IMG/VR virus record: IMGVR_UViG_3300037493_005407
Coordinates: 1-64,000 of that record
From: a virus
Length of the DNA: 64,000 nt
Direction: 5' to 3' (one strand)
Shown: one piece after another, positions 1 to 64,000 of the stretch
Numbering within the stretch: position 1 is the stretch's first letter
Layout: each line of letters begins with the position of its first letter
Made by a program: the position numbers and the translations under genes
Notes under the pieces: generated by a model
The model's database searches: none
What the model saw: only the letters and a program-made list of their open reading frames with translations
What the model was told of the DNA's origin: nothing

Positions 1-36
1 TGAAAAGATTGAGAGAAATCCGATCTTTAGACGCTC

Positions 37-54
37 TTTTGGTAAAAGAAGATG
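37..54 (+). promoter_or_regulatory. Phage promoter-like element, copy 1
   Basis: TTTTGGTAAAAGAAGATG lies about 30 bases before the ribosome binding site of the first gene. The same core TTGGTAAAAG recurs at 869, 2023, 4653, 44210 and 44612, with a weaker form at 4800, each time 25-90 bases before a rightward start codon. A promoter is inferred from position and repetition; no classical -35 box is obvious. Confidence 0.55.
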
Positions 55-84
55 CCGAAACATCCAACACAGAAAGGACATCCA

Positions 85-282
85 ATGCCCCAGCTCGAAG
101 AGCTCCTGAAACAGGCCGTCGCCGAGAAGGCGGCGTCCGCCAGGGTCCTCAACACCACTCTCACCATTGATCCCCGGTACTGGGAGGTTTACACCCGACA
201 CTGCGAGGCGTGCCACCGGTGCGCCATCTTGACCCTCCGCCTTGAACGTATGACCCAGCAGCCCGCCGCGGAGGTGCCCTGA
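85..282 (+). CDS. Small conserved protein, paralogue of the next gene
   Basis: 65 aa, function unknown. ATG 85 is chosen over ATG 52 because AGAAAGGA sits 8 bases upstream and ATG 52 lies inside the promoter-like element. The segment DPRYWEVYTRHCEACHRC matches DPTYNAVYLEWYEAWRTC in the next gene, so the pair is a tandem duplication. The leader GAAAGGACATCCA is also found before the gene at 2117. Ends with a TGATG junction to the next gene. Confidence 0.75.
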   Translation: MPQLEELLKQAVAEKAASARVLNTTLTIDPRYWEVYTRHCEACHRCAILTLRLERMTQQPAAEVP

Positions 283-491
283 TGCCGCGCACTTACGAAC
301 ACACTTGCGCCCTCATGCAGCTCGCCCGATCCGACGAGGAGCGCGCCCACCGGCGCCTCCTCGCTACCCCCTGCGACGATCCCACCTACAACGCTGTGTA
401 TCTCGAGTGGTATGAAGCGTGGCGCACGTGCGACCACCTATGCCACCACCCCACCACTATGCAGGTCACCTGCCGCCTCACTGTCTCCTGA
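282..491 (+). CDS. Small conserved protein, paralogue of the previous gene
   Basis: 69 aa, function unknown. Its ATG overlaps the last base of the preceding stop (TGATG), implying translational coupling. The core DPTYNAVYLEWYEAWRTC corresponds to the preceding protein. Cys and His are scattered near the C-terminus (CDHLCHH), which could bind a metal. Confidence 0.7.
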   Translation: MPRTYEHTCALMQLARSDEERAHRRLLATPCDDPTYNAVYLEWYEAWRTCDHLCHHPTTMQVTCRLTVS

Positions 492-544
492 CCTCCCCAC
501 CTGCCTCGCCTTTCTTTTGCCGGGGTCAGCGCCCTCTAACCGAA

Positions 545-562
545 AGGAAGGGGCCTGCGCCC
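545..562 (-). terminator. Weak hairpin between convergent genes
   Basis: GGGGC-CTGC-GCCCC forms a 5-bp stem between the rightward pair and the leftward gene at 572. Read leftward it is followed by TTCCTTTC, so it may end the leftward transcript; the U tract is poor. Confidence 0.35.
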
Positions 563-571
563 CTCCCCCGC

Positions 572-769
572 TCACCGCGGCTTCACCGTCAGTGCGCCGT
601 CCACGACTTCAATGTCGAGCAGCACCACATCCGTTACCGTGGAGTAATGGCCGTCTTTTACTGCCTTCTTGTACTCGGCGTCGTTCTTGTATACCCAATT
701 TCCCACCCGCTTATTTGTTGGGTCGTAGTCTACCGCGAGCACTTTCTTTATAGTCTTCTTCGCTGGCAT
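572..769 (-). CDS. Small basic protein, unknown
   Basis: 65 aa, leftward and isolated among rightward genes. It starts at ATG with AGGAGG 5 bases upstream. The N-terminus is lysine rich (MPAKKTIKKVL), followed by acidic and hydrophobic stretches; no recognised domain. Its own promoter must lie in 770-860, but none is obvious. Confidence 0.7.
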   Translation of the reverse strand: MPAKKTIKKVLAVDYDPTNKRVGNWVYKNDAEYKKAVKDGHYSTVTDVVLLDIEVVDGALTVKPR

Positions 770-868
770 CGTATCCTCCTGGTTCGATTCAAAGCCCCGT
801 GCCTTAAATCACATTCTTATACCAGGCTCCTCTCACAGTTTTCTGACGACCCAAACTTCAGCCTTAAA

Positions 869-886
869 TTTGGTAAAAGAGAATGA
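869..886 (+). promoter_or_regulatory. Phage promoter-like element, copy 2
   Basis: TTTGGTAAAAGAGAATGA, 40 bases before the start of the gene at 926. Matches the repeated element at 37. Confidence 0.55.
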
Positions 887-925
887 CAACAAACACAGGG
901 CTTCACCGCCCAGAAGGGAATCCCC

Positions 926-1210
926 ATGCACCTGGTTATCACACTGGCTGATGACCTCTATGATGGCGAGCCCCTTCCGGGGTTCGAACTCCTAGAGATC
1001 ATCGACAACGCGACGTTCATCGACATCCACGAAGACGTCGCGTATTGCGCTCTCGTGTGCCCAGACCACGAGAGCATCCTCACGTACGTTATGGAACGCA
1101 CTCCTCGATGTGTTCATTACGTACCGCCCGCGGCCGAAGGTCGCGTCATCGTCGGTATCAGGTTCGCGACTGATGCGAACCCCATGCCCGCAATCTTCAA
1201 ACTCGCGTAG
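926..1210 (+). CDS. Hypothetical protein
   Basis: 94 aa. Starts at ATG with AAGGGA upstream. Acidic N-terminal half (LADDLYDGEPLPGFE) and a mixed alpha/beta pattern with one CPDHE segment; no family recognised. First gene of a two-gene unit that ends at the hairpin at 1399. Confidence 0.7.
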   Translation: MHLVITLADDLYDGEPLPGFELLEIIDNATFIDIHEDVAYCALVCPDHESILTYVMERTPRCVHYVPPAAEGRVIVGIRFATDANPMPAIFKLA

Positions 1211-1218
1211 GAGGTTTC

Positions 1219-1398
1219 ATGTCTCTCGAAAATCGCTTCGCCAATATTGAAAAGGTTATGGCGGACCTGCGGGAACGCCTCAACGAAGCCAATCCAGCCA
1301 ACGCGGAGTTGCTCCGCACCGCGCTCGCCGACCTCGAAAAGGTCATGAAGCGCGGCGCCGCTACCCTCAACGCTCTCCCGCCCGTTACCCGCCATTAG
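1219..1398 (+). CDS. Small helical protein
   Basis: 59 aa, starting at ATG with TAGGAGG 7 bases upstream. The sequence is almost wholly amphipathic helix (ENRFANIEKVMADLRERL, then LRTALADLEKVMKRG) with the internal repeat EKVM, suggesting a helical hairpin or coiled coil. Eight bases separate it from the preceding stop. Function unknown. Confidence 0.75.
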   Translation: MSLENRFANIEKVMADLRERLNEANPANAELLRTALADLEKVMKRGAATLNALPPVTRH

Positions 1399-1422
1399 CC
1401 ACATCTCTGTGGCGTTTCTTTT
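1399..1422 (+). terminator. Intrinsic terminator
   Basis: CCACA-TCTC-TGTGG hairpin followed by CGTTTCTTTTG, directly after the stop of the 59-aa gene. It ends the 926-1398 unit before the convergent gene. Confidence 0.7.
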
Positions 1423-1424
1423 GC

Positions 1425-1913
1425 TTAGGAGAGGTACCGAGTCCAAAGATTGGTGAGGTTAACGCGGCTAGCTACAGTCGTTATAACGTTGTACGTCCCC
1501 ACGTTACTGTCCAGCTTGATGCAGATGTGCGCCAACCGCTTGTTCATATCCATTGGATCTACTTCGGCTTCATCACCGAAAACTGACTTTCCGTTAGTTT
1601 TCACGACGGCCTCAATGCAGGCATGCGCGCGGTTACAGGGGATAACATCCTCGATAACAGCAATTCTCTTCAGAGGTATCATCACGTGCTTGTTGCCGCA
1701 GAAGAGGCGCGCTTGTCCGATGTCGGTGTTAAGCGCCCATTCATCCGCAATGAACCCGTAGATGGGAAGGTTGAGACCTTTCAACTCCCCGTCACTTCCG
1801 AACACCTCGTCGATTTCCTTGAGGGCTTTTAAGACGTATCCCCATCCGAGCTGGTAGTCTTCTTTTTCTAGGGGTTCGTAGAGATCAGTCCAGTCGATAC
1901 GATAGTGCCGCAT
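1425..1913 (-). CDS. Hypothetical protein
   Basis: 162 aa, leftward, with AAGGAG before its ATG. Predicted soluble alpha/beta protein: early tryptophan-rich segment (RIDWTDLYEPLEKEDYQLGWG) and several beta-like hydrophobic stretches. No domain recognised. It is convergent with the 926-1398 unit. Confidence 0.7.
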   Translation of the reverse strand: MRHYRIDWTDLYEPLEKEDYQLGWGYVLKALKEIDEVFGSDGELKGLNLPIYGFIADEWALNTDIGQARLFCGNKHVMIPLKRIAVIEDVIPCNRAHACIEAVVKTNGKSVFGDEAEVDPMDMNKRLAHICIKLDSNVGTYNVITTVASRVNLTNLWTRYLS

Positions 1914-2022
1914 GCTGCTTGGCTCCTTTCTTGGTTGTGGTGGTAGTAAAACCTAACAGCATCTGCACCGTACCTCCTCTTTTTCTCCGTGTCAACTGTC
2001 AGACTCAGAACGCAACTCCGTC

Positions 2023-2040
2023 TTTGGTAAAAGAAGAGTG
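2023..2040 (+). promoter_or_regulatory. Phage promoter-like element, copy 3
   Basis: TTTGGTAAAAGAAGAGTG, 77 bases before the start of the 334-aa gene. The 5' leader of that gene then contains GAAAGGACATCCA, shared with the gene at 85. Confidence 0.55.
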
Positions 2041-2116
2041 AAGAAATTCTCCGCAGTACGTGCCCCGGGCACGCGCGTACAGCGAACACTCAACGCCCAT
2101 TTGAAAGGACATCCAA

Positions 2117-3121
2117 ATGAACGATCTCATCAATCACCCCGACGTAATCAATGACGCTCTGCAACAAGTGGAGGAGCTCGATGCTGCTCGGGCTAATAAG
2201 CCCCTCACCGACCGAGAGTTCAAAGCGGTCATTGCGTCGATCAACACGGCGCACGACACGACCTTTGATCCCCCGACGGAGGAGGAGCGCAAAGCTGCCT
2301 TCGATCGTCTCCTCCACCTCGAGATGCACGACCAGCTCATTGCGGACCTCGCAAAAGACCTTGCCATCGCTTTGAATGCCGTCCCCCGCGAAAGCGACGG
2401 CCCCCTCTCCAACAGGGACTTCCATAGTCCCGCTCGTGCGTTGTGGCGCAAGGCCACATCCGGTATCCGCCAAGAGGCGCGCATCCAGGCCACCATCTGC
2501 GCAGCCCGGTTCGAGGCAGCCCGCCACGCCGGCTCGATGACCCACAACAATATGGGAGACATCGACGTTTACGCGGCGTTCTGGCTGCTCATCGACCTCA
2601 TCGGCCAGGGCGGGTCGATGGGTCTGGGCAACGGCTCGAGCGCCCGCGAAGGCGCCTTCGGGCGGTTGGGCAAAGGCCGGCGCCAGGCGAGTGACGGCGC
2701 TTGCTGGTACGCCGCCGCGGAGGCTGCGTACATCCGGCTCACACTGGCTGCCTCGGGCAGTCTCCGCAACGCCGCCACCGGTCTCATCATCACCTATGAT
2801 GAAACCGCGGGAGTCGTCGCGCAGCTCGACGGCTGGGGAATCACCGTCGATCGCGACGACCCCACCCACGACAAGTACTGGGTGATGTTCACGGACTCGT
2901 TCGAGTTGTTCCCACTGTCCGGGTTGGCGCTCCTCCACGCCACCGCCCCGGACTCCTGCCCCATGCATGCCAATGCGTGGGTGAAGTTCGACTTGAGCAT
3001 TGAGCAGGCCGCTCAGTGGTTTGACGATGTGCAAGCGGCGTGCAGGAAGCACAGCGCCGAGGTCAACGTCAAACCCGAACCCGCTGCAGCTGCTCCCGCC
3101 CCCGAACACGAGTACTGGTAG
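2117..3121 (+). CDS. Hypothetical 334-aa protein
   Basis: 334 aa, alone in its transcription unit between promoter-like element 3 and the terminator at 3145. Helical N-terminal half, a Gly/Ser-rich middle (QGGSMGLGNGSSARE), Ala-rich helices, and an Ala/Pro-rich acidic tail (KPEPAAAAPAPEHEYW) typical of a flexible C-terminus. No catalytic motif seen. A long open frame on the opposite strand is a codon-bias shadow. Confidence 0.8.
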   Translation: MNDLINHPDVINDALQQVEELDAARANKPLTDREFKAVIASINTAHDTTFDPPTEEERKAAFDRLLHLEMHDQLIADLAKDLAIALNAVPRESDGPLSNRDFHSPARALWRKATSGIRQEARIQATICAARFEAARHAGSMTHNNMGDIDVYAAFWLLIDLIGQGGSMGLGNGSSAREGAFGRLGKGRRQASDGACWYAAAEAAYIRLTLAASGSLRNAATGLIITYDETAGVVAQLDGWGITVDRDDPTHDKYWVMFTDSFELFPLSGLALLHATAPDSCPMHANAWVKFDLSIEQAAQWFDDVQAACRKHSAEVNVKPEPAAAAPAPEHEYW

Positions 3122-3144
3122 ACCCCGCCTTAGACCCACCTTAT

Positions 3145-3168
3145 AGGGAGCAATCCCTTTCTTTTTCC
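3145..3168 (+). terminator. Intrinsic terminator
   Basis: AGGGA-GCAA-TCCCT followed by TTCTTTTTCC, 24 bases after the stop of the 334-aa gene and upstream of the RNA genes. Confidence 0.7.
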
Positions 3169-3191
3169 TTATGCCTGTGTTATGGGCTTAT

Positions 3192-3268
3192 TCACCCTCA
3201 CCTGTGGCCGACTGGAAGGCAAAGTCCTGCAGGTTCATATGCTAGGTTCGAATCCAGCCGGGTGGGGG
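3192..3268 (+). tRNA. tRNA-like relic upstream of tmRNA
   Basis: The D-arm GTGGCCGACTGGAAGGC resembles serine-type tRNAs, and the T-loop GGTTCGAATCC is canonical. TCACCTG pairs with CGGGTGG as an acceptor stem that can be extended by further pairs. The T-stem GCT(A)GG/CCAGC carries one extra A, and no anticodon stem can be formed. It is therefore probably a decayed or atypical tRNA; amino-acid identity cannot be assigned. Only a few bases separate it from the tmRNA. Confidence 0.4.
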
Positions 3269-3273
3269 TTTAC

Positions 3274-3614
3274 GGGGCTGAAAGGTTTAGACGGTACAAC
3301 TGAAGTTATGCTCGCACGCCCCTGATGACGCTTACAGGGTATAGAAGTGTCAAACATCAAATGCCGAACCGCAGGAGATGCTGAAAGCGGCTTGACCGCT
3401 CTCCGTCGTACAGTCCCTTCCCTCTGTAGAGGCTGATACGGCGTAATTAACCAGGGCGCTCTGACCAAAGGCTCTCAGTATGGTCAGCTAAGATACGAGA
3501 GAAAACTGATACGCTATCGTGGCAGGTAGCGTACCAAGAGAGATGCCACCAAGCGTGTGGACGAGGGTGTAGAAGAAGATGTATCGGACCCGGTTTCGAT
3601 TACCGGCAGCTCCA
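3274..3614 (+). ncRNA. ssrA: Transfer-messenger RNA (tmRNA)
   Basis: tmRNA rescues stalled ribosomes, acting first as an alanyl-tRNA and then as an mRNA for a degradation tag. The 5' end GGGGCTGAAAGG...GACGG pairs over 7 bp with CAGCTCC at 3607-3613, followed by discriminator A. The T-arm CCGGTTTCGATTACCGG is intact, and the 3' end closely matches the bacterial GGAC...CAGCTCCA pattern. A tag frame at 3363-3395 reads AEPQEMLKAA-stop, with the stop inside a hairpin (3386-3400), as in helix P5 of known tmRNAs. CCA is not encoded. The exact resume codon is inferred. Confidence 0.88.
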
Positions 3615-3768
3615 ATCAGGTCCACTTTTCCGTTGCAAAGTTGACGCAGAAAAAGACGCTTATGCTAAGGAACACGGATTTTTAGTTGTGAGACGCGCAA
3701 CCGAGGTATACTGCGTGTTGGACCCAGCAGTACTCGAAGGGCTCTAGTAAGAATAAACGGAGAAAAAC
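3615..3768 (+). other. Spacer with a start-less open frame
   Basis: Between the tmRNA and the next gene one frame reads ...KVDAEKDAYAKEHGF then LVVRRATEVYCVLDPAV up to TAG 3746-3748. It looks protein-like but lacks an ATG/GTG/TTG start before the tmRNA 3' end, except a late GTG giving about 19 aa. It may be the tail of a gene disrupted when the tmRNA was acquired. No clear promoter for the next gene is visible. Confidence 0.3.
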
Positions 3769-4251
3769 ATGGAAGAACCCAAAACAGAAACCAACCTTGA
3801 CGACGCCATCACCTTCCGCTTGAACAACGAGCCCGGCGAACCCGCCATCAAGATGAGTTATGACGGGAAGTTCTTCGTGCAGGGTCGCGAAGTCACTGAG
3901 GACAAAGAGCTATACAACGCCTTCGTCGCCTTCTTCCGGGCGTCGGGGCATTACAAGGAGAATCCAATGACCGAAAAGACCCTCAACAACACGAACATGA
4001 ACGAGCTCAAAGCCAACGTCTCTGACGTTCAACTCCACGGCGACCCCGGTGCCTGGGTGTGCGTGTGCAAGGCTTCGAGCAAAGAGCAAGGCTGGATGAA
4101 GAGCACCAAGGCCATGAACATCGAAGGTCTCGGCGTCCTTGTCCAGGTGAGCACCCAGCAGGGTAATGAAGTCGCCGAGGCGCTGACGTTCGTTCCCGGT
4201 GGTAAGTTGCACGTAGACGAAAACGGCATTTACCACTTCACACTGCTTTAA
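3769..4251 (+). CDS. Two-module protein with internal in-frame start
   Basis: 160 aa, starting at ATG after ACGGAGAAAAAC. Residues about 15-60 contain a small module (IKMSYDGKFFVQGREVTEDKELY...FVAFF) of a type common in phage miniproteins. Residues 67-160 form a second beta-rich module. ATG 3967 lies in frame at the module border and has a strong AAGGAG, so a shorter 94-aa product beginning MTEKTLNNTN is likely. It may be a fusion of two formerly separate genes. Function unknown. Confidence 0.75.
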   Translation: MEEPKTETNLDDAITFRLNNEPGEPAIKMSYDGKFFVQGREVTEDKELYNAFVAFFRASGHYKENPMTEKTLNNTNMNELKANVSDVQLHGDPGAWVCVCKASSKEQGWMKSTKAMNIEGLGVLVQVSTQQGNEVAEALTFVPGGKLHVDENGIYHFTLL

Positions 4252-4288
4252 CCAGTTGGCAGCTGGTCGAGCGGCCTGAGTACGCCGC
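4252..4288 (+). other. Two hairpins in the 3' leader of the terminator
   Basis: CCAG-TTGGCAG-CTGG (4252-4266) and GCGGC-CTGAGTAC-GCCGC (4271-4288) follow the stop codon. They look superficially tRNA-like, but no T-loop or paired anticodon stem exists. Probably structured 3' UTR. Confidence 0.45.
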
Positions 4289-4303
4289 CTTAAAACTGCT
4301 TGA

Positions 4304-4354
4304 CCCAGTAACTCCTTTACTTTGAGCGGTGCGGGAGTCTACTGGGTTTTTTTT
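4304..4354 (+). terminator. Strong intrinsic terminator
   Basis: CCCAGTAACTCC pairs with GGAGT-C-TACTGGG around an 18-base loop, followed by eight T. Ends the 3769 unit. Confidence 0.85.
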
Positions 4355-4389
4355 ACCTTCAAGAGCTATCCTTGCCCCAGGAGGTCCCC

Positions 4390-4638
4390 ATGCTCAAAAC
4401 AGCAGCACAAATCACAGACGAGATCCTGGCCAAGGTTGGCATGCCCATTCGCTTCGTGGGCCACAATGTTCCTCAGGTTACTCCCGAGGCTCTGGCAAAG
4501 GCACAAGAGCTTCTGCGTAAACAGATCGCCGCCATGGACAAAGCGCCCGGCCGCTTCTCAACCGACGCAGCGCATTTGGGTAACCAAGCGCGGGCTACCC
4601 TCTCCGACTCTGCTGCTAGCGCTCCTATCCAGCATTAA
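4390..4638 (+). CDS. Small KTA-start protein
   Basis: 82 aa, ATG after CAGGAGG. Begins MLKTAAQITDEILAKVG, the short Lys-Thr-Ala N-terminus seen in several virion-linked proteins of this genome (51264, 61634, 61281). Helical N-terminal half and Ala-rich tail. It lies between a terminator and promoter element 4, so it is probably a separate unit or read-through gene. Function unknown. Confidence 0.7.
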   Translation: MLKTAAQITDEILAKVGMPIRFVGHNVPQVTPEALAKAQELLRKQIAAMDKAPGRFSTDAAHLGNQARATLSDSAASAPIQH

Positions 4639-4652
4639 AAAACCCAGCCCCG

Positions 4653-4670
4653 TTTTGGTAAAAGAACATG
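4653..4670 (+). promoter_or_regulatory. Phage promoter-like element, copy 4
   Basis: TTTTGGTAAAAGAACATG, 40 bases before the 18-aa peptide gene. A hairpin AGCGC-TAAC-GCGCT (4683-4696) lies in the leader just before AGGAGG and could modulate translation. Confidence 0.55.
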
Positions 4671-4709
4671 TAGGAAAACCACAGCGCTAACGCGCTAGAG
4701 GAGGACCTC

Positions 4710-4766
4710 ATGTTCCAGAAGATTAAGGCGGTTATCCGCCTCTTCTCGAACCCCAGTGGACACTGA
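4710..4766 (+). CDS. 18-residue micropeptide MFQKIK...
   Basis: 18 aa: Met-Phe-Gln-Lys start, amphipathic basic helix (KIKAVIRLF) and SNPSGH tail. Although tiny, it has its own promoter-like element, a strong GAGGAGG 6 bases before ATG, and its own terminator 10 bases after the stop. This is better evidence of expression than many longer frames have. The MF-K-K start and unit layout match the genes at 44304 and 44681. A membrane-active or leader peptide is possible; function unknown. Confidence 0.6.
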   Translation: MFQKIKAVIRLFSNPSGH

Positions 4767-4775
4767 GGTTTGAGG

Positions 4776-4803
4776 AAGTGAGTACAAACTCACTTTTTAT
4801 TTT
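4776..4803 (+). terminator. Intrinsic terminator
   Basis: AAGTGAGT-ACAA-ACTCACTT perfect 8-bp stem followed by TTTATTTT. The T tract runs into promoter-like element 5. Confidence 0.85.
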
Positions 4804-4814
4804 GGTATGAGAGT
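4800..4814 (+). promoter_or_regulatory. Promoter-like element, weaker copy 5
   Basis: TTTTGGTATGAGAG is a diverged version of the repeated element, 28 bases before the gene at 4842 that opens the long rightward operon ending at 9342. Confidence 0.4.
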
Positions 4815-4841
4815 ACGCACCAACAACCAAAGGAGGTCCTA

Positions 4842-5282
4842 ATGCTTTATTCGTTTTCCTGTTCTAAGTGTGGCTGCACCAAACTCGAGGAGGTCACTGT
4901 CGATGCGACGGTCATAACCGTGTTCGATGAGGTCGATGATGATGGGTGCTACACTCCCATCGAGACTGACTACGAAGACGGTGAATTTTTGTGTTACCGC
5001 TGCTACAAGTGCAGCGAAAAGCTCTCCGCAGCCTGCCGCGAAGAGATGATCGAGTATCTCAAGACCCAGAACAACAGCACCGACCCCGTAGAGTTCCTCG
5101 TAGCCAGAGACGATCTCACCTGGAACATTGTCCGCGAGATCCCCCCGTTCAAGGTAACCCACGACATAACAGATCAACGCCTAGTCGAGTGGTTTCAGCG
5201 TGAGTTTTTCCCTCAGCTAAGCTATAAGAATGCCGTCCTAGTTTCCGTTTACAACCGCAACCCAGAACCGGAGGTATTATGA
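4842..5282 (+). CDS. Zinc-ribbon protein, paralogue of the next gene
   Basis: 146 aa. CSKCG near residue 7 and CYRCYKC near residue 51 form a split four-cysteine metal site. Between them lies an acidic beta segment (TVFDEVDDDGCYTP). The arrangement C-x2-C...LEEVTVD...YRC-x2-C matches the next protein. AGGAGG precedes ATG, and the stop overlaps the next start (ATGA). Likely a nucleic-acid or protein-binding adaptor; function unknown. Confidence 0.75.
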   Translation: MLYSFSCSKCGCTKLEEVTVDATVITVFDEVDDDGCYTPIETDYEDGEFLCYRCYKCSEKLSAACREEMIEYLKTQNNSTDPVEFLVARDDLTWNIVREIPPFKVTHDITDQRLVEWFQREFFPQLSYKNAVLVSVYNRNPEPEVL

Positions 5283-5623
5283 AACAGTTCAGTTGTCCTT
5301 TCTGCGAGAAGTCCACCACCTTTGAAGAAGTCCTCATCCACGGAGAGCTCGTCCGCACCGTGATTGAGCGCAACCCAGGTGGGCTGCTCTACGGTGAAGA
5401 GTCCAACACCATGGTGTTCGACCACTACCGCTGCTCCGTGTGCCACTCCAAGCTCCCGGCGTACGACCTGTTCGCCCTGAACATCTGGCTGGACGCGCAT
5501 GGGGTCGAAGTGGTGCCCCCCACCGATGTTACGCTGTTGCTTCACACTGACCCGCCTATGACCGTGAAACCCGAACCCGAACCAGAAATCGAAGACAAAC
5601 CCGAGGTAAAACCCTGGCCATGA
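5279..5623 (+). CDS. Zinc-ribbon protein, paralogue of the previous gene
   Basis: 114 aa. CPFCEKSTTFEEVLIHGE and YRCSVCHSKL align with the preceding protein, so the two arose by tandem duplication. The C-terminus is a Pro/Glu repeat (KPEPEPEIEDKPEVKP). ATGA overlap at the start. Confidence 0.75.
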   Translation: MKQFSCPFCEKSTTFEEVLIHGELVRTVIERNPGGLLYGEESNTMVFDHYRCSVCHSKLPAYDLFALNIWLDAHGVEVVPPTDVTLLLHTDPPMTVKPEPEPEIEDKPEVKPWP

Positions 5624-5871
5624 AACCACTATTCAAAACGACGATTATTATCTGGTCCGAGGCGAACACCGACAACGTCAGCGCGGAGGAGCTAGCTCAC
5701 GACGCTGACAGCGGCGATTCGTACTGCAGTGTTAAGAACTGCAAATTCGTTGAGAGCCCTGACCAGGACGAGGACTGGGACGACACCGAATTCTTTGGTG
5801 ACGACGAGGAGGAAGAGGAAGAGGAAGAGGAAGAGGAAGAGGAAGAGGAAGAGGAAGAAGAGGATGAGTGA
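5620..5871 (+). CDS. Conserved small phage protein with poly-Glu tail
   Basis: 83 aa, ATGA overlap with the gene before. The N-terminal part (TIIIWSE, then SAEELAHDADSGDSYCS, ending DWDDTEFF) resembles a widespread phage miniprotein whose members share an IWS...DPDWDGTEFF pattern. The C-terminal tail of about 20 Glu is encoded by near-perfect GAG/GAA repeats at 5806-5860 and may vary in length. Confidence 0.75.
   Translation: MKPLFKTTIIIWSEANTDNVSAEELAHDADSGDSYCSVKNCKFVESPDQDEDWDDTEFFGDDEEEEEEEEEEEEEEEEEEEDE
5806..5862 (+). repeat. GAGGAA microsatellite coding for poly-Glu
   Basis: A run of GAG/GAA codons, largely the hexamer GAGGAA repeated, at the end of the preceding gene. Prone to slippage in multiples of 3 or 6. 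Confidence 0.8.
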
Positions 5872-6187
5872 TACGCCTGAGGAACTAGCAAAGAATCTCT
5901 TGGGGGGTACGCCCCCTCTCGAGTTTCTCGATTCAATGCTCGACAAAGTCCACGATAACCTGCGCGTACGCAACGAGATCATTGCGTCGATAACGGCAAA
6001 AGAAAACAACATGTCCATTTTCGCTACTGACGCTCTCGGCCGCGTTCTCGATAACATCACGCTGGAACTCGGAGACCTCCCGCATGAGGATTACCTCGAG
6101 GTTCTCGAAAAGCTCAAGGCTGCCATCGAGACGCGTATCAAAGGTGTCCATGAGGATATCGCCAGAAAGGAAACAACGTGTCCCTAG
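5864..6187 (+). CDS. Helical protein, apparent fusion of two small genes
   Basis: 107 aa. ATG 5864 overlaps the preceding stop by 8 bases. Residues 1-48 form one helical unit. Residues from Met 50 (ATG 6011) begin MSIFATDALGRVLDNITLE and align with the next gene (MSLATNAIDRIKDQITSEA), including its upstream AAAGAAAACAAC leader. Either two former genes are fused, or ATG 6011 is a second start giving a 58-aa product. Confidence 0.7.
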   Translation: MSDTPEELAKNLLGGTPPLEFLDSMLDKVHDNLRVRNEIIASITAKENNMSIFATDALGRVLDNITLELGDLPHEDYLEVLEKLKAAIETRIKGVHEDIARKETTCP

Positions 6188-6423
6188 CCACTAACGCAAT
6201 TGACCGTATCAAAGACCAAATCACCAGCGAAGCAGATGGTCTCTCTTTAGCGGATTATATCGAGCTCCTCGAAGAGCTCCAGGACGAGATCGAGACGCGC
6301 CTCGACGGAGCCAAAGAGGACAAAGAGCGTGCAGACAACGAGACATGGGAGGCCGCGGTAGACGCCGAGGTTGCGCAAGAGCTTGAAGCAAAGCGGGACT
6401 TGGATGGAAGTGAGGGCGAATGA
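6178..6423 (+). CDS. Helical protein, paralogue of the preceding C-terminal half
   Basis: 81 aa, GTG start with AAAGGA 9 bases upstream, overlapping the previous gene by 10 bases. YIELLEELQDEIETRLDGAKED parallels YLEVLEKLKAAIETRIKGVHED of its neighbour. Predicted coiled coil with an acidic tail. Confidence 0.75.
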   Translation: MSLATNAIDRIKDQITSEADGLSLADYIELLEELQDEIETRLDGAKEDKERADNETWEAAVDAEVAQELEAKRDLDGSEGE

Positions 6424-6716
6424 CAACCGAAGGCACCTACATCTATTCCTGCCCAATGCCTGACCACAATACCCTGCAGGGAGGTCCTATACCATCTACA
6501 GGCGTTATTACTATAAGCACGCCCATCATGCTTACTGACCAGGACCAGATTCAGAGCCTCATTGATACTGTTGCATCTCAACAGGAAGAAATCGAGTATC
6601 TCAAACTACAAGTTGAAATCTGCAAGCAAGCCATAGCTTTGGCTCGCAGCTACATGACCCCACGGCAGCTAGAGTCGCTGGGGTATATGTCGCAGCTTCT
6701 GAGAGCGCCCAAATGA
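6420..6716 (+). CDS. Hypothetical protein
   Basis: 98 aa, ATGA overlap. N-terminal beta region (TYIYSCPMPDHNTLQGGP) and a C-terminal coiled coil (QSLIDTVASQQEEIEYLKLQ). No known family. Confidence 0.65.
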   Translation: MTTEGTYIYSCPMPDHNTLQGGPIPSTGVITISTPIMLTDQDQIQSLIDTVASQQEEIEYLKLQVEICKQAIALARSYMTPRQLESLGYMSQLLRAPK

Positions 6717-6994
6717 AAAAGGTATTGGTATGTGGCCTGACCTTGGGCTTGTTTATTGGTATGGGTATCGTGCTAGTGCTAGCGGAACATGCTCAAATAA
6801 CCGTAGTAAAAGAGTCCAAAGCAAAAGAAGCAGAACTCCGCCAACAACTCGATGATGTAAACAAGCAGTTGGACTCTTGCTACGAAGCGGCAGACACCTT
6901 CCGCGAGGATTATTTTAAGTGCGAGCGGGATAAAGGATTTGAGTGGAAAGAGCGCATGGAGCTTATGTGCTCTCACTTTAAAGAGGAGGACTGA
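6713..6994 (+). CDS. Membrane-anchored coiled-coil protein
   Basis: 93 aa, ATGA overlap. Lys-Lys N-terminus, then one membrane segment (VLVCGLTLGLFIGMGIVLVLA, about residues 4-24) and a coiled coil rich in Glu/Gln/Lys with four cysteines. Size and topology resemble inner-membrane spanins, but no lysis partner is adjacent, so the role is uncertain. Confidence 0.7.
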   Translation: MKKVLVCGLTLGLFIGMGIVLVLAEHAQITVVKESKAKEAELRQQLDDVNKQLDSCYEAADTFREDYFKCERDKGFEWKERMELMCSHFKEED

Positions 6995-6995
6995 A

Positions 6996-7256
6996 ATGAC
7001 TGATGTAATTTTAAGAGCCGAGGTATTGCTTAGAGTCGCTAAGCGCGTTGACGACAACCTTATGCTTTTGCGTAATGACCGTTTTATAAAGTGTCCCTTT
7101 AAGAACGAGGACCCTTGTAACTCAGAGTGCGCCTTGTACCGCGAGGAAATACTCGAAAAGATTGTTATCGAGGAGGGAGAAGAGGACCAAGAAGTCGAAC
7201 AGCTAAAAGCTTTTTGTGGCAGCAACGGCGTGATGTGCGAAATCGTTAACGTCTAA
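6996..7256 (+). CDS. Cys-motif small protein
   Basis: 86 aa, ATG after AGAGGAGGACTGAA. CPFKNEDPCNSECALY, a Cys pattern frequent in phage miniproteins, follows a helical N-terminus; acidic helix after it. Probably a metal-binding domain. Confidence 0.7.
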   Translation: MTDVILRAEVLLRVAKRVDDNLMLLRNDRFIKCPFKNEDPCNSECALYREEILEKIVIEEGEEDQEVEQLKAFCGSNGVMCEIVNV

Positions 7257-7450
7257 TGTCCATCACACACGAAGTCGTAATCTGGTGCGACGTTTGCGGC
7301 ACTTGGGAGCGTTCGATAGAGACGGCGGCTAAAGCCCGTAAGAAGCTCAAGGCTCTGGGGTGGGCTCGCATACCAGTGACTCGTGGGTATCCAGCGTTTC
7401 AGGACCTATGCAGCTATTGCTTTGCTAAACGAAAGGAGCAAAAGAAATGA
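7256..7450 (+). CDS. Small zinc-ribbon protein
   Basis: 64 aa, TAATG junction with the previous gene. WCDVCGTWE and LCSYCFAKRKEQKK provide two C-x2-C knuckles separated by a basic helix (AKARKKLKALGW). Likely nucleic-acid binding. Confidence 0.75.
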   Translation: MSITHEVVIWCDVCGTWERSIETAAKARKKLKALGWARIPVTRGYPAFQDLCSYCFAKRKEQKK

Positions 7451-8481
7451 CAACCCACATCATCCACCACAATGACTTGGACGGCTACGCCAGCGCAGGC
7501 ATAGCCAAAGCGTTCCTTGAAAAGCAGGGTATCCACCCCCACTTCATCGAGATGAACTACGGCATGACTTTGCCGGAAGTGTTCAACCAACAGGACACAG
7601 TTTATATGCTGGACTTCTCGCTGCAGCCCTTCGATGCAGCCATGGAAGCTCTAGCCAATAGCGTGGACAAGTTCATTTGGATTGACCATCACGCCAGCAG
7701 CATCAGCGCCTATAAGCTGTTGCAGCAAGAGAAGGGACTGTCCTGGGGCTATGACGGCGTCCGCCTCGATGGCTACTGCGGCGCAGAGTTGACGTGGGCG
7801 TGGTTCAACCTTCCCGGAAGGTCTCTCAGCGAACTTGAGGGTATATGCCAGGAAGCCCCCGACGCCATCAAGCTCGTCGGCGACTGGGACACCTGGCGTC
7901 ACGCGAAGATGGTCGATAGCAAAGCGCCCTTCTTCAAGATGTACTTTGATACAATGGTGCCTGAGGGTGTTATCGAGTGGTTTAGGGTGTACGCAGAAGA
8001 ATCCTGGTTGGAAGGTTCTGGGCACGCCAAGTACATGGAAGAGGTAACAGCACAAGCTATCCATATTGGCACAAGCATCAAGATGTTCGAAGTCTCCGAA
8101 AGCGCAGCCCTCATGAAGAGCCGGGCGTTTGAGGCTAAGCTTGTCATCCCCGCAGCACCTGGCGTATCTCGTGACTCAGCTTATGCTGAAGTCGTTTACT
8201 CTGTCATCGCCGCCAATATGGGAGCCCGTGGCAGCGACCGCTTTGCCAGTGTGTACCAGCCCGAGAAGCACGAGCTCATGCTCGGCTTCGCGTACGAGAA
8301 TACTGGCAAGGTCACGGTCAGCCTCTACTCCACCAACCCAGACATCGACTGCGGCGCTATTGCAAAGCTCTGTGGTGAAGCTGGGCCATTTCCAGGTGGT
8401 GGTGGGCACAAAGGCGCAGCAGGGTTCCAGACGAGCTGGGAGTTCCTGATGGACAAGTTGCTTAAGCTACCACCGCAATGA
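7447..8481 (+). CDS. DHH-family phosphoesterase (NrnB-like)
   Basis: 344 aa. Metal-dependent phosphodiesterase of the DHH/DHHA1 superfamily, whose members hydrolyse short oligoribonucleotides or cyclic (di)nucleotides. Motif I is HHNDLDGYASAG (7-18), motif II LDFSL (55-59), DHH at 80-82 (WIDHHAS), a motif-IV-like GDWDTW (145-150), and the DHHA1 GGGGHKGAAGF loop (317-327). All catalytic positions look intact. ATGA overlaps at both ends place it in the 4842-9342 operon. It could recycle nanoRNA or remove second messengers used in defence; substrate unknown. Confidence 0.88.
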   Translation: MTTHIIHHNDLDGYASAGIAKAFLEKQGIHPHFIEMNYGMTLPEVFNQQDTVYMLDFSLQPFDAAMEALANSVDKFIWIDHHASSISAYKLLQQEKGLSWGYDGVRLDGYCGAELTWAWFNLPGRSLSELEGICQEAPDAIKLVGDWDTWRHAKMVDSKAPFFKMYFDTMVPEGVIEWFRVYAEESWLEGSGHAKYMEEVTAQAIHIGTSIKMFEVSESAALMKSRAFEAKLVIPAAPGVSRDSAYAEVVYSVIAANMGARGSDRFASVYQPEKHELMLGFAYENTGKVTVSLYSTNPDIDCGAIAKLCGEAGPFPGGGGHKGAAGFQTSWEFLMDKLLKLPPQ

Positions 8482-8825
8482 AACCGACATTCGTTAATCA
8501 GATTCAGCAGCAAGTAACCGACGGGAGCATCACTGACCCCGTCGTCATTGGCTTGCTCGAGGAATACGACAAGCTCTTAAACACGTCGTTATCGACGATC
8601 TCCAAAATGGCCAAGGACCTCTTCGCAAAGGCATATATCGACGGAGTGGACGCCGCACAAAAGATTGTGATGGCGGAGCTCACACGACACGTGCCACTCG
8701 TTACTGCAATCTTGCATCAGATCGACAGAGACATGGCAAAACTAAAGGAGCCCTACAATGATCCAGATAAAAACGATCGGGAACGAGCTGACGACCACCG
8801 GCTATTACTGCGACCGCTGCGGTAA
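8478..8825 (+). CDS. Helical protein with a long 3' overlap
   Basis: 115 aa, ATGA overlap with the phosphoesterase. Predicted all-helical (LLEEYDKLLNTSLSTISKMAKDL...). Its last 22 residues (DPDKNDRERADDHRLLLRPL) overlap the next gene by 68 bases and look like read-through composition. No known domain. Confidence 0.65.
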   Translation: MKPTFVNQIQQQVTDGSITDPVVIGLLEEYDKLLNTSLSTISKMAKDLFAKAYIDGVDAAQKIVMAELTRHVPLVTAILHQIDRDMAKLKEPYNDPDKNDRERADDHRLLLRPLR

Positions 8826-9342
8826 GCCAGCGGCCGAAGGTAATATCCTGCATACCCTGGACCCGCTGCCCGCTCGTGGAGTAGTGAGCGGCAACATCAT
8901 CGCAAAGTACCCGCGCTCACCCGTGCGACTGCACCTCATGACACGGCACTTCAAGACGCACGAGCTGGTACCCGTCCAGCTCTGTACAGCGTGCGAAGAC
9001 GCGTTCCATCCATGGTACCAAGAACGCATGTGTGGCGTGGTAACATTCAGTCAGCGTCATCTCTGGGAAAACACCTCCACAGAACGCGAGCGCTATCTAG
9101 GGCGCCGCGGTGCGGCGGTGAACATCCGGCACAACGCCCAGGCGGGTCGCTACGAAATCTGGAACGACGTGCGTGATTGGGACGGTGAGTCGGTGCATCT
9201 GGCGGAGCCGCGTCCGCAAGTCGAAGAGGTCTGCCTGGCCTGGCAAGCGACGCACGAGCTCTGCATCGTGTTCTGCGAGTCGATGCTCTGGTACCCGGGT
9301 GTTTACGAGGTGCCGATTACTGATGCTGCTGCAGAAGGTTGA
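8758..9342 (+). CDS. Zinc-binding hypothetical protein
   Basis: 194 aa, ATG after AAAGGAGCCCTACA. CDRCGKPAAEG (about 20-30) and CTACEDAFHPWYQ (about 78-90) make a paired-knuckle zinc site. The C-terminal half is beta-rich with several Trp. Last gene of the rightward operon; its 3' end overlaps the convergent helicase by 26 bases. Confidence 0.7.
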   Translation: MIQIKTIGNELTTTGYYCDRCGKPAAEGNILHTLDPLPARGVVSGNIIAKYPRSPVRLHLMTRHFKTHELVPVQLCTACEDAFHPWYQERMCGVVTFSQRHLWENTSTERERYLGRRGAAVNIRHNAQAGRYEIWNDVRDWDGESVHLAEPRPQVEEVCLAWQATHELCIVFCESMLWYPGVYEVPITDAAAEG

Positions 9343-10723
9343 TCAGCTGCTGATTGAGCTTCTGCTTGTCCTGCGACATGTTGTCGAGCACGTCCTCCAC
9401 CCCTGTCGGATCCATCCCAAACATCCTGCCTAGGAACCCGGCCCGCGGATGGGTCAGGTACTTCTGAACGCGCACGTTGCGCTCGTTCTCGGGTAGCGCC
9501 GAGTGCGAGCCGTGACGAATCGCGCGGCCAATCACCTGGTTCAACTTCTCTTCATTCCAATGAGGCTCGAGGACCTGGAGGAGCTTAGTGCCCTTCAGGT
9601 CCAAGCCTTCTCCACCGGCGGAGGAGACGAGGAGGGCCTTTATTTTGCCCGCGTTGTACGCCTGCACCGCGGCGTCGCGCTCGGCCTTGGGGATGGACCC
9701 GGTGAAGAGCTGGCTCGCCACGCCCCGGCGCTCGAGCTCGCGCTTGTACTCGTCGAGGTTGTTGAGGAAGTTGGAGTAGACGACCGCCTTGAAGTTGGGG
9801 TCCTGGGCCTGTTGCTTGGAGAAGTTGTCGAGGGCGAGCTGCAGCTTGGGTGAGAGGCTGGGCTCTCCTTCGGTATCGAACTTGTTGGTCGAGCCAGCGA
9901 TCTGCCGGGTCTGGCTCTCGAACTTGTTGAAGGCTGGCAGGTCCTTCTGCGTCGGCCGCATGCCCATCCTGAGCTTGATGCGCATGCCCAGTGGCAGCTT
10001 GTCCCAGGCGTAGTCATGCAGCATGGTCTGCCGCTTGTTCATGGGTACACGTAGGGTCTCGTCGGTGCGGGTGGGGAAGTCTCCCCCCTGGGGATTGTCG
10101 TAGTCGACCCACTTCTGGAGGCGCTGCTGCAGCTCGCGGGTGTTCTTCAAGTGTGGCGCGTTGTTGCCCATGAGCAAGCTGATGAAGCCGTTGTCGGGCT
10201 TTTCGACGTACCGGTCGTTGAAGTCGCGGTTGGTCGGTAGGACCCGGGCGCCGGCAGCCATGTTGACCAGTGGGGCGATGTCCGAGGGCCGGTTGTAGAC
10301 CGGGGTTGCCGTGAGCAGCATGCGCTTCTTGGCGGGGTAGCCCATGATGGACTGGTAGAGCTTCGAGCTCGTCTCCCGCGCCCGATGCGCCTCATCCACG
10401 ATGAGTAGATCGCTAGGCTTTTGAATACCTTTGACTACATCCCCCTGCTGGCTACGCACGTCGATGCCCGGGTCGCCGAGGACGTGCTTGGCGATCTCCT
10501 TCTTGTAGTTCTCCTGGAGAGAGGCCGGCACGAGGGCAGTCGTCTTGCCGCCACCCTCCTGCAGCGCCGCGGCAATCGAGCTCAACGTCTTGCCGGTGCC
10601 GAGTCCGTGGGCCACGACGAGGCCAGGCTGGTCGTGCAAGCGGCGGAGAACGCGCTGCTGGTGAGGCAAGAGCGGGGTCTGCAGCTCGGCGGCTGCTTCA
10701 GCTAATTTTGCGAGGAGTCTCAT
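9317..10723 (-). CDS. SNF2-type superfamily 2 helicase/ATPase
   Basis: 468 aa. ATP-dependent DNA translocase or remodeller. Walker A GLGTGKT (40-46), DEAH box (110-113), motif III TATP (138-141), motif V SSAGGEGLDL and motif VI QVIGRAIRHGS are all present. Both RecA-like lobes are complete and no extra nuclease domain is seen. A strong terminator lies only about 20 bases before its ATG, with no clear Shine-Dalgarno, so expression control is puzzling. Likely role in replication, repair or transcription of phage DNA (inference). Confidence 0.88.
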   Translation of the reverse strand: MRLLAKLAEAAAELQTPLLPHQQRVLRRLHDQPGLVVAHGLGTGKTLSSIAAALQEGGGKTTALVPASLQENYKKEIAKHVLGDPGIDVRSQQGDVVKGIQKPSDLLIVDEAHRARETSSKLYQSIMGYPAKKRMLLTATPVYNRPSDIAPLVNMAAGARVLPTNRDFNDRYVEKPDNGFISLLMGNNAPHLKNTRELQQRLQKWVDYDNPQGGDFPTRTDETLRVPMNKRQTMLHDYAWDKLPLGMRIKLRMGMRPTQKDLPAFNKFESQTRQIAGSTNKFDTEGEPSLSPKLQLALDNFSKQQAQDPNFKAVVYSNFLNNLDEYKRELERRGVASQLFTGSIPKAERDAAVQAYNAGKIKALLVSSAGGEGLDLKGTKLLQVLEPHWNEEKLNQVIGRAIRHGSHSALPENERNVRVQKYLTHPRAGFLGRMFGMDPTGVEDVLDNMSQDKQKLNQQLINLLQQHQ

Positions 10724-10740
10724 GGTCCAATGGTAGCAAA

Positions 10741-10780
10741 AGCAAAAGAAAGGGAATTGCTATTACAGCAACCCCTTTCG
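10741..10780 (-). terminator. Intrinsic terminator upstream of the helicase
   Basis: Read leftward: GAAAGGG...CCCTTTC with an inner GTTGC/GCAAT stem, followed by TTTTGCTTTTGC. Located between the stop of the 70-aa gene and the helicase ATG. Confidence 0.7.
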
Positions 10781-10784
10781 AAAA

Positions 10785-10997
10785 TCATGCCGGCCTCGAG
10801 TTAGATATTTTGGTGATGCACTTTTGGCACGACTTACACGTGACCTTTTTGAGGTCGAGGGTCACCTTGTACTTGAGGCCCTTGGCCCGTGAGAACGTCA
10901 TGCACAGTGGACGCCCTTCCTTCCAGTAGTGCCATACCGCCTGCTCAGTCATCTCGGAAAAATCGTCGGGGTAGTCGAAGGAGCATCCAGGAGCCAC
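10785..10997 (-). CDS. Small CxxC protein
   Basis: 70 aa, probable GTG start with GAAGG upstream, overlapping the preceding gene. Acidic/aromatic N-terminus (FDYPDDFSEMTEQAVWHYW), then a Lys-rich strand and CKSCQKC near the C-terminus, as in small zinc ribbons. Ends directly before the terminator. Confidence 0.6.
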   Translation of the reverse strand: MAPGCSFDYPDDFSEMTEQAVWHYWKEGRPLCMTFSRAKGLKYKVTLDLKKVTCKSCQKCITKISNSRPA

Positions 10998-11122
10998 TTC
11001 GTGATCGCCTTCTCGACTCCTATGCCCAAGATCGCGCCAATAACAAGGATAACTGCCCCAACTGCCCCCGCTTTGGGTGTTGCAGTTAGGAGACTAGAAC
11101 TAGAAAACGCTACAATCTTCAT
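10949..11122 (-). CDS. Small membrane protein
   Basis: 57 aa, ATG with GAAAGG upstream. One hydrophobic Gly/Ala/Val segment (AGAVGAVILVIGAILGIGV, about residues 18-36), followed by a short basic helix. Single-pass membrane peptide; function unknown. Confidence 0.6.
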   Translation of the reverse strand: MKIVAFSSSSLLTATPKAGAVGAVILVIGAILGIGVEKAITKWLLDAPSTTPTIFPR

Positions 11123-11321
11123 CTGTTTTCTGCCTTTCGTTTGGTAGCTGTTTGATGATGTGGTGCGTTTTAAGATAGTCGTCCAAACGCACACCGTGTC
11201 CAGCGACTTCTGTCCAGAGGGTACCTGACCCGTCGCGTATTACTTTGCGTACCTCCTCTTTACCATTCTCCACACACCAGAACCATGCGGGCTTTTCTTG
11301 TGTGATATCTTCGAAGGTCAT
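11100..11321 (-). CDS. Hypothetical protein
   Basis: 73 aa, ATG start overlapping the previous stop (ATGA). Short alpha/beta protein (PAWFWCVENGKEEVRKVI, then LWTEVAGHGVRLDDYL). No family recognised. Confidence 0.65.
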   Translation of the reverse strand: MTFEDITQEKPAWFWCVENGKEEVRKVIRDGSGTLWTEVAGHGVRLDDYLKTHHIIKQLPNERQKTDEDCSVF

Positions 11322-12043
11322 TTGTGCTCTTTTATCTCGTGTGTGCTGGTTACCTTGATGTCGTATCCGAGGGAGAGCTCCTCGAGCATAATGGGTGCCG
11401 TAGATGACACTCTGAACATCTTGCACGTGTCGGGCCTGTATCTCTCCACAAACTTGAATGCACTTTCACGGTTTGAGAAGTCATGGGTGTACACGTTGGA
11501 GCAGGCCCAGGCTCCTCGTCCTTCGACGATCAGGTAACGCTCGTGGATTGGGTTCTCTGTCATCCCCTCGTTTTCTTCTAGGGGTTTTATGTACGTGAGC
11601 TTTCCACCCACTAGGATAAAGGAGCAGCAGCAACTGGTACAGCGCCGTGGAGGATCCGGGAATCTTCTGATTTTGTCGGACTCCTCAATGGAGAATTTGA
11701 AATGACAACCAGGGCACTCGAGACGTTCAGGGACCTTGGGAGGCTCTTTCTTTCGGCACATCGCACACACTGGCTCAGCCCCACCCCTAACAGCCAGGGT
11801 GGTTTTGAATACGCCGCCGCAGTTCACGCATCTGGAGCGCTTGGGGGCTTCCTTGGGGACCTCAGCTGGCTTAATACTCATTGTTTTCTCTAGATATTCA
11901 TAGCACTCAGCACACAGTGGCTTTTTGCTCCCTTTTCGATAATTTGCTTTACCTTGTGTATGGCACACACAATTAACACAGGTGAAGTACTCTGCTGCTC
12001 TGGCCTCTGCCTCCACCTTGATTTTTACGCCTTGTTTGGTCAT
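11318..12043 (-). CDS. Multi-zinc-ribbon protein
   Basis: 241 aa. Three successive C-x2-C pairs of pairs: CVNCVCH...CAEC, CVNCGGVF...CAMC and CPGCHFKF...CTSC, so three ribbon-like modules in residues about 20-145. The last about 80 residues (from MTENPIHERYLIVEG) form a separate alpha/beta module and might be a separately started protein. Strong GGAGGG upstream. A nucleic-acid or protein scaffold role is plausible. Confidence 0.75.
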   Translation of the reverse strand: MTKQGVKIKVEAEARAAEYFTCVNCVCHTQGKANYRKGSKKPLCAECYEYLEKTMSIKPAEVPKEAPKRSRCVNCGGVFKTTLAVRGGAEPVCAMCRKKEPPKVPERLECPGCHFKFSIEESDKIRRFPDPPRRCTSCCCSFILVGGKLTYIKPLEENEGMTENPIHERYLIVEGRGAWACSNVYTHDFSNRESAFKFVERYRPDTCKMFRVSSTAPIMLEELSLGYDIKVTSTHEIKEHK

Positions 12044-12255
12044 ACCCCTCCCTCCGTGTTTTCGATTTCCTCTACCTCGTACTCAAAAACGGTAAGGGCT
12101 TCCGTGCTAAACCCAGCTTTGTTCTGCTGGTCTATTAGCTTACGAGCGGCCTCTCTATAGCCCCGTAAAGCGTTAATGACTTGTATGACAGCGGCCCGGT
12201 TGCCTGTCATGGCACGACGCTCGATGTCCTGGAGGGGTGTGCGTTCTTCTGTCAT
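12040..12255 (-). CDS. Small helical protein with GFSTEA segment
   Basis: 71 aa, ATGA overlaps on both sides. Helical, with KAGFSTEALTVFEYEVEE near the C-terminus. This resembles the core of the miniprotein family at 18601-31411 (for example KAGFSTAYDFAKL), but the position in the protein differs. Either a distant relative or chance. Confidence 0.65.
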   Translation of the reverse strand: MTEERTPLQDIERRAMTGNRAAVIQVINALRGYREAARKLIDQQNKAGFSTEALTVFEYEVEEIENTEGGV

Positions 12256-12554
12256 TCATCACCTCGTAGCTCGTGCAGCTCTTTCACCTGTCGCTTGCAC
12301 AGTTGGGTTAGGGCTTCAATATCGCGGTCCTTGCGCCCTATGTCTTCTTTGTACTTGTTTACCCACATCCTCCGGGTGCGGCTAATCGCCCACATAATGC
12401 AGGCAAGTGTGCCGTCGTCCTTTGCAGACGCGCGTTTCTTACTTCTGTGGCACGCTTCACACAGGCGAATAACCAGGGTAACGCTGCCCCCAAAGCCTGA
12501 CTCTTCTATTGTCCATGAGCCATTGGGGTCTTCACATATGGTGCATGGTTTCAT
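12252..12554 (-). CDS. Zinc-finger helical protein
   Basis: 100 aa, ATG after AGGAGTAAAGA. CTICEDPNGSW and LCEACHRSKK form an HNH-like or ribbon-type metal site (two CxxC), followed by a long basic helix. No catalytic His-Asn pattern is certain, so nuclease activity is not claimed. Confidence 0.7.
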   Translation of the reverse strand: MKPCTICEDPNGSWTIEESGFGGSVTLVIRLCEACHRSKKRASAKDDGTLACIMWAISRTRRMWVNKYKEDIGRKDRDIEALTQLCKRQVKELHELRGDE

Positions 12555-12563
12555 TCTTTACTC

Positions 12564-12866
12564 CTAAGGATTCAGTGAGCAGTCTACGTCGAGGACGATG
12601 CGTCGCTGAATGTCCTCGCGCTCATCGGTTACGATGACGAGCTGCCGCACATACTGGCTCGTTTTTTCGTCCCAGACCATCTGGCAGTCCGTTTCAATCA
12701 CGCCCTCGTAGCGCGCGTCGTTGAACTGCACCACAAACCACGTGTAGACCGTGATCGCCGCCGCCAAGGCGCAGACCCACCCAATTATCGCCACTGGGCG
12801 CAGATCCGGCCGCACGTACATGGGCAGAAAGACGGGCTCTTGTCCGCTTTCTCCGTTATCAATCAT
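12564..12866 (-). CDS. Single-pass membrane protein
   Basis: 100 aa, AAGGAG before ATG. N-terminal cytoplasmic part, membrane segment AIIGWVCALAAAITVYTWFVV (about 26-46), then a soluble beta-like tail with two Cys. Function unknown. Confidence 0.7.
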   Translation of the reverse strand: MIDNGESGQEPVFLPMYVRPDLRPVAIIGWVCALAAAITVYTWFVVQFNDARYEGVIETDCQMVWDEKTSQYVRQLVIVTDEREDIQRRIVLDVDCSLNP

Positions 12867-13083
12867 CCTTTTCTCCTTTCTCTTTGATTAGCCTCTCGAG
12901 ACGGGCAATCTCCGCACAAATCTCTTTAGCCCTCTTGTCGTTCACCCTCTGCTGCATCCGCAGTGTTTCGATCTCCAGCTGCATGCGGGTGTTCTCGTTA
13001 TGCACCACGTTTAAACGCTTTTGTTGTGAGATGAGAGCGCGCTCGGGGTGAGTGTCGTCGGGGGCTACCTTGGGCTGTTTCAT
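12859..13083 (-). CDS. Coiled-coil protein
   Basis: 74 aa, TAATG junction with the gene before. Residues about 25-74 form a continuous charged coiled coil (ENTRMQLEIETLRMQQRVND...). Likely pairs with one of the membrane coiled-coil neighbours. Confidence 0.7.
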   Translation of the reverse strand: MKQPKVAPDDTHPERALISQQKRLNVVHNENTRMQLEIETLRMQQRVNDKRAKEICAEIARLERLIKEKGEKDD

Positions 13084-13469
13084 TACTTCTCCTTCGCCAT
13101 TACCGATAGCTCGTGAATCCCATTCACACACTTGTTGGCGAGCTCGACGTAAACGGCACACCTAATCCCGCATGCTTCCTGTACCCAGTTGTTTTGCTTC
13201 TCTTCGCACTCCTTGAGGCGCTTATCCCAAACGCCCCTGGAGACTTTAGACAGGGTTAAGCAGTCCTGCTTATCCCGCGTCTGTGTCTTCACTAGAGCGT
13301 TCAGCTGCGTGTTACTCTTCTGCATCTCCTCGACGCGTGCCTGCAGCGCGACGTTCTCTTCTTTAATGCGCCTGACATCTGTATAGTTGCAAGCCACCCA
13401 GATGCCGAGAATGAACACGGTTATCATCTCTATGGCGAGCAACGCGGTCATTACAGAGTTTTTGTTCAT
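13083..13469 (-). CDS. Membrane-anchored coiled-coil protein (spanin-like)
   Basis: 128 aa; ATG 13469 chosen because AAAAGG lies just upstream. N-terminal membrane anchor (VMTALLAIEMITVFILGIWVA, about 6-26), coiled coil to about residue 75, then a Cys-containing C-terminal domain. Topology fits an inner-membrane spanin, but an outer-membrane lipoprotein partner is not adjacent. Confidence 0.65.
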   Translation of the reverse strand: MNKNSVMTALLAIEMITVFILGIWVACNYTDVRRIKEENVALQARVEEMQKSNTQLNALVKTQTRDKQDCLTLSKVSRGVWDKRLKECEEKQNNWVQEACGIRCAVYVELANKCVNGIHELSVMAKEK

Positions 13470-13861
13470 ACCTTTTCTTTTCCATAGTGCAGCAGCATCG
13501 CTCGCATGGCTTGCCACTCGTAATTACGGTAGCCGCTGTCCACGTAGATGCGTGTCTCACGCATGCGATGGCTGTTGGCCGCGATGTAGGCTTCTGCCGC
13601 CACCTCAGTGAAGAACGGTTGCACAAACTCCCACTGGTCCACGTATCCAGTTCGGTGGTACTTTGAGGGGACCGTAAAGGTTTCCTGATACATCTCCTCG
13701 AGCCGTGTACGCTCCTCTGCGTCTACCTCCTGGCAGTCGTTCTCCCCGTCCAGCCAGATGATCTCGCTGTCGTCAACGATGTCGGGGTCTACGCCGTATA
13801 GGCGTTTCTTCTGCTGAACCAAGTAGATTGGCTCAGCGGTGCAGCGGTTGTCCTGGCCCAC
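13466..13861 (-). CDS. Conserved phage protein
   Basis: 131 aa. Belongs to a widely distributed uncharacterised phage family recognisable by IYLVQQKKRLYG, the central DQWEFVQPFFTEVAAEAYIA and the ending RIYVDSGYRNYEWQAMR. GTG start at 13861 lacks a strong ribosome site; a few residues at the N-terminus are uncertain. Function unknown. Confidence 0.75.
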   Translation of the reverse strand: MGQDNRCTAEPIYLVQQKKRLYGVDPDIVDDSEIIWLDGENDCQEVDAEERTRLEEMYQETFTVPSKYHRTGYVDQWEFVQPFFTEVAAEAYIAANSHRMRETRIYVDSGYRNYEWQAMRAMLLHYGKEKV

Positions 13862-13918
13862 TATGTCTTTGGCTGACTAGGCTAGGACCTCGCTGTAGTC
13901 GGTTATCATAGTGGCTTG

Positions 13919-14362
13919 TTACCTCGGTACGTAGTCCTCGAGTTTCCAGTACAACTTCACGGCGTCACTCACGTCTAGCTTTCTAAACGCGGCAAAGACC
14001 TCCTCGGATGTTGGTTTCTTTTGCTCTCTTTTGTTCCAGTGCAGAATAGCGGCTTCTTTCAGTGTGTAAGGCCCCGTAACATGACAGTCCTCACAGCGAA
14101 TCATCCGGTTAGGCCCAACCGGACGATTACCAATGATTTGCCCCTCTAGGAATTTGAGGTTGGTGCTGCCACAAAAGGGGCAAGGCAGCAACGTGTCCAA
14201 GTCGATGAAGTGTTCACAAGCGAGGTTAAACTCTCCGAATCTCCCCTTACGGAAAGCACACGTCGCCGAACCTATAGGTTGCTTTTCCTTGGCCGGGTCC
14301 CACGAAGGATGAAAGAGCTTGGCGTGTCTGCACCGAGTGCAGTACTTCTCAGTAGAGTTCAC
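13919..14362 (-). CDS. Zinc protein with Lar-like domain
   Basis: 147 aa, GTG start with GGAGG 6 bases upstream. An N-terminal Cys-rich part (YCTRCRHAKLFHPSW) is followed by LPCPFCGSTNL ... IRCEDCHVTGPYTLKEAAI, then LHWNKR. That is the signature of Lar restriction-alleviation proteins, which in prophages lessen type I restriction and enhance modification. The C-terminal 35 residues are helical. The Lar-like call rests on the motif; anti-restriction activity is inferred. Confidence 0.72.
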   Translation of the reverse strand: MNSTEKYCTRCRHAKLFHPSWDPAKEKQPIGSATCAFRKGRFGEFNLACEHFIDLDTLLPCPFCGSTNLKFLEGQIIGNRPVGPNRMIRCEDCHVTGPYTLKEAAILHWNKREQKKPTSEEVFAAFRKLDVSDAVKLYWKLEDYVPR

Positions 14363-14371
14363 TGTACCTCC

Positions 14372-14641
14372 CTATTTACAGAGCTGGTAGGCACCCGCAC
14401 CAGCAGCAAGACCACCCAACAACCCTCCCAGCAACTTGGCTGAAATGCCAATCCCTATCCCAATACCCAGGGGAATAAGGCAGGTGCCAACCCCCACACC
14501 CCAGCCGGAACCAATGATGCCGATTCCGATCCCCATGCCAGTCCCAATAATGCCGATACCGAGAATCCCCAACAGCTGGATTAACAGCTGTCCCGCGAGA
14601 TAACCGGCGAATGCTGATCCTAATATACCTAGTAGAAACAT
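14372..14641 (-). CDS. Gly/Ile-rich membrane protein
   Basis: 89 aa, AAGGAAGG before ATG. Almost wholly hydrophobic, with glycine-zipper repeats (GIGIIGTGMGIGIGIIGSGWGVGVG) indicating two or three tightly packed membrane helices. Holin-like or pore-forming function is possible but unproven. Confidence 0.7.
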   Translation of the reverse strand: MFLLGILGSAFAGYLAGQLLIQLLGILGIGIIGTGMGIGIGIIGSGWGVGVGTCLIPLGIGIGIGISAKLLGGLLGGLAAGAGAYQLCK

Positions 14642-14656
14642 TTTCTTTACCTTCCT

Positions 14657-14893
14657 TTACTTGAGTTCTTTGAGCCCATACGTCTCCACCCCCGCGTCTT
14701 CCTTGGTGCGGTACTGCATGGACCACACCTGTCCATGCCTACGAACCATTTCCTCACAGGCGCTGTTGAACGTCCCGTGAATCACCTCGAACCTCCCGGC
14801 GTAGGGTTGTCCGCACCCAAAGGTGAAGATCCAGTCACGGGTCTCTTCTGCGGTGGGCAGCTCGCCCTTGAGGTCATAAACATTACTTGGCAT
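14657..14893 (-). CDS. Conserved small phage protein
   Basis: 78 aa, AGGAGA before ATG. WIFTFGCGQPYAGRFEVIHG and MVRRHGQVWSMQYRT match a common phage miniprotein pattern (FTFG-G...Y...W-QY). Function unknown. Confidence 0.75.
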   Translation of the reverse strand: MPSNVYDLKGELPTAEETRDWIFTFGCGQPYAGRFEVIHGTFNSACEEMVRRHGQVWSMQYRTKEDAGVETYGLKELK

Positions 14894-15161
14894 TCATGTC
14901 TCCTATCTCTGTGGTTGTTTTCCCATACTTCCGTATGAGACCATCTGTTGTGGCGATTTCTATACGCAACTTTTCTTCGAGAACTGCGATCTTATGCGCC
15001 AGTCTCCTGTGTTCCGCTTTTCGAGCTCGGTTAGCAGACCATTCTATGACTGACCACATAGTGTTCTCCGCTATCTTATTTCGCCGATAGCTGCTGGCAC
15101 ACGAGGAACACATTATGCGGCGCGTATCAGGTATTTCTTCGGAGCAGACGGTGCATATCAT
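14883..15161 (-). CDS. Zinc-knuckle coiled-coil protein
   Basis: 92 aa, ATGA overlap. CTVCSEEIPDTRRIMCSSC near the N-terminus forms a four-Cys site, followed by a long basic coiled coil (HRRLAHKIAVLEEKLRIE). The next gene has the same architecture. Confidence 0.7.
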   Translation of the reverse strand: MICTVCSEEIPDTRRIMCSSCASSYRRNKIAENTMWSVIEWSANRARKAEHRRLAHKIAVLEEKLRIEIATTDGLIRKYGKTTTEIGDMNAK

Positions 15162-15520
15162 TGTTTACCTCGTAACTCTTCTGCGCTGCTTAATAACCTT
15201 TCTAGTCTGTCTGCGCGGCGCTTTTGCTTATCACACTCGTAGGTCAGAAGGTTGATTCGGTCTGACTGCCTTCGGTTCTCAGCCTTACGCGAGACCCTAG
15301 CAGCCCAAGCCAGCATCTCGTGCGTCGCATTTTCTTGGGTGCTTGTGCGGCCACGCATGTGGGCAAATGCCCGCTGGCACCGCTTGCACATTAAGGGCTG
15401 TTCTACCTTTCCTTTGATATCGTACTCCTTGGGTATCCAGTGGTCCCACACGGGCATGAACCCGGCGGCATCTTTGCAGATGCAGCACTTGTGGCAGTCC
15501 CTGAGGGGTTTATCATTCAT
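15158..15520 (-). CDS. Zinc-knuckle coiled-coil protein
   Basis: 120 aa, AGGAGG before ATG. CHKCCICKDAAGF ... VWDHWIPKEYD ... LMCKRCQRAF resembles an HNH-like zinc scaffold, but catalytic residues cannot be confirmed. The C-terminal helix EMLAWAARVSRKAENRRQSD parallels VIEWSANRARKAEHRRLAH of the neighbour, indicating a duplicated pair. Confidence 0.7.
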   Translation of the reverse strand: MNDKPLRDCHKCCICKDAAGFMPVWDHWIPKEYDIKGKVEQPLMCKRCQRAFAHMRGRTSTQENATHEMLAWAARVSRKAENRRQSDRINLLTYECDKQKRRADRLERLLSSAEELRGKQ

Positions 15521-15833
15521 GGCTCCTCCTAAAGAGTCCCAGCTTTAGGTTTGTTACTTTTTCTTTGAGCTCCTTAACCTGGGTCAAAAGCTCTTTAACC
15601 TTTGGGGTGTGTTTTGGAAGGCACGCTTTGATGAGGTCCTCTTCGTCATCGTCGCCATCCCCGCTGTCATTCCATTCAATTGCCTTTAACGCAGCAGCCA
15701 CGTCCCGTAGGTGATTCTTGAACGCCTGACGCAACAGGGGCGTTGTGCAGCCACTGTTCCCTCCGTCTAGGTCAATCTCTTCAGCTACGCGTTCAACCTT
15801 CAAGTAGGTGTAGTCGTAGGCACCTCCGCTCAT
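15513..15833 (-). CDS. Conserved phage protein (MSGGAYDY family)
   Basis: 106 aa, ATGA overlap. MSGGAYDYTYLKVERVAEEI and HLRDVAAALKAIEWNDSGD match a common uncharacterised phage family. C-terminal coiled coil. Function unknown. Confidence 0.75.
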   Translation of the reverse strand: MSGGAYDYTYLKVERVAEEIDLDGGNSGCTTPLLRQAFKNHLRDVAAALKAIEWNDSGDGDDDEEDLIKACLPKHTPKVKELLTQVKELKEKVTNLKLGLFRRSHE

Positions 15834-16141
15834 TGGTGAACCCCTATGATCTTGTCGATGCTTTCCACCGAGAGCTGCCTCTCGGCGTCCTCACTCTGTA
15901 AGCTGAGCTGGCACTCCTGCAACCATTCTGCCTCCTGGCAGAAGTCTGCATAGAGCTCCGCGTTGCGGATCTCGAGCTCGGCGTTGCCTTCCTTGAGCTC
16001 GTCGACGACCTTTTGCAGCGCAGCCACTTCCGCCTCCGCAGTGGAAGCCTCGTGCACCAGCCACCCATAGATGGTCAGGAGTCCTGCTGTGCACAGAGTG
16101 GTTAACCCGTAGCTGATAAGGTTCTCTTTACGGGTTCTCAC
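15830..16141 (-). CDS. Membrane-anchored coiled-coil protein
   Basis: 103 aa, GTG start overlapping the previous stop (GTGA). Membrane segment YGLTTLCTAGLLTIYGWLV (about 11-29), then an acidic coiled coil. One of several such proteins in this block (12564, 13083, 38499, 38960). Confidence 0.7.
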   Translation of the reverse strand: MRTRKENLISYGLTTLCTAGLLTIYGWLVHEASTAEAEVAALQKVVDELKEGNAELEIRNAELYADFCQEAEWLQECQLSLQSEDAERQLSVESIDKIIGVHQ

Positions 16142-16368
16142 TCCACCACCTCAAACTTGATATTCCCACCCCTCTCAAGCACACACTCAAACACCACCCC
16201 AGGAGACTCGTTACCATCCTTGTCGAGTTTGACTACGTTGTAGATTTTGGCTGCGGTGCAGTCCGGGTTACAGCCATGCCCATGGCTCCAACACCACAGA
16301 GCAGACTGCGTCGTTACATCCCGGATGGCGTTACGGGTTCCGGTGCGGTCGATGGTTACCTGCTTCAT
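16138..16368 (-). CDS. Small Cys/His protein
   Basis: 76 aa, AGGATGAAAG before ATG. WCWSHGHGCNPDC is a compact Cys/His cluster that could bind metal; the rest is beta-rich. Function unknown. Confidence 0.7.
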   Translation of the reverse strand: MKQVTIDRTGTRNAIRDVTTQSALWCWSHGHGCNPDCTAAKIYNVVKLDKDGNESPGVVFECVLERGGNIKFEVVE

Positions 16369-16375
16369 TTCACTT

Positions 16376-17050
16376 TCATCCTATCTCTTTTGCACGTGCC
16401 GCAACTTCTAGTTCTATATCCCGTTTGTGTATAACCTTAGCTCCGTATACGCATTGTTCTTCCCACACGTAATCAGTGTCGCGTATCATATACGTAGTAC
16501 CCCACCGAGCAGCGTACATAAAGCACCACACCCACATATGCTTTTCTCGTGGCCGGTGTAACGTAAAGTGCGCGCGGTCAGCTACCTGCTTAAAAAGATT
16601 CGGAGAACGGACGTTATAAGAATTAGTTAGCGTTAGTATTGCGGGTATTTTATTTGGGTGGGTATCCGTTGATATGAAACACCTACAAGATCTCGGGCTG
16701 TCCGGATTGTACATTTCTAAATATATTCCGTTATGCAGAAGGGTATCACCTATAGCAATTACGGATTTTTGTCTTTCGTCGCCTTTTAACGTACGTCTCG
16801 GAGAATATGCGCGCTCTCTCATTTCGGATGTATCCGGAGGTAGAGTAGGTTTATACGCCGTCACAGGTACCGTAAGCGCTACTGGCGCTTTTCCTATTGA
16901 ATCTCCAATGACCGAAAACTCGAATAGAATCTTTGTTTCGTCATACTCGCCCGTCTTTAAGTTCATGGGAACGCCGCGTGTGTTTAGCTCAATAGCCATC
17001 TCCAGTTCGCTCTTACCCATAAATTCTGCAAACTCTGCTATCTTTTTCAT
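16376..17050 (-). CDS. Hypothetical 224-aa protein
   Basis: 224 aa, ATGA overlap with the AcrVA2-like gene upstream, so co-translated with it. N-terminal helix, then a Pro-rich beta region (VPVTAYKPTLPPDTSE), and a Trp/Cys-rich C-terminal part (EKHMWVWCFMYAARWGTT). Not recognised. Partner role for the upstream gene is possible. Confidence 0.7.
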   Translation of the reverse strand: MKKIAEFAEFMGKSELEMAIELNTRGVPMNLKTGEYDETKILFEFSVIGDSIGKAPVALTVPVTAYKPTLPPDTSEMRERAYSPRRTLKGDERQKSVIAIGDTLLHNGIYLEMYNPDSPRSCRCFISTDTHPNKIPAILTLTNSYNVRSPNLFKQVADRAHFTLHRPREKHMWVWCFMYAARWGTTYMIRDTDYVWEEQCVYGAKVIHKRDIELEVAARAKEIG

Positions 17051-18375
17051 TTCACAATAGCCCTCTTCTCTGTGATAGGTGCGGCTTCAGGTCCGCGCCA
17101 ATGCGGCTGAATCCAAATGTGTTTTCGATCGAGATGCCCGACACCACACGCCTGGTTTCTCCAGTGACCACCTACGAGCGTGCGCACTTTCATCTTCCAG
17201 GAGCGTCCTTCTTCGTCGGTTCCTTCCGCGGCAGTATCACCCCGTTTGATGGTGTAGTTTCCGCCAAGGACAATAACGGGCCGGGGAGTGAAGTCACGAA
17301 GACGGTCTTTCAGCTTTTCTCGCTTACCGCCGGTAGCGTCGAGCATCCGCTTACGGAGTGCGTCGTACTCGGGGTTGGCATCTCGGAGTACTGCATCGAC
17401 TTCGGAGTTGGTGATGTACAAAACGGTGTTCATCAGAAACTCGAACACCTCTTTGGCGGACTTCAAAACCTCAGGAGGAGTCTGACGCGTATCTACGTGA
17501 TCAAACGTCCCCGTATACGTTCCACCACTAATCAGCGGAACCGTATACTCAAAATGCGCTTTTCCTTTCATTACGTCGATTGAGAAATCCACGCACTCAT
17601 CTACGCTCTTGTCGTCGAAGAGGGGCATGTAGTAATGGAAGATTTGGGCCGCGCCTATAGTGGAAGTTCTGCTGTCATCGCACACCACCACCATGCGCCA
17701 CATGCGCATATCTTGGGGATTAGGATCTTCGATGATGTATGCGCCGTTAACGCTAAGGCCCCCTAAAGTTACGGGGTCTGCGTCGCTTAGCCCAATGTTA
17801 ACGATGTTCATAGTGAACATCCCAGGAGGAAACGAGACGTAGACACCCGGGTGGGGCAGCTTGAGTTGGTCAGCTTTGAATTTCTTGAGATGCGTAATAC
17901 GGAGACCCTCTGCTAGCTTGGGGCTCACAACGTACGTTTTCTTGCCCTCGTTTTCCCATTCGAGATGCGCGAACAGCGCGATAAACTGGAGCATTACGTT
18001 ATTGGCGATGTACATACGGACAGCCTTATCCGTGTTTCCGTCTTCGTCTACGAATCCCCCCAGCATGCAAAACGTGCGTACGTAAGCTTCACGTAACGCC
18101 TTGAACTCATTGGTGCTGCACAGCATGTTGAAAGAGTGGGCATACGCGAACGCGTACATCAGGTGCTTCAGAGGGGTTCTTGCAGTAGCAGCCAACTGCT
18201 CTAAATTCTTTTTGCCTACGTAATTGGGTACAACGTGCTCCAAGTAACGCGCTAGGAGCTCGTAGAATGTAATCGACGGGTCAGACCTTTTCTGTGAGTC
18301 CCAGTACGCGTCGTACTTGGATAACCCCCGCATGAACTCGTTCAGTTGTTCTGGGTGTATGTTCTTAGGTATCAC
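17047..18375 (-). CDS. AcrVA2-like protein
   Basis: 442 aa. GTG 18375 is chosen: GGAGGA lies 7 bases upstream and GTGA overlaps the previous stop. The central LKLPHPGVYVSFPPG segment and the C-terminal GGHWRNQACGVG...HIWIQPHWRG resemble the matching parts of AcrVA2, an anti-CRISPR that destroys Cas12a mRNA during translation. The protein is longer than the Moraxella prototype (322 aa), mainly at the N-terminus. AcrVA2-like proteins occur widely in phages whose hosts lack Cas12a, so the target may differ. Assigned from remembered family features, not a search. Confidence 0.55.
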   Translation of the reverse strand: MIPKNIHPEQLNEFMRGLSKYDAYWDSQKRSDPSITFYELLARYLEHVVPNYVGKKNLEQLAATARTPLKHLMYAFAYAHSFNMLCSTNEFKALREAYVRTFCMLGGFVDEDGNTDKAVRMYIANNVMLQFIALFAHLEWENEGKKTYVVSPKLAEGLRITHLKKFKADQLKLPHPGVYVSFPPGMFTMNIVNIGLSDADPVTLGGLSVNGAYIIEDPNPQDMRMWRMVVVCDDSRTSTIGAAQIFHYYMPLFDDKSVDECVDFSIDVMKGKAHFEYTVPLISGGTYTGTFDHVDTRQTPPEVLKSAKEVFEFLMNTVLYITNSEVDAVLRDANPEYDALRKRMLDATGGKREKLKDRLRDFTPRPVIVLGGNYTIKRGDTAAEGTDEEGRSWKMKVRTLVGGHWRNQACGVGHLDRKHIWIQPHWRGPEAAPITEKRAIVK

Positions 18376-18614
18376 GTACTCTCCTCCACGAGCAGCTTCC
18401 ACAGCTCGTTGATCTCCTCACGGTTACGGGCCTCATATTCCTCTTCTCTCCGCAAACGTTCCCGTGCCTCATCGAGCTCACGCTTGGCCTTTTCAAAATA
18501 CCGCTCGCACTCTTCGACTCCCTTCTTGTAAACGAATAGGTCGTGGACTACCTCCTTACGGAAGTCCCGTTTAGCGTCGTAGTCCTCCAGGATGCTGGCT
18601 TTACTCCTCTGCAT
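18372..18614 (-). CDS. Coiled-coil protein
   Basis: 80 aa, ATG with GAGAGAAGG upstream. Nearly all charged coiled coil (EECERYFEKAKRELDEARER...). It is directly coupled to the AcrVA2-like gene. Function unknown. Confidence 0.7.
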   Translation of the reverse strand: MQRSKASILEDYDAKRDFRKEVVHDLFVYKKGVEECERYFEKAKRELDEARERLRREEEYEARNREEINELWKLLVEEST

Positions 18615-18750
18615 AAACCTTCTCTCCTCGATATACTGACCGTGTGATTTCCCGGTACGCGTGGGGCTCCATAAAGAAGGAGTACTCAAGGGCGGTTAAG
18701 AACCCTTTTTCATCTGCTAGCACGCGGTCGTTTTCATACGCCGATTTCAT
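18601..18750 (-). CDS. GF-TA family miniprotein 1
   Basis: 49 aa, ATG 18750 with GTGAGGTG upstream. Core EKGFLTALEYSFFMEP followed by the second segment REITRSVYRGEK. First member at the downstream end of the miniprotein operon described at 18601-31411. Confidence 0.7.
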   Translation of the reverse strand: MKSAYENDRVLADEKGFLTALEYSFFMEPHAYREITRSVYRGEKVYAEE

Positions 18751-18757
18751 TAACACC

Positions 18758-19054
18758 TCACGACTTGTTAACATAGTCCGGAACTTTTCCGCACACCTTA
18801 TACCAACGAAGCATGTCATATGATGTTGCTAACGTTGGTTCTACGTGGTGTTGTTTGAGGATCACTTCGTACAGCACGCAGCCGCACGCGAACGCATTGG
18901 GTGGATACTGGTCAGTCGCCGCGGCTGCCACTGTACGGAAACCTGCTTCGCGCACCTCGCCCCCGAAGGCGCTCGATGAGAAGAAGCCTTCCTGCAAGTC
19001 GTTGACGAACTCCGAGACCCGCTCGTATTGCGTCAACCTTCGTTTATTGGGCAT
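18758..19054 (-). CDS. GF-TA family miniprotein 2
   Basis: 98 aa. Core EAGFRTVAAAATDQYP at residues about 36-51, then ACGCVLYEVILKQHH. The N-terminal extension is longer than usual, with a second Phe-Gly segment (EGFFSSSAFGG). Weak ribosome site (AGGAT). Confidence 0.65.
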   Translation of the reverse strand: MPNKRRLTQYERVSEFVNDLQEGFFSSSAFGGEVREAGFRTVAAAATDQYPPNAFACGCVLYEVILKQHHVEPTLATSYDMLRWYKVCGKVPDYVNKS

Positions 19055-19080
19055 GTGGGGATCCTAGTAAGGCGGACAGG

Positions 19081-19293
19081 TCAGTCGTCTACGCTCTCAA
19101 CCTCGACCTTAACGGCCGACTGGAGCTCGTGCTCGCTGAGGTCTTCGAAGACACTCGCCAGCACGTCGGTGAGGATGCTGGGGTCGTCGATATAGACCTG
19201 GCGGTCGACGTCAGCGATCTTCGATGGAACTTCGGTCTCGTAGTCTTCCGGGGTCACATCGTACGTAACGTTGATCTTCAATCTCAGCTTCAT
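19081..19293 (-). CDS. Hypothetical acidic protein
   Basis: 70 aa, ATGA overlap with the metalloprotease-like gene. Alternating beta strands (LRLKINVTYDVT; AVKVEVESVDD) around an acidic helix. Not a GF-TA member. Confidence 0.65.
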   Translation of the reverse strand: MKLRLKINVTYDVTPEDYETEVPSKIADVDRQVYIDDPSILTDVLASVFEDLSEHELQSAVKVEVESVDD

Positions 19294-19886
19294 AACTTTG
19301 CCTCCGCCAGCACTCGGTGGTGCTCTGTGATGGTCATGTGTGGGTAATTCTCTGTTAATAACAGATGCCCCACCTCATGTAACACAAGCGCCCGGGAACG
19401 TCCAAGGTCTTTAGGGCACCACTCGATAGCTATCTTCATACCTGACTGGTATCCCCCGATTTTTGTGTTAGGCCGATGTTGATCCTGTAACGCAGAGAAC
19501 GGATTAAGCTCGACGTAGTAGTAGATATCTCCCACGTGATGGTTGATAGCGATCTGTGGATGCGCATCGAGGGCGGCATCTGCCAATAACGCAAAACTTC
19601 CGACGTACATCGCAAACTCCCGCATGTCTCTGGTTCCCCGGTCGTAGGCGTAATGGCACAAGACTTCGTGCCTCTTGCCGCGGTACAGCACCCGCCGTTC
19701 ACGTCGCCATGCCTCCCAGATGAGCATCGCTGGGATGGCCGCGAACACTGCCACCATCGCCGCAGTCACACCCCTGGCAGCAGCTGCTCCGCAGAACGAA
19801 TACAGCCAGCTGCCTCCGATGATGACTAGAACGATAGCCAAACTGGGGAGAAAGAACCTGAGGATTGCGCGAGTACGTGCGGTCAT
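19290..19886 (-). CDS. Membrane protein with HExxH metalloprotease motif
   Basis: 198 aa, AGGAGG before ATG. Two N-terminal membrane helices (about 8-30 and 38-58), then a cytoplasmic domain with VLHEVGHLLLTENY near residue 168. HEVGH is the zincin signature, and a Glu/His follows within 25 residues (TITEHHRVLAEA). A phage-encoded membrane zinc peptidase is plausible; substrate unknown. Confidence 0.65.
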   Translation of the reverse strand: MTARTRAILRFFLPSLAIVLVIIGGSWLYSFCGAAAARGVTAAMVAVFAAIPAMLIWEAWRRERRVLYRGKRHEVLCHYAYDRGTRDMREFAMYVGSFALLADAALDAHPQIAINHHVGDIYYYVELNPFSALQDQHRPNTKIGGYQSGMKIAIEWCPKDLGRSRALVLHEVGHLLLTENYPHMTITEHHRVLAEAKL

Positions 19887-19894
19887 TGAACCTC

Positions 19895-20113
19895 CTACTT
19901 GATCAACATGTTGTCCGTCAGATCCGACTGTGGGGGCATCTTTCGCCCCTCACCGAAGTTTACAGTGACTCGAGCGCCACATTGCTTGCACTCAAACGTG
20001 TCACCGCTCCAGGAGATTCCGCACAGGTTATGGACTTCTTGGCCGGTCTTGTGACAGACCATGAACACGCCGCAGCGAGCGCACACAGGAACTTCGAGCT
20101 TGTTGATTGTCAT
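19895..20113 (-). CDS. Small zinc-ribbon protein
   Basis: 72 aa, ATG 20113 overlapping the upstream gene. CARCGVFMVCHKTG and FECKQCGARVTVNFG form a classic ribbon. Probably regulatory or adaptor. Confidence 0.7.
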   Translation of the reverse strand: MTINKLEVPVCARCGVFMVCHKTGQEVHNLCGISWSGDTFECKQCGARVTVNFGEGRKMPPQSDLTDNMLIK

Positions 20114-20406
20114 GGGAATAGGTCCTCTATCCAGCCGGGTAGTCTCTCTCCCGGGCATCCTCGGTATACATTTTTTAACGACACCTTTAGACTCTGCATC
20201 GTATGCGTCATCTGAACATGCACTCCGTACCAATCGAAAAGCCAGCTGCAGATAACCTCCCCAATCTGATAGATGTTATTTGCGTTATGCATTTGGTCGC
20301 GGGAAACCAAACCAAAGCCGAGGAGCTCACAATTTCCTAAGTAGTTCGTGAGTTCTCCACGCATAGCCTTTAGCCTAGTTTCTTCGATAACGTTAGAAAT
20401 GCGCAC
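20110..20406 (-). CDS. Hypothetical protein, possible diverged GF-TA member
   Basis: 98 aa, GTG start with AGGAT upstream. ELLGFGLVSRDQMHNANN is reminiscent of the family core but lacks the T-A step. The C-terminal segment CSWLFDWYGVHVQMTHTMQSL is amphipathic. Confidence 0.6.
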   Translation of the reverse strand: MRISNVIEETRLKAMRGELTNYLGNCELLGFGLVSRDQMHNANNIYQIGEVICSWLFDWYGVHVQMTHTMQSLKVSLKNVYRGCPGERLPGWIEDLFP

Positions 20407-21046
20407 GTCGGATCCTATCTTCCACGCCGAGAAACATTAGGTCCTCCAAGACACATGGATCAAACGTCAGATCGAAGCGTTTCTCCTTAAAGAGGGGTAG
20501 GCAGTGTGTAACGAAGTATTCGCGGACGGTGTGGTTGGTATAGTCCGAGCTGATCGCAACGCCAATCGCTGATACGGTGTCCCAGTTGATGCGGCTGAGT
20601 CCGTACCAGATTTTGGCGTCAGGAATATGCCGCTGCTTATTCCCTTTTCGGGTGTAGAACTCCTCGACATTATCCCCGCGTCCCCGTCCTTTTGATAAGT
20701 AGACTTCTACGCCGTTATTCATAATCTGTCGAAACGACGTTACGTCCTTATTAGGTGCGAGCCACCGGTAACTCTGTACGCCTTTGACGTGGTTTACCCA
20801 GTTGCCACAATGGCACTTGCGATTTAGGCCCTCTTTGAGCTCTTCGAACTCAAGGTAATCTGAGTGCTCGTCCACGTTGATGAGCATGGTGGGTTGGTTC
20901 TGATTGACATGTTCAACCAGGTCTTCGTGACTTTCCACTAACACCGGCCGGCTGTAATGATTTCGGACTTTGTAGAAAAACTTGACGAGATCTGCCGGCG
21001 GTTTGGTGTTGAAGAAGTCGAGGTCAACGGATAGGTACGTCGACAT
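20393..21046 (-). CDS. UPF0489/arginase-fold-like protein
   Basis: 217 aa. YLSVDLDFF at the N-terminus and MLINVDEHSDYLEF near residue 55 resemble the metal-binding motifs (DxDxF and NVDxHxD) of UPF0489/arginase-deacetylase-like proteins. A CHCGNWVNH segment adds Cys/His. Hydrolase activity is possible; substrate unknown. Assignment is from motif recollection. Confidence 0.5.
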   Translation of the reverse strand: MSTYLSVDLDFFNTKPPADLVKFFYKVRNHYSRPVLVESHEDLVEHVNQNQPTMLINVDEHSDYLEFEELKEGLNRKCHCGNWVNHVKGVQSYRWLAPNKDVTSFRQIMNNGVEVYLSKGRGRGDNVEEFYTRKGNKQRHIPDAKIWYGLSRINWDTVSAIGVAISSDYTNHTVREYFVTHCLPLFKEKRFDLTFDPCVLEDLMFLGVEDRIRRAHF

Positions 21047-21185
21047 TTACTACCTTTCTCTCTAGTTGGATACTGTCGAAGATGCACAGGATGGCGGCAT
21101 CTCCTAGGACACCGCGGTCATTTGCGTAGTTCCAGGCGGTTTGGAATCCGATCATCGTGACGTTAGGTAAGTAGGACAGGGGCAT
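21024..21185 (-). CDS. GF-TA family miniprotein 3
   Basis: 53 aa from ATG 21185, which lies inside the 3' end of thyX. Core MIGFQTAWNYANDRGV and second segment ILCIFDSIQLERK. Close to the family consensus. Confidence 0.65.
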   Translation of the reverse strand: MPLSYLPNVTMIGFQTAWNYANDRGVLGDAAILCIFDSIQLERKVVNVDVPIR

Positions 21186-21783
21186 GCAGAACCACGATGT
21201 CCTCGTACAGGACGCGGTGACTCTCGGGTAGGCAGCGCCACATATCCTGTGCCAGGCGCTGGTATTCGAGGAGTGCATCCTTAGCGAGGCGCGTGTTGAA
21301 CAGGTTGCGCAGCGACCGCGCGTTGATAGTGACGTGAAGCTGCGTCAGCATCGAATCGGGGATGGCGTATTTTGCTACGTCGTTGGGAATTTTCTCCTGT
21401 ACCAACTCGCAAAGAGATTCCATCTGGCACTTGGACGCCATGTCTACCATCGCGTTTCCGGTGTGGTAATACAGCGCCTCAACGTCTACTTTCTTAGAAA
21501 GCAGTTTCTTGAGAGTGAAGCGAGAGCTGCGAACGCTCAGCGTCGCGATGCGGGTGCGGGCGAACTCCTGCAGGCAGGCCCGGGAGAGCTCGACCTCGAA
21601 GGTGTAGACGACGTGCTCGAGGACGCTGGTGTGGCCGCTCGAGATGCAGTGGCGCAGTAGCTTGGCGTCGTTTGGTCCGAGTATGTCCTTTACCGAGTCG
21701 TACTTATCCGCGGAGTCCTTACAGATGCGTGCAGCCTCCACGGCCGAAGTGATATCCGTGTGTCTTAGAAGCTTTGCTGACAT
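21163..21783 (-). CDS. thyX: Flavin-dependent thymidylate synthase ThyX
   Basis: 206 aa. Makes dTMP from dUMP using FAD, NADPH and methylene-tetrahydrofolate. GHTSVLEH (50-57) and RTRIATLSVRSSRF (76-89) correspond to the family signature RHRxxSxNxxSxRY in modified form, and TINARSLRNLFNTRLAKDALLE to the conserved C-terminal helix region. Length is typical of phage ThyX. Ribosome site GAGGA. It starts inside the upstream miniprotein gene and is embedded in the miniprotein operon, so it would be co-expressed with it. Confidence 0.9.
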   Translation of the reverse strand: MSAKLLRHTDITSAVEAARICKDSADKYDSVKDILGPNDAKLLRHCISSGHTSVLEHVVYTFEVELSRACLQEFARTRIATLSVRSSRFTLKKLLSKKVDVEALYYHTGNAMVDMASKCQMESLCELVQEKIPNDVAKYAIPDSMLTQLHVTINARSLRNLFNTRLAKDALLEYQRLAQDMWRCLPESHRVLYEDIVVLHAPVLLT

Positions 21784-21916
21784 TTCGTTGTTCCTCTATG
21801 AGTAGGTTGGCGGTCTCTTCAAGCACATCGAGTGCGTTCGACCCGTTGTCTGCGTCGTACGCGTACCAGTATGCCATGTTTATTCCGTTACGCGTGTCGA
21901 ATTTTAGGCTAGCCAT
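21719..21916 (-). CDS. GF-TA family miniprotein 4
   Basis: 65 aa, TGATG junction. Core RNGINMAYWYAYDADN (Ile for Phe, Met for Thr), second segment ALDVLEETANLLIEE. The last 20 residues overlap thyX by 65 bases and are His/Gly-rich, perhaps an extension after loss of an earlier stop. Confidence 0.6.
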   Translation of the reverse strand: MASLKFDTRNGINMAYWYAYDADNGSNALDVLEETANLLIEEQRNVSKASKTHGYHFGRGGCTHL

Positions 21917-22137
21917 CACGCATAACCTTGAGTTCTTAATTCACGGGATCTTACTAAGACATCTTGTAGCAGCGCTTCTTTAATATGAAATCGAGCGTTA
22001 ACGTTTTCAGGAGTAACCGCTGCGTCACAACAGAGTTCTCCGGCGTAAAACCAGGCTACCCTAGAACCAGCCTGATCTACGTTCCTTGAGAACGTACCAG
22101 ACTTAGACGCATATTTGATTTTTGGTTTCTTCGTCAT
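21916..22137 (-). CDS. GF-TA family miniprotein 5 (diverged)
   Basis: 73 aa. Core QAGSRVAWFYAGELCC keeps Gly, Ala-Trp and Tyr-Ala; second segment HIKEALLQDVLVRSREL. Basic N-terminus (MTKKPKIKYASK). ATGA overlaps. Confidence 0.6.
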   Translation of the reverse strand: MTKKPKIKYASKSGTFSRNVDQAGSRVAWFYAGELCCDAAVTPENVNARFHIKEALLQDVLVRSRELRTQGYA

Positions 22138-22316
22138 TGTTTTGATACCTCCGCAACCGACGCGTCAAGCACGCGGTATGCCCGCGGGTAGTAGAAGAAC
22201 ATCTTACTGTCTGCATCGCGCTTACACGTGTGCTGCCATGCTGTTAGGAAACCGTGGTAGTAATACTGCCAGTCGTCATCGTCTTCAGTGCGTTTCTTCT
22301 CCTTCTTCACCTTCAT
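22134..22316 (-). CDS. GF-TA family miniprotein 6
   Basis: 60 aa. Lys-rich then Asp-rich N-terminus, core YHGFLTAWQHTCKRDA, second segment RAYRVLDASVAEVSK. ATGA overlap at both ends. Confidence 0.7.
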   Translation of the reverse strand: MKVKKEKKRTEDDDDWQYYYHGFLTAWQHTCKRDADSKMFFYYPRAYRVLDASVAEVSKQ

Positions 22317-22516
22317 CCCAACCCCTTCCTAAGGAGCCTATCGATCTTTTTCTTGTACGAATACTCCGCTGATTTTGTGACCTGCTCTAGGCCCCGGTGG
22401 TGTACCAGGAAATTAGGACCGCCGAACTGGTCAACGATGATCCGCATGCAGTTGGCGTAATTGCACGCCTCCATAAAGCCTTCTTCGACTGCGTGTCGGA
22501 CGTCATACCCCTTCAT
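22313..22516 (-). CDS. GF-TA family miniprotein 7
   Basis: 67 aa. Core EEGFMEACNYANCMRI and second segment GLEQVTKSAEYSYKKK. Basic C-terminus (KKKIDRLLRKG). Confidence 0.7.
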   Translation of the reverse strand: MKGYDVRHAVEEGFMEACNYANCMRIIVDQFGGPNFLVHHRGLEQVTKSAEYSYKKKIDRLLRKGLG

Positions 22517-22703
22517 TTTCTAACCTCACAGCTGTGCGGATAGATTCTTCCACAAGGTTTCTGTTCATCACGTGGGTGTAAATAGGACCGAACACGCCGT
22601 TAGCCTGCTCGGTGCTCATGTAGCACGCGTAGTCGTACGCCGTTAAATAGCCACAGCGTATGCGGTCGTCCCTTTGGTAGGCTGGCTTCTTTTGCTTCTT
22701 CAT
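22503..22703 (-). CDS. GF-TA family miniprotein 8
   Basis: 66 aa. Core RCGYLTAYDYACYMST, second segment HVMNRNLVEESIRTAV. Basic N-terminus (MKKQKKPAYQRDDR). Confidence 0.7.
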   Translation of the reverse strand: MKKQKKPAYQRDDRIRCGYLTAYDYACYMSTEQANGVFGPIYTHVMNRNLVEESIRTAVRLENEGV

Positions 22704-22876
22704 CGGGAATCGTAAAGTAACTGGGCCATCCTTTCTTCATGGCTCATGTTGAGGCACGAGTTGTAGATCACCTCTCGAGAGTAGTCGTTACTCCTGGGTG
22801 TGTAGTTTAACGCCGCCGCGAATCCACGTATCATGACAATGGTTACGATGCGGTCATTGTCCAATAGCGCGGACAT
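22700..22876 (-). CDS. GF-TA family miniprotein 9
   Basis: 58 aa, ATG 22876 with GAGGA nearby. Core IRGFAAALNYTPRSND, second segment VIYNSCLNMSHEER. Longer readings of this frame lack a plausible ribosome site. Confidence 0.65.
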   Translation of the reverse strand: MSALLDNDRIVTIVMIRGFAAALNYTPRSNDYSREVIYNSCLNMSHEERMAQLLYDSR

Positions 22877-22880
22877 CTCC

Positions 22881-23234
22881 TCAGTCTGCGTCCTCATCCT
22901 CGTCTTCGACATCGGTGTCGGCATTGAGCTCCTCTTCTGATACTTCTTCACCGGCGGCACGCCGTGCTCTCGCCGCGGAGAGACGCTCTGCAGCCGCTTG
23001 GCGCTGCTCTGGAGTGAAGACACGGGCTGCGTCCGTCTTGAGCACGAGGCCCGCACGCTTGGGAGAGTACTTGACCCACTCGAGGTTGGGGGTGCTCTTC
23101 TTGTACGGCTGCCATGAGTAGAGCGAGCAGGCAGAGTTTCCGCAGTCCCGGTCACGGTCAAAGTAATGCCCCATGCAGTCGTGACACTTGGCAAGAACTG
23201 CAGCCTTCATGGATGGTTTGGCTTCTTTGGTCAT
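22881..23234 (-). CDS. Cys-rich conserved phage protein
   Basis: 117 aa. CHDCMGHYFDRDRDCGNSACSLYSW is a four-to-five Cys site related to a common phage domain (CxDC...C...C-L). It is followed by a basic linker, an Ala/Arg helix and an acidic tail (TDVEDEDEDAD). Not a GF-TA member. Confidence 0.7.
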   Translation of the reverse strand: MTKEAKPSMKAAVLAKCHDCMGHYFDRDRDCGNSACSLYSWQPYKKSTPNLEWVKYSPKRAGLVLKTDAARVFTPEQRQAAAERLSAARARRAAGEEVSEEELNADTDVEDEDEDAD

Positions 23235-23413
23235 CGGTTCTCCTTTGTTCCCATCAGGATTAACAGCTCTCCAATTTGGTCTAGGCTGATCATTCGCATG
23301 GATTCGTCGATAACAGTTTTTACTGCGCGGTTCGCATCGAGTACTACCGTGCTAAACCCGAGCATTTCGTGAGCTTTTTCTTGCGGTATTACTACCTTGG
23401 GTAGGGGCCTCAT
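23231..23413 (-). CDS. GF-TA family miniprotein 10
   Basis: 60 aa. Core MLGFSTVVLDANRAVK, second segment VIDESMRMISLDQIG. ATGA overlaps both neighbours. Confidence 0.65.
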   Translation of the reverse strand: MRPLPKVVIPQEKAHEMLGFSTVVLDANRAVKTVIDESMRMISLDQIGELLILMGTKENR

Positions 23414-23607
23414 CGTAGGTACAGATTCCCGTAGTCAGTGCACATATGCCAAAGAGTATTCTCGATGGCGTGTGTGTCCTGATGCTCAACTGCGAAGTGC
23501 TTGCGCCTCCAATATTGGAGAATCCGCGCATGGCCCATCGCTTGCGTCATCCCCCAGAGTCCGTAGGTCTTGCTTACGATACGGGGCTTCTTAGACTGGT
23601 AGTCCAC
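23410..23607 (-). CDS. GF-TA family miniprotein 11 (diverged)
   Basis: 65 aa. Core TYGLWGMTQAMGHARI, with the T-A step altered; second segment HAIENTLWHMCTDYG. Confidence 0.6.
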   Translation of the reverse strand: MDYQSKKPRIVSKTYGLWGMTQAMGHARILQYWRRKHFAVEHQDTHAIENTLWHMCTDYGNLYLR

Positions 23608-23825
23608 TACTTTCTCTTTTGTAGGAATGACTCACTCTCCTCTAACGCGCTCAGTTCTATCATGTGGCGTTGATGACCGTTATAGTACAGGTTATCAGCG
23701 AGTACGGTAGCATGAATAAACGACGTTGTTAACCCGTACTTATGGATCAAGTAGTTTACTGTTATGCTGTTAGCTCGAATCTTTTGGTAATCCTTCGGGA
23801 GAGCGTCCGTACCACTCATCCTCAT
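23607..23825 (-). CDS. GF-TA family miniprotein 12
   Basis: 72 aa (or 70 from the second ATG); AAGGAG upstream. Core KYGLTTSFIHATVLAD, second segment HMIELSALEESESFL. Overlaps the gene before by 56 bases. Confidence 0.65.
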   Translation of the reverse strand: MRMSGTDALPKDYQKIRANSITVNYLIHKYGLTTSFIHATVLADNLYYNGHQRHMIELSALEESESFLQKRK

Positions 23826-23982
23826 CTCCTTTCTCTTCGAACATCCGCATACTGATGGTTATGACGCGAACAGCACGCGCTCCTCGCCACCCAATATCCG
23901 TCATCTTTGCGAGAGTGGTGGCGTGTTGGTTAGCGGTGTTGAACCCGCGGAAGGCGTCCGCGATGGCGCTAGATGAGAACAT
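23770..23982 (-). CDS. GF-TA family miniprotein 13
   Basis: 70 aa from ATG 23982. Core FRGFNTANQHATTLAK, second segment AVRVITISMRMFEEK. The last about 20 residues overlap the next gene and have a different composition. Confidence 0.65.
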   Translation of the reverse strand: MFSSSAIADAFRGFNTANQHATTLAKMTDIGWRGARAVRVITISMRMFEEKGDEDEWYGRSPEGLPKDSS

Positions 23983-24319
23983 GCGGATCCCACGCACACG
24001 GCAACGAAAGCCCTAGTGGCGCGCGGACAACGTAGTCTTCGATGTCGAAGCGCACCGAAGCAAAGAACATTTCTTGACTGTCGTGCAGTTTGAAAGTGAT
24101 CTCGTGCGTGCTGCGTTCCGCGTGAATCTTCCAACCAGAGCGCCACTCCCCCAATTCTTTCTGCTTCTTGCTGTACCTGCGAATAGAGCACCCGCCGCCG
24201 CCATTAAAGATGTGTGCGAACTTAGACGAGTGCACCCGTAGCTCATCGCGCTCGGGCAATACAATCAAGATGTGGTTGTCGATGATGCCGTTTAGAAACG
24301 TGATAGTTGGATTTTTCAC
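23969..24319 (-). CDS. Hypothetical protein inside the miniprotein operon
   Basis: 116 aa, GTG start overlapping the previous stop (GTGA) with AGGA upstream. Beta-rich (ITFLNGIIDNHILIVLPERDELRVHSSKF), with a GGGG turn; no GF-TA core. Fold not recognised. Confidence 0.65.
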   Translation of the reverse strand: MKNPTITFLNGIIDNHILIVLPERDELRVHSSKFAHIFNGGGGCSIRRYSKKQKELGEWRSGWKIHAERSTHEITFKLHDSQEMFFASVRFDIEDYVVRAPLGLSLPCAWDPHVLI

Positions 24320-24612
24320 CAGATTCGTCCTATCTGTTGGCTCGTAATGCTGAGAGAGTCTTCCACTAGAATCTGCGCCTTTATAGGCACTCGTGATTCT
24401 TCGCAGTGATTCCAAACTTCGCTGTACCCGCAAAAACATGCTCGGTCTTCGTACGTGAGAACGTTATCTCCAAAGGTTTCTTCGTCTTTAATAACCGGAG
24501 TCACCGTATCCCAGAAGATAGTGTCGTTGACAAACTTCCACTTCTTTAGGTGCTGCTGGTACGCTGTATCAAACCCGTACTTGCGTAATGTGATTTTGTA
24601 GTCCGCTAGCAT
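24316..24612 (-). CDS. GF-TA family miniprotein 14
   Basis: 98 aa. Core KYGFDTAYQQHLKKWK close to the N-terminus, second segment TIFWDTVTPVIKDE. The C-terminal half (CFCGYSEVWNHCEES) is extra and may be a second, diverged unit (CGYSEVWNH). Confidence 0.65.
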   Translation of the reverse strand: MLADYKITLRKYGFDTAYQQHLKKWKFVNDTIFWDTVTPVIKDEETFGDNVLTYEDRACFCGYSEVWNHCEESRVPIKAQILVEDSLSITSQQIGRIW

Positions 24613-24616
24613 GCTG

Positions 24617-24760
24617 TTACCAGAAATAGTTACTACGGGTACGTGTCGCCATGTACGAGGCGTCGAGAAGGTTGTACGCCCGCTCGTTGTTACTATTCAG
24701 CGCGTGGGCCATGGCCGTACTAAAGCCGTAGTACGCAATCATCGCGTTGTGTTCAGGCAC
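24617..24760 (-). CDS. GF-TA family miniprotein 15
   Basis: 47 aa, GTG start with GGAGGAAATACCAAC upstream. Core YYGFSTAMAHALNSNN, second segment RAYNLLDASYMATR. The shortest member; it shows that core plus second segment is a complete unit. Confidence 0.7.
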   Translation of the reverse strand: MPEHNAMIAYYGFSTAMAHALNSNNERAYNLLDASYMATRTRSNYFW

Positions 24761-25031
24761 GTTGGTATTTCCTCCATGGGGTAGAAATGAAGTTCGCAGA
24801 GATGCGTGTCAGAGGGTACCGCATCTCCATCTGGTATGTTTCGAGGTCGTTAAGGCTTAAGGTAAGCTCGTAAATCTGAGCATCTCGACTGAGCATCGAA
24901 CGTGTCTCATAACTAGAGCACTCCGCCGCGGTTTCAAATCCCGCTCGCAGGTAGAACACGGGGTTATTTTTGTACAGCTTTCTTCTTTCGCTTCGGCGTT
25001 TTCTCTTGAGTTTTTTCTGTTTTGCTTTCAT
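24753..25031 (-). CDS. GF-TA family miniprotein 16
   Basis: 92 aa. Very basic N-terminus (MKAKQKKLKRKRRSERRK) that overlaps the upstream gene by 68 bases, then core RAGFETAAECSSYETR and second segment IYELTLSLNDLETYQ. An internal GTG just before the core is an alternative start. Confidence 0.65.
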   Translation of the reverse strand: MKAKQKKLKRKRRSERRKLYKNNPVFYLRAGFETAAECSSYETRSMLSRDAQIYELTLSLNDLETYQMEMRYPLTRISANFISTPWRKYQRA

Positions 25032-25395
25032 TAAGAACCTCGTCCAATCTTCTTATCATAGCTGCGTACCCCTGCATACGGTCCATAACGCTCGACTCGT
25101 CTACTTTTACGAGATGTGTTTCGTCTAGAGCAAATGGCACGTGGCCTGTCTCTAGGAGGAATTTTGCGTTTCGGACAAGCTGGATAGAGACCAGACTGGG
25201 ATAGCTGTTACCTCGAGCAGTACGATCCATTATCTTCACAACTTGGTATACGCCACCTCCACTTCCGTTGTTTTCGTTATACGTACTGAACACCAAGTCA
25301 CCGATACGCAGTTTCTTAACCGTGCTGACAGTAGTCTTTCCAGTTTTTCTGACAGTACTGAACCGTGTCATAGATTCGGTTGGGGTAAAGGGCAT
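24964..25395 (-). CDS. Hypothetical protein containing a captured array fragment
   Basis: 143 aa, AGGAGG before ATG. SH3-like beta region (LRIGDLVFSTYNENNGSGGGVYQVVKIMDR) and Lys-rich tail. Its codons for MTRFSTVRKTGKTT (25331-25375) are 43/45 identical to 26537-26581, where the same DNA is read in another frame as part of a GF-TA gene. The 5' end thus carries recombined array DNA. Confidence 0.7.
   Translation of the reverse strand: MPFTPTESMTRFSTVRKTGKTTVSTVKKLRIGDLVFSTYNENNGSGGGVYQVVKIMDRTARGNSYPSLVSIQLVRNAKFLLETGHVPFALDETHLVKVDESSVMDRMQGYAAMIRRLDEVLNESKTEKTQEKTPKRKKKAVQK
25331..25375. repeat. 45-base direct repeat, copy A
   Basis: GTAGTCTTTCCAGTTTTTCT... to ...GTGTCATAGAT on the + strand matches 26537-26581 except for two adjacent bases (GT against CC). 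Confidence 0.85.
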
Positions 25396-25403
25396 GCTAC
25401 CTC

Positions 25404-25562
25404 CTACTTGAAGTACCAGACGCTGTTATGCACCACGGCTACAGCCGCGACGCGTTCGGAGTGCAGATACATCTGGAGTTTGGCGAAGTCGTAGGCGGTG
25501 CTGAACCCCGCCTTCTCAACGCTCGATTTGGGGATTGGTGGTTTTGGTCTTACTGGTTTCAT
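25404..25562 (-). CDS. GF-TA family miniprotein 17
   Basis: 52 aa, ATGA overlap with the next upstream gene. Pro/Lys N-terminus (MKPVRPKPPIPKSS), core KAGFSTAYDFAKLQMY, second segment VAVVHNSVWYF. Near-perfect consensus. Confidence 0.7.
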   Translation of the reverse strand: MKPVRPKPPIPKSSVEKAGFSTAYDFAKLQMYLHSERVAAVAVVHNSVWYFK

Positions 25563-25831
25563 TCGTCTTCCATCCAAACTGGATGACGTGCGTAGTGCTC
25601 TGCCTCCTCACAGATGTCCAAGATCCACAGACGCAAGGTATGACGGGCACATGGGCTTATGCGGGTGTAGTCACGTTTGAGCTCGTTGGCATACCGGAAG
25701 GCGACGCTGACACCCGCGCGCTGTAACTCACTTAGGTCTGGGTCAAAGAAGGCTTTGTTGTTCCAGTCTTTGCGTGTGCGGCTACTCCGGCGGCGGTTAG
25801 GGCTGAAGCCTCTTCCCACTATGTACTGCAT
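25559..25831 (-). CDS. GF-TA family miniprotein 18
   Basis: 90 aa. Arg-rich N-terminus, core RAGVSVAFRYANELKR (Val for Phe and Thr), second segment HTLRLWILDICEEAEH. Confidence 0.65.
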   Translation of the reverse strand: MQYIVGRGFSPNRRRSSRTRKDWNNKAFFDPDLSELQRAGVSVAFRYANELKRDYTRISPCARHTLRLWILDICEEAEHYARHPVWMEDE

Positions 25832-26175
25832 GTTTCCTCTTTATCGAGCATGTACTCCGGGACGTTCTTGGAGCAGTGTTGCCACGCTAAGATAAGGTCC
25901 TGTACATAGAACTTTTGAGCTTCAACAGTCATCCGTTGCCTACGCTCACAGATAATGATTCCTACATGGTCTATTTTGCCAGACTGAAACGCGCGGTAAT
26001 ACGCCGTATCCCATCCGTACCTAACATCCACTGGAGCATCCGGCACATAACCAGCTGCAAAGGTAACTGAGCGGTATTCAATTGCGGCTAGGTTTAGAAA
26101 ATGCCTCCTCCTCTTTAGTGACGCCGTCTTCTTTTCACGTTTAGTACGCCAGTCGTGACGTGAGTTGTGCGCCAT
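25819..26175 (-). CDS. GF-TA family miniprotein 19 (long)
   Basis: 118 aa, ATG 26175 after GGGAGA. Basic N-terminal extension, core RYGWDTAYYRAFQSGK near residue 58, and second segment MTVEAQKFYVQDLILAW. The longest basic extension in the family. Confidence 0.65.
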   Translation of the reverse strand: MAHNSRHDWRTKREKKTASLKRRRHFLNLAAIEYRSVTFAAGYVPDAPVDVRYGWDTAYYRAFQSGKIDHVGIIICERRQRMTVEAQKFYVQDLILAWQHCSKNVPEYMLDKEETCST

Positions 26176-26335
26176 GCTTTTTCTCCCACCCATAGCGGCC
26201 TAGCTTTCCATCTCCGGTGTACTCTCTAACTTGTGTGACGCTATTTGTGATGATGGTAATATGGATATGACTCCACGCGTTGCAGTAAACAGTTCCGAAG
26301 CCAGCCCGATAGTTTTGCATGTACTGTTTGTCCAT
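26141..26335 (-). CDS. GF-TA family miniprotein 20
   Basis: 64 aa from ATG 26335. Core RAGFGTVYCNAWSHIH, then ITIITNSVTQVREY. The whole core is overlapped, in another frame, by the upstream member ending at 26200. No clear ribosome site. Confidence 0.55.
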   Translation of the reverse strand: MDKQYMQNYRAGFGTVYCNAWSHIHITIITNSVTQVREYTGDGKLGRYGWEKKHGAQLTSRLAY

Positions 26336-26526
26336 GTCTCGCGCAAGTTGTCTACGAGATACTGTCTCCCAATGATCTTCCCTGACGCATCGGAAATCAG
26401 CATGTGCTGCCGCTTCATGGTATCCAGGGACTTGTGTATCTCCCATTCGACTCCTAGTCCGTCGCGGTTATCGTACGCGGTTGAGTAACCAAAGTAGTCA
26501 GCGAGGCTCTGATAGCTCAGAGGCAT
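26200..26526 (-). CDS. GF-TA family miniprotein 21
   Basis: 108 aa, ATG 26526 with ACGGAG upstream. Core YFGYSTAYDNRDGLGV near the N-terminus, second segment EIHKSLDTMKRQHM. The last about 45 residues overlap the next gene by 136 bases and may be an out-of-frame extension after loss of the original stop. Confidence 0.6.
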   Translation of the reverse strand: MPLSYQSLADYFGYSTAYDNRDGLGVEWEIHKSLDTMKRQHMLISDASGKIIGRQYLVDNLRETWTNSTCKTIGLASELFTATRGVISILPSSQIASHKLESTPEMES

Positions 26527-26680
26527 ATACCACTCCGTAGTCTTTCCAGTTTTTCTGACACCACTGAACCGTGTCATAGATAACGTTGAACGGCCGCTCT
26601 ACGGGTGGCTGCATCATCGAAGAGTGCTCGTACGCAACAGATAGTCCGAAGTGATTAACCAAATCCGAAAATATGCTCAT
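26498..26680 (-). CDS. GF-TA family miniprotein 22
   Basis: 60 aa, start at the ATG following GGGAGGA. Core HFGLSVAYEHSSMMQP, second segment NVIYDTVQWCQKNWKDYG. The second segment is encoded by the 45-base repeat found again at 25331. Confidence 0.65.
   Translation of the reverse strand: MSIFSDLVNHFGLSVAYEHSSMMQPPVERPFNVIYDTVQWCQKNWKDYGVVYASELSEPR
26537..26581. repeat. 45-base direct repeat, copy B
   Basis: Matches 25331-25375 (43/45). Here it encodes YDTVQWCQKNWKDY of a GF-TA gene, probably its source. Confidence 0.85.
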
Positions 26681-26706
26681 ACGCGCGTCCTCCCACTTTA
26701 CAGGTA

Positions 26707-26943
26707 TTAGTGTCGCAGCCATTCCATTTCCAGATCGCGCTGTGTGACGTGCAGCATAATCATCTGACGGTCGTCGTCGTAGATTGTGCCGTTGCGGAGC
26801 TCGAACAAGTGCTGCACGACTTCACGTAGACCGGCGACATCGAACTTTCTGAAACCGTAGGTAAACCAGAAATAATTATCTGTATCGAGCGATGTAAAAA
26901 TCTGTGGTTTCTCTTGTACCTCTCCATCTCTGTTATCTGGCAC
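26707..26943 (-). CDS. GF-TA family miniprotein 23 (diverged)
   Basis: 78 aa, GTG start with GGAG 7 bases upstream. Core TYGFRKFDVAGLREVV, second segment MIMLHVTQRDLEME. It lies almost wholly inside the next upstream member in another frame. Confidence 0.55.
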   Translation of the reverse strand: MPDNRDGEVQEKPQIFTSLDTDNYFWFTYGFRKFDVAGLREVVQHLFELRNGTIYDDDRQMIMLHVTQRDLEMEWLRH

Positions 26944-27029
26944 TTGGCTAGCTCCATGAGTCCGTGGAATTCAGCGGTTGCGAATCCCATCACAACTAAA
27001 AGATCCGCTGGTTGGGTGGTGTCAGACAT
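26760..27029 (-). CDS. GF-TA family miniprotein 24
   Basis: 89 aa. Core VMGFATAEFHGLMELA at residues 13-28. After residue about 35 the composition (Ser/Thr-rich, CSTCSSSATAQSTTTT) suggests translation past a lost stop; this part overlaps the preceding entry by 184 bases. Confidence 0.55.
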   Translation of the reverse strand: MSDTTQPADLLVVMGFATAEFHGLMELAKCQITEMERYKRNHRFLHRSIQIIISGLPTVSESSMSPVYVKSCSTCSSSATAQSTTTTVR

Positions 27030-27243
27030 ACGCTGTCTCCGTATTCAAGAGCACCCAAGTGCTCTCGCGGATGATATCCCTCCCGGTGTTGGTGAGCCCT
27101 AGGCATTTCTTACAGTGGTACACATAGTGTTCGTCCTCGATGGTTTTCGCGTATTCCCAGGAAGTCTTAAACCCTTTCGTAGTTACGTGCGTGTGATGCA
27201 CGTTTACCATGAGGCCAGAGCATGTGCGGTTGTTCATGGCCAC
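27022..27243 (-). CDS. GF-TA family miniprotein 25
   Basis: 73 aa. Core TKGFKTSWEYAKTIED, then HCKKC (single Cys knuckle) and second segment RDIIRESTWVLLN. Confidence 0.65.
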   Translation of the reverse strand: MAMNNRTCSGLMVNVHHTHVTTKGFKTSWEYAKTIEDEHYVYHCKKCLGLTNTGRDIIRESTWVLLNTETAYV

Positions 27244-27434
27244 GGAGGATTCCGTAACTGTTTAGCTTTTTCGATAGACATAAAGATAGTGGTATATCCC
27301 GCAGCATAAAGGACTGTTTTTGAGTGGCTCAGCGCTTCCCAGTATCCCGCGGCAAAGGCGACTCTATCCCGGTCTAGGTCACTTGTAATGTGCAGGGGGT
27401 TCCAAGTACGTACACTCGGTTTTTTGAACGACAT
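27234..27434 (-). CDS. GF-TA family miniprotein 26
   Basis: 66 aa. Core AAGYWEALSHSKTVLY, second segment TIFMSIEKAKQLRN. Basic/aromatic N-terminus. Confidence 0.65.
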   Translation of the reverse strand: MSFKKPSVRTWNPLHITSDLDRDRVAFAAGYWEALSHSKTVLYAAGYTTIFMSIEKAKQLRNPPWP

Positions 27435-27437
27435 GCT

Positions 27438-27704
27438 TCACCGTGTTGGGTAGAAAAATTCCTTCTTCTCGATTGTGAGTGATTCGTGCAACTTCCACAT
27501 TACTTTGGCGTCGTACTCATCTTCTATAATCTCGTACGTGTAATCTAGGACGGTCCAGTAACCTCGCTGAATAGCGATACTATCACGCTCGGTGTCATCC
27601 CGGACAGTCGTTTTGGCCGCAACAGCGCGCCGCTGCCCACTCATGTCCCAGATCCACGTGACATCCTTTGTTATGCGCTGCTGGTCTGGCTTAGGTCTAG
27701 GCAT
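27438..27704 (-). CDS. GF-TA family miniprotein 27
   Basis: 88 aa. Core QRGYWTVLDYTYEIIE at residues about 47-62, second segment VMWKLHESLTIEKKE. Its start overlaps the upstream member by 34 bases. Confidence 0.65.
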   Translation of the reverse strand: MPRPKPDQQRITKDVTWIWDMSGQRRAVAAKTTVRDDTERDSIAIQRGYWTVLDYTYEIIEDEYDAKVMWKLHESLTIEKKEFFYPTR

Positions 27705-27841
27705 GTCTGCGCCTCGATGCTCTCCCAGATAACGTTATGTATCCGCCCAAACAGATTTCCTTTCATCTTGGACATGGAGTACCAGTACGCCTCGGCAAAC
27801 CCGTCGAGGCAATCTAGGAGGGTTGGGCTGTTACCGTCCAT
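27671..27841 (-). CDS. GF-TA family miniprotein 28
   Basis: 56 aa, ATG overlapping the preceding stop by 11 bases. Core LDGFAEAYWYSMSKMK, second segment RIHNVIWESIEA, very close to VIYDTVQW of member 22. Confidence 0.7.
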   Translation of the reverse strand: MDGNSPTLLDCLDGFAEAYWYSMSKMKGNLFGRIHNVIWESIEAQTCLDLSQTSSA

Positions 27842-28055
27842 GGATCACCAGTCTAGTGACGGTATCATAGAGCTCGGAAGCATCAGGACCCTGGAGGACG
27901 TTAAAGGTCTTTACCAGCGTCTTCAGCTCGTGACTGTACTCGAGACTTTCTACGTGGTGCAAGGCCGCTGCGAATCCGTAGCGTTCGGCATTGTCCTGAA
28001 ACTGGTTTTTGTCGAACTTACCAACGTAGACGTTACTATACGGCGGTAGGATCAC
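27831..28055 (-). CDS. GF-TA family miniprotein 29
   Basis: 74 aa. Core RYGFAAALHHVESLEY, then TLVKTFNVLQGPDASELYDT. The VLQG-D segment recurs in the member at 31163, giving residue-level evidence that the proteins are paralogues. Confidence 0.7.
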   Translation of the reverse strand: MILPPYSNVYVGKFDKNQFQDNAERYGFAAALHHVESLEYSHELKTLVKTFNVLQGPDASELYDTVTRLVIHGR

Positions 28056-28236
28056 CTGGTAGTTCCTTTCCTGCGAAATACGACAACGTCTTTTTCACTT
28101 CCGCGAACTGATGCTGCTGTTGTGGCGACCCCCACTGCTCATTCAGCTCCAGGTAGCCGACGATGTTATAAACCGTTAGCATCCCCCAGGCTTCAATAAA
28201 TGCACTGTGGCGTATGGTCAGATGTGCTCTCGTCAT
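28036..28236 (-). CDS. GF-TA family miniprotein 30 (diverged)
   Basis: 66 aa. Core EAWGMLTVYNIVGYLE keeps L-T-V and Tyr; second segment FAEVKKTLSYFAG. Confidence 0.55.
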   Translation of the reverse strand: MTRAHLTIRHSAFIEAWGMLTVYNIVGYLELNEQWGSPQQQHQFAEVKKTLSYFAGKELPGDPTAV

Positions 28237-28399
28237 GCCTCCTCCAGTGTTCCTCCGTCATGGACCTTCCTAGGGCCTCGAGTTGTTCACTCTCCCGGTA
28301 GTACTCCTTACCGTTTCTGAGGGTGTATACGTCCATGTGTTTCCGAGCCGTGTAGAATCCGAGCTGCTTATATTGCGTGGGATCGAAGCGTAAGACCAT
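28193..28399 (-). CDS. GF-TA family miniprotein 31
   Basis: 68 aa. Core QLGFYTARKHMDVYTL, second segment SEQLEALGRSMTEEH. The His-rich C-terminus overlaps the next gene. Confidence 0.65.
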   Translation of the reverse strand: MVLRFDPTQYKQLGFYTARKHMDVYTLRNGKEYYRESEQLEALGRSMTEEHWRRHDESTSDHTPQCIY

Positions 28400-28523
28400 C
28401 TATGGCCCTCCGTATCAGCGTTAAGTGCAGCATGGACTGTGCCCAGCCTTCATCGATCATGATATGTGAATACGCAGTACCAAAGCCAGCGTCTTCAGCT
28501 TGTTCTTGGTAGACCAGTGCCAT
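28368..28523 (-). CDS. GF-TA family miniprotein 32
   Basis: 51 aa, ATG after AGGAGCAAGCG. Core DAGFGTAYSHIMIDEG, second segment MLHLTLIRRAIDG. Near-consensus minimal member. Confidence 0.7.
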   Translation of the reverse strand: MALVYQEQAEDAGFGTAYSHIMIDEGWAQSMLHLTLIRRAIDGLTLRSHAI

Positions 28524-28740
28524 CGCTTGCTCCTAGTAATTTGAAGAAGTTGACGCTGCGGGAGACCTCAATCAAATGCGAGCGGTTGATACCGCGAGGA
28601 GCGGCGCACGTAATGTACTCCCGTATGGCGTAGAAGCCCCACTTCTCATGCTCGGGCCAGTTTACCGGCGTGTCATACCCATCGTTTCGTTCTGTATAGC
28701 CGTTACCACGCTGCACCGTAACATGCGCATGCCGTCCCAT
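28495..28740 (-). CDS. GF-TA family miniprotein 33
   Basis: 81 aa. Core KWGFYAIREYITCAAP, second segment HLIEVSRSVNFFK. Confidence 0.65.
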   Translation of the reverse strand: MGRHAHVTVQRGNGYTERNDGYDTPVNWPEHEKWGFYAIREYITCAAPRGINRSHLIEVSRSVNFFKLLGASDGTGLPRTS

Positions 28741-28898
28741 GGTTTACGCCTCTTTTTGAGTTTTTGGTAAATGTTCGTGGTGTAAACAAAGGCTGACCAG
28801 TAGCCGTACGTTTCGTAAGCGAGGCTCTCCTCGTCGAACAGCACGGTGCTGATGAGCTTGTTTCGTTCTTGGGTTTCGGGGTCTGGTTTTACTACCAA
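28662..28898 (-). CDS. GF-TA family miniprotein 34
   Basis: 78 aa from TTG 28898, chosen because AAGAGGCG lies just upstream and it overlaps the previous stop. Core TYGYWSAFVYTTNIYQ, second segment MLRCSVVTAIQNE. Overlaps the next gene by 79 bases. Confidence 0.6.
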   Translation of the reverse strand: MVVKPDPETQERNKLISTVLFDEESLAYETYGYWSAFVYTTNIYQKLKKRRKPWDGMRMLRCSVVTAIQNETMGMTRR

Positions 28899-29089
28899 CC
28901 TACGCCTCTTATAAGGGTTTCGAGTGTCATGTGAAGTGCATTGATTTGGTTCGCTACCTGCTCGTGTTGCCAGCAACGCGGTATGTACTTTTTGATGCAT
29001 CCCGTTGCAACGGCGAGGTCGTTCGAGAATTCGCGAGCGGTGCGTAACCCGCATACTTCGTACAGGTCACGCATGGGCTTATAGAGCAT
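28892..29089 (-). CDS. GF-TA family miniprotein 35
   Basis: 65 aa. Core VCGLRTAREFSNDLAV close to the N-terminus, second segment NALHMTLETLIRG. Confidence 0.65.
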   Translation of the reverse strand: MLYKPMRDLYEVCGLRTAREFSNDLAVATGCIKKYIPRCWQHEQVANQINALHMTLETLIRGVGW

Positions 29090-29300
29090 GACCTTTTCCC
29101 CATTCCCTCCATAGATTGTTTAGGGTGTCTATGATTGCGTCCACTTGGTAACGCACCGACTCGCTTTTTCCGTGCCATACGTCTGGTAGTTCGTCGTCTG
29201 CTACGTACTCCTTGTCTTGTGTGTATCGGCGGGCTGTTAGGACTCCTACCGTCGCGTATTGAACACGTCGTTCTTCAGAGATGTGCAGGGGTGGTTTCAT
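29079..29300 (-). CDS. GF-TA family miniprotein 36
   Basis: 73 aa. Core TVGVLTARRYTQDKEY, second segment QVDAIIDTLNNLWRE. Confidence 0.65.
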   Translation of the reverse strand: MKPPLHISEERRVQYATVGVLTARRYTQDKEYVADDELPDVWHGKSESVRYQVDAIIDTLNNLWREWGKGHAL

Positions 29301-29454
29301 TTGGGCTCGATAGCAGTAGCGCTACAATAGTTCGTTGAATTTCTTCCCATTCTCTCCTGGACACGGTCCACCGGTTATCTTCCATTAAATAATGGAGTAT
29401 CGTTTCTAACCCAGCGTCTTGATAACGCTTAAAGAAGGGCGGTAGTGATTTCAT
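29275..29454 (-). CDS. GF-TA family miniprotein 37
   Basis: 59 aa from ATG 29454 (GGAAAC upstream). Core DAGLETILHYLMEDNR, second segment EEIQRTIVALLLS. Confidence 0.65.
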   Translation of the reverse strand: MKSLPPFFKRYQDAGLETILHYLMEDNRWTVSRREWEEIQRTIVALLLSSPNETTPAHL

Positions 29455-29632
29455 AGATTGTTTCCAAATCAGACAGGGTGTAGCGAAGTTCATTCCACGC
29501 GCCTGTGTACTTTTCGCTGTGCTCCAGGAGCAGTAGGTGACTGATCGCTATGAGAGTTCCGTGTAGGTGGTGGCGCGCGAAGTAGGCGTGGTTTAATAAA
29601 CCCTCAGATTTATCACCACTTGTTAACGGCAT
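29429..29632 (-). CDS. GF-TA family miniprotein 38 (diverged)
   Basis: 67 aa from ATG 29632. Core SEGLLNHAYFARHHLH has Gly and aromatic positions but a shifted Ala-Tyr; second segment LRYTLSDLETIYEI fits the family well. Confidence 0.6.
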   Translation of the reverse strand: MPLTSGDKSEGLLNHAYFARHHLHGTLIAISHLLLLEHSEKYTGAWNELRYTLSDLETIYEITTALL

Positions 29633-29978
29633 CGCGTACCTGATTTTGAAGGTCACGCATCTGCCATCCCCGGCCCATCTTGGAACTGAAGATGCCGAGG
29701 TCCGCGGCGATCTTCTTCATGAGGGCAAGCCCGTGCACGCCTTCCAGGGCATTGATGGGAGCACCGTTCATGTCGAACAGCTGGGACTTAGGATTCCGCT
29801 TTTCCGTGGTGTGGCGCTCGGCGACATCCTTGAGGACTGTGGGAGGCACTCCCAGCTCGACGAGTTGTGCGATTGCGTAAATGGTGTGACCGTCTCCGCC
29901 GAGGAAATCGAGAATCTCTTCGACCTTTTCTTTTCCGAGTTCTTTGGTCCAATTCATTGTGGTTGAATCTGTAGCCAT
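29613..29978 (-). CDS. Helical protein, not GF-TA
   Basis: 121 aa. Well-behaved soluble helical protein with the GDGHTIYAIAQLVELGVPP segment, then VLKDVAERHTTEKRNPKS and LMKKIAADLGIFSSK, hinting at a helix-turn-helix-like DNA-binding fold. Unproven. Could be a regulator within the operon. Confidence 0.65.
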   Translation of the reverse strand: MATDSTTMNWTKELGKEKVEEILDFLGGDGHTIYAIAQLVELGVPPTVLKDVAERHTTEKRNPKSQLFDMNGAPINALEGVHGLALMKKIAADLGIFSSKMGRGWQMRDLQNQVRDAVNKW

Positions 29979-30151
29979 GGGTAATCCTCTCTTGCTGCGT
30001 TTTCGATGCTTTGAGCGAGTTCGAAGCGGGATATGTCAAGGACACATCCTGGGATGTTTAGTTGGTGCCAAGCGGCCGTGGTGTAACCACAGTCATCGGC
30101 GATTTGTGTGAACCTTGCGGAGTAGTTCCATTCAAACAGGGTGTCTTCCAT
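29954..30151 (-). CDS. GF-TA family miniprotein 39
   Basis: 65 aa. Core DCGYTTAAWHQLNIPG, second segment RFELAQSIENAARED. It lies downstream of the minus-strand copy of the promoter-like element. Confidence 0.65.
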   Translation of the reverse strand: MEDTLFEWNYSARFTQIADDCGYTTAAWHQLNIPGCVLDISRFELAQSIENAAREDYPWLQIQPQ

Positions 30152-30209
30152 TCAGAGGCTCCAAGACGATTAGGATGGTGTGGTCTGGAAGGATTTCGCA
30201 GATAACGAC

Positions 30210-30431
30210 TCAGAGCTCCGGGTGTGCCTCGAGCTGGTTACCCGCTGTACGTAGGGCGCCTTCAGGCGTCATCACAATGCGGATGCGCGTTAGTGAACCC
30301 TCAGCATTCTTCTCCTGGACATAGGACCCCTGCATGACGACTACCTCCTGGATTTGTGTTTTGGTGCACCCACCTAGGAGAAAGGCTAGTACTACAACGA
30401 GCCTTTTACCAAAAGTGCATGCGGATTCCAT
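30210..30431 (-). CDS. Small lipoprotein
   Basis: 73 aa from ATG 30431. Basic n-region (GKR), hydrophobic core LVVVLAFLL and lipobox LGGC at about residues 19-22, so the mature N-terminus would be a lipidated Cys followed by about 50 residues. Possible outer-membrane partner (o-spanin-like) of the membrane coiled-coil proteins, but distance and length make this speculative. Confidence 0.6.
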   Translation of the reverse strand: MESACTFGKRLVVVLAFLLGGCTKTQIQEVVVMQGSYVQEKNAEGSLTRIRIVMTPEGALRTAGNQLEAHPEL

Positions 30432-30568
30432 TGCAGAGGTCCGTCGTATTTTTTCCATTGTCCGTTCACTTTACTATAAACGACGTCGCATTCACAACAT
30501 TGAATAACCGTCTCAGAGTACATCATGATGTTACTCGCGCACTCGGGGCACGTGTCGAACTCGGGCAT
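30392..30568 (-). CDS. Zinc-ribbon miniprotein
   Basis: 58 aa from ATG 30568 with GGAAACC upstream. CPECASNIMMYSETVIQCCEC is a compact ribbon. Not GF-TA. Confidence 0.65.
   Translation of the reverse strand: MPEFDTCPECASNIMMYSETVIQCCECDVVYSKVNGQWKKYDGPLQWNPHALLVKGSL
30402..30415 (-). promoter_or_regulatory. Minus-strand copy of the promoter-like element
   Basis: Read leftward, CTTTTGGTAAAAGG matches the rightward copies (best to 44210). It lies inside the overlap of two genes, so it may be coincidental coding sequence or an internal promoter for genes from 30151 downward. Confidence 0.3.
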
Positions 30569-30570
30569 GA

Positions 30571-30843
30571 TTATGGTTTCCAATCCAGGAACTCCTTCTG
30601 GTGAAAACAAAACCCGATAGCCGTTGCCAGACAATACGCCCTGTTGTTTTTCAAGATCTCGTCACAGTAACTTAGGACCGTAGTGAATCCTTGGTCATAC
30701 GCAAAGAATATGACTCCATCGTTGCTTTCCCCAGAGGCCATCACAACCCTATTTAGTAAACGGTATTCGTCTAAACGTGGGATATCTTCAGTTAAGAAAC
30801 GTAAAAAATATTCACGTGTACTAAAGTGCGGATTACTGCTCAT
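30571..30843 (-). CDS. GF-TA family miniprotein 40
   Basis: 90 aa. Core DQGFTTVLSYCDEILK near residue 50 after a helical N-terminal extension, then AYCLATAIGFCFHQKEF. Confidence 0.65.
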   Translation of the reverse strand: MSSNPHFSTREYFLRFLTEDIPRLDEYRLLNRVVMASGESNDGVIFFAYDQGFTTVLSYCDEILKNNRAYCLATAIGFCFHQKEFLDWKP

Positions 30844-31042
30844 TTCTTGCGGCCTCTTCCGTCACCATACTGATATGCATTTGCATGTTACGGTAGATAA
30901 GGGTGGCTGTTTCGCTTCTTTCCCACCTACCCTGTGTATGACTTAGGAAGATACTGTGTGTTGTTACCGTATAGAAGCCGGCAGCTTCTCCATAGTGCAT
31001 ATTGAGATTTCTGAAGTCGAGCTGAGCAGAGTCGCTAATCAT
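30833..31042 (-). CDS. GF-TA family miniprotein 41
   Basis: 69 aa, GGAGG upstream. Core AAGFYTVTTHSIFLSH, second segment ATLIYRNMQMHIS. Confidence 0.65.
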   Translation of the reverse strand: MISDSAQLDFRNLNMHYGEAAGFYTVTTHSIFLSHTQGRWERSETATLIYRNMQMHISMVTEEAARNEQ

Positions 31043-31202
31043 CTTTTGTTTCCTCCGCGATTACTCCTTCGTTCATGCGGGAGCTTACTGTTTCGAGAAT
31101 GAGTTCAACGGCGAGGGCGGTCGTTACGGAGCGGAGGGCTGTTTCGAAGCCTTCCCCATCGGCTAAGGCATAGAGCATTTCGGTGGCGATGTCAGCTCCC
31201 AT
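31035..31202 (-). CDS. GF-TA family miniprotein 42
   Basis: 55 aa, ATG after AAAGGGGCGGT. Core GEGFETALRSVTTALA, second segment VELILETVSSRMNE. Start overlaps the upstream member by 40 bases. Confidence 0.7.
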   Translation of the reverse strand: MGADIATEMLYALADGEGFETALRSVTTALAVELILETVSSRMNEGVIAEETKDD

Positions 31203-31411
31203 ACCGCCCCTTTCAGCGTGTCGTTAAGGTCAGGAAAAAAGGCGTGTAGGTCTTTGCCCTGAAGGACGTCCAAGGTGTCCAGGATGACCTGCCCCGCTTC
31301 GCCGCGCCACGCCATCATATGCACCGTAATTAGACCGTGCTCCTTGAGGGCGTGCATGCGAAAGACACCTTCGAGATTTTCGTTTGGTTTATCCTGGTGC
31401 TTAAGCGTCAT
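31163..31411 (-). CDS. GF-TA family miniprotein 43
   Basis: 82 aa from ATG 31411 (GAGGT upstream). Core EHGLITVHMMAWRGEA, then VILDTLDVLQGKDLHAFFPD. VLQG-D matches member 29. Upstream-most clear member of the family. Confidence 0.65.
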   Translation of the reverse strand: MTLKHQDKPNENLEGVFRMHALKEHGLITVHMMAWRGEAGQVILDTLDVLQGKDLHAFFPDLNDTLKGAVWELTSPPKCSMP

Positions 31412-31640
31412 ACTTAACCTCAACCGTGATGCTTTCCAGTACCGCTTCGAGAGCCTCCTTGGCTATCGCGATTGGGATATGGTTGTCCGTGATAACGCCT
31501 ACGATAGCCGTCATCAGCGTCGTCATCATCTCTGCGGGTTCCCACTCGTCGTCGTCACAGTCGAATGAGACGACCTGGTCCGTTTCGTTGATACTCGTTA
31601 GCCCGATAATGATTGTCTTAGTGTCGTCTTCAGCCGCCAT
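31401..31640 (-). CDS. Hypothetical protein
   Basis: 79 aa from ATG 31640. Acidic centre (FDCDDDEWEPAEM), helical second half (MTTLMTAIVGVITDNHIPIAIAKEALE). It resembles a degenerate family second segment but has no G-F core. Confidence 0.6.
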   Translation of the reverse strand: MAAEDDTKTIIIGLTSINETDQVVSFDCDDDEWEPAEMMTTLMTAIVGVITDNHIPIAIAKEALEAVLESITVEVKYDA

Positions 31641-31902
31641 TGCGTGCCTTTTGTAGTGCCTCTTCGCCCCCAAGCGCGTTTAATAGGCGTGCGTATTCCG
31701 TGTCTGTGCCTAGGTGGCGCCATGTATACTCAAAAGCGGCATCTATTATCGCAGTACATACGGGCTCGCACAAGTCCCCATCTTCAGTGCATTTCATTGT
31801 AAATACGCAGAAAGGCCGACAAACAGTATGCGATTCGTGGAGCCGGTAATGCTCACAAGTATGGTCACACCGTGTTTTCCCCCGACGGGTGTTCAGGTCC
31901 AT
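31630..31902 (-). CDS. Cys-rich small protein
   Basis: 90 aa, GGAGGAATATCC before ATG. CDHTCEHYRLHESHTVCRPFC and later CEPVC: six or more Cys with His, a probable zinc-binding N-terminal half, then a helix. Confidence 0.7.
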   Translation of the reverse strand: MDLNTRRGKTRCDHTCEHYRLHESHTVCRPFCVFTMKCTEDGDLCEPVCTAIIDAAFEYTWRHLGTDTEYARLLNALGGEEALQKARNGG

Positions 31903-32080
31903 TGGATATTCCTCCGAGCTTGTCGAGCTCTGCGAGTTCCCGCCGTATCTTACCGGCGTAGAGATTGATGTACTCCGCTTGTCCGCAGGTGCGTGTTATG
32001 AGCCTAGCCAGGTGTGCAATTGCGAGGAGGTGCTGCATCCGCTTTCCAGCGGTTTCAACCGTGGGAGGAACGAGCGTCAT
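31865..32080 (-). CDS. Helical protein
   Basis: 71 aa, GGAGGGC before ATG. Residues 10-55 amphipathic helix (KRMQHLLAIAHLARLITR). Overlaps the next gene by 38 bases. Confidence 0.65.
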   Translation of the reverse strand: MTLVPPTVETAGKRMQHLLAIAHLARLITRTCGQAEYINLYAGKIRRELAELDKLGGISNGPEHPSGENTV

Positions 32081-32089
32081 GGTGCCCTC

Positions 32090-32314
32090 CTAGTAGAAGT
32101 CCAGACCGAGAGCTGATGTCTCCTTCAGTCTACCCTCCGCAAGCTCATCGTCGATCCACTTTGAAAGGTCTTCACACGTACCGCGAAGAACGCGGAGGCG
32201 CCGAGCAACATCTGCCCACGCTTCAGCGCGTGTAGCAAATGCTCCCGGCGTGTCCTCCGCGACCTCACAGACAAGAACCACTCGAGCGTCGAGTTTTACT
32301 TGAGGCTGGTACAT
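32090..32314 (-). CDS. Hypothetical protein
   Basis: 74 aa. Beta start (VKLDARVVLVCEV), then an amphipathic helix with GAFATRAEAWADVARRL, distantly similar to the GF-TA core. Membership not claimed. Confidence 0.65.
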   Translation of the reverse strand: MYQPQVKLDARVVLVCEVAEDTPGAFATRAEAWADVARRLRVLRGTCEDLSKWIDDELAEGRLKETSALGLDFY

Positions 32315-32316
32315 GC

Positions 32317-32958
32317 CTAAAGGTTAGGCGCGTTGTCTATCCCGTGGTCCCAAGGCACTTGGGAAGTGAAACCGTCCAGCTTGGCCATCTTGACATGTTC
32401 CTGGCAGACGTAGATGTGCGAACCATCTGCATGGCCAAGGCATAAGCAGGACCAGCGTGCGCAGTCTTTGTCGATGCTGCTGCACGCCTTAGGCTGGATC
32501 TGCACCCCCTCGATGGGCTGCACCATCCAGGAGCTCATCTTGTCCGGGTCTGAGCAGTGTACCTCGGCGGTGTCGTGGTCGACCGTCTTGATGACACGTA
32601 GACCGTTGAACCGCCCGCGGACACCCTGACCCACGTGTGCGTGCACGACGACGCCGTACGCCTTCACCCAGGCAAGACGTAGCTTGCGGTAGGCGCTGCG
32701 CTGGTGATAGTCCGCTTGGTCGAGGATCTCGACGAGGTTTGAATCCGGACTCCAACCCTTGTGCTCGAGGTCCTTGGCGAGCTCGTAGCCGTCCCAGCTG
32801 ACTGAGTCCACGAGCACACCAGAGACGTCCTCTTCTACTTGGTCCGAATCGACGTTCTTTTCCCACTTCAAAAGAGCCGGCAGCAGCTCTTTGACGACTG
32901 CGCGGCAGACTTCGACCCCGCGCTCTTTGGGACTGTCCGGAATGTTTTTGTAGTTCAT
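32317..32958 (-). CDS. Hypothetical 213-aa protein
   Basis: 213 aa, ATGA overlap upstream. Helical N-terminal half, then a beta-rich part with VVHAHVGQGVRGRFNGLRVI, and a Cys/His-rich C-terminus (CARWSCLCLGHADGSHIYVCQEH) likely to bind zinc. No family recognised. Confidence 0.7.
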   Translation of the reverse strand: MNYKNIPDSPKERGVEVCRAVVKELLPALLKWEKNVDSDQVEEDVSGVLVDSVSWDGYELAKDLEHKGWSPDSNLVEILDQADYHQRSAYRKLRLAWVKAYGVVVHAHVGQGVRGRFNGLRVIKTVDHDTAEVHCSDPDKMSSWMVQPIEGVQIQPKACSSIDKDCARWSCLCLGHADGSHIYVCQEHVKMAKLDGFTSQVPWDHGIDNAPNL

Positions 32959-33191
32959 GTGATCTCCTTCAATAGTGCTTCACGTTCTTCGGCGTCGAGC
33001 TCATAGAAACAGTCCGCATTGGTGCACTTGATATTGTCGATGCTGAGCGTCTCGCAGAATTCGGGCTCACCCCACATGAAGTATTCGCTGTGCGTTTTGG
33101 GATCGTACTCTAAATGGATTGCTTGTTTTTCGTAGATGGTTTGGTCTGCTTCAAACTCTTGCTTGCCGCATTTTGGGCACTTAAAAGGCAT
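32955..33191 (-). CDS. Zinc-ribbon protein
   Basis: 78 aa. MPFKCPKCGKQEFEAD and IKCTNADCFYELDAEE form a split ribbon. Its first 27 codons overlap the 3' end of the upstream gene. Confidence 0.7.
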   Translation of the reverse strand: MPFKCPKCGKQEFEADQTIYEKQAIHLEYDPKTHSEYFMWGEPEFCETLSIDNIKCTNADCFYELDAEEREALLKEIT

Positions 33192-33469
33192 TCGGCTTTC
33201 TCCTTCGGTATCAGTCCGCGGCCTTTACAGCAGAGGCACTCGACGAGGTTGTGTTTTGCTTGTAGCGTCTTTGCAAACACTTTACCGGTGGTCTGCTTAC
33301 CGCACGCGTGGCATTCTATTGGGTCGTTTGTGTGTAGTAGCTCACACTCTTCGTCTTTTTCGTCGTCGTCCCAGTATTCAATAGTGAAATTGTCCTTCTC
33401 CCCACATACCGGACACTTCCATTCTTCGTCGGTTGGCTGATACGGCGTGTGTTTGCGATTACAAGGCAT
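33110..33469 (-). CDS. Conserved phage zinc protein (MPCNRKH family)
   Basis: 119 aa. Opens MPCNRKHTPYQPTDEEWKCP, then CPVCG, DEECELLHTNDPIECHACG and NLVECLCCKGRGLIP, a pattern known from many phages: three Cys knuckles, the last DnaJ-like (CxxCxGxG). Homologues probably end soon after GLIP; the 82-base overlap with the next gene encodes a Lys/Ser-rich tail. Confidence 0.75.
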   Translation of the reverse strand: MPCNRKHTPYQPTDEEWKCPVCGEKDNFTIEYWDDDEKDEECELLHTNDPIECHACGKQTTGKVFAKTLQAKHNLVECLCCKGRGLIPKEKAECLLSAQNAASKSLKQTKPSTKNKQSI

Positions 33470-33716
33470 CGTTACCCTTTCTTATACGCGTCCAGCGTAT
33501 CATGACCTCATTGAGCTTGTTTTCAGTCTCGAACTCAATGAAGTCGTCCTTCTTGTTCAAACCCTCGTCGTAAATGACCCTTACTCGGAGGTCTCCTTCT
33601 TGCTCCAATTCGACATGCTCGAATGGGATACGCGCCCGTACCTCACGGGACACCCCTAAGAAGGTGTCCAAGGTACCGGGGTCTGTGCGAAAGTACTGAA
33701 ATGTGTATTGCGTCAT
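33459..33716 (-). CDS. Hypothetical protein, first gene after a terminator
   Basis: 85 aa, AAGGATGACGA before ATG. Small alpha/beta protein (TFQYFRTDPGTLDTFLG; DLRVRVIYDEGLNKKDDFI). It would open the long leftward operon running towards 10785, but no promoter is evident in the 50 bases between it and the terminator. Confidence 0.65.
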   Translation of the reverse strand: MTQYTFQYFRTDPGTLDTFLGVSREVRARIPFEHVELEQEGDLRVRVIYDEGLNKKDDFIEFETENKLNEVMIRWTRIRKGNDAL

Positions 33717-33768
33717 TCGTCATCCTTCTTGTTTTCAAAAACAGCTCAAGAAGCGATTAAGATACCAG

Positions 33769-33802
33769 AAAAAAAAGGGAAGGGCTATCGCTAGCCCCTC
33801 CC
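33769..33802 (-). terminator. Strong intrinsic terminator (leftward)
   Basis: GGGAGGGGCTA-GCGA-TAGCCCTTCCC, 11-bp stem with one G-U, followed by eight T in leftward reading. Lies 15 bases after the 117-aa gene. Confidence 0.9.
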
Positions 33803-33816
33803 CCTTCCCCCATGGA

Positions 33817-34170
33817 TTACTCCGGCTTTGCAGCCGTCTCCATTTGGAGTTGGTTGGTGATATATTCCTTGAGGCTCGTGGCGGGACGGCTGCGGGAGGC
33901 GTTGTCTCTGTAATAGACCACCGCCTCATAAATGAGGATGTTCAACGGCATGCCGCGTTCGGTTGCTGTTTCGTAGATTTCGCGTGCCTGCGAATACAGC
34001 ATGTAAACAGCGATCTGCTCAGTGTGCCGACGGATGAAGCCCGCGGTAACGCCGAAGCTCTTGGCCAGACTCTGCACCGGACGCTTATAGACCTGGCGCC
34101 CGTCGAGGATGTTTACGAGAACGTTGGCCATCACTGAGATGGCGGTTTCAGCTACGGGTTGCTTACTCAT
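33817..34170 (-). CDS. Helical protein
   Basis: 117 aa, ATGA overlap. All-helical with SLAKSFGVTAGFIRRHTEQIAVY, which could be a helix-turn-helix; a DNA-binding role is possible. Last gene before the terminator. Confidence 0.65.
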   Translation of the reverse strand: MSKQPVAETAISVMANVLVNILDGRQVYKRPVQSLAKSFGVTAGFIRRHTEQIAVYMLYSQAREIYETATERGMPLNILIYEAVVYYRDNASRSRPATSLKEYITNQLQMETAAKPE

Positions 34171-34634
34171 TCTACTTCTCCTGAGAATTTGGGTTTGGGA
34201 TCTGCGTCACTCTGTGTCTTCCAGAATTTGACGCCTTCGATTTCTTTTGTGATGACCTTCATACCGTTAGGACTTCTCTTCGCAAAGGTATAACGGGTCT
34301 TGCTTACCATGTCACTGTTAACTACACGGCCGCATAACTGCGTCATACCCTTCTCGATCTCCGCTGAAGAGTGCCAGTTACCGTCACTCATTACCTTGGC
34401 ATAAGCCTCTTTGAGGGGGATGTCCGCGTAAAATACTTTTCGCTTTTCATGGGGAGGAGGACTTGGAGTGAGTTTATACTCGGGAGCAGCGCGCTCTGCT
34501 TCCTTAGTGATGCTTTCTTTGATGAGACTTTCTACCTTGGGGAAAAGATCGAGCACGCGGTTGATTTCATCCGCACGCGTCAGGAGCTCGTCTCTCTTCT
34601 CCATCAGCACTTTCCGTAATTCCTGCAGGTTCAT
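34167..34634 (-). CDS. Coiled-coil protein with C-terminal winged-helix-like part
   Basis: 155 aa, GAGGAGATACAG before ATG. N-terminal coiled coil (1-45), Pro-rich linker (KLTPSPPPHEKRK), then LKEAYAKVMSDGNWHSSAEIEKGM, a pattern typical of winged-helix domains. A DNA-binding regulator is plausible. Confidence 0.65.
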   Translation of the reverse strand: MNLQELRKVLMEKRDELLTRADEINRVLDLFPKVESLIKESITKEAERAAPEYKLTPSPPPHEKRKVFYADIPLKEAYAKVMSDGNWHSSAEIEKGMTQLCGRVVNSDMVSKTRYTFAKRSPNGMKVITKEIEGVKFWKTQSDADPKPKFSGEVE

Positions 34635-34863
34635 CTGTATCTCCTCGTTTGGTAATTGACACCTGGGTTATCCAGCCCAGGAGCTCAGAGAGTGATTGGG
34701 CATCGTGCTTTGTTATCTGTGTGTACTTGTTCGAATACCCCTTCTCGATTGCTACTATGCGGCGCTCACACGCCTTGAGTACGTCTTCAACGAGCGCGAG
34801 CGGCTGGCGCTTGAGCGCTAACAGTTTACGCACGTTCGCCATTACCGCAGAAACACTGGGCAT
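34567..34863 (-). CDS. Hypothetical helical protein
   Basis: 98 aa. Helical with a basic centre (LKACERRIVAIEKGYSNKY). The final about 22 residues overlap the next gene by 68 bases and are low-complexity acidic. Confidence 0.6.
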   Translation of the reverse strand: MPSVSAVMANVRKLLALKRQPLALVEDVLKACERRIVAIEKGYSNKYTQITKHDAQSLSELLGWITQVSITKRGDTDEPAGITESADGEERRAPDACG

Positions 34864-34889
34864 GACCGTCCTCCTTATACCTACGTTTG

Positions 34890-35072
34890 CTAGTCTTTTG
34901 GGAGAGTCCCCTGTAGCTGACGTAATACCCGAAGCTGCCTACGAACGCGTTCCCACCCTCCATATATGAAGGTATGCTCTTTCGTGAGCTTGAGTCTGTC
35001 TACTGTCTCACGGTACGCGTTATCCACTGAAACCAGTGCCTCAACCATCTTGTTAATGTCTACGAGGTGCAT
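34890..35072 (-). CDS. Small basic helical protein
   Basis: 60 aa from ATG 35072. Helix-forming throughout (DINKMVEALVSVDNAYRETV; WERVRRQLRVLRQLQG). Confidence 0.6.
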   Translation of the reverse strand: MHLVDINKMVEALVSVDNAYRETVDRLKLTKEHTFIYGGWERVRRQLRVLRQLQGTLPKD

Positions 35073-35248
35073 TTGGTATGCACGCGGACAATCGGCTCTG
35101 CGAGTCCATCCGCAAAGTCCACTTCCACGCAATTCTCTGCGTGTTTGCAGACGTAGACACGCTGTCCTTTTTCGTACTTTTCGATTTTGAATGACACGTC
35201 TCTGACGGTCAGACGGACAGCCTTAGCGGGGTGCGTGCTTTCCCACAT
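35060..35248 (-). CDS. Small beta-rich protein
   Basis: 62 aa from ATG 35248 (GAGGAT upstream). Alternating strands (VRLTVRDVSFKIEKYEKGQR; VEVDFADGLAEPIVRV) with two Cys, resembling a small barrel. Confidence 0.6.
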   Translation of the reverse strand: MWESTHPAKAVRLTVRDVSFKIEKYEKGQRVYVCKHAENCVEVDFADGLAEPIVRVHTKCTS

Positions 35249-35531
35249 GTTGCGGTATCCTCGAGTTGGGGCACACGAGGACTGTACCGCAAATCTGGGT
35301 ACCCAGTACCTCGCTCGCCGGTTTGTTATAGAAAGATGCAATACGTGCAACGCGCACGTTAACCAAACCAATGATACCGGGCTCTACGCGGCTGGGAACG
35401 ATTCCTAAAGTGAGGGACTCTAGGTAATGCGCCAACTCTTGCGACGAGTAGCGCTCTCCGTCTTTAGGTGCGATGATGTCGTATATCCCACCCGGGTAGT
35501 ACAGAAGGTCATGTAGGGATGACTGGGTCAT
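35223..35531 (-). CDS. Hypothetical protein
   Basis: 102 aa from ATG 35531. Alpha/beta; IIAPKDGERYSSQELAHYLESL then strands to the C-termin. PQHVGKHAPR. No family recognised. Confidence 0.6.
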   Translation of the reverse strand: MTQSSLHDLLYYPGGIYDIIAPKDGERYSSQELAHYLESLTLGIVPSRVEPGIIGLVNVRVARIASFYNKPASEVLGTQICGTVLVCPNSRIPQHVGKHAPR

Positions 35532-35934
35532 TAGGTAACGCTTTTTTAAGCCGATCAATCACCGTGGTTATCGCGGCGCCGGCAGAATCGATGTCGCGGA
35601 TCCATCCAAGCTCAGCTGGGACGAACCCCAAACAGATTGAAAAAGTTTCTTCACCCGCGCTTACCCAAGTGCGGATACCCGCTTCATAGAAGATTGGGCA
35701 CGCTTTGGCAACACATATCCCGATAGCTTCCCACTCTATCTCCCCCGTGGGGATTACGCGCAGATGGTCATCTGGGCTCGAAGAGATTGACACCTGCATT
35801 CCAGGAATAATCCCACGAGCTACCTCGAGTCCCTCGGCTAACCCACCCAGTAACTTGGACGGCAGTAAGCGCATCACTTGCTGGGCAAGCGTTTGCAGCT
35901 CCCGCCCACTCAGGCTATCAAAAGATGTTGGCAT
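35509..35934 (-). CDS. Hypothetical protein
   Basis: 141 aa, AGGAGG before ATG. Helical N-terminus (LSGRELQTLAQQVMRLLPSK), then beta-rich with a Trp at EIEWEAIG and ending in a helix. Not recognised. Confidence 0.65.
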   Translation of the reverse strand: MPTSFDSLSGRELQTLAQQVMRLLPSKLLGGLAEGLEVARGIIPGMQVSISSSPDDHLRVIPTGEIEWEAIGICVAKACPIFYEAGIRTWVSAGEETFSICLGFVPAELGWIRDIDSAGAAITTVIDRLKKALPNDPVIPT

Positions 35935-35952
35935 GTGTGCCTCCTATGGCTC

Positions 35953-36183
35953 TCAAAGCGTAGCACATTTACAAGACTTAGGTCGATAGCGCTCGTCGAG
36001 CTCGCAGTCTGGGCACTGCGTATCGATCGTGGTAAGCAGCCGGCGGTAGAACACCGCGGTGTCCTGATTGTGCGCGACCGCGATCTGTACTTTTCCGCAG
36101 TCACGACAGGCGTACAAAACCTCGAACAGAGGCTTAGACGTTGGTACCGTGATACAACCCAGATACGCTGTTTTGTTGAGCAT
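35953..36183 (-). CDS. Small zinc-ribbon protein
   Basis: 76 aa from ATG 36183 with AAGGAG. ACRDCGKVQIAVAHNQ, TQCPDCELDERYRP and CKC give a ribbon with an extra knuckle at the C-terminus. Confidence 0.7.
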   Translation of the reverse strand: MLNKTAYLGCITVPTSKPLFEVLYACRDCGKVQIAVAHNQDTAVFYRRLLTTIDTQCPDCELDERYRPKSCKCATL

Positions 36184-36230
36184 GTTTTCTCCTTGTTTAG
36201 ATGGTTTGCTCATCAGGTTTTTATATCAAA

Positions 36231-36989
36231 TTACTCAGGCGTTTCCAGCAGATTACGCATTCGAATGGCCCGCTCAGTAGACCACCCACGATGGTACATC
36301 ATCGCCGACGAACGGAAGTACTCTCGGTGCTTCTCCTCGTAGTCGTATGGATAGTTGGGATACCGCGCTTTAAGAGATTCGAGTTTTCCAGGAAGCGGTT
36401 CAAATCTCTTGAGATTCATATTCCAAAATGCAACGTCGTAACGCTGACTCGGCGTCGGGATAGCGATGAGGATGGTGCTCGTATCCGTTTCTTTCATTAC
36501 GCGTATGTGATCTGGATGGGAGTCCTCTTCATTGTGTACAAGCGCCTCGGCCAGGTCAGCGTTAAACCAATTCATGAGAATCGTTAAGGTGTTTGTGCTC
36601 ATATTAGGGTGACTCAGCACGGTGTTTCCGTTGATCGTTGGATCTACCACCATCGTTCCACGGTCGCCCATGAGACCACACACGATAACTGCGGTATGCC
36701 ACCAGACGGCTTTTAGGTCGCCACTGGTATGTGCCGCCACTCGGGGAAGAAGCTCTTTGATGTACGACGGGGTGCTGACATTCTCAATGCAAAAGACGAT
36801 GCGCTCTGCGATGCCGAAGTCCTCGCCCGCTAGCGCAAACCGAACACCTGCAGCGTCACCAAACCTAAAGCTCAGCCAATCGGCGAACGCCCAGGTTACG
36901 ACGTGCCACTGGGACGCAATCTGCAGATGCGCTTCTTGGAGTTGTTTAAAGGGATCGGTCGGGATGGATTTCGTGAGCAGCTCTTCCAA
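36231..36989 (-). CDS. Hypothetical 252-aa protein
   Basis: 252 aa from TTG 36989, chosen because GGGGGAG lies 6 bases upstream; the longer reading runs antisense to ribosome-site logic. Segments FRFGDAAGVRFALAGEDFGI, VVDPTINGNTVLSHPNM and RYDVAFWNMNLKRFE suggest an alpha/beta enzyme-like fold, but no catalytic family is recognised. Confidence 0.65.
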   Translation of the reverse strand: MEELLTKSIPTDPFKQLQEAHLQIASQWHVVTWAFADWLSFRFGDAAGVRFALAGEDFGIAERIVFCIENVSTPSYIKELLPRVAAHTSGDLKAVWWHTAVIVCGLMGDRGTMVVDPTINGNTVLSHPNMSTNTLTILMNWFNADLAEALVHNEEDSHPDHIRVMKETDTSTILIAIPTPSQRYDVAFWNMNLKRFEPLPGKLESLKARYPNYPYDYEEKHREYFRSSAMMYHRGWSTERAIRMRNLLETPE

Positions 36990-37227
36990 GGAACTCCCCC
37001 ATGCAGGCGTATGCCCGGGAAAATAGGTACACCGCGTCCTCGTACTGATTTGCCTCCAGCCGCGCACGACTCGCCGCCAGCTGCATCTCCGCGTTGTTGA
37101 ATTTCGTCAATGTAGTAGAGCTGAGTTTGCCTTGTTCGATGTGTGTGGTAGCCTGTTCTTTGAGCTTCTTCAGTTGCTCCTCGAGAGTGTCCATTCGTTC
37201 GCTAAAGGCCGCGGTCAGTGTCTTCAT
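36946..37227 (-). CDS. Coiled-coil protein
   Basis: 93 aa, AGGAGG before ATG. Residues 8-80 form two coiled-coil helices (ERMDTLEEQLKKLKEQATTH; NAEMQLAASRARLEANQYED). Overlaps the next gene by 44 bases. Confidence 0.7.
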   Translation of the reverse strand: MKTLTAAFSERMDTLEEQLKKLKEQATTHIEQGKLSSTTLTKFNNAEMQLAASRARLEANQYEDAVYLFSRAYACMGEFLGRAAHEIHPDRSL

Positions 37228-37236
37228 GGTGTCCTC

Positions 37237-37476
37237 CTAAAAATCACTGTCAGGTGCGTTACCATGAGGATAAACGATGTTGCGTTGTTTTGCCACCTCT
37301 TCGCTGTATGCGGCATACGTCAGTAACGCTGCGAGTCCCCCGATAGAAAAAATGACGAGTGTTGTAGCCCCGGCCATCGCGCCAATCGCGATACCTGCTA
37401 CGAGTCCAATCCCAGTAGCACTACGACGTTTTTTCACGGCCTTTTTGTAGTCTTTCTGTGCCTTCCCCGTTACCAT
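37237..37476 (-). CDS. Membrane protein with two helices
   Basis: 79 aa. Lys-rich N-terminus (KAQKDYKKAVKKRRSAT), then two hydrophobic segments GIGLVAGIAIGAMAGATTLVI and IGGLAALLTYAAY separated by a short turn. Leftward gene at the divergent boundary with 37580. Confidence 0.7.
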   Translation of the reverse strand: MVTGKAQKDYKKAVKKRRSATGIGLVAGIAIGAMAGATTLVIFSIGGLAALLTYAAYSEEVAKQRNIVYPHGNAPDSDF

Positions 37477-37579
37477 TTCTGGCTCCTTCTTTGTTGTGAA
37501 ATTACCCTCTAGCGACTTGTACCAATAACGACTAGAATTTCCGGCAGACGGTTCCTAATCTGTTCAACGGAGGTTTGTC

Positions 37580-37903
37580 ATGCACCCAGCAATGATTCAC
37601 GGTTACGCCGATGTCCTGATTCGTCTTGGTATGCAAAAAGAAGCGGATGAGCTCCTGAAGCGCGCCGCTGGCCCGCTCGGCGCTGGTCCGGTTGCCGCGC
37701 CGGCTCCCAAGCCCGCCGCGCTCCCGCCGCAAGCACGGGCGAAGGCTCCCGGCGCCGCCAACGCCGCCAACCTGGGCATGCCCACTGGCAAGCCCCCGGC
37801 TCCGGCGCTCGCGGCTTCCTCTGGCCCCAGCGCTGCAGCGAAGGCCCAGGCCAAGAGCTACGCCAACATGATCCCGGCTCCCCCCTCGATTCCCGGGATG
37901 TGA
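37580..37903 (+). CDS. Ala/Pro-rich virion-type protein
   Basis: 107 aa, ACGGAGG before ATG. N-terminal helix MHPAMIHGYADVLIRLGMQK then EADELLKRAA, the short helical tag typical of virion proteins in large phages, followed by a disordered Ala/Pro tail. Rightward, in a leftward neighbourhood. Function unknown. Confidence 0.65.
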   Translation: MHPAMIHGYADVLIRLGMQKEADELLKRAAGPLGAGPVAAPAPKPAALPPQARAKAPGAANAANLGMPTGKPPAPALAASSGPSAAAKAQAKSYANMIPAPPSIPGM

Positions 37904-37912
37904 GGTGACATC

Positions 37913-38497
37913 ATGACGCCGTATGACATGGGATGCTGGTCATCCCTGAAGCGACTCGGCATGCTCAAGGTAGCCGATGCCGCACTGCAGCTGGACTTCC
38001 TGGACACGGTCCCACGTCTCCGCGGTGAGAGTGGTGTACTTTCCGTGCATGGGGAGAAACTAGCCACCTGGCGTTTCGACAAGTTGGGCGGGCTCGGTAG
38101 CTGGGTCAAAAACCTGTTCAGACGCCGTGCTGCTATGAAGGCAGCGCCCAGCGCGGGCGTCATCGACGACGCTGAGACGGCGTTTGCCGGGCGTGCGCGT
38201 CGTCCGCCGAGCCGCGGTGAGAACCGTGCCGCCGAGCGCAACATGGCTGGGATTCCGCCACGGCAGACCGGCGGTGGCGCAGGAGCTGCAGCTGGTGGAG
38301 CGCCTCCCCCACCCAACGCCAAGGGGATGAGCCCCGCGGCCAAGTGGGGCCTCGGAGCAGGTGCCGGCGGTCTCGCCGCAGGCTACTACCTAGGAAGCCC
38401 GTCCGCCCCGCAGCAACCCTTGCAGCAGTACGGCCAACCAGGTGAAACTCCGTATGGCGCTTACGGTACAGGCATGACTCCCGGTGGTGGGTTCTAG
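37913..38497 (+). CDS. Hypothetical virion-associated protein
   Basis: 194 aa, GAGGTGACATC before ATG, 9 bases after the previous stop. N-terminal helix, basic middle (FRRRAAMKAAPS), Gly/Ala/Pro-rich segment, one weak membrane stretch (WGLGAGAGGLAAGYYLG) and a Gln/Tyr/Gly C-terminus. Convergent with the next gene with 1 base between the stops. Confidence 0.65.
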   Translation: MTPYDMGCWSSLKRLGMLKVADAALQLDFLDTVPRLRGESGVLSVHGEKLATWRFDKLGGLGSWVKNLFRRRAAMKAAPSAGVIDDAETAFAGRARRPPSRGENRAAERNMAGIPPRQTGGGAGAAAGGAPPPPNAKGMSPAAKWGLGAGAGGLAAGYYLGSPSAPQQPLQQYGQPGETPYGAYGTGMTPGGGF

Positions 38498-38498
38498 T

Positions 38499-38963
38499 TT
38501 AGCGCTGCGCGGCAAACACCGAAGACGTGATGGAGAGGGCGATGATAGCGGCGAGCTCGACTCCGGCCGTTACCTTCCAGCCGATCGCGTAATGCTTGAA
38601 GTCCTTGTCCAACTGTAGATTGTACTTCCGCTCGTCTTCCACACGGGCTCGCAGGTAGTCTCTCTCGGTCTTTAAAAATGAGACTTCATCCTTGAGGTTT
38701 TTCACCCGCTGGTCGTACGTAGCTGTCAGTATCGAGTAGTCCGACATTGTCCCTTCCGCGACTTTGTTGAGCTCGTACAGCCGAACGTACTCGTTGGCGA
38801 GGAGCAGGATATCTCGCCATTGTTCCGTGTTCGCACAGCGCACATCTTCAGTGCCACGCTTTGTGCTTGGAACATCTGGTAGGTACATACGCTCTTCACT
38901 GAACGCGTACCACGCCATGAAGAACACAGTGCATCCAACCAGAACTGCCCGGAGCATGTTCAT
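38499..38963 (-). CDS. Membrane protein with central coiled coil
   Basis: 154 aa, ATGA overlap. N-terminal hydrophobic segment (AVLVGCTVFFMAWYAF, 6-21), long coiled coil (about 70-125), C-terminal membrane segment (VTAGVELAAIIALSITSSVFA). Two-anchor topology is unusual for spanins. Function unknown. Confidence 0.7.
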   Translation of the reverse strand: MNMLRAVLVGCTVFFMAWYAFSEERMYLPDVPSTKRGTEDVRCANTEQWRDILLLANEYVRLYELNKVAEGTMSDYSILTATYDQRVKNLKDEVSFLKTERDYLRARVEDERKYNLQLDKDFKHYAIGWKVTAGVELAAIIALSITSSVFAAQR

Positions 38964-39382
38964 GGTCTCACCAATCCCAGTTTACGTTCAAGACGTTGCA
39001 AGTCATCCATCGACTTTGCGCTGTTAAGAGCATCCGCTGCGACGGCGTGTTCCATGTTATTCATCTTCGCTTCTTGCTGCCTAACCAAAAGAGAAGTCCG
39101 AAGCTCTTGGAGCTTTGCCTCGTACTCAGCGTCAGCCTCGTCCGCGGCTGCTACCGCTGCGTCCGTACCCTTGGCAATTACGGCATCCGCGGTCGGGACT
39201 GGAGGCGGTGATGCCGGGGGTTCCTTCGATGATGTGCTCGCCCCCGAAGGAGCGGGTCGAGTAAAAAAAATCTTCACGATGAACAGAAGCACAAGGAAGA
39301 TGAGCACGGCAAAACCGAGTATCTTCCACCAGGGCTTCAGACCCAGGTACCAATTCAGCACGGTGGTGTATAGTTTTTCCAT
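38960..39382 (-). CDS. Membrane-anchored Pro/Ala protein
   Basis: 140 aa. Membrane segment ILGFAVLIFLVLLFIVKIFF (about 21-40), Pro/Ser linker (SSKEPPASPPPVP), then a coiled coil to the C-terminus. Likely periplasmic or virion-membrane-contacting; role unknown. Confidence 0.7.
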   Translation of the reverse strand: MEKLYTTVLNWYLGLKPWWKILGFAVLIFLVLLFIVKIFFTRPAPSGASTSSKEPPASPPPVPTADAVIAKGTDAAVAAADEADAEYEAKLQELRTSLLVRQQEAKMNNMEHAVAADALNSAKSMDDLQRLERKLGLVRP

Positions 39383-39385
39383 GCT

Positions 39386-39740
39386 GTAATCGTAGTAAAA
39401 AAGAGCCTACCTACCACCAAGAGTGTTGGTCTTGAACTGGGCAAGAACAACCTTTTCGTCATTCGGCGACGTGCCGATTCCGGCATGTAACACACCGGGG
39501 TCGTCTAAAACAGTTACTGGTAGGTAGACCCTATGTTCCTTACACACCTGAGATGGTAATCGCGAAGCGGGACTTCGAGCGTGTGAACATTTTCGCCCTG
39601 GAAAATTTTCACGTAGCGAGAAGCGGCGCAGCAATTACCTCACTGGCTACGGCTATTATCGCCGTTTACGCGAGTAACTCGCGCGACGCATCGCACGTCA
39701 CAATGCAAGAAGCGTGTGCAAGGAACACAAGGACTTATAC
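39386..39740. other. Region of uncertain coding content with an imperfect inverted repeat
   Basis: Leftward, a GTG at 39547 could start a 46-aa protein (VCKEHRVYLPVTVLDDPG, ending at 39407), without a ribosome site. Rightward, ATG 39553 opens a 115-aa frame with membrane-like stretches, also without one. GTGTGTAAGGAACATAGG on the minus strand resembles GTGTGCAAGGAACACAAGG at about 39714 on the plus strand. Confidence 0.4.
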
Positions 39741-39750
39741 CAGGTATCTA

Positions 39751-39891
39751 CTTGGATTTGGGAGTGGGAATTTTGGTCTTGTTACCGGTGTGCTCCTGAC
39801 GCTTCTCCCACTTGCGCCGGTCATCCTCTTTTGGAGGACGCGGCGGAAGGTTCTTCGTAGGAAGCCGGTATATGGTTGGTGCGCCCATTTT
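39751..39891 (-). CDS. Small basic Pro-rich protein (tentative)
   Basis: 46 aa starting MGAPTIYRLPTKNLPPRPPK, then EDDRRKWEKRQEH and a Lys-rich end. It follows the preceding stop within a few bases and has no Shine-Dalgarno, so re-initiation would be needed. Composition looks like a genuine disordered peptide. Coordinates are accurate to a few bases. Confidence 0.45.
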
Positions 39892-40299
39892 TTAGAATGA
39901 AGACATGTGCTGAACAGGTCCGTTGATACGCACTTGCTCTCCCATGCTGTACCCCATGGGATTCTGCTGATACACACGGCCGTTCTGCATGGCCATCTCG
40001 TACTGGATTTTCTTGCGCTCGTCGTTACGCGCCTTTTGCGCGGCCAGCGTACCGATGATGATCGCTCCCAGAGCTCCAGCGACTAGCGGCATCATCTTGG
40101 TCTTGGTCAATGCCGCGGTAGCCCTGCGCACAGTCTCTTCTTGCGCATGGATGGTAGGCTGAAGCATCTTGCGCAACAGCATGTACGCCCCGACCCCGCC
40201 TGCGCCGCCAGCAACTACGGGCATCGCATACTGCCCCATCCCTTGGGACGCATTAGGGTCGTTCGCAAATTTCGCAAGCATCGAAAGTGCGCGCATCAT
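39892..40299 (-). CDS. Membrane-segment virion-type protein
   Basis: 135 aa, GGGAGGA before ATG. LSMLAKFAND N-terminus, then two Gly/Ala hydrophobic stretches (VVAGGAGGVGAYMLL; MMPLVAGALGAIIIGTLAA) and a Gln/Asn-rich tail. Confidence 0.65.
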   Translation of the reverse strand: MMRALSMLAKFANDPNASQGMGQYAMPVVAGGAGGVGAYMLLRKMLQPTIHAQEETVRRATAALTKTKMMPLVAGALGAIIIGTLAAQKARNDERKKIQYEMAMQNGRVYQQNPMGYSMGEQVRINGPVQHMSSF

Positions 40300-40985
40300 T
40301 TTCCTCCCGGCAACACAGCGTGCGGAACTTGAGCGTGCGCCGTCTCTGCTTGATTCGCGTGAATCATCGGAACGTACGGGTCATCCACCGGGATAGATTT
40401 GCGGATATCCTTGGCAAACCTACGCCGCAAGGGATGCGATTCAGGCAGCGTACTGAGTAGCGTCGAGTTGTCGAGCATCTGCTCTCGGGACAAACCCTTG
40501 GATGCCTCAATCGCTTGCTGCATCCGGTCGTCTTTCCCGCGATGCCACATCGCCGCTCCTGCAAGGGCACCGGCACCGGCACCAGCTACTGGTGCCAAAC
40601 GCGCGGCAAGTGGAACTTTTGCCAATGCTGCCAGGATGCTCTTGGGAGTGTTACCTTTGAGTCCCTGCTCCCACAGCGCAGTCATCGGTGCGTGCGCCGC
40701 CTCTCCTGCCCAAAGGCGCCCACCAACAGACCCCGCAACACCGCCGCCGGCAGCCCCCATAGCAACACTGTTCAGAGCTCCGTGCGATGCCACTTCTTGA
40801 AGGATTTCTTGCGGGTCCTTCTTCTCACGCATCCCACGATTCACTATCTCGATAATCTCAGGGTCTACTCCTTGGTCCATACCACTCAGGCGTATCGGCT
40901 GAGGTTGTCGACTGGATATAGTGATGGGTACCCCAGGCACCCGGATCATGGTGTCTAATGCGCGTTTGAGAATCCCTTGCCGCAT
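40296..40985 (-). CDS. Hypothetical virion-associated protein
   Basis: 229 aa, GAGGA before ATG, ATGA overlap downstream. Segments of Gly/Ala-rich weak membrane character (VAMGAAGGGVAGSVGGRLW; LAPVAGAGAGALAGAAMW), a helical region and a disordered His/Gln C-terminus. Not recognised. Confidence 0.65.
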   Translation of the reverse strand: MRQGILKRALDTMIRVPGVPITISSRQPQPIRLSGMDQGVDPEIIEIVNRGMREKKDPQEILQEVASHGALNSVAMGAAGGGVAGSVGGRLWAGEAAHAPMTALWEQGLKGNTPKSILAALAKVPLAARLAPVAGAGAGALAGAAMWHRGKDDRMQQAIEASKGLSREQMLDNSTLLSTLPESHPLRRRFAKDIRKSIPVDDPYVPMIHANQAETAHAQVPHAVLPGGK

Positions 40986-40993
40986 GTTTCCTC

Positions 40994-41254
40994 TCAGTGA
41001 GCCGGTCGAGCCATCCCTCCAGGACCTGACTGAAGTTTAGTCGCAGGACGGTCACCATGGGTGTGAACATAGCCTGCCTTGAGTCTCTTGGACCCTGGGT
41101 AGGCGATGATGATGGTGGTGGGTAGCGCCGGGGACTTCTTCCAGATGCGCTGCATCGTCTTCGAACATGCCGGACATTTCACAGTTGAACACTCGTCGAG
41201 GTCGATGATTTCTTCCGTTTCGGTACCGCACGCACACACGAAATCGTACATAGG
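40994..41254 (-). CDS. FmdB-type zinc-ribbon protein
   Basis: 86 aa from ATG 41254 (AAAGGTG upstream). MPMYDFVCACGTETEEIIDL and VKCPACSKTMQRIW match the FmdB regulatory-protein ribbon, common next to phage structural genes. C-terminal tail basic. Function in phages unknown. Confidence 0.8.
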   Translation of the reverse strand, partial: PMYDFVCACGTETEEIIDLDECSTVKCPACSKTMQRIWKKSPALPTTIIIAYPGSKRLKAGYVHTHGDRPATKLQSGPGGMARPAH

Positions 41255-41279
41255 CATGTCACACCTTTTTCTGCGTCCT

Positions 41280-43094
41280 TCACACCACAATAGGTAAGAA
41301 GGAGTTGTCGAAAGCGGTTAGGATTGGATCAGGTACTTTACAGAGTTTGATGGTAGGCTCGAGCGCTTCGGTAAACGGAGCAGTGTCTACCGCAGACTCT
41401 GGTGTTGTTGTTTCTTCCGACATCTCGTCTGTAAAGGTAACCTTCTCAGCTTCTTTGGTTGCCTCCCCCAATCCACTCAGTAGGTTGTTTAGCTCTTCTT
41501 GTTTACCTTCAAACTGTTGTCCAAAGAGTAAAGCGATAAGGCCCATCGTCTTACGCACGTCGACTTCTGGGCCACCCGCAAGAAGAACCGCGCCGGTTAC
41601 ATATTCATCACCGCGATGAAAGGGGGGAGCATTTGGATATCCGTTCGACAACGACGTAGCAAGATCTGACAAAAAGAATTCGTTACCACCCTGACCAAAG
41701 AACACACGCGTGTATATTCCTCCAGCTACCTTCGGAATCTTAAGCATCTCAATGATCGCTTTTATCTGATCAAGCATGCTCTGTATGAGATCCTCGTAAC
41801 GCTGCACCTCGTTGTTCAAGAGCTCCAGGTAATTCTTTAGGAAGTCGCTTACCCCCATGATGCGTTTGGCAAACGCTTCTAGGTACCCGATGATGAGTCG
41901 GAAAAAGTAAGCAAGCTGCGGGAAGCAGTCCGCAATCGAAGGTGTCCGTACCCAGTCGGGAGTGGTGCTTCCAGGAGCCAGCGGGAAAGGAACAACACGG
42001 GCCATGTTCGAGATGTACCAGTACCCCAGGGGTGTGCCGGCATCTGTGAGGATGTTCGCGTCTTTGTGGTACGCGTTGAGTTTCCAAGCGACACAGAAAT
42101 GCAGCGAGTCATCGTCAGTGCATGAGAGGCCCCGGATAAGGGCCGAGGTCTTGGTAATGCTGTACGGTTCTTCCACCAATACCGACGCGTAACCCATCGG
42201 AGTTTTACGGAAGCTGTTAATACTGAGGTCAGTGGTACCAAAGATCTGGTTAACGTTTCCAGATGACGCTAACTGACAGTCGTTCTTGATTACAATAACC
42301 GCGTACCGTTCTGGGTATAACACAGCACTACCCATGTCCGGCAAGGTAAACACGGGGACCTCTTCTGCGTCCCATGTAACCAGCGCCGTAAGCACGCCGT
42401 GGACATCCCCACCTTTGGGTTTCGTGAGTGCTTGTGCCTGGACATTCTTAGGCTTGGGAACCTTGAGGTTATCGGACCCCGCGGTCAACCCTCCGAACAT
42501 GCCCCATAACCGCCACAGCGCGTCAAGGAGCTCAAAGGGATCCAGGTCTGTACCAAACAGAATGGTGAGTCCACCTACGAAGTCAGTAGAGTCATTGAAT
42601 TGTGGACGATTCGAGTCACCCGGATCTTGCAGAGATGCCGCTACCGTTCTGTAATACCCGTGGTTACCGCCAGCGTACTTATTGAGCTCAGCTAAGAATT
42701 GCTTTTGGTTTGGACTTTGGAGATTTGTGGGTGAAGGAGCAAACAGCGCCGAAGTACGCGGGGGAGTTAGGTCTCCTAGTCCCATAAACGTCGTATTAAA
42801 ACGCTTAGCAATCGGAACGAACAACATGTAGATTCCGACATCGCCTAAGAAGCCCTCGAGAATTTGCTTTATCTTATCGATAATGAGTTTGATGGCCGTC
42901 GCCAACGCGTCTTGGAGACCCATTATCAATTTAGCAATCAAGTCGATAATGCCGACGATGACTCTTAGGACTTCTTTAACCTTATCGATAAACTCGATGA
43001 GCTTTTGAAGCGGAGAGAGATCGGGTACGATGATCTCTAGCTTTTTCCAGGGCTTATTAGCCGCGCTAGTCCACTGGTCAGCTGGGGTTACCAT
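41280..43094 (-). CDS. Large virion structural protein
   Basis: 604 aa, ATG overlapping the previous stop. Long amphipathic helices near the N-terminus (PLQKLIEFIDKVKEVLRVIVG through IIDKIKQILEGFLGDVG) and again at about 395-460. Between them and after them lie beta-rich domains. Its position at the end of the structural block suggests a baseplate or tail-hub component; no family assigned. Confidence 0.65.
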   Translation of the reverse strand: MVTPADQWTSAANKPWKKLEIIVPDLSPLQKLIEFIDKVKEVLRVIVGIIDLIAKLIMGLQDALATAIKLIIDKIKQILEGFLGDVGIYMLFVPIAKRFNTTFMGLGDLTPPRTSALFAPSPTNLQSPNQKQFLAELNKYAGGNHGYYRTVAASLQDPGDSNRPQFNDSTDFVGGLTILFGTDLDPFELLDALWRLWGMFGGLTAGSDNLKVPKPKNVQAQALTKPKGGDVHGVLTALVTWDAEEVPVFTLPDMGSAVLYPERYAVIVIKNDCQLASSGNVNQIFGTTDLSINSFRKTPMGYASVLVEEPYSITKTSALIRGLSCTDDDSLHFCVAWKLNAYHKDANILTDAGTPLGYWYISNMARVVPFPLAPGSTTPDWVRTPSIADCFPQLAYFFRLIIGYLEAFAKRIMGVSDFLKNYLELLNNEVQRYEDLIQSMLDQIKAIIEMLKIPKVAGGIYTRVFFGQGGNEFFLSDLATSLSNGYPNAPPFHRGDEYVTGAVLLAGGPEVDVRKTMGLIALLFGQQFEGKQEELNNLLSGLGEATKEAEKVTFTDEMSEETTTPESAVDTAPFTEALEPTIKLCKVPDPILTAFDNSFLPIVV

Positions 43095-43726
43095 CAGTAC
43101 TCCATTGTCTCAGTCGGTGCTTTGCCTGGCCCGGTGCTTGTCAAACTACCCTGGTACTTTGCGAGTTGAAATGTGAATTCACACTCATAAAGCACAAAGG
43201 TTTTGAGAGCCCGGACTGACCACGTAATTATAGTCCCGCGAGCATTCGCAACATACTCGGCGACCTTTGTGTACGCGGCTCCGGCATCGTTTGACGTAAC
43301 ACCGGAGTCCACCCAGATCTTGGTGAATGCTGGGTAGTCTAGTTGATTGAGCAGATAAGCGCAACGCCAAAAGTCTTCGTTATAAGCAGTAAAAATCGTA
43401 GGGTATTTGGTATAAAGAAAGAACGAGTCACGGTTTAGCGCGTGCATCCAAACGTAGGTGCATGTGCTCGGGCTTAACAGGTCATCTGCAGTTTTTCCTA
43501 CCTCTTGTGCGTTCGTTATGCTCGCACGCAGATAACCCCCAGGTGGATTTGCAAAATCCGAATTGCAACGCAACACATGCGCCAATGGCAGAACACGAGG
43601 TGCCTCTCCGAGATATTTATCTACAAAACTTCCGAAGAACTTGTTTACGAGTTTGAATTTTTCTCGATTCAGTTTAGCGAGATACTTGGCGTCCCGCTGA
43701 CCCGTCTCCACATTGAGGTATGTCAA
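43094..43726 (-). CDS. Virion structural protein
   Basis: 210 aa from TTG 43726, chosen for AAGGAAAG upstream and the TTGA overlap with the preceding stop. Mixed alpha/beta with SPSTCTYVWMHALNRDSFFL and many aromatic residues. Located between baseplate-like genes; probably a tail or baseplate component. Confidence 0.6.
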   Translation of the reverse strand: MTYLNVETGQRDAKYLAKLNREKFKLVNKFFGSFVDKYLGEAPRVLPLAHVLRCNSDFANPPGGYLRASITNAQEVGKTADDLLSPSTCTYVWMHALNRDSFFLYTKYPTIFTAYNEDFWRCAYLLNQLDYPAFTKIWVDSGVTSNDAGAAYTKVAEYVANARGTIITWSVRALKTFVLYECEFTFQLAKYQGSLTSTGPGKAPTETMEY

Positions 43727-43968
43727 AAGTCTTTCCTTTCCTCCACCCACTGCACCGCAGAAGGTTTAAGGAGTTCCTCCGACTTCTTGACCTCATTGTA
43801 GGCGTGTACTCTGTACGCGGCGGCTAGCCCGGATTCTATGCCTTGCGTCCGCAATAGATGGTCTGCTTGCGCAACTTTTTGGTAGAGAAAAATCCGTCCT
43901 AACCTCGCAACCAGGAGTCCCAGGTTTTGGAGAACCTGTGGCTCCGTAACTCCTTGGTTCCATACCAT
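43723..43968 (-). CDS. Hypothetical helical protein
   Basis: 81 aa. Helical throughout (VLQNLGLLVARLGRIFLYQK; LRTQGIESGLAAAYRVHAYN). Its start is 34 bases from the divergent rightward gene, so a leftward promoter should lie there; none recognised. Confidence 0.6.
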   Translation of the reverse strand: MVWNQGVTEPQVLQNLGLLVARLGRIFLYQKVAQADHLLRTQGIESGLAAAYRVHAYNEVKKSEELLKPSAVQWVEERKDF

Positions 43969-44002
43969 GGGTCAAGGATATCATCGAAGGAGGGGTACAT
44001 CA

Positions 44003-44167
44003 ATGGTCGCTGCTACTGCTTGGAAAGTACTTGGAATGCGCGTTTTAGAGGCAGCTTTGACCGCAGCGGTAATCGCCGCTGCCACGGCGTTGCTCGGAGC
44101 TCTGTCCGGTAAGGCAACACCAGCAGTAAAAGTAAAAGAAGCAGAAGTACCAAAGACCCAAGAGTAA
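44003..44167 (+). CDS. Small membrane peptide
   Basis: 54 aa, AAGGAGG 10 bases before ATG. Hydrophobic segment MRVLEAALTAAVIAAATALLG (about 12-32) and a Lys/Glu C-terminus. Opens the rightward membrane-peptide island. Confidence 0.65.
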   Translation: MVAATAWKVLGMRVLEAALTAAVIAAATALLGALSGKATPAVKVKEAEVPKTQE

Positions 44168-44209
44168 CAACGGTAATAAACAATTTTGAAGTCAAAAACG
44201 GGGCCTGTT

Positions 44210-44226
44210 CTTGGTAAAAGGATATG
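44210..44226 (+). promoter_or_regulatory. Phage promoter-like element, copy 6
   Basis: CTTGGTAAAAGGATATGAAG, 78 bases before the next start. Together with 44612 it extends the consensus to TTGGTAAAAGNATATGAAGACAAA. Confidence 0.6.
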
Positions 44227-44303
44227 AAGACAAAGAGTGGTTCCGAGAGGAATCGCCAACCCCCGTGTGCCGTCGACCGGTGCACGTAAAAGAAAGGCCC
44301 CAC

Positions 44304-44534
44304 ATGTTCAAGAAACTCGTCGAAGCCGCAGTGCAGTCCGCCCCTGAAATCGCGTCTGATACCGCCGAGATCGTGGTTGAAGAAACCGTGAAGACGGGTC
44401 TCAGCACCGCAGCCAAGTTCGGAATCGCGGCGGGCGGCATCGCTCTGCTCGCGGCCGGCGTCTACGGAATCGTCCGGCTCTTCAGCTCTTCCGACGAAGA
44501 CGAATCACTGGTTGAGCGCGAAGTCACCTGCTGA
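44304..44534 (+). CDS. MFKKLVE membrane protein 1
   Basis: 76 aa, AGAAAGG before ATG. Starts MFKKLVEAAVQSAPEIA, then an amphipathic helix and one membrane segment (KFGIAAGGIALLAAGVYGIV, about 39-58), with an acidic C-terminus. Paralogue of the gene at 44681 in the first eight residues; both have their own promoter element and terminator. Confidence 0.7.
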   Translation: MFKKLVEAAVQSAPEIASDTAEIVVEETVKTGLSTAAKFGIAAGGIALLAAGVYGIVRLFSSSDEDESLVEREVTC

Positions 44535-44563
44535 CGTCGATGTTTACGGACCCCTAGGGTCCG

Positions 44564-44592
44564 ACACGCGAAAGCGTGCTGTTCTTTTGCTT
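44564..44592 (+). terminator. Intrinsic terminator
   Basis: CACGC-GAAA-GCGTG hairpin with a stable GNRA-type loop followed by CTGTTCTTTTG. A second hairpin GGACCC-CTA-GGGTCC lies just before it. Confidence 0.7.
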
Positions 44593-44611
44593 CCAAAAAT
44601 ACCCGGGGATC

Positions 44612-44628
44612 TTGGTAAAAGAATATGA
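44612..44628 (+). promoter_or_regulatory. Phage promoter-like element, copy 7
   Basis: CTTGGTAAAAGAATATGAAG, 53 bases before the start at 44681. Confidence 0.6.
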
Positions 44629-44680
44629 AGACAAACCACACGCTGCACATGCTGCAGCTAAACCATCCAAGGAGTCAAAC

Positions 44681-44917
44681 ATGTTCAAGAAATTGGTCGA
44701 AGAAGCTGGTAAAGAAGTTGCGGTAAACGTCGGATTCGGCGGGTTCACGGTATTTATCGCGTTCTGCGTCGGAGCCTGGATCGGGTCCATCGCGCAGGAG
44801 AGAGACGAAGCCCGTCGCGATGCAGCACGTGCTCGCGCCGATAAGGCCGAGGCTGAGCGCCGTGCGGCACCGGTCGCTGAGCCGGTCGCCGAAAAGAAGG
44901 AGAAGAAGAGCGCATAG
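44681..44917 (+). CDS. MFKKLVE membrane protein 2
   Basis: 78 aa, AAGGAG before ATG. MFKKLVEEAGKEVAVNVGFG, one membrane segment (FGGFTVFIAFCVGAWIGSIA, about 19-38), then an Ala/Arg/Glu helix and Lys-rich tail. Shares start and unit layout with 44304 and with the 18-aa peptide at 4710. Confidence 0.7.
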   Translation: MFKKLVEEAGKEVAVNVGFGGFTVFIAFCVGAWIGSIAQERDEARRDAARARADKAEAERRAAPVAEPVAEKKEKKSA

Positions 44918-44944
44918 CTCTCTCCGCAAAGTCCCAACATAGGC

Positions 44945-44991
44945 AGACACCTAACGGTGTGCTGTCTCTTTTGCTTTCTTTTTTGTTTGAC
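44945..44991 (+). terminator. Intrinsic terminator
   Basis: AGACACC-TAAC-GGTGT-GCTGTCT hairpin followed by CTTTTGCTTTCTTTTTT. Confidence 0.75.
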
Positions 44992-44997
44992 CATAAC

Positions 44998-45013
44998 GTT
45001 TTAATACGTTACT
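44998..45013 (+). promoter_or_regulatory. Palindromic operator-like site
   Basis: AACGT-TTTAAT-ACGTT inverted repeat about 40 bases before the 232-aa gene, where a promoter would be expected. Protein-binding role is inferred. Confidence 0.3.
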
Positions 45014-45054
45014 GCTTAATAAACGCAGTTTTTACCATCTAAGAGGAGAGAAGG

Positions 45055-45753
45055 ATGCTCGCGATGCGACACAAACCGTTCTTTATCCCGGCCTCCATCG
45101 TTGGAAAATTTCAAACATGCTGTATCTCTGAGGGCTCCGATGTGTGCGGAGGTGACGCCTGCGACGAGGTTGTTGCCACCCTAAAGGACGGAACTGTTTT
45201 GCGAATTCCCGTTTGCTCAAGCAATGAGCACCAGCGCGTAGCGGTCGCCGCCAAGCGGCAGCTCGAGCAGGGGATTGCTCCCGAAGACATCGAAGACGTG
45301 ATCTGGGAGTGGATGTTCATCCAGCCCCCGGAGCGCTCAGAAAAATGCAAGCTACCAAGCTGGCGCGTTTATCTCTCTCAGCAGTCTGTCCCACCCGTTA
45401 TCGAAATTCCCAAGCAAAAGAAAATCATCTCGTCTGTCCAAGCCGCCGCGCCCCGGGTCATAAAAGAGGCGATGGTTGGCTGGCAGTGGATCGAAGATAT
45501 TAACAAGTGGATGTCAGTCACCGGGGAGATTGTCCCGGTTCACAAGCTCAGCAACCCTGAGCTCATCGCGACTGCGATTGCCATCAAGGAAGCGAACGGC
45601 GTAACGCGCCGCTCCGTGTGGGTGAAGGACCTCATCGCACCAGCGGAGGAGTACCGCTGGCCTGCTGGATCTCTAAAGGTGGGTGTGGAGCTGGCCGGGG
45701 ACAAGCTCGACGACTTCAAGGACAGCGCAGCCGACCGAGGACTTTTACGGTAA
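45055..45753 (+). CDS. Hypothetical 232-aa protein
   Basis: 232 aa, AGGAGAGAAGG before ATG (a second ATG 9 bases on is possible). N-terminal Cys cluster (FQTCCISEGSDVCGGDACDE), middle helical region, and a C-terminal module WIEDINKWMSVTGEIVPVHK with NPELIATAIAIKEANG resembling a small domain found in several phage miniproteins. Rightward, flanked by terminators on both sides. Confidence 0.65.
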   Translation: MLAMRHKPFFIPASIVGKFQTCCISEGSDVCGGDACDEVVATLKDGTVLRIPVCSSNEHQRVAVAAKRQLEQGIAPEDIEDVIWEWMFIQPPERSEKCKLPSWRVYLSQQSVPPVIEIPKQKKIISSVQAAAPRVIKEAMVGWQWIEDINKWMSVTGEIVPVHKLSNPELIATAIAIKEANGVTRRSVWVKDLIAPAEEYRWPAGSLKVGVELAGDKLDDFKDSAADRGLLR

Positions 45754-45758
45754 AGATA

Positions 45759-45785
45759 GGGGTGGTGCTGCCACCCCTTTCTTTT
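45759..45785. terminator. Bidirectional terminator between convergent genes
   Basis: GGGGTGG-TGCTG-CCACCCC followed by TTTCTTTT (rightward). It separates the 232-aa gene from the convergent structural operon. Confidence 0.85.
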
Positions 45786-45789
45786 GGTC

Positions 45790-46665
45790 CTAGGCGTTGG
45801 TGGTGATGAAGGTCAGAGTGGAGACGATGCGGTCTTCACACCAGTACGCGAGCTGCGCACGGCCACCGTCTGTTGGGCCGCTGGCGAGGTTAGGAGTGCT
45901 GAAGGTGAAGGTCGAACCGTCCGCAGCGAAGGCCGTGAAAAGACAGTCCGCGCCACCAGCCGTCAGCTTGACGCCATTGCCGGCGCCGCCAGTAAGAGCT
46001 GTCGCAGCCTGGAGAGCGACGTTGCCGGCGCCGTTGCCCCCGACCACCGCGTACAGGGTGTTCGGGAATGCAGTGTTGATAGCTCCCGCCACCAGCGTCG
46101 CAGTGTGCGCAGCGCCATGGAAGTCGACTGTGTACGTGATCCGGTCGGGCACGGTGGCATCGTGTGCATGCGTACAAGCTAGGACGCCAGCATCCGCGGA
46201 GTCGATGACGACGATGGTGAAGTTGTTGCCGTTGGCACCGGGGAGCATCGAGCGTACGGTGACCGTGGTGTTAGCAACAGCGCCTGCAGCCGTCAGCACC
46301 GCGCTGGCGAACGTGTTCTGACCAGCCAGGTGCACGCCCTTGGCCACGATGCCCGTCTCACCGCCGATGGTGATGGAACCCACGGAAGTAGTGTAGATAT
46401 CCGGCTGACCGTGGACACCCACGTAGGCGTCACCGAACACGTCGATACCTTCCGTGGTGAAGTCGCCTCCGGCGATGACACCGTAGTTGCCGTCTTCGAA
46501 CGCACGGAACTGCGACGCCATGCGCTTCAGGACGTCATTTTCGAGGTCGAGCGTTACGCTCGTTCCGGCTGCAACGGTATGGACAGTCTTACCCGTCGCA
46601 GGATGCGGATCCTGGAAGGTGAAAGACGGGCTAGTGCTGTACGAGGTCACGGTAATCTTCGGCAT
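45790..46665 (-). CDS. Fibre/decoration-type structural protein
   Basis: 291 aa, AGGAGAT before ATG. Beta-rich, low-charge, Gly/Ala/Thr-rich. Residues about 140-235 contain one copy of a repeated module (SMLPGANGNNFTIVVIDSAD ... ALQAATALTGGAG) that occurs three times in the next gene. Likely trimeric tail fibre, whisker or head decoration; receptor role unproven. Confidence 0.65.
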   Translation of the reverse strand: MPKITVTSYSTSPSFTFQDPHPATGKTVHTVAAGTSVTLDLENDVLKRMASQFRAFEDGNYGVIAGGDFTTEGIDVFGDAYVGVHGQPDIYTTSVGSITIGGETGIVAKGVHLAGQNTFASAVLTAAGAVANTTVTVRSMLPGANGNNFTIVVIDSADAGVLACTHAHDATVPDRITYTVDFHGAAHTATLVAGAINTAFPNTLYAVVGGNGAGNVALQAATALTGGAGNGVKLTAGGADCLFTAFAADGSTFTFSTPNLASGPTDGGRAQLAYWCEDRIVSTLTFITTNA

Positions 46666-46705
46666 AGGAGATCTCCTTTCACAGGGTTTTCAGGGGAAGT
46701 ATACG

Positions 46706-48856
46706 TCAGGCAATCGCCGGCAACGACAGCGTGGCAACGCCAATGTGATCGCGGTACACGATGTTGACCATTTCGCCCGCGGCGCTGTTCGTGAGCGCTG
46801 GGGCATCGAATGTGACGATGCCGCCGGCAGTGAACGCCGTGATGGTGCAGATGGTACCTGCAACGCAGATGACTGGGGTTCCCACAGTCGGAGCGCCGGT
46901 AAAGCTGGTGTACGCCTGCAGCGCGACGTTGCCGAGGCCCGTACCGCCCGCAGTCACAACGACGCTGGCCAGGAGGTGCGGATCAGCGTCGATGAGGATC
47001 TTCACCGCCGCCGCTGTCGGAGTCGCACCACCCAAGTTGATGTCGATGTAGGTTACCCCAATGCTGGTGGAGTGCGTCACAGCCGCGCCGCCAACGCCGC
47101 TGTCTACAACGCGAACACGGAAAGTCAGACCGTATTCACCGGGTAGAAGTGACTGGATACGGAGGCTGTTATTATCCCCGCCGTCGTAGTCACCAACGTC
47201 GGCGTACGCGAAGCCCGTACCGGTATCCCAGCCAGCTTCGAGCTCAATCACAACACCAGTCGCACCCGCCACTGAGATGTCGTCTTGTTCACAGCGTGCG
47301 ATGGCCGGGTAAATGGCACCACCGGTCATAATCTGCAGGGGCATCGTGGCAACACCGTTTTGGCATCCGAATGCCAGTTCAACCGTGGTACCCGTAAGCG
47401 AGGTCGGCGGAAGATCGAAGGTAATCACACCAGCAGCGGTGTAACCAGTGATGGTGCAGTTTACGCCACCGATTGTGATCCAGGGGCTTGTCAGCTGCGC
47501 CGTAATGGGAGCACCTACGAACCGCGTTGCCACCTGCTCGACCACCGTACCTGCGCCCGTGCCACCTGCGGTCAGGACGTAATTGGCTGCCAAGTACGCG
47601 TCTAGTGCCCACGCTCCAACGATGTCGTTCGGAGTAACCGTTGCACCGCCGAGGTCGATGCTGATGACATAGTCGAGACTCGTGTGGGTGTAGGTAATCG
47701 CAAGACCACCGGCGTCCGAGTCCACCACCTCGATGGTGTTGTAGTTACCCGCGTTGCCCGGCAGAAGGGCGCGGATGTGGAGGCTGTTGTTCTCTGGTAC
47801 GCTGTAGTCGCCAATGTCCGCGGACGCAAACCCCGAGCCATCGAGCGAATTGATGACCTTCATAACAAGGCCAGTTTCCGATGTCCGGCTGATGGGATTT
47901 TTGCTGACATACTCGATTCGAGGAGCAGTCATTCCCACGTCCCCGATACGCGTTGCGACATTGGCAAATGCCTCTTGGCCATCCGACATGAGGGAGATCT
48001 GAACGGCACTTCCCGCGTTCCACATCGTGTAGTCGTAAAGGTCTGGGTCATCGAGGCTCGTTACTGGAGCGCTGAAGTTGACTAGGATGTAGTCGTTAGC
48101 TGCCGGAGCTGGCCATGAGTAGTTGTACCATGCGCGGATCTCTGCCGTAATGCCAGCGACCGTGACAGTAGCGCCGAGTCCGGTACCGTTCGCGAACAGC
48201 GTGGGACCCTGCACAACGGGATCCGACGCCCCGGTACCCAGAATGGTCGCGGTAAACAGCACGCGGATAGTCTCATCTGCATTGAGCGCGGTTCTAAGCG
48301 TCGCAGCGTCCGGAGTTGCGCCACCAAGATCGATCGTGATGATCTTGTTAACCGTATCGATGCTGAGCGCAACACCGCCACCGGCGTCGTCAGTGACTTC
48401 CACCGACCACTCGTTGGCCCAGTGGCCCGGGCTGTTTGCGGTAAGACGCAAGGTGCTGTTGACCGACATGGTGGCATCACCAATGTCCGCATAACCAAAC
48501 GTCTGTCCCTGCAGCGCGTCGCGGCAGAGAATCATGAGCGAGCCGGTTGGCTGGGAGTGCATACCATGCGCGACATCGATGAAGTTCTTGTCGACGCCAA
48601 TGATCTTCATGCCGCTCGCATGTTCGTCAGCCCAGCTCGGCGTGCCCGTAGCCGGCGTCAGCGTGAACGTGCATTTGCCTGATTCGAAGTAGCTGTTGAG
48701 GGTGGGGGAGACACGCTCCAGCTGACCGTCGGAGATGTCTTTGGTCTCCGTAGTACCAGCGGCGATAACCATAACGAACAGTCCTTCCGTGGGGAAGGAA
48801 TCCTGCAGTACCAGGGTAGGCTTCCCCGCAGGGACCGTGACAGTCAGTTTCAACAT
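46706..48856 (-). CDS. Large repeat-containing fibre/adhesin-type protein
   Basis: 716 aa, AGGAGG before ATG. Three internal modules share L-LPG...V-VVDSD-GG ... I-I-LGGATPT (about residues 138-195, 360-415 and 585-640), each followed by VTAGGTGxGxVxxQ and a beta domain. Opening MLKLTVTVPAGKPTLVLQDS parallels MPKITVTSYSTSPSFTFQDP of the neighbour. Typical of elongated surface fibres. Confidence 0.7.
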   Translation of the reverse strand: MLKLTVTVPAGKPTLVLQDSFPTEGLFVMVIAAGTTETKDISDGQLERVSPTLNSYFESGKCTFTLTPATGTPSWADEHASGMKIIGVDKNFIDVAHGMHSQPTGSLMILCRDALQGQTFGYADIGDATMSVNSTLRLTANSPGHWANEWSVEVTDDAGGGVALSIDTVNKIITIDLGGATPDAATLRTALNADETIRVLFTATILGTGASDPVVQGPTLFANGTGLGATVTVAGITAEIRAWYNYSWPAPAANDYILVNFSAPVTSLDDPDLYDYTMWNAGSAVQISLMSDGQEAFANVATRIGDVGMTAPRIEYVSKNPISRTSETGLVMKVINSLDGSGFASADIGDYSVPENNSLHIRALLPGNAGNYNTIEVVDSDAGGLAITYTHTSLDYVISIDLGGATVTPNDIVGAWALDAYLAANYVLTAGGTGAGTVVEQVATRFVGAPITAQLTSPWITIGGVNCTITGYTAAGVITFDLPPTSLTGTTVELAFGCQNGVATMPLQIMTGGAIYPAIARCEQDDISVAGATGVVIELEAGWDTGTGFAYADVGDYDGGDNNSLRIQSLLPGEYGLTFRVRVVDSGVGGAAVTHSTSIGVTYIDINLGGATPTAAAVKILIDADPHLLASVVVTAGGTGLGNVALQAYTSFTGAPTVGTPVICVAGTICTITAFTAGGIVTFDAPALTNSAAGEMVNIVYRDHIGVATLSLPAIA

Positions 48857-48922
48857 CTCAATTCCTCCTGGAAAGAGTTCGGTTTTGTCGGGAAAAGTAT
48901 AGGATGCAGAACACGCAGTAAT

Positions 48923-50440
48923 TTAGGCGCCCATCACTACGCGCAGACTTTTTACTGCGGCCATCAAGGGGGTGACAGTCGTGTTGAATCCCGCCAGAGC
49001 AGGAGCCATCGCAGGACCAGAAGGTCCCCACGTAGTTGTGTGTGTATGCGAGTCTAAGAGGGTAATGAGCTGCGTCATCAGCGTCTGCCACTTTAGGAAT
49101 AGCATCGCCCAGTCAGTAGGCGGATTCAACGCCGCTTCAGCGTAAGGACCCGGAGCAACACACCCAAGACCAATAGAGTCTGGTTTAAGAGAGTTGAGGC
49201 TGACAGTCGATACTACGCCAGGCTGCTTGGGGTCACTACCTAGGATCACCGCGCCATTATAAACATAAACCTTATAGCCAGGTATCGCAGAGGGAATCGC
49301 GCTGTCTTTGGGGTTACCCACCATGATCACATAGCTGCCATTCACGCAGCGTAATTCTGCAGCGTTGTTTGTGGGTAGAGCATCCGCAGGTGTACCACCC
49401 AATATAGTTATGTTCTGTTGCCCGCCAACACTCTTTAGGTCATGCCGTCCGATGGTCTTATTCGAATCTACGCCGACGGTGGTCGTAGCAACATTCTGGA
49501 CAGCTTGAGTGACGTCACCGGCGACATTGAGCGTTTTGTTATTGCCGATCCATTCACGCTTCTCTCCTTGAATACGGCGTACGACATTGCCACCAATGTT
49601 CTCCCGCCGCTCTCCCGCCCCCGTAATGTTCACACCTTTTTCACCGAAGATTTCTACGTAACCATCTGGAGATATTTTGATTTCTGCGTAGGTCTTTGAG
49701 GCATCAGGAGAGGTCACCTTCATGCTGAAGATACGCCCCTCGTCCCCGATGTCCAAGTGAAACGTAGGCTGTCCCTTTTCGTTTAGCTGATCAGCAGATC
49801 CACGTAACGACAGCGTGTGTCTTCCATTCTTGTTCTCAATCTTGAGCTCACCAAAAGAAGAGAAGTGCTCGAAGTTCTCACAGATTATACGTACTAGATT
49901 GTGCTGACCAAGACACATCACCTGCGCATTTTCACTGCCATACAGCTGCGCAAATTTCCCGCGCTTCGTAGCAAGGTAACTGCCATCAGGGTTAACCAGG
50001 CACACGTCACCTGGGAGCATCCCCTTTGGCGTCATCGCTGAACGAAAAGTTCCTGACGTACCTGTAGGTGTAGAACCTTCACCGACATCCATGGCGGTAA
50101 AGTCGGGCGCTACGTCCGGAGCTTCCAGCCGTGCGACAGCGTCTTTATCCAGAACACCGTCGATGTACGGAAAACCGAGTGTGAAATCTACGATGACCGC
50201 GGTGCTTGCGCTGAGAACTACGTGTTCTCCGGGGTATGACTTCTTACGGGGAATACCCGGTATTCTCCTACCAGAGTCTCCTGCGACGCGCTTATTGCCT
50301 TCTGTTGAAACGGTGTACGTATCCGAGCTCTCATCATACTCGAGGATACTTCCAAATGCTTTACCCGTAGGCATGTAGTCGCCAGACATGGCGACGTTTC
50401 CGCGTACGAGATCTTTTCTTTTGATGTGAGAGTCTCCCAT
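48923..50440 (-). CDS. Baseplate spike / central puncturing protein
   Basis: 505 aa. N-terminal OB-fold-like part (KAFGSILEYDESSDTYTVST...), middle beta region, then a run of short strands typical of a trimeric beta-helix (EIKISPDGYVEIFGEKGVNITGAG through NKTLNVAGDVTQAVQNVATT). Matches gp5/gpV-type spike architecture. Position next to sheath and tube genes supports this. Confidence 0.65.
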   Translation of the reverse strand: MGDSHIKRKDLVRGNVAMSGDYMPTGKAFGSILEYDESSDTYTVSTEGNKRVAGDSGRRIPGIPRKKSYPGEHVVLSASTAVIVDFTLGFPYIDGVLDKDAVARLEAPDVAPDFTAMDVGEGSTPTGTSGTFRSAMTPKGMLPGDVCLVNPDGSYLATKRGKFAQLYGSENAQVMCLGQHNLVRIICENFEHFSSFGELKIENKNGRHTLSLRGSADQLNEKGQPTFHLDIGDEGRIFSMKVTSPDASKTYAEIKISPDGYVEIFGEKGVNITGAGERRENIGGNVVRRIQGEKREWIGNNKTLNVAGDVTQAVQNVATTTVGVDSNKTIGRHDLKSVGGQQNITILGGTPADALPTNNAAELRCVNGSYVIMVGNPKDSAIPSAIPGYKVYVYNGAVILGSDPKQPGVVSTVSLNSLKPDSIGLGCVAPGPYAEAALNPPTDWAMLFLKWQTLMTQLITLLDSHTHTTTWGPSGPAMAPALAGFNTTVTPLMAAVKSLRVVMGA

Positions 50441-50476
50441 GCCACCAAGTGTAACACAGGAGCTAGGAGGAGAGTA

Positions 50477-51250
50477 CTAAGCGTTGTCGCCGAAACCAGT
50501 TACCCAACCGGTAGAGGCGTCGTTCCCTGCAGTCATCGCGCCGACGTTGGAATCGGTAAACCCGATCATCGCGTCCAGCGTCTGGCGCTGCAGCGGTGTC
50601 TCGCCGAGGAGAGCCACTGGAGAGAAGGGGAATAGGCGGTCGCACAACCCGCTCACATCCTCGAGCACCATGTTCTGACCCGCCGTAAACCCGAGGGTGT
50701 ACATCTGGATCATGCAGAGCTCGCAGTAGAACGCGCCGAGCATCTCGTCCGCCTTGTCCTTGAACATGATGCCCAAGCCAAACGGTACGTAGTAGAGCTC
50801 GGAATCCAGGTTGATGTAGAAGGTGCTGTTCACCGTTCCACCACCCGTCGGGACAACCGGGTCTCCGAAGTTCTCAACCGACAGGCCCGTCGCCACTGCG
50901 TTGTGATAGAGCACACGCAGCAGGTTGCGGCCGTTGGTCAGAAGCCGGCCTACGCGCCACGTCGATTGGCTTTTGCCGCTGACGTAGAACGTACGCCCGG
51001 AGCCGATGGCCATCATGGGCTGGGTCGGCTTCTGCGAGGTGACTTGGAAAGTCTGCAGCATACCGATGGCCAAGAGACTGGAGACACCCGTCGTCTCGGC
51101 CTGATTTGCATCAGAGAACCGCGGAGGACCCGCGAGCACCAGCGTATCTTCAGGATGCGCCGATGAGTACGCGGCGTTGTCCATCAGACGTTCAACGTTA
51201 TTCCCCTGTACCTGCCAGGTGGAAATACCTTTGGTTACCTTGAGCGCCAT
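50477..51250 (-). CDS. Tail tube candidate
   Basis: 257 aa, AGGAATAGAT before ATG. Mixed beta structure starting MALKVTKGISTWQVQGNN, with GLGIMFKDKADEMLGAFYCE and MYTLGFTAGQNMVLEDVSG. Placed two genes after the sheath, where tube genes are usual. Not identifiable by motif, so tentative; it could be another structural protein. Confidence 0.5.
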   Translation of the reverse strand: MALKVTKGISTWQVQGNNVERLMDNAAYSSAHPEDTLVLAGPPRFSDANQAETTGVSSLLAIGMLQTFQVTSQKPTQPMMAIGSGRTFYVSGKSQSTWRVGRLLTNGRNLLRVLYHNAVATGLSVENFGDPVVPTGGGTVNSTFYINLDSELYYVPFGLGIMFKDKADEMLGAFYCELCMIQMYTLGFTAGQNMVLEDVSGLCDRLFPFSPVALLGETPLQRQTLDAMIGFTDSNVGAMTAGNDASTGWVTGFGDNA

Positions 51251-51263
51251 ATCTATTCCTCCG

Positions 51264-51761
51264 TCAGCTCTTCATGAAGGGGCTGAGCGCCAATGTTCCT
51301 AGCATGCCAGCATTTCCGACATTACCGACAGTCCTGCCCTTATTGTAGGCGCCTGCGGCACCCTGGGCCACGTTCTTGGTATCTGTGCCGAACATGCCCT
51401 TAAAGAACCCACCGACTCTGTTTCCCATCGTCGGAGCTGCAGCACCCGGGGTCTTTGCCATGTAACCAGTTGGCATGTTAGCCACGCGCCCTGGAACATT
51501 CGCTACACCCCGCGCCATGTTTCCGACGCCGCTAACCGCTTTGCCGGCCAGGTTCCCAATTCCACTGACCGCTTTACCTGCAAGTGACCCCAGCCCTTTT
51601 GCGGCCATCCCCAAAAGTCCGGCCTCTTTCTGTATCCACTCAGCCTCTTCAGCTGAAAGACCAGCGGATTTAAGAAAGTCCTGCACAGCAGGCTCGGGGA
51701 AGCCAAGTCTGTGCAGGGCTGTTACTTGCCCGACGTAGTAGGCCGCGGTCTTCTGCATCAC
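51264..51761 (-). CDS. KTA-start Gly/Ala-rich virion protein
   Basis: 165 aa, ATGA overlap with the sheath gene. MMQKTAAYYVGQVTALHRLG then FPEPAVQDFLKSAGLSAEEA is a helical tag; the rest is repeats of G-(L/N/V)-GxLAGKAVSG and disordered Gly/Ala/Asn. Probably a minor virion protein. Confidence 0.65.
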   Translation of the reverse strand: MMQKTAAYYVGQVTALHRLGFPEPAVQDFLKSAGLSAEEAEWIQKEAGLLGMAAKGLGSLAGKAVSGIGNLAGKAVSGVGNMARGVANVPGRVANMPTGYMAKTPGAAAPTMGNRVGGFFKGMFGTDTKNVAQGAAGAYNKGRTVGNVGNAGMLGTLALSPFMKS

Positions 51762-54505
51762 GCTACCAGGTGCAGCCCGATGACATTCAAGGTCATCGGC
51801 AGGTTAACGCTGACGTACGCCTCGATGCGATCCGAGGATACGTCGGTGTTCTGGAAGACGCTATCGATGGTCGCATCGATGAGCGGCGCACCGATCTTCG
51901 CCCGGTATTGCGATTTGAGATTCGCAACCGTGGAGTACAGCGACTGCTTGACGAACCGAATCGCGTCCGGCGTGATGTTCCACTTGCCCAGGAACGGGAA
52001 CAGGGTGTCGAGGAACGTCCAGGCGACGTAGTCGAAGTCCTTGACGACCATGTACTCGCCAGTCTCCAAGGACAGAACATCCGTGGTGACTTCGTGGATG
52101 CTGTACGGGAGCGCCGTCGGGTTGTCCTGCACGAAGACATACACGCCGCTGTTGGACAGCGTTGTGAGCTGCGTCTCCGTGAAGTACTCGCTCGAGTTGT
52201 AAATCCTCGCGATGGCATTGACCCCCATGTTCGTGAAGCCCTGCTGCGGGGGTTGCCCGGCAGTCTGCCCACCCACACAACACGCCAGGTAGTACCCGGG
52301 CTGCGCATCAGCGGCAATCGCCTCGGTGCTCGTTCCGCGCGGGAGGCTTCCGTCAACCAGGTCTGTGACATCGACCTCGTCGGGGTAGCAGAGCAGGGTG
52401 CGCTTGCTCGAGAAGCTCGTCGCTACCTCGGACATGTACGTTACCTGCTGGTCACGCGTCATGTCGCGCATCACGCGGAAGTACACGGTACCTGCGGAGA
52501 CCATACGGTCAGTCGCCGCCGTGCGCTTGACACCGTGCGGAAGCTCGTTCTCCAGCTCAGCCTGGTTCGTGCCGTTATTCACGATGCGAAGACGAGTACT
52601 GCTCTCCGTTTCCGCGACAGTGAACGTGCTGTAAGTCGTGAAACTGTTGACCTCCGGATCCGTTGGGACCTGGATGTAGTCACCCGGAACCACACCACTC
52701 GAGATGAAGTCTGCAGTGGGGCAGGACAGCCTCAAAAAGAGCGTGTCGAGCGCTGTGGTGGTCAGCGTGAACGCGCGAGAACCGACGATGTTCGAGTCGA
52801 GGTCCACCTTGGGAGTGCCGCCGGCAGCCGCGGTGATGGTCACGAAGTCCGCGTCGTTCGGAACCACAGCGCCTGAGATATTCGGAAGCTCGGTAGCCCC
52901 GACTTCAGACGAAACTTCGAGAACCTGTGCCGCCGTCACCGGAGAACAGACATGCGCAACAGTGAAGGGACCGTAGCTCACGCCGCCGTAACCAAATTCC
53001 AGAACGTCACCGGGAATGACGCCATCGGCAGCGAAGTCTGCCGTCGCAACCTGGTTGGTCTGCGTTGCGATAGTGAAGGTATGCCGCGTCGTGCCCGGCA
53101 CCGTACCAGCAACCGCCGCAGTTGAAGCACCACCTGTTGCCGCAACCACGTACTTCTGCGTCGCGAGGTCCACAGCACCGAGGATGACCCGGAACTTTTG
53201 CTTGATACCGTGCGACAGGACGTACGTGGGATCCGAGTAGTTCTCAGCCATTGACTTGAGTGCGCCCAGAATGGCGGTGTCGTAAGTCAAGGGCACGATG
53301 GCGTAGATGTTACGCTCCGAGCTCGTGCGGTCGATGAAGTCCAGGTACCCGGCCAGGTCGTCCGACGCCAGGCCGTACACCTTGATGGGTGTCGTGGTGT
53401 TGGCCTGCGCCACGTACGCCCCGACGAACAGCGGATTGCGCGCATCGAGCTTGCCGAGCTCATCCCCCATCAGCGCGAATGAGCTGAACTCGGTGACATT
53501 CTGCAAGTCCTGACGAAGAGCTTTGTACTCGACGTAGATCTTGGCGTACGACACCGTCTTGTTTGTCAGCGTGCTGGACACATCAACGGTAATCGCGGAG
53601 TTGACCGTGGTAACTTTCGATGTGGGGTCCACACTGAACTGGGTAGACTCGAGCTCCACATCCGACAGGGTGCGTTCCACACGCCACTTGCGATTCGGAT
53701 TCGAAACATTGGTGGAGGCGAAATCGGAAGTCATGCGTGCGTGACACCAGTCACCCAGGCTGACGCCGGCCTGGTTGTACTTCTCAGTACCAGCCGCACT
53801 CGTGATCAACACCGTGGCAACGCCCACGGCGCCAACCAAGTTCGTGGCGTCTTGGATCTCAATCGAATCCGCGACAACCGAGCCGCTCGCGACGAACTTG
53901 TTCTTAACGATGTACGTACCGTTACGCGCAGGACTCGCGGCATCCGCGGAGACCGTGATGATGTCGCCCGCTTCAACACCTGCAGTGGTGAAGCTCAACG
54001 GCGTTCCTGCTCCAGAATCGAACAGAATGAACGCCATCTCTTTGACGGTTTTCACGTAGTCGGTGGGCGTAGCGTTATACTGCGTGACCAGCTTATCGCC
54101 AGCCTGCATGCCGATGGCGTTGAAGTTGGCGCCAGTCGTACGCGTCGTCCAGAAGAGGTTGTCGCCTGTGTAGAACGTCGCGGCATTGGCACCAGTTCCC
54201 ACAGCGTCTGCGTACAGAACTGCTTGAACGGTGTCGAAGAACACGCGCACGCTCTCGTCGACCAGGAGCGCTCCCGCTGCCATACCGGGAGGCGTCGAGA
54301 TGCTCACCGCCGCGATGGTGGTCAGCGGATTCGCCGCGTCTACCGTACCGTAGAGGGTAGAGTAGAGATCGGCCTTGTCATCGACGTAGTCCATCAGCTG
54401 GTAGCATGGACCAACGATGAGGCAGTTTAGGTCCGGGACATCAGGAGCAACGGTGATGTTCCGGTATTCCTGGTATACGATCACATTTGGTCTCTGTACC
54501 GCCAT
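51758..54505 (-). CDS. Tail sheath protein
   Basis: 915 aa, the contractile outer layer of the tail. N-terminus VIVYQEYRNITVAPDVPDLN and conserved C-terminal domain (WTFLDTLFPFLGKWNITPDA ... AYVSVNLPMTLNVIGLHLVA) fit the phage sheath family. The protein is much longer than the usual 400-700 aa because of inserted surface domains between about 100 and 700. Ribosome site AGGAG; overlaps the next gene by ATGA. Confidence 0.85.
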   Translation of the reverse strand: MAVQRPNVIVYQEYRNITVAPDVPDLNCLIVGPCYQLMDYVDDKADLYSTLYGTVDAANPLTTIAAVSISTPPGMAAGALLVDESVRVFFDTVQAVLYADAVGTGANAATFYTGDNLFWTTRTTGANFNAIGMQAGDKLVTQYNATPTDYVKTVKEMAFILFDSGAGTPLSFTTAGVEAGDIITVSADAASPARNGTYIVKNKFVASGSVVADSIEIQDATNLVGAVGVATVLITSAAGTEKYNQAGVSLGDWCHARMTSDFASTNVSNPNRKWRVERTLSDVELESTQFSVDPTSKVTTVNSAITVDVSSTLTNKTVSYAKIYVEYKALRQDLQNVTEFSSFALMGDELGKLDARNPLFVGAYVAQANTTTPIKVYGLASDDLAGYLDFIDRTSSERNIYAIVPLTYDTAILGALKSMAENYSDPTYVLSHGIKQKFRVILGAVDLATQKYVVAATGGASTAAVAGTVPGTTRHTFTIATQTNQVATADFAADGVIPGDVLEFGYGGVSYGPFTVAHVCSPVTAAQVLEVSSEVGATELPNISGAVVPNDADFVTITAAAGGTPKVDLDSNIVGSRAFTLTTTALDTLFLRLSCPTADFISSGVVPGDYIQVPTDPEVNSFTTYSTFTVAETESSTRLRIVNNGTNQAELENELPHGVKRTAATDRMVSAGTVYFRVMRDMTRDQQVTYMSEVATSFSSKRTLLCYPDEVDVTDLVDGSLPRGTSTEAIAADAQPGYYLACCVGGQTAGQPPQQGFTNMGVNAIARIYNSSEYFTETQLTTLSNSGVYVFVQDNPTALPYSIHEVTTDVLSLETGEYMVVKDFDYVAWTFLDTLFPFLGKWNITPDAIRFVKQSLYSTVANLKSQYRAKIGAPLIDATIDSVFQNTDVSSDRIEAYVSVNLPMTLNVIGLHLVA

Positions 54506-54547
54506 GATTAGCTCCTCGTCAGGTGCGTTGCTAAAATCACTTCAATT

Positions 54548-55357
54548 CTACTCTTCGCGCACCGTGTCGCGTAACGCGATTTGCGTGTAGTACGCGTCGG
54601 GGTTTCCGTACTTCGAAATATTGACAGCGACATCACGGAGGAGGGGCGCAATGCTACGCACCCCCCAACGGTGTTCAACCTGCACGTTGAAAGACACCAC
54701 TGTTTTCCAAACGTCTTTGTCTTCATTCTCGGGCATCGTACGTCCGAGCACCGGCTCGGAGACGTCGTACAAACCAAAATGTTGGCGAAACACCAGGCGA
54801 GTAGCCAGGATGTAATACCAAACCGTTTCAGCTATCGCGCAGGACTCCACCGGTAGTTCCGAATGGCACTCAATAACGAGCGGCATGTTACCGAGAATCA
54901 TGTACGACTTACCGGCACTCTGATTGTGCATCCCCACGAAGTTACCCACAGCCATAGGTGCAGGGGTTACGTCCCCGCGGTCCACAAAAATAGCTGGGCG
55001 GTAATTTCGCGCACCTTTGGCCATATTGAAGGCCGGGTCGATTAGGATTTTTTTAGGCGCATCAATTCCAGGTGTGCCGCTGCATTCGTCAGATGGTTGT
55101 AACTCTGTACTCCAAATCCACGGAAGAGGCTCTACCGTTTCTGGCTCTTGCCAATCCGGGTCCTCTTCCATACCCCCCTCACTCCCGCCTCCGACGAAAC
55201 CTTTACCAGTAGTGCCGGGAGAAAATCGGTGGCGTAAAGCGAGCACGAAGAGTCCGATTACAGCTGTTGGAGACCCTGGAGCAATAAGGTTGTGCTCCGC
55301 TGCGAGCCGTGGAATTGCAGAGCCGGTATAGTCATGGTCTGTTAAGATAATCGGCAT
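54548..55357 (-). CDS. Structural protein, possible tail terminator/completion
   Basis: 269 aa from ATG 55357, just after the previous stop. Acidic insertion (GGGSEGGMEEDPDWQEPETV), then an alpha/beta domain with PLVIECHSELPVESCAIAET, similar in position and style to tail-completion proteins that precede the sheath. Identity inferred from location. Confidence 0.5.
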   Translation of the reverse strand: MPIILTDHDYTGSAIPRLAAEHNLIAPGSPTAVIGLFVLALRHRFSPGTTGKGFVGGGSEGGMEEDPDWQEPETVEPLPWIWSTELQPSDECSGTPGIDAPKKILIDPAFNMAKGARNYRPAIFVDRGDVTPAPMAVGNFVGMHNQSAGKSYMILGNMPLVIECHSELPVESCAIAETVWYYILATRLVFRQHFGLYDVSEPVLGRTMPENEDKDVWKTVVSFNVQVEHRWGVRSIAPLLRDVAVNISKYGNPDAYYTQIALRDTVREE

Positions 55358-55358
55358 A

Positions 55359-56252
55359 TCATACCCACCAACACGGTTCACGCCAGGGTTCTACGTTTAT
55401 CCCGAACTCAATAGAAGACGGAGATATCTCAGACACCATGAGCTCAGTGTGGATATCGTAGTTGTGAATCTGCGTGGTGTTCGATTGCTCAATTATGAAC
55501 CGGTGTCCTGACCGCATAAAAACAACAATGTCGTTTTTCTCGAGAGCTGGGTAATTGCCAGCAACGATTTGTGTTTTTCGTACGTCTTTTTCACCTTGAA
55601 TAGCGAGCGTCGTGCTTACCGGAACTGAGGCCATCTGTGCGTAGGCGTAAATGGGATTCCAGTAACCGCCCACAAAAGAAGTTCCAAAGCACGTCGTGCA
55701 ATTTGCTTTGGTACTCATCCCCGTAGCCGTGAGGCATATTGGGCACTTCGTTCCCCAATACCGGCGTCGGAGATACGCCACCTCGGTACCAACTGCCCGT
55801 TGTAACGCGATGTGACAATCACGAATGAGTTTACGCGCAATTCCCCAACGTCGTTGATCGAGGTACGGATCTAGCTCCCCAATAGTGCTGTAGATTACCG
55901 GGTTAGATTGGCCATGCACTTGTGCGGTGACCTTATAAACGACGTTGCGTGTAATCGAAAGAAGGTCCGGAGTACCTGTATTCAGATTTGCTGCGAAATC
56001 GTCATCTACGTAGAAAAACGTATCAGCAAGAGGCGTCGTAGTAAGGAGTTCCCAAGGACCATTTTCTGCTCCAGACCGGTACACATTGAAGTCGTACCCT
56101 GTAGCAGCCCCGGGATTACGTAGAACCCATTGTATTACTACTCTCCTAGGCCACATCGGTAAACTTCGCGTAACCTCCAAATACGGCGTATTCGACGTCT
56201 TAATTGGAGGGCGTTGGACACCAGCTACTACAGATGTGGGATACTGCGTCAC
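55359..56252 (-). CDS. Structural protein with Fn3-like part and zinc site
   Basis: 297 aa from GTG 56252, which overlaps the previous stop as GTGA. Residues about 15-100 look fibronectin-III-like (VVIQWVLRNPGAATGYDFNV). A four-Cys site CPICLTATGMSTKANCTTCFG follows near 180, then beta strands. Probably neck or tail attachment. Confidence 0.6.
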   Translation of the reverse strand: MTQYPTSVVAGVQRPPIKTSNTPYLEVTRSLPMWPRRVVIQWVLRNPGAATGYDFNVYRSGAENGPWELLTTTPLADTFFYVDDDFAANLNTGTPDLLSITRNVVYKVTAQVHGQSNPVIYSTIGELDPYLDQRRWGIARKLIRDCHIALQRAVGTEVAYLRRRYWGTKCPICLTATGMSTKANCTTCFGTSFVGGYWNPIYAYAQMASVPVSTTLAIQGEKDVRKTQIVAGNYPALEKNDIVVFMRSGHRFIIEQSNTTQIHNYDIHTELMVSEISPSSIEFGINVEPWREPCWWV

Positions 56253-56716
56253 GTAGTCCACCGACCAAGATACCGATAACCTGAAGACAATGACCCGTAG
56301 CAAGACTCCATGTTGTTTTGCATCTTGATGTTGCGCACATGGAAATCAAACTCTTGCTGCATGCGGTCAGCCCACGCAGCGTACTGCGCCTGCTTCTCGT
56401 CCAGATTTACGGGAGCGATGCCACCGTCTTGAGCCCGTACTTCATTTCTGTTCTGCCGAAGACCTTCAGAGCGCAGCAGGATGGCACACACCCCACATAA
56501 AAGAACGTACTCGTTCAGGTTACCTGCGTCGACCAGCGTCTGTGGCGTTACCGCGTTGTACTTCGCAACCGTGAACCTGATAGCCCGCGTAATGTCATCC
56601 TGCGAGAACTCAACCGAGTCTGGCAATAGGATGTTATGCTGTGGAGTATCACGCAAAAACCACCGAACATCGTCGGTGGTAAGGGGCGTCTGGTTTACGG
56701 GCAGCGTTACAGTCAT
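56249..56716 (-). CDS. Head-tail connector-like protein
   Basis: 155 aa. Helical protein with TTDDVRWFLRDTPQHNILLP, IRFTVAKYNAVTP and a C-terminal coiled coil (YAAWADRMQQEFDFHVRNIK), the pattern of adaptor proteins lying between capsid and sheath genes. Family not certain. Confidence 0.6.
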   Translation of the reverse strand: MTVTLPVNQTPLTTDDVRWFLRDTPQHNILLPDSVEFSQDDITRAIRFTVAKYNAVTPQTLVDAGNLNEYVLLCGVCAILLRSEGLRQNRNEVRAQDGGIAPVNLDEKQAQYAAWADRMQQEFDFHVRNIKMQNNMESCYGSLSSGYRYLGRWTT

Positions 56717-56719
56717 TTG

Positions 56720-57178
56720 TTACCTGTGCCAGTTTACGCGAGAGCAGTAGATGTCGATGGTGCCTGGAACAGTGGTCACAACCTTTATGTAATTGTTTGG
56801 GATTACAAAAATGGTTGGAGAGCAGCTAACATACGCGTGCACTCCTGGTTCAGTTGTGTAAATCCGCGTTGCTTCACTGGATACACGGTCAACTAGGTCG
56901 AGCGTGAAGGTACCAAGAGCGTCTAACTTGGCGTGAATGGACGTAATCGCGTAGAACACGTCCGTACCCATGTCAAAGATACCGCCGTCTGTTAGGTCTA
57001 CCAGTGTCTTGTCGTCCGCGTTGCAGTACGTATGAATGCCTTTTGCATAGAGCGCAGGCGTGTACGCTACATCAGGGTCCGCCGGGTCGACCGCTGCACC
57101 CACAGGAGCAACGCCCGTCAGCTTCGTACTCGAGTACTGCCGTAACGCAACAGACACTTCGCTGAAGTGAATAGTCAT
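56720..57178 (-). CDS. Beta-sandwich virion protein, duplicated pair member A
   Basis: 152 aa. Aligns along its whole length with the next entry: GVAPVG, HTYC-AD, LTDGG-D-G-DVFY, IHAKL, DIYCSR-NWHR. Beta-rich. Probably a capsid or neck decoration protein. Confidence 0.7.
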   Translation of the reverse strand: MTIHFSEVSVALRQYSSTKLTGVAPVGAAVDPADPDVAYTPALYAKGIHTYCNADDKTLVDLTDGGIFDMGTDVFYAITSIHAKLDALGTFTLDLVDRVSSEATRIYTTEPGVHAYVSCSPTIFVIPNNYIKVVTTVPGTIDIYCSRVNWHR

Positions 57179-57182
57179 CAGC

Positions 57183-57641
57183 TTACCTGTGCCAATCGAT
57201 ACGTGAGCAATACACGTCGATCGTTCCTGCTCTGTTTGTAACGATTTTCACGGTGTTTGCGGGCACGACCAGTAGGGTCGGAGCAAAACTGAAGTACGCA
57301 CTCACTGCCGCCGCGCCGTCCAACACACGCACGTACTCAGTACCAGCGGTACGGTCCTGCACGTCAAGTGTGATGGTCCCACCGGCTGCGAGTTTGGCGT
57401 GAATCGTAGTGATGCAGTAGAACACGTCATCACCGACGTCTATGAGTCCGCCATCCGTGAGGTGGAACAGCGAATAGTCCGCAGGGTCACAGTACGTGTG
57501 CACGCCCCCGGAATAAAGTTTCGGCTCGTACAAGTGGCTGTGAGGCGCGGGGCCTACCGGAGCTACTCCCGTCATACCCGTAGCAATGGCGGTATGCATG
57601 CGCAAAGCCGAGGCGTATTCACTGAAGAAGAGAGATGACAT
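57183..57641 (-). CDS. Beta-sandwich virion protein, duplicated pair member B
   Basis: 152 aa, same length as member A and ending DVYCSRIDWHR. The genes are separated by 4 bases, so a recent-to-moderate tandem duplication with divergence to roughly 40% identity by eye. Confidence 0.7.
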   Translation of the reverse strand: MSSLFFSEYASALRMHTAIATGMTGVAPVGPAPHSHLYEPKLYSGGVHTYCDPADYSLFHLTDGGLIDVGDDVFYCITTIHAKLAAGGTITLDVQDRTAGTEYVRVLDGAAAVSAYFSFAPTLLVVPANTVKIVTNRAGTIDVYCSRIDWHR

Positions 57642-58420
57642 TACTGGTCCTTGCCGGTTCTCTTGAGTTCATTCTTGAGAGCCTGGTCTACGACTTGGTC
57701 TAATTGTACATCGTCGAGCTGGGGAGCTGCAGCAGATATGACCTGACGCAGCTCTTTGCGCCTAGCTTGCAGATACGCATTGGTCGTGGCCGGTTTTACC
57801 GTCTGACCTTGTGACGCTTTAGAAATGGAATCGGTAATGCGGTACTCTAGTTTACTCAATTGCTCTGTGAGTTCTTTCGTACGGGCAACTTCCCCTACGT
57901 AATACTCTTTTTTAAAGCCCTTATAGTCTTCGGACAGCTCTTTAACGTTTGCATTAACCTCGCTGATATCCGCTTTTGTGCTTTCAACAGCGCCAGTTAA
58001 TGTATAAAACTGCCACAGCCAGCCACCAATAACTGCCAGCGCGCCCGCACTACCCACCGCCACCGTGTTGCGGAAGAAAGTCCGCCACCCCTCAACTGCG
58101 CGTTTCATGTCCTCAAACTCCTCAGCCCGTTGGCACTTCGTAAGTCCCTTGAGCTGTTCTTTTAGGAGGTCTACCTGGGTGGTAATCTCCTGTTCTCGAG
58201 CCTGGACGACATCTTTACCTGCTTTTTCATGCGACAATCTTTTGAGTTCAGATTGAATCCATACTACGTCGTTGCTGCGACCTGACGAATGCGGCGGAAA
58301 AGTAGTTAACGGGTAAGGGCCAGAAGACAACTGTTCCGACGCCGCACGTTTGGCGGAATTGGAAGGACGGATCTCAGATCCTTCCGGAGGAGTACCGCTG
58401 TATGGGTCGCGCTCTGCCAT
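57641..58420 (-). CDS. Membrane/coiled-coil protein in the structural operon
   Basis: 259 aa from ATG 58420 (AGGATGGG upstream). Coiled coils at about 55-110 and 165-225 flank a membrane segment (TVAVGSAGALAVIGGWLWQFY). Helical C-terminus. Could be an internal virion or assembly protein. Confidence 0.65.
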   Translation of the reverse strand: MAERDPYSGTPPEGSEIRPSNSAKRAASEQLSSGPYPLTTFPPHSSGRSNDVVWIQSELKRLSHEKAGKDVVQAREQEITTQVDLLKEQLKGLTKCQRAEEFEDMKRAVEGWRTFFRNTVAVGSAGALAVIGGWLWQFYTLTGAVESTKADISEVNANVKELSEDYKGFKKEYYVGEVARTKELTEQLSKLEYRITDSISKASQGQTVKPATTNAYLQARRKELRQVISAAAPQLDDVQLDQVVDQALKNELKRTGKDQ

Positions 58421-58431
58421 AACCCATCCTA

Positions 58432-58701
58432 TCAGGTTGTGACTTCGACCGTAATAGGACCAAACATTGTCGTTTTTTCGAAGTGCACAATATACGTTTG
58501 AGACTCGTCCAGCAGAAAGGGCGTTACCCATTTTCCGTTTACGTCCGTAGTGGTCTCTGCCAACCACGTATCACGGACATCTGCGGCGTACGCCGCTAAC
58601 GTAAATGCCCGGACAACGACGTTCTCTATGGGGTCCCCATTAGGGTCTAGGACCGTCATGTCATCCGTGTGCGGATAATTGTGGTCTACACTGACGCTCA
58701 T
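58432..58701 (-). CDS. Small Ig/Cna-B-like protein
   Basis: 89 aa. MTVLDPNGDPIENVVVRAFT, TTTDVNGKWVTPFLLDESQT and YIVHFEKTTMFGP fit a carboxypeptidase-regulatory or Cna-B-like beta sandwich used in phage decoration proteins. Confidence 0.6.
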   Translation of the reverse strand: MSVSVDHNYPHTDDMTVLDPNGDPIENVVVRAFTLAAYAADVRDTWLAETTTDVNGKWVTPFLLDESQTYIVHFEKTTMFGPITVEVTT

Positions 58702-58737
58702 GCCCGAATTTTAGGACGGAATGGAAACGAGGAAAGG

Positions 58738-59283
58738 TCAGCCGCGGTTCTTCTTGCGCTTGCCGCTCGGGCGGGGTTCTTCGGTGGGTTCAGCGTCTTC
58801 CGTCACTGTCTCGAGGACCGGCTCCTGACTCTCGTCGGGAACTTCCTCAACAGCTGCTTCCGGGAGAACTTCTTCTACCACCGGCGCGTCGACCGCGTCT
58901 TCAACAAGAACCACTGGGGGGAGGCAGACCGACTCAACGACCGGCTCTGAAGGGGTATCTGTCCCCACGGGTGTTGCCGGTGCAACCGGAACAACCGGAA
59001 CCTCTTCCACCGCCGGCACAACGACCGGTGTAGGTACAGGTGCCGGCGCCGGCTGCGGGGCAGGAAGGGTAACCTCCTGCGCCTTTTGCTTCGGCGATTC
59101 GATCTCTTCCACTAGCTGAAGCCCCTTGCCGAGAAACACGCGCACGGCGGGATGCTTTACCGTGGTAGGGTGAACACCCTTCTGCTCCCCGGGGTTGAAG
59201 ACCAAGGGTTGCCCCTCCATGTCGCGGAGACCCGTCAACATGATCTTCCGTTCCGAGAAGTTTTTAAGCCAGACTTTAGCCAT
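58738..59283 (-). CDS. Virion protein with Pro/Val/Glu-rich tail
   Basis: 181 aa. N-terminal folded part of about 60 residues (AKVWLKNFSERKIMLTGL ... GVHPTTVKHPAVRVFLGKGL), then a disordered Pro/Val/Glu tail ending Lys-rich. Adjacent to the capsid gene; possible head-tail joining or decoration protein. Confidence 0.6.
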   Translation of the reverse strand: MAKVWLKNFSERKIMLTGLRDMEGQPLVFNPGEQKGVHPTTVKHPAVRVFLGKGLQLVEEIESPKQKAQEVTLPAPQPAPAPVPTPVVVPAVEEVPVVPVAPATPVGTDTPSEPVVESVCLPPVVLVEDAVDAPVVEEVLPEAAVEEVPDESQEPVLETVTEDAEPTEEPRPSGKRKKNRG

Positions 59284-59303
59284 CGTTCTTACCTCTCACC
59301 GGA

Positions 59304-60218
59304 TCAAGTGAAGGTGATTTCCTGCATCGACAGGCGGTTACCGATACCGATGCCGAGAGCTTCGTAACTCCAGAACGTGATGATGTCCGCGCGCTGCTCG
59401 ATGAACAGCGTGGCATCCTGCAGGAGGTAGAAGTTCCCGAGGAAGTTGTTCGGGCTCTGCGGAGCGAACAGCCACGCCTTGTTGGTCGGATAGATGTCCG
59501 ACTTGATGGTCGTGACGACCGGGAGGCCCCACAGCTTCTGCGAGGACTCGATACCCTCGTCGAAGTGGCGCTGAGCGATCTCGTCGCCGACCGTGGTCGC
59601 CGGCAGATCGATGGCGTCCATGAAGCGGCTCTTGGTCATGAGCAGCTTGCCGACCGGCCGACGGCGATTGAGCATCGCTTGGCAGGCGGTCTTGATGGTC
59701 GCGCTCTGGAACGGACCATTGGTCTGCTGCGCGGGGTTCGCGCTCACGATGGCATTGACGAGACCATAGAACTTCGTGTCCTCTTGGTCCGCCATGTCCT
59801 TCACGCTGTTGTCCGAAAGGATCTTCCGGATGTCGGACGTGTAGGTCATGAGCTCGAACTTCGACTTCGTGAAGCGCTGCGACTCGACCTTGCCGAAGAA
59901 GATCGCGTAACGGCTGCCCTTGAACCAGGTCCGCCGGCCGGTGCCCTGGAACTGGACGAACGTCGCGACCGAGTCGGGCTCTTTGTCGACGATCTTCTTG
60001 GGCTGGTCGGTGTTCTCGTCGCGGTCGATCTCTTCCTCGGTGATGCCCTGAGGAACGATGATCTCACGGACGGCGGCTTCCTGGCGCAGCTTGTCGCGGA
60101 TGAAAGCCGAGCTCTCGGCTTCCGCCTGCTTGATCTGGCCGGACTCGATCTTGCGCACGAAGCTCGAGTTGATGAACTGCGCGCTGACTTGCGGATTCTC
60201 TACGGCGTAGCTAGACAT
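59304..60218 (-). CDS. Major capsid protein (probable, HK97-like)
   Basis: 304 aa, with AAAGGAGG before ATG, the strongest ribosome site of the block, and strongly biased codons that create long antisense frames. N-terminal helical arm with EAESSAFIRDKLRQEAAVRE, central domain KFELMTYTSDIRKILSDNSV, and the C-terminal IITFWSYEALGIGIGNRLSM typical of HK97-type capsid ends. Preceded by a scaffold-like gene, as expected. Confidence 0.72.
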   Translation of the reverse strand: MSSYAVENPQVSAQFINSSFVRKIESGQIKQAEAESSAFIRDKLRQEAAVREIIVPQGITEEEIDRDENTDQPKKIVDKEPDSVATFVQFQGTGRRTWFKGSRYAIFFGKVESQRFTKSKFELMTYTSDIRKILSDNSVKDMADQEDTKFYGLVNAIVSANPAQQTNGPFQSATIKTACQAMLNRRRPVGKLLMTKSRFMDAIDLPATTVGDEIAQRHFDEGIESSQKLWGLPVVTTIKSDIYPTNKAWLFAPQSPNNFLGNFYLLQDATLFIEQRADIITFWSYEALGIGIGNRLSMQEITFT

Positions 60219-60235
60219 CTCTCATTCCTCCTTTA

Positions 60236-60742
60236 TCAGGCGTGCGCCGGGCAAACGCCCTGCGGGATGATGACGTCCAGAACGGCGTTGGTCGCATCGA
60301 GACCGAGGGGACCCACGAAGCCGTAGATCTGCTCGCCGCTGGCGGCAGCGCGGAACAGACCGGCGTCGGCGGTCGTACCGCACGTCAGGTGAGCGCCCGG
60401 AGCGTAGGAGGCCGCGACGTACTTCGGCGTCTTGATCTCGCAACCGCCCTGGATGCAGGTGATCTTGTGCACGAACGCACCGTCGAGGTCCATGTCGCCA
60501 TCGGCGGCAACGAACATCAGGCACGGCGCGTCGGTCGTGGACAGGTTGTTGTCCGCAACGATTGCTTGACCGCTGGAATTCATCACGACGATGGAGCCCG
60601 CGGCGATGGTGCCGGCCGTCGGAGTACCCTCCGTGGACGGAGCCGGAGCACCATAGACATCCAACACGACGACCAGCGACGCCAGAGCGTTCGAATGCGG
60701 GTCATGCGTGATGATGTCGAACTTGCTTGTCAGAATAGACAT
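60236..60742 (-). CDS. Capsid-associated (decoration-like) protein
   Basis: 168 aa. Beta-rich, low-charge protein with GTPTAGTIAAGSIVVMNSSG and CLMFVAADGDMDLDGAFVHK. Next to the capsid gene with the same codon bias, so probably abundant. Family not certain. Confidence 0.6.
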   Translation of the reverse strand: MSILTSKFDIITHDPHSNALASLVVVLDVYGAPAPSTEGTPTAGTIAAGSIVVMNSSGQAIVADNNLSTTDAPCLMFVAADGDMDLDGAFVHKITCIQGGCEIKTPKYVAASYAPGAHLTCGTTADAGLFRAAASGEQIYGFVGPLGLDATNAVLDVIIPQGVCPAHA

Positions 60743-60769
60743 GTTCGCATCCCTTTCGTTAGCTCATCC

Positions 60770-61111
60770 TCAGCCAAGGATGAAGTTCAAGAATCGCGCG
60801 TCGGAGCCGCCCATCCCTTGAGCGTCTGACGCGGTCTTCGCATTATCATCTTCCGGCCCACCGAGGCTATCCGGGGCGCCGCTGCCAGCCAGGCGCTCGA
60901 GCAACGACGCAATCTCCGGATCCGTCTCAGCAAGCTTACTGACGATGCTGTCGTCGATACGCTCACCGGTGGCATCCTTGATGCGGTTTGCCAGCTTCGA
61001 CGCGCCGTCGACTTTCGTCTGCGTCTCTTTCGCGGCTTGTTCCTGCACGAGCGAGTCGATGCAATCCGCCGCAGCTTTCAGGACTTCAGCGATTTTCGTT
61101 CTGTCCATCAT
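60770..61111 (-). CDS. Small helical head-region protein
   Basis: 113 aa (112 from the second of two tandem ATGs). Helical, acidic, with KTQTKVDGASKLANRIKDAT and a Gly-rich C-terminus. One of four consecutive tiny genes between scaffold and capsid. Confidence 0.6.
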   Translation of the reverse strand: MMDRTKIAEVLKAAADCIDSLVQEQAAKETQTKVDGASKLANRIKDATGERIDDSIVSKLAETDPEIASLLERLAGSGAPDSLGGPEDDNAKTASDAQGMGGSDARFLNFILG

Positions 61112-61281
61112 CGACTCCCGTTCAGCAGCGTACGCAGTGTTCCAATCGCACGCGCCGCAGTGAGGATCTGCGCGATCTTCACAGTCTTACTGGAGGTCGG
61201 CTGCTTAACGGGCTCATTCTCGAGCTCTTCAGCAGCTTTCCGAAGGCGCTTCGCGATTTCTGTGGCGGCATTTTTATCCAT
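61108..61281 (-). CDS. Tiny helical head-region protein
   Basis: 57 aa, TGATG junctions both sides. Two helices (DKNAATEIAKRLRKAAEELE; KTVKIAQILTAARAIGTLRT). Confidence 0.65.
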   Translation of the reverse strand: MDKNAATEIAKRLRKAAEELENEPVKQPTSSKTVKIAQILTAARAIGTLRTLLNGSR

Positions 61282-61502
61282 CACATCAATCCTCGCGCAA
61301 AGTTTACGACATCATCGACAGTTACGACGTTGTCGTTTTCGGGCATAGCCGAAATTTCAGACGCGAATTTTTGCAACTTCTGAGCGAGCACCGTAGTCAG
61401 AACAGCTGCAGGCGCAGCGGCGGTTTTTTCCGTCGCTCTTGCCGCAGCCAGCTCCTTAACGTGAGCTACGATCTCATTTACGTTTGGGAGAGGTCTGGGC
61501 AT
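61281..61502 (-). CDS. Tiny KTA-containing head-region protein
   Basis: 73 aa. Helix with ATEKTAAAPAAV, then acidic C-terminus (NVVTVDDVVNFARG). Overlaps the next upstream gene by 29 bases. Confidence 0.65.
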   Translation of the reverse strand: MPRPLPNVNEIVAHVKELAAARATEKTAAAPAAVLTTVLAQKLQKFASEISAMPENDNVVTVDDVVNFARGLM

Positions 61503-61629
61503 TGCTGTCCGCCTGTGTCTGGTTGTCGGCGGCTTCCTCGGGCTTTACGCCCAATGAAGAGGCGAGCTTTTCAGCCGCTGCCTTAAAAAGCTCGGCATAC
61601 CGCTTACGAGTTTTCGGTGTGTACAGCAT
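61474..61629 (-). CDS. Tiny helical head-region protein
   Basis: 51 aa, GAGG before ATG. MLYTPKTRKRYAELFKAAAE helix and a Gln/Asn/Ser tail. Confidence 0.65.
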   Translation of the reverse strand: MLYTPKTRKRYAELFKAAAEKLASSLGVKPEEAADNQTQADSNAQTSPKRK

Positions 61630-61633
61630 TTCC

Positions 61634-62182
61634 TCAGCGACCGTACGCCTGACGCGCCAGGGTCTCTACCTCAGCATCGCCCTTCAGGAACTCTTCCTGC
61701 GCCGTCTTGTAGACCGCGTCGAGAGCCGCTTGCTGACCCTCTTGGAATTGCTCCGCAGCGATCTTCTCGCGCGTCTCATTGTAGCCCGCTTCCGCCGCAG
61801 CTTTGACCATCGCGTCGAGCGTGGGGTCATACGCCACACCAGGAGCAGCGGCATACTTTGACTGCGCATCTTGGAGAGCCGCCGTTTTCGCGAGCGCATC
61901 TGCTGACGCAAACGCTTCGAGCATGGCATCCGCCATCACCCGGCCGCATTGCGCCGCGTGAACGAGCTCAGCCTGCTTCTCCTGCTCGGCCAGCATCGAT
62001 GCCATTTTCAGCAGCGAGTCCACCGCATCCGGAGAAGCGGAGGTGACCGGAGCAGCCGTCTTCTCGAGAGCAGCATCCAGAGCAGTTTTCGCAGCCTGGT
62101 CAGCCGTCTTCTGGCTCGCACTCGCGGTTTTCTCCTGCGGAGTGGAGTTGCGCATGTCCTGCAACATTGTGCTGAAATCCAT
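61634..62182 (-). CDS. KTA-rich scaffold-like protein
   Basis: 182 aa from ATG 62182 (AAAGGA upstream). Almost pure Ala/Glu/Lys helix with repeated Lys-Thr-Ala steps (EKTASASQKTADQAAKTALD; LAKTAAL; YKTAQEE). Its position just before the capsid block, high helix content and Ala richness fit a prohead scaffold/core protein. Confidence 0.6.
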   Translation of the reverse strand: MDFSTMLQDMRNSTPQEKTASASQKTADQAAKTALDAALEKTAAPVTSASPDAVDSLLKMASMLAEQEKQAELVHAAQCGRVMADAMLEAFASADALAKTAALQDAQSKYAAAPGVAYDPTLDAMVKAAAEAGYNETREKIAAEQFQEGQQAALDAVYKTAQEEFLKGDAEVETLARQAYGR

Positions 62183-62210
62183 GGTATTCGCGTCCTTTCT
62201 CTTACGGTTC

Positions 62211-62236
62211 GCCACCAATCATACGGTGGCTTTTTT
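62211..62236 (+). terminator. Rightward terminator-like hairpin antisense to the structural operon
   Basis: GCCACC-AATCATAC-GGTGGC followed by six T on the + strand, although transcription here is leftward. In the leftward RNA it is a hairpin in the leader of the scaffold-like gene. It may block antisense transcription or be an RNA-processing site. Confidence 0.5.
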
Positions 62237-64000
62237 CAACCAACAAGAACCATCCCAATAAGCTCCGCCACTTTGTTAAAGTCAACGCAGGGGAGAAGTA
62301 CTGTGTCTGTCGGTTGTAACTGTAGCTCTGCAGAAATGTCCATCGACATCTTTTCTGAATTAGCGGCCCACTGCCGAAACTTTTCGTCTGTTCCTTTTGC
62401 CCAATCACCTACCGTAGCTCTAATGCGCTCACGGTTCATCCTGCCGTGTTGCGCTAGAGGTCTTACGATATTTTTTGCAAGGTATTGCGCGGCGGGCGTT
62501 TGCCCAAAGGCCCTCAATCCCAGCGTACCGCCTACTGCGGTAAGCAACGGATGATTTACCGCTACGGATTCCAGCGCATTCATCGCCCGCGTTGGTGCTG
62601 GGTCATAGGGATCTACTTCAGGTTCTCCGCGGTTAATACGACTATGGTAATCGTGCGCGGCTAAACCCATCAAACCAAGTGTTCCAAACAGCGGCAGAGC
62701 TAATGACGCAGAGCCAGTTTTTGTCGTTAACTCAGTCGTTATCGGAATAGGAATTCCCTGGTCCGTCATGTAATGCCGGCCCATAGTAGGCCACTGCGAA
62801 AGTCCTACTCCGGCTAAGGTAGCGCCTACCAGTGGTCGTAGATTTCCTAGACCTTTGGAGCGTAACCCTGAAGCCATCATCTTGTAGGCGCCACCTAAAA
62901 GCGCGCCGCCACCCACTACTTTGTAGAGATTACGCTTTGCGACGTCGTCATGCGACGCGATGGCTGCCCGTCGCGTAGTCGCGTACTGCTGCCCAGACAC
63001 CGGGTCTGTTATCGTAAGCGGAGTTGTCTGGTCATATTCTTCGCGGTACTGCGAAGGAACAACTTTACGCTTGAGGTACTCCATAATGCCTGATCTTTTT
63101 TCAAGATACGGCATTATAACCTCAGCTACCTTTGCGTCGATGTGACTCGGAGCAATATCGAACACTCCACTCTGGTCAATCGAGTCCAACAACTGCGGCA
63201 TGTCCTCGAACAAACGCATAACTGAACCACGAAGAGCCGTAATACGGTCGACCAAGTCATCCGGGATTTGCCCGATACCTGGGTGAGACTTGTAAATTAC
63301 GATTTTGGTAACCTCAGGGGTGTTCATCAACATCCCTGAAGAGAGCGTGGTTGTCACGACGTTACGCAAAGGGTGTGTAGCGAGCTCTTGGAGTGTACTG
63401 TCGCTCATGGTGGGCATGCGCTGTCCCATACGCAGGGCTTCGTCACGCATCTTTGTAACGTTGCCGAGCTCCACCGGGTCAATACCCTCCGACTTAGCGT
63501 CCAGGGGGACACCCTGTATCACCTTGTCGATTACAGCTAGCTTATGCGCTGCGAGCTTCCGCTCCTGCATCTCTTCGAGATACTCGCCCGCCGCTGCTCC
63601 AGAAATAACGTACGGTTGTTCATACGCGACTTTCTTCATCATGTATGCCGTCGGGTCTGCAGGTCTAATCACCCAAGAGATGTCGAAGAACTTGGGACTC
63701 GGATTGAGTGCAGCAACCTTTACACCGTCGAAAACGTCGCGCATGTGAAAGCGCAGATGGTCACAATACTGTGCACGGGTTGGCGCACGGTTACCGCAGA
63801 TAGTACAGTTGTGGCTGCAGATACCCTCAGCCAAGTAACTCTCATCATCCTCAACCGCTAGGTTGTGCACAACGTTGGTGGCGTCGGAGGAGCTCTCTAT
63901 TTTTTTGACCGGTGTACACCAGTAGGAGCTCCAGAAGAAACTTTTTGGGCTTCCGTGCTGGGGTATTTTTTGAATCCAAGACGCTTTGGCTGAGTATGGC
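62236..64000 (-). CDS. Intein-containing large structural protein (5' end outside window)
   Basis: Partial: no start in the window. The first about 64 residues (63808-64000) are the C-terminal end of an intein: IESSSDATNVVHNLAVEDDE then SYLAEGICSHN, with the His-Asn splice dipeptide. The extein resumes at Cys (63805-63807) in CTICGNRAPTRAQYCDHLRF, a Cys/His cluster the intein splits at its first Cys. The remaining 523 residues include FFDISWVIRPADPTAYMMKK, helices, and a weak membrane segment (LALPLFGTLGLMGLAA). Probably a head-region virion protein; exact role unknown. Confidence 0.75.
   Translation of the reverse strand, partial: PYSAKASWIQKIPQHGSPKSFFWSSYWCTPVKKIESSSDATNVVHNLAVEDDESYLAEGICSHNCTICGNRAPTRAQYCDHLRFHMRDVFDGVKVAALNPSPKFFDISWVIRPADPTAYMMKKVAYEQPYVISGAAAGEYLEEMQERKLAAHKLAVIDKVIQGVPLDAKSEGIDPVELGNVTKMRDEALRMGQRMPTMSDSTLQELATHPLRNVVTTTLSSGMLMNTPEVTKIVIYKSHPGIGQIPDDLVDRITALRGSVMRLFEDMPQLLDSIDQSGVFDIAPSHIDAKVAEVIMPYLEKRSGIMEYLKRKVVPSQYREEYDQTTPLTITDPVSGQQYATTRRAAIASHDDVAKRNLYKVVGGGALLGGAYKMMASGLRSKGLGNLRPLVGATLAGVGLSQWPTMGRHYMTDQGIPIPITTELTTKTGSASLALPLFGTLGLMGLAAHDYHSRINRGEPEVDPYDPAPTRAMNALESVAVNHPLLTAVGGTLGLRAFGQTPAAQYLAKNIVRPLAQHGRMNRERIRATVGDWAKGTDEKFRQWAANSEKMSMDISAELQLQPTDTVLLPCVDFNKVAELIGMVLVG
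63808..64000 (-). mobile_element. C-terminal part of an intein (Hint domain)
   Basis: VVHNLAVEDDESYLAEGICS followed by His-Asn and a +1 Cys matches intein splicing blocks F and G. Whether a homing endonuclease is present cannot be judged, as the element continues beyond the window. Confidence 0.8.

What the first reader, a model, noticed from the sequence alone, without database searches (positions are those of the whole stretch)
18601..31411. A tandem array of about 43 diversified miniproteins sharing a G-F-x-T-A core
Seen directly: gene after gene in one leftward operon encodes 47-125 aa with a core x-[A/Y/R/C]-G-[F/Y/L/W]-x-T-A-x-x-[Y/H]-[A/S]. Examples are KAGFSTAYDFAKL, YYGFSTAMAHAL, EKGFLTALEYSF, YHGFLTAWQHTC, RCGYLTAYDYAC, DAGFGTAYSHIM, RYGWDTAYYRAF, DCGYTTAAWHQL. 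About 15-30 residues later most have a second amphipathic segment of type h-x-x-x-[D/N/E]-[S/T]-[V/L/I] (NVIYDTVQW, HNVIWESIE, VLDASVAEV, AIIDTLNNL, LILETVSSR). Outside these the sequences are unrelated. This is an extreme expansion of one two-helix module with strong divergence, and I know of no described system like it. Inference: a library of partner-specific inhibitors or adaptors for host takeover or counter-defence, or subunits of a hetero-oligomer.
Basis: partly seen in the sequence, partly recalled or inferred. Interest (0 to 1): 0.96.

Follow-up and report, generated by a model that had tools for sequence, protein, structure and literature searches.

The report
Phage array of diverged mini-proteins
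A large uncultured phage carries about 40 tiny neighbouring genes that all descend from one small helical protein but have drifted almost beyond recognition, and several related phages carry similar arrays built from different small proteins, which suggests these viruses repeatedly mass-produce and diversify one mini-protein, probably to bind many targets in their host.

Summary
On the minus strand of 18.6-31.4 kb, about 40 short genes share a core around G-[FYLW]-x-T-A-x-x-[YH]-[AS], followed by h-h-x-x-[ST]-h. An unbiased pattern search of minus-strand ORFs picks GF.TA as the top pattern (12 ORFs, 0.2 expected). In leave-one-out profiles 35 of 39 modules are recovered at E<1 in a search of about 680 ORFs. 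Codons of the invariant glycine are randomised, so the conservation is at protein level and old. Neighbouring modules are more alike than random order gives (p=0.002), which points to tandem duplication. AlphaFold gives three helices, with the Gly-aromatic-x-Thr turn between helices 1 and 2. There is no Pfam, PHROG, NCBIfam, PADLOC, PDB or Foldseek match. No other phage examined has the family. The surprise is in the relatives: phages sharing capsid and sheath genes carry arrays of different small proteins (at least four further families). Tandem arrays are known from phages G and 121Q, so this is a new family and variant of a known kind, not a unique system. The function is inferred: a duplicated, diversified set of small binding proteins for host takeover or counter-defence. 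No activity was testable.

The parts
31163..31411 (-). family gene, core GLITVHMMA, helix-3 motif VILDTL
   Evidence: profile member; not recovered when held out
31035..31202 (-). family gene, core GFETALRSV, LILETV
30833..31042 (-). family gene, core GFYTVTTHS
30571..30843 (-). family gene, core GFTTVLSYC
29954..30151 (-). family gene, core GYTTAAWHQ
29429..29632 (-). doubtful family gene, GTLIAISHL
   Evidence: by eye only
29275..29454 (-). family gene, core GLETILHYL
29079..29300 (-). family gene, core GVLTARRYT
28892..29089 (-). family gene, core GLRTAREFS
   Evidence: leave-one-out E 0.004
28662..28898 (-). family gene, core GYWSAFVYT; start uncertain (TTG)
28495..28740 (-). family gene, core GFYAIREYI
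   Evidence: leave-one-out E 0.07
28368..28523 (-). family gene, core GFGTAYSHI
   Evidence: leave-one-out E 1.4e-4
28193..28399 (-). family gene, core GFYTARKHM
   Evidence: leave-one-out E 0.01
28036..28236 (-). family gene, core GMLTVYNIV
   Evidence: leave-one-out E 0.11
27831..28055 (-). family gene, core GFAAALHHV
   Evidence: leave-one-out E 1.5e-4
27671..27841 (-). family gene, core GFAEAYWYS, VIWESI
   Evidence: leave-one-out E 0.038
27438..27704 (-). family gene, core GYWTVLDYT
   Evidence: leave-one-out E 0.017
27234..27434 (-). family gene, core GYWEALSHS
   Evidence: leave-one-out E 0.007
27022..27243 (-). family gene, core GFKTSWEYA
   Evidence: leave-one-out E 0.006
26760..27029 (-). 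doubtful family gene, core GFATAEFHG; its ORF runs into the next gene in another frame
   Evidence: core profile, built with it; weak with the full profile
26707..26943 (-). doubtful family gene, GFRKFDVAG
   Evidence: E 0.91; E<0.1 in one half-split
26498..26722 (-). family gene, core GLSVAYEHS, VIYDTV
26200..26526 (-). family gene, core GYSTAYDNR; the ORF overlaps the next gene by about 140 nt
26141..26341 (-). family gene, core GFGTVYCNA
25819..26193 (-). family gene with long N-terminus, core GWDTAYYRA
   Evidence: core profile, built with it; not in the full profile
25559..25831 (-). divergent family gene, core GVSVAFRYA; same helix order predicted
25404..25562 (-). family gene, core GFSTAYDFA
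   Evidence: leave-one-out E 3.4e-4
25331..25382 (-). 52-nt piece, 90% identical to 26537-26588 (3' part of family gene 26498-26722), now read in another frame at the start of ORF 24964-25395: remnant of a recent duplication
   Evidence: sequence
24753..25031 (-). family gene, core GFETAAECS
24617..24760 (-). family gene, shortest, core GFSTAMAHA
   Evidence: leave-one-out E 0.004
24316..24612 (-). family gene with two modules in one chain: GFDTAYQQH and GYSEVWNHC
   Evidence: two profile matches
23770..23982 (-). family gene, core GFNTANQHA
   Evidence: leave-one-out E 0.004
23607..23819 (-). family gene, core GLTTSFIHA
   Evidence: leave-one-out E 0.008
23410..23607 (-). family gene, core GMTQAMGHA
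23231..23413 (-). family gene, core GFSTVVLDA, VIDESM
22700..22876 (-). family gene, core GFAAALNYT
22503..22703 (-). family gene, core GYLTAYDYA; AlphaFold model pLDDT 82, three helices
   Evidence: leave-one-out E 3.3e-4
22313..22516 (-). family gene, core GFMEACNYA
22134..22316 (-). family gene, core GFLTAWQHT, VLDASV
   Evidence: leave-one-out E 1.7e-4
21916..22137 (-). divergent family gene, core GSRVAWFYA
   Evidence: E 2.6e-7 with the full profile that includes it; leave-one-out E 8.6
21719..21919 (-). family gene, core GINMAYWYA
21163..21783 (-). ThyX thymidylate synthase inside the array (not family)
   Evidence: Pfam PF02511 5.7e-37
21024..21185 (-). family gene, core GFQTAWNYA
   Evidence: leave-one-out E 0.012
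18758..19054 (-). doubtful family gene, GFRTVAAAA
   Evidence: core profile, built with it; E 0.39 with the full profile
18601..18750 (-). outlying family gene, core GFLTALEYS
   Evidence: leave-one-out E 2.9e-4

Best explanation
One gene for a roughly 50-60 residue three-helix protein was tandemly duplicated some 40 times in one leftward operon of a large (~180-200 kb class) contractile-tailed phage. Selection kept only the residues that hold the fold: the C-capping Gly, an aromatic, the N-capping Thr, the small and hydrophobic faces of helices 2 and 3, and the Ser/Thr of helix 3. The exposed surfaces and the tails diverged freely. The products are most likely small binding proteins made during takeover of the cell, each fitted to a different host protein, defence proteins included. 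Shown: the family, its age, tandem duplication, protein-level conservation of the core, and the predicted helix order. Inferred: that conservation is structural only, that members bind different partners, early expression, and the host-takeover or counter-defence role.
For: The family is real. Two members, one of them divergent, are predicted with the same helix order: pLDDT 82 / pTM 0.62, and pLDDT 71 (about 80 over the core) / pTM 0.36. No conserved column favours a charged residue, and the conserved positions +1, +4, +5, +7, +8, +11 are mostly hydrophobic or small; +7 is mainly Tyr or His. That fits a conserved scaffold rather than an active site (inference). Codons of the invariant Gly are 9 GGT, 9 GGC, 13 GGA, 13 GGG, matching their background use, so synonymous sites are saturated while the residue stays. 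Neighbouring modules are more alike than shuffled order, p=0.002; a 52-nt remnant and a two-module gene show ongoing duplication. Genes are packed with short overlaps. Related phages have no such family but hold comparable arrays of other small proteins, as expected if the use is a fast-changing conflict with hosts. Precedent: AcrID1 anti-CRISPR paralogs are duplicated side by side in rudiviruses (PMC11065993).
Against: No member matches a known anti-defence or takeover protein, and no expression or binding data exist. Positive selection could not be measured because no close relative of the array was found. The models come from one shallow alignment of paralogs only, and no solved fold matches.
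Confidence: 0.45

Rival explanations
1. Common-hub adaptors: the conserved module docks every member onto one phage or host machine (RNA polymerase, ribosome, protease, a phage compartment), and the variable parts carry different cargo or effector activities.
For: In related phage G018 a conserved C-x2-C...DHA...KCLFEPT zinc-like module is joined at either end to unrelated sequences, and in G019 an N-terminal TCDxCPxSLLC module precedes variable tails: the shared part behaves like an attachable tag there.
Against: In the window the conserved positions are those expected to hold the helices together, with no conserved charged residue, and in most members the module is nearly the whole protein.
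Confidence: 0.22
2. Subunits of one hetero-oligomeric phage assembly, with paralogs holding different positions.
For: One operon, one fold, and a two-module gene (24316-24612) that could mimic a dimer.
Against: Forty kinds of subunit diverged to about 15% identity is far beyond known assemblies, and the family is absent from phages that share the virion genes.
Confidence: 0.08
3. Largely neutral amplification: headful packaging tolerates extra DNA, so duplicates accumulate with little function beyond keeping a harmless fold.
For: Hua et al. 2017 (PMC5646251) suggest that jumbo genomes grow partly by tandem duplication; relatives differ in which family is amplified; one remnant is visible.
Against: Nearly all copies are open, overlapping genes, and the protein core is kept although synonymous sites are saturated.
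Confidence: 0.15
4. A set of gene regulators (DNA- or RNA-binding), as proposed for the phage G zinc ribbons.
For: The Gly-aromatic-x-Thr turn between two helices superficially resembles a helix-turn-helix; Iyer et al. 2021 (PMC7824862) propose transcription-factor roles for the phage G array.
Against: Modules are on average slightly acidic (mean charge -1.1; 13 of 44 at -3 or lower, only 4 at +3 or higher), and no DNA-binding fold is found by profile or Foldseek.
Confidence: 0.1

Closest known systems
Tandem gene arrays of Escherichia phage 121Q (Asteriusvirus) and Bacillus phage G (Hua et al. 2017, PMC5646251; phage G zinc-ribbon expansion, Iyer et al. 2021, PMC7824862)
   Same: More than 30 tandem paralogs in a large myovirus. 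In 121Q, near-equal-sized neighbours gp322-341 (about 74 aa) share a short core GT[NDQ][YH]Q (19 ORFs, 0.3 expected), the same layout as here.
   Different: No sequence relation to this family. The published arrays are called very similar genes; here members have about 15% identity and only one pair reaches E<0.01 by blastp.
AcrID1 family of rudiviruses (SIRV1-3)
   Same: Small proteins duplicated side by side in a virus; 26 of 35 AcrID1 homologs lie close together in four viruses (PMC11065993).
   Different: Archaeal viruses, far fewer copies per genome, known anti-CRISPR activity; no sequence match to any solved structure here.
Arrays in the related phages G018, G019, G023/G026, G001 and Salmonella phage Arash (found here)
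   Same: Phages sharing capsid and sheath genes with this one also carry arrays of small, diverged paralogs (10-76 members by regular expression; 8 similar genes in Arash).
   Different: Different founder modules: three kinds of Cys/His zinc-like modules, a YLxEKG family, and GDxV proteins (phrog_2251).
T4 amplification of anti-toxin gene tifA (PMC9391042; abstract seen) and SegB-driven amplification of anti-defence loci in T6 (PMC13096335; abstract seen)
   Same: Phages amplify counter-defence genes by recombination under pressure, a plausible first step for such an array.
   Different: Recent amplification, not an old and diversified array.

Membership tests
Tandem small-gene arrays of jumbo phages (121Q / phage G kind) | More than 30 paralogous genes in tandem on one strand | tested here: met
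   38 ORFs at E<2e-5 with the family profile (which contains them), all minus strand; 35 of 39 modules recovered when held out at E<1
Tandem small-gene arrays of jumbo phages (121Q / phage G kind) | Sequence relation to the 121Q or phage G arrays | tested here: not met
   A3 profile: no match in KM507819 or JN638751 at E<=10; hmmsearch of 121Q ORFs best E 0.26
Tandem small-gene arrays of jumbo phages (121Q / phage G kind) | Genes very similar to one another (Hua et al.) | tested here: not met
   one pair at blastp E<0.01; mean column identity 13%
Tandem small-gene arrays of jumbo phages (121Q / phage G kind) | Origin by tandem duplication | tested here: met
   adjacent modules more alike than shuffled order, p=0.002; 52-nt duplicate
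Anti-defence protein arrays (AcrID1-like) | Sequence match to known anti-CRISPR or anti-defence families | tested here: not met
   Pfam, PHROGs, NCBIfam, PADLOC (a library of defence systems), PDB sequences
Anti-defence protein arrays (AcrID1-like) | Inhibits a host defence | not testable with these tools
   needs expression and plaque assays
Helix-turn-helix DNA-binding proteins | Recognisable HTH fold or family | tested here: not met
   no Pfam/PHROG family matched by more than one member; no Foldseek match of note
Helix-turn-helix DNA-binding proteins | Basic surface for nucleic acid | tested here: not met
   mean module charge -1.1; 4 of 44 basic

The most novel reading that the evidence does not exclude
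In this group of large phages, a lineage tends to pick one small protein module, different in different lineages, and blow it up into an array of roughly 10-75 strongly diverged paralogs. The arrays are evolving libraries of binding proteins against host machinery and defences, analogous to expanded effector families of eukaryotic pathogens but renewed from a new founder in each lineage.
Probability: 0.35. Interest if true: 0.92.

Novelty: new variant of a known kind. Interest (0 to 1): 0.74.

Why it matters
Small genes without homologs fill much of large phage genomes and are mostly unexplained. Here about 40 of them turn out to be one family, and relatives show the same process with other founders, so part of this dark matter may come from repeated founder-and-amplify cycles. 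If members bind different host proteins, each array is a natural library of compact inhibitors, testable gene by gene. The case also shows that ordinary homology clustering (Pfam, PHROGs, pairwise blast) misses such arrays, while a simple count of gapped residue patterns along one strand finds them.

Tried and rejected
Known-family searches of the members gave only isolated single-member hits at chance level. Foldseek against PDB and viral models gave nothing below E 2.8. Nearby copies of the array: megablast of phages and viral-contig scans with the 451-aa neighbour, ThyX, the 217-aa gene and a member found none; the 117-aa gene gave five weak loci, three of which were searched with the profile without a hit; one genome-contig scan found none. 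Profile search of the relatives' contigs and of Arash and Vibrio phage D69: no match at E<=10; later hmmsearch of all ORFs of fetched loci gave one hit at E 0.15, treated as chance. The first motif enumeration used a longest-ORF gene set that dropped the array genes and found nothing; it was redone with all ORFs. In G006 the recurring CREN pattern lies in short ORFs at 20.9-23.1 kb and looks like a DNA repeat, not a protein array. In G015, G016 and G017 the AYxxG pattern probably reflects N-termini of virion proteins (inference). Hand-typed alignment A2 had small typing errors and was not used for any result. Sigma-70 promoter and terminator scans were at or below chance. The helix-turn-helix regulator reading was rejected as the leading idea on charge and fold searches. 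Alignment A4 for the two-module gene was misaligned and not folded.
Full report
What the window is. It is nearly all (64,000 of 64,944 bases) of a virus record with no end repeats, probably a fragment. Its sheath (51758-54505), capsid (59304-60218) and other virion genes match records of up to about 210 kb from environmental metagenomes. The nearest isolates are Salmonella phage Arash (180.8 kb, capsid 41% identical) and Vibrio phages D69, D148 and D181 (about 187 kb). The phage belongs to a large myovirus group; the host is unknown.

The observation. Between 18.6 and 31.4 kb on the minus strand lie about 55 tightly packed genes. About 40 share one module. The strict core G[FYW]xT[AV] occurs in 22 of 77 minus-strand ORFs of the region against 0.29 expected. 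Over the window's minus-strand ORFs of 40-160 aa an unbiased enumeration of gapped 4-residue patterns puts GF.TA first, 12 ORFs against 0.2 expected. Leave-one-out with realignment recovers 35 of 39 at E<1 and 21 at E<0.1; the whole-module half-profiles are weaker (4-10 of 18-19 at E<0.1), which shows how far the members have diverged. The module list itself was chosen by eye from the core. The second motif is an independent check: h-h-x-x-[ST]-h follows the core in 23 of 44 modules against 6.6 expected.

Anatomy. Position by position the conserved features are an aromatic-rich site at -8, small/hydrophobic at -4 and -1, invariant Gly (0), aromatic (+1), Thr (+3), Ala/Val (+4), hydrophobic (+5), Tyr/His (+7), Ala/Ser (+8) and Leu-rich (+11). 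AlphaFold of 22503-22703 with 39 aligned modules gives helices 11-17, 20-34 and 48-64 with Gly18 in the first turn (pLDDT 82, pTM 0.62). A divergent member lacking the Thr gives helices 33-39, 42-53 and 60-82 with Gly40 in the same place (pLDDT 71, core about 80, pTM 0.36). The two runs share one set of aligned modules, so they are not independent. From general protein chemistry, a C-cap Gly followed by a hydrophobic residue, and Thr as the N-cap of the next helix, is a standard linkage between two helices; it says how the chain folds, not what it binds. No conserved column is charged, and the modules are on average slightly acidic. This speaks against a shared active site and against nucleic-acid binding as a class property.

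Origin and age. Codons of the invariant Gly, and those of Thr and Ala, are spread over all synonyms much as in the background: the DNA has lost its common ancestry signal while the protein core is kept. Adjacent modules are more alike than in shuffled order (p=0.002). A 52-nt duplicate of the 3' part of gene 26498-26722 sits out of frame at the start of ORF 24964-25395, and gene 24316-24612 holds two modules. So the array grew by tandem duplication and still changes.

Distribution. The profiles find 28-38 places in their own record and nothing at E<=10 in 28 related contigs or in a partly overlapping set including Arash and Vibrio phage D69, nor in phages 121Q and G. Leave-one-out sensitivity means that single distant members could be missed, but an array of dozens of similar modules should have shown. 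In relative G001, homologs of the genes at 17047, 19290 and 20393 frame a syntenic region without the family.

The unexpected part. The same pattern enumeration on 14 related genomes finds other arrays. G018: 25 ORFs with a C-x2-C...H...C module, often DHA..GKCLFEPT (0.1 expected). G019: 21 with C-x2-C-[PE]-x-[SA]-L-x-C (0.0). G023: 76 with TC[VAM]xC or VTCxxC (1.9). G026: 41 with TC[LFMIV]xC[ILMV] (0.2), apparently the same family as G023 from the shared G-[VLI]-V-H and TCxxC elements. G001: 10 with Y[LV]xEK (0.5), scattered in two areas. These counts include some overlapping or shadow ORFs, and the regular expressions were written after seeing the patterns. Arash gp73c-gp81c holds eight ~60-70 aa proteins, most with GDxV, in a run of nine; two of them match phrog_2251. 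Members tested from the metagenomic arrays matched no Pfam or PHROG family at a meaningful level. So at least four, and with Arash five, other founder modules are amplified in phages that share virion genes with this one. In G002, G003, G006, G008, G015, G016, G017 and G024 no array was seen by this method.

What is known. Hua et al. [quoted passage not shown] Iyer et al. 2021 describe about 35 zinc ribbons in phage G and suggest regulators or DNA-binding proteins. The 2026 review of jumbo phages repeats the array remark without a function. In 121Q I find gp322-341, about 74 aa each, with the core GT[NDQ][YH]Q (19 ORFs, 0.3 expected). The kind of object is therefore known in outline. New here are the family, its extreme divergence, and the change of founder between related phages. 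The literature searched is open-access only, so a description elsewhere cannot be excluded.

Mechanism. The best reading is a duplicated and diversified set of small binding proteins in which the fold is kept and the surface is free, used in host takeover or counter-defence. Evidence is indirect: old purifying selection on fold-type positions, free divergence elsewhere, lineage-specific presence, operon packing, and precedent in rudiviral AcrID1 duplications. Rivals are a common-hub adaptor set (made more plausible by the attachable module in G018), neutral amplification under headful packaging, gene regulators, and hetero-oligomer subunits. None can be excluded without binding or expression data.

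Noticed in passing
G023 = IMGVR_UViG_3300042090_002485, mainly 127-184 kb (+); G026 = IMGVR_UViG_3300035180_002714, 26-75 kb (+): About 76 and 41 small ORFs with a G-[VLI]-V-H ... C ... TCxxC module (1.9 and 0.2 expected): the largest small-gene arrays seen here, no family match for the members tested.
   Followed up: partly
G018 = IMGVR_UViG_3300045051_000909, 39.6-63.1 kb (+): About 25 genes share a C-x2-C-x6-H-A-x-x-x-K-C-L-[FY]-x-P-[TS] module joined to unrelated sequences at either end.
   Followed up: partly
G019 = IMGVR_UViG_3300032401_000001, 65.7-83.4 kb (+): About 21 genes share an N-terminal TCDxCPxSLLC module with variable tails.
   Followed up: partly
Salmonella phage Arash OQ632216.1, 47003-48743 (gp73c-gp81c): Eight of nine consecutive ~60-70 aa genes look alike, most with GDxV; two tested match phrog_2251. 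A cultivable relative with a small array.
   Followed up: partly
Escherichia phage 121Q KM507819.1, 131358-135194, 156333-160781 and about 162900-188300: Three runs of near-equal-sized small genes (about 61, 74 and 180 aa); the 74-aa run shares GT[NDQ][YH]Q.
   Followed up: partly
window 3274-3614 (+): A tmRNA gene in the phage record, tag AEPQEMLKAA.
   Followed up: no
window 19290-19886 (-): 198-aa protein with an N-terminal hydrophobic stretch and HEVGH (HExxH metallopeptidase-like), with a weak homolog in G001.
   Followed up: no
window 30210-30458 (-): Small lipoprotein-like gene (LLGGC lipobox) inside the array.
   Followed up: no
G006 = IMGVR_UViG_3300049489_001303, 20.9-23.1 kb: A short sequence read as FLRCREN recurs in several short ORFs; probably a repeated DNA element rather than protein.
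   Followed up: no

What the first reader, a model, noticed from the sequence alone, without database searches (positions are those of the whole stretch)
25331..26581. 45-base repeat shows array DNA being recombined into another frame
25331-25375 and 26537-26581 are 43/45 identical. In the second copy the DNA encodes the second segment of a GF-TA member (YDTVQWCQKNWKDY); in the first it is read in a different frame as MTRFSTVRKTGKTT near the N-terminus of an unrelated 143-aa protein. The array is therefore actively duplicating and shuffling, and fragments land in neighbours.
Basis: seen in the sequence. Interest (0 to 1): 0.75.

Follow-up and report, generated by a model that had tools for sequence, protein, structure and literature searches.

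The report
Gene fragment copied into neighbour, out-of-frame
In an uncultivated phage, a 45-base piece of one small gene has been copied into the start of a neighbouring gene 1.2 kb away, where it is read in a different frame and adds 16 new amino acids; it is a clean single snapshot of how new protein sequence arises, not proof of ongoing shuffling.

Summary
25331-25375 and 26537-26581 match at 43/45 bases, are unique in the window, and are far beyond chance. The second copy encodes IYDTVQWCQKNWKDY inside a small gene of the "GF-TA" array (frame A). The first is read one base out of phase, as SMTRFSTVRKTGKT, near the start of a 143-aa protein.

Two tests support a move from the array into that gene. 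(1) The syntenic counterparts in two related phages (G014, G010) both lack exactly the 16 residues the segment encodes. G014 is also clear by sequence; G010 rests on synteny. (2) In both copies the segment's codon usage fits frame A; only about 1% of windows truly coding in frame B look like this.

The junctions fit a 48-nt insertion between CCCCAAC and TGTCAGC. The donor shares CAAC at the left edge, suggesting a microhomology template switch (inferred).

"Actively duplicating and shuffling" is not supported: this is the only such repeat in the window, and the array paralogs are old (30-40% identical at best). One in-frame case in another relative hints that fragment copying recurs. Ordinary kind of event, unusually well resolved.

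The parts
25331..25375 (-). Copy 1 of the 45-nt repeat, inside the 5' end of the 143-aa gene; read in frame B (SMTRFSTVRKTGKT)
25331..25378 (-). Inferred 48-nt insertion (3 nt + 45 nt copy) between CCCCAAC and TGTCAGC; the protein alignment places the gap at 25333-25380, within 2 nt
26537..26581 (-). Copy 2 (likely donor): third predicted helix region of a GF-TA array protein, read in frame A (IYDTVQWCQKNWKDY)
24964..25395 (-). Recipient gene, 143 aa, unknown function; AGGAGG Shine-Dalgarno 4 nt before the ATG; counterparts of 142 aa (G014) and 120 aa (G010)
26498..26680 (-). Likely donor gene, GF-TA array member, 60 aa (74 aa if started at 26722)
26200..26526 (-). Next array gene, 108 aa, starts just after copy 2 (GGAG 6 nt before ATG 26526); frame B of copy 2 is open into it
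25404..25562 (-). Short GF-TA member directly upstream of the recipient gene
21916..31202 (-). Main span of the GF-TA array of small genes, interrupted by unrelated genes; two further members at 18601-19054
22881..23234 (-). CHDCMGHY cysteine-motif gene, synteny anchor (54% identical in G014, 62% in G010)
21163..21783 (-). ThyX thymidylate synthase (Pfam Thy1), synteny anchor (65% identical in G014 and G010)

Best explanation
A single, fairly recent templated insertion. About 48 nt of coding DNA from a GF-TA array gene (26498-26680) was copied into codon 6 of a gene 1.2 kb downstream on the same strand. The length is a multiple of three and the frame used has no stop, so the recipient gene stayed open and gained a basic 16-residue segment in its N-terminal tail, read one base out of phase with the donor. 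The most likely mechanism (inferred, about 0.5) is a two-jump template switch during replication or repair: the growing strand left the recipient at CAAC, annealed to CAAC in the donor, copied 48 nt up to GACTAC, and returned through a 2-nt AC match. Shown: the repeat, the frames, the absence of the segment in the two counterparts, the codon-usage direction. Inferred: donor identity, molecular mechanism, near-neutrality of the new segment.
For: Repeat far beyond chance. The G014 counterpart reads MPRSP-IVSKLKGFTKGDLV and the G010 one MPKKR-KIPDMSSGFLPGDAV, against MPFTP[TESMTRFSTVRKTGKT]TVSTVKKLRIGDLV: both lack exactly 16 residues at the repeat. Window-G014 homology: local score 77 against a maximum of 60 in 3000 shuffles, same gene order with the CHDC gene and ThyX. 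In both copies codon usage favours the array frame (log-odds +6.9/+6.4) over the frame used in the 143-aa gene (-1.8/-1.5); 25-30% of true frame-A windows but only 0.8-1.0% of true frame-B windows reach this contrast, while the rest of the 143-aa gene scores +16.9 in its own frame. Taking out 48 nt gives CCCCAAC|TGTCAGC; the donor has TTCAAC at the same boundary, a 4-nt match with probability 0.004 at a fixed boundary. The 45-mer is absent from the other viral contigs and from all fetched relatives.
Against: The G010 counterpart rests on gene order and an aligned core, not on significant pairwise similarity (scores 37 and 42 lie within shuffle ranges). N-termini are short and variable, so gap placement is partly the aligner's choice. 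The 3 nt next to the left edge (CGA against GTT) do not match the donor, so the CAAC microhomology is suggestive only. A third, unseen source for both copies is not excluded.
Confidence: 0.85

Rival explanations
1. Larger duplication followed by deletion: a bigger block containing the array gene was duplicated next to the 143-aa gene and later eroded, leaving 45 nt.
For: GF-TA genes lie on both sides of the 143-aa gene, and the 204-aa gene that precedes its counterpart in G010 and G014 is not found here, so the neighbourhood has been rearranged.
Against: The recipient keeps its own start (MPxxP with its Shine-Dalgarno site) before the segment and its own sequence right after it; a pure 48-nt insertion explains the alignment without residual donor DNA on either side.
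Confidence: 0.15
2. Reverse direction: the segment began in the 143-aa gene and was copied into the array gene.
For: The array gene has no detectable orthologue, and its second segment adds little to its fit to the family model (6.7 bits with, 6.0 without).
Against: Both syntenic counterparts of the 143-aa gene lack the segment, and codon usage in both copies fits the array frame.
Confidence: 0.05
3. A functional DNA element (operator, promoter or mobile palindrome such as a MITE) that happens to sit in both genes.
For: The repeat holds TGACA-N11-TGTCA, and both copies lie near a gene start.
Against: The motif occurs nowhere else in the window. The hairpin is no stronger than in shuffles (z +0.2 to -1.25). 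Only two copies, no terminal inverted repeats or target-site duplication seen, and codon usage marks the segment as coding in the array frame.
Confidence: 0.05
4. Assembly artefact joining reads at a shared stretch.
For: Metagenomic contig; no second assembly of this region was found.
Against: The longest exact match is 24 nt and the copies differ by 2 bases; both flanks are open, well-formed genes with Shine-Dalgarno sites, and the gene order matches relatives.
Confidence: 0.03

Closest known systems
Rickettsia palindromic elements (RPEs), as described in PMC10969869
   Same: Short DNA inserted into unrelated protein genes without breaking the reading frame, adding a peptide segment.
   Different: RPEs are palindromic, about 150 bp, and present in dozens of copies of ten families. 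Here there are two copies, 45 nt, with no stable palindrome, and one copy is part of a gene.
Microhomology-mediated template switching / templated insertions (FoSTeS- or MMBIR-like; own knowledge)
   Same: Short local copy, same strand, small microhomologies at the junctions, target kept intact.
   Different: Mechanism is inferred here from one product; no intermediate, enzyme or second independent event in this gene was seen.
Partial gene duplication and chimeric gene origin (topic of the review PMC3449122, abstract only)
   Same: Part of one gene becomes part of another.
   Different: The piece is read in a different frame, so it yields a new peptide rather than a shuffled domain.
Small-gene arrays of other phages in this group (contigs G010, G014)
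   Same: The region upstream of this gene block holds many 50-100 aa genes with divergent paralogs.
   Different: Their sequences are not recognisably GF-TA, and no out-of-frame transfer was seen there.

Membership tests
Templated short insertion by microhomology template switch | Inserted segment has a nearby template | tested here: met
   43/45 match 1206 bp away on the same strand
Templated short insertion by microhomology template switch | Empty site known from relatives | tested here: met
   Two syntenic counterparts lack the 16 residues; protein level only, G010 weakly supported by sequence
Templated short insertion by microhomology template switch | Microhomology at both junctions | tested here: inconclusive
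   CAAC (4 nt) at the left but followed by 3 mismatches; only AC (2 nt) at the right
Mobile palindromic element (RPE/MITE-like) | Inverted-repeat structure | tested here: not met
   Fold no better than shuffles; 5-6 bp arms only
Mobile palindromic element (RPE/MITE-like) | Multiple dispersed copies | tested here: not met
   Two copies in the window; none in other viral contigs or fetched relatives
GF-TA small-gene family (donor gene) | Matches a family model built without it | tested here: met
   Leave-one-out score 6.7 bits against a shuffle maximum of 3.4; members were picked by motif, so biased upward
Orthologue group of the 143-aa protein | Sequence similarity plus conserved gene order | tested here: met
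   G014: score 77, 0 of 3000 shuffles; order 143-aa - CHDC gene - ThyX conserved

The most novel reading that the evidence does not exclude
This locus in a group of large tailed phages is a hot spot where short coding fragments are repeatedly copied between neighbouring small genes, in and out of frame, making new peptide segments by local template switching. The second hint is a 46-nt (42/46) in-frame copy between two adjacent genes in contig L108 (8253-8298 and 8489-8534), one of them the same CHDC-motif gene.
Probability: 0.15. Interest if true: 0.65.

Novelty: new member of a known kind. Interest (0 to 1): 0.4.

Why it matters
Most new protein segments are too old to trace. Here donor, recipient and uninterrupted relatives can all be identified, so the birth of 16 residues from out-of-frame reading of a neighbour's DNA can be dated and tested. 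It also warns that short matches at the starts of phage proteins may be transferred DNA rather than homology. One event does not establish a diversification mechanism.

Tried and rejected
No near DNA match to sequenced phages, and no relative of the 143-aa protein by single-protein or two-sequence scans of viral contigs or by a scan of genome contigs; relatives came only through the capsid gene and the neighbouring CHDC gene. The GF-TA model found nothing convincing outside this genome. PHROGs and Pfam gave no usable hit for the 143-aa or GF-TA proteins. AlphaFold of the 143-aa protein was low-confidence (mean pLDDT 42) and used only to note that its first 27 residues are among the least certain. 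The GF-TA model is a few short helices at moderate confidence, the copied segment lying in the third; no fold search was run on it. A background scan of 1.19 Mb of loci found other local repeats of this size; L108 8253/8489 proved to be an in-frame copy between neighbouring genes, the rest were not followed up gene by gene. A regulatory-element reading was tested and dropped. Literature searches found no report of this case.

Full report
What the window is. The window is nearly all of a 64,944-base virus record of IMG/VR, from a tailed phage. Its capsid protein matches relatives at up to 100% (a 7-kb contig) and otherwise 61-79% in the table shown, and Salmonella phage Arash at 41%. No near DNA match to sequenced phages was found for 17-33 kb. 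That stretch is transcribed leftwards and holds many small genes, most with good Shine-Dalgarno sites. Many share a G-F-x-T-A-x-x-Y motif; 23 places match a model built from them (partly circular), and most members beat shuffled copies of themselves against a model built without them, although they were chosen by motif.

The repeat. 25331-25375 and 26537-26581 share 43 of 45 bases. The expected number of such pairs by chance is about 4e-14. Apart from a GAGGAA microsatellite it is the only repeat with an exact core of 18 nt or more in the window. In the second copy the array gene 26498-26680 reads IYDTVQWCQKNWKDY (frame A). In the first, the 143-aa gene 24964-25395, which has AGGAGG 4 nt before its ATG, reads SMTRFSTVRKTGKT (frame B), one base out of phase. 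Frame B is also open in the second copy and runs into the next gene, but that gene has its own better start at 26526.

Empty-site test. A homologue was found in contig G014 (IMGVR_UViG_3300037493_005685): 142 aa, local score 77 against a maximum of 60 in 3000 shuffles. Gene order supports orthology: the 143-aa gene, then the CHDC-motif gene (54% identical), then ThyX (65%) follow in the same order and orientation in both. A third counterpart lies in contig G010 (IMGVR_UViG_3300037042_003932) between the same neighbours as in G014; its pairwise similarity alone is not significant, so it counts by position. Both lack 16 residues: MPRSP-IVSKLKGFTKGDLV and MPKKR-KIPDMSSGFLPGDAV against MPFTP[TESMTRFSTVRKTGKT]TVSTVKKLRIGDLV. 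The gap, 25333-25380 in DNA terms, coincides with the repeat to within 2-5 bases. GF-TA genes were not detected in either contig, though both have their own arrays of other small genes.

Direction test. I trained codon frequencies on the other array-region genes and compared frames over the 45 nt. Frame A scores +6.9 and +6.4, frame B -1.8 and -1.5, in copies 1 and 2. Among windows truly coding in frame A, 25-30% show so large a contrast; among windows truly coding in frame B, 0.8-1.0%. The remainder of the 143-aa gene scores +16.9 in its own frame. Windows overlap, so these fractions are descriptive, but the contrast is clear: the segment carries the mark of the array frame in both places.

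Mechanism. Taking 48 nt (25331-25378) out of the recipient leaves CCCCAAC|TGTCAGC, which would encode MPFTPTVSTVKK and aligns without a gap to the start of the G014 protein. The donor has CAAC at the matching left boundary; the next three bases differ (CGA against GTT), and on the right only AC is shared. A two-jump template switch is therefore plausible, not shown. All differences between insert and donor fall in two clusters (3 and 2 adjacent bases). Retention is easy to explain: the length is a multiple of three, frame B has no stop, and the tail is probably not part of the folded core (low-confidence model).

What is not supported. The array shows no other recent DNA-level duplication: its best protein pairs are about 30-40% identical. 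In 1.19 Mb of related loci the other repeats of this size cluster mostly in a few contigs at short spacing, consistent with repetitive proteins, which I did not check one by one. One exception was examined: in L108, 46 nt (42/46) are shared in frame between the end of the CHDC-motif gene and its neighbour. That is a hint of recurrence, no more.

Verdict. Observation confirmed. A one-off templated insertion from the array into a neighbour, read in a new frame, is the best explanation (0.85). The claim of an actively shuffling array is not supported. The kind of event is known; the instance is new and well resolved.

Noticed in passing
window 3274-3615 (+): Phage-encoded tmRNA, full-length by ARAGORN and Rfam (89 bits), tag AEPQEMLKAA; uncommon in phages to my knowledge and might help name the host group.
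   Followed up: partly
L108 8253-8298 and 8489-8534: 46-nt repeat (42/46) shared in frame between the CHDC-motif gene's tail (KHAAETIDVSDADLP) and the next gene (QHAAETIEVSDDDLL): a second case of fragment sharing between neighbours.
   Followed up: partly
window 24964-25031 (-): The lysine-rich end of the 143-aa gene overlaps the lysine-rich start of a possible 92-aa GF-TA ORF (24753-25031) in another frame; the real start of that ORF is uncertain.
   Followed up: no
L105 1-4600 and L091 8451-14105: Relatives G010 and G014 carry arrays of 50-100 aa genes upstream of the same gene block, with divergent paralog pairs (up to 39% identical in G010) unlike GF-TA.
   Followed up: partly
window 25395-25404; L091 7823-8437; L105 4871-5485: The 204-aa gene directly upstream of the 143-aa counterpart in both relatives was not found in the window, where a GF-TA gene takes its place.
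   Followed up: partly
window 5809-5858 (+): GAGGAA microsatellite.
   Followed up: no
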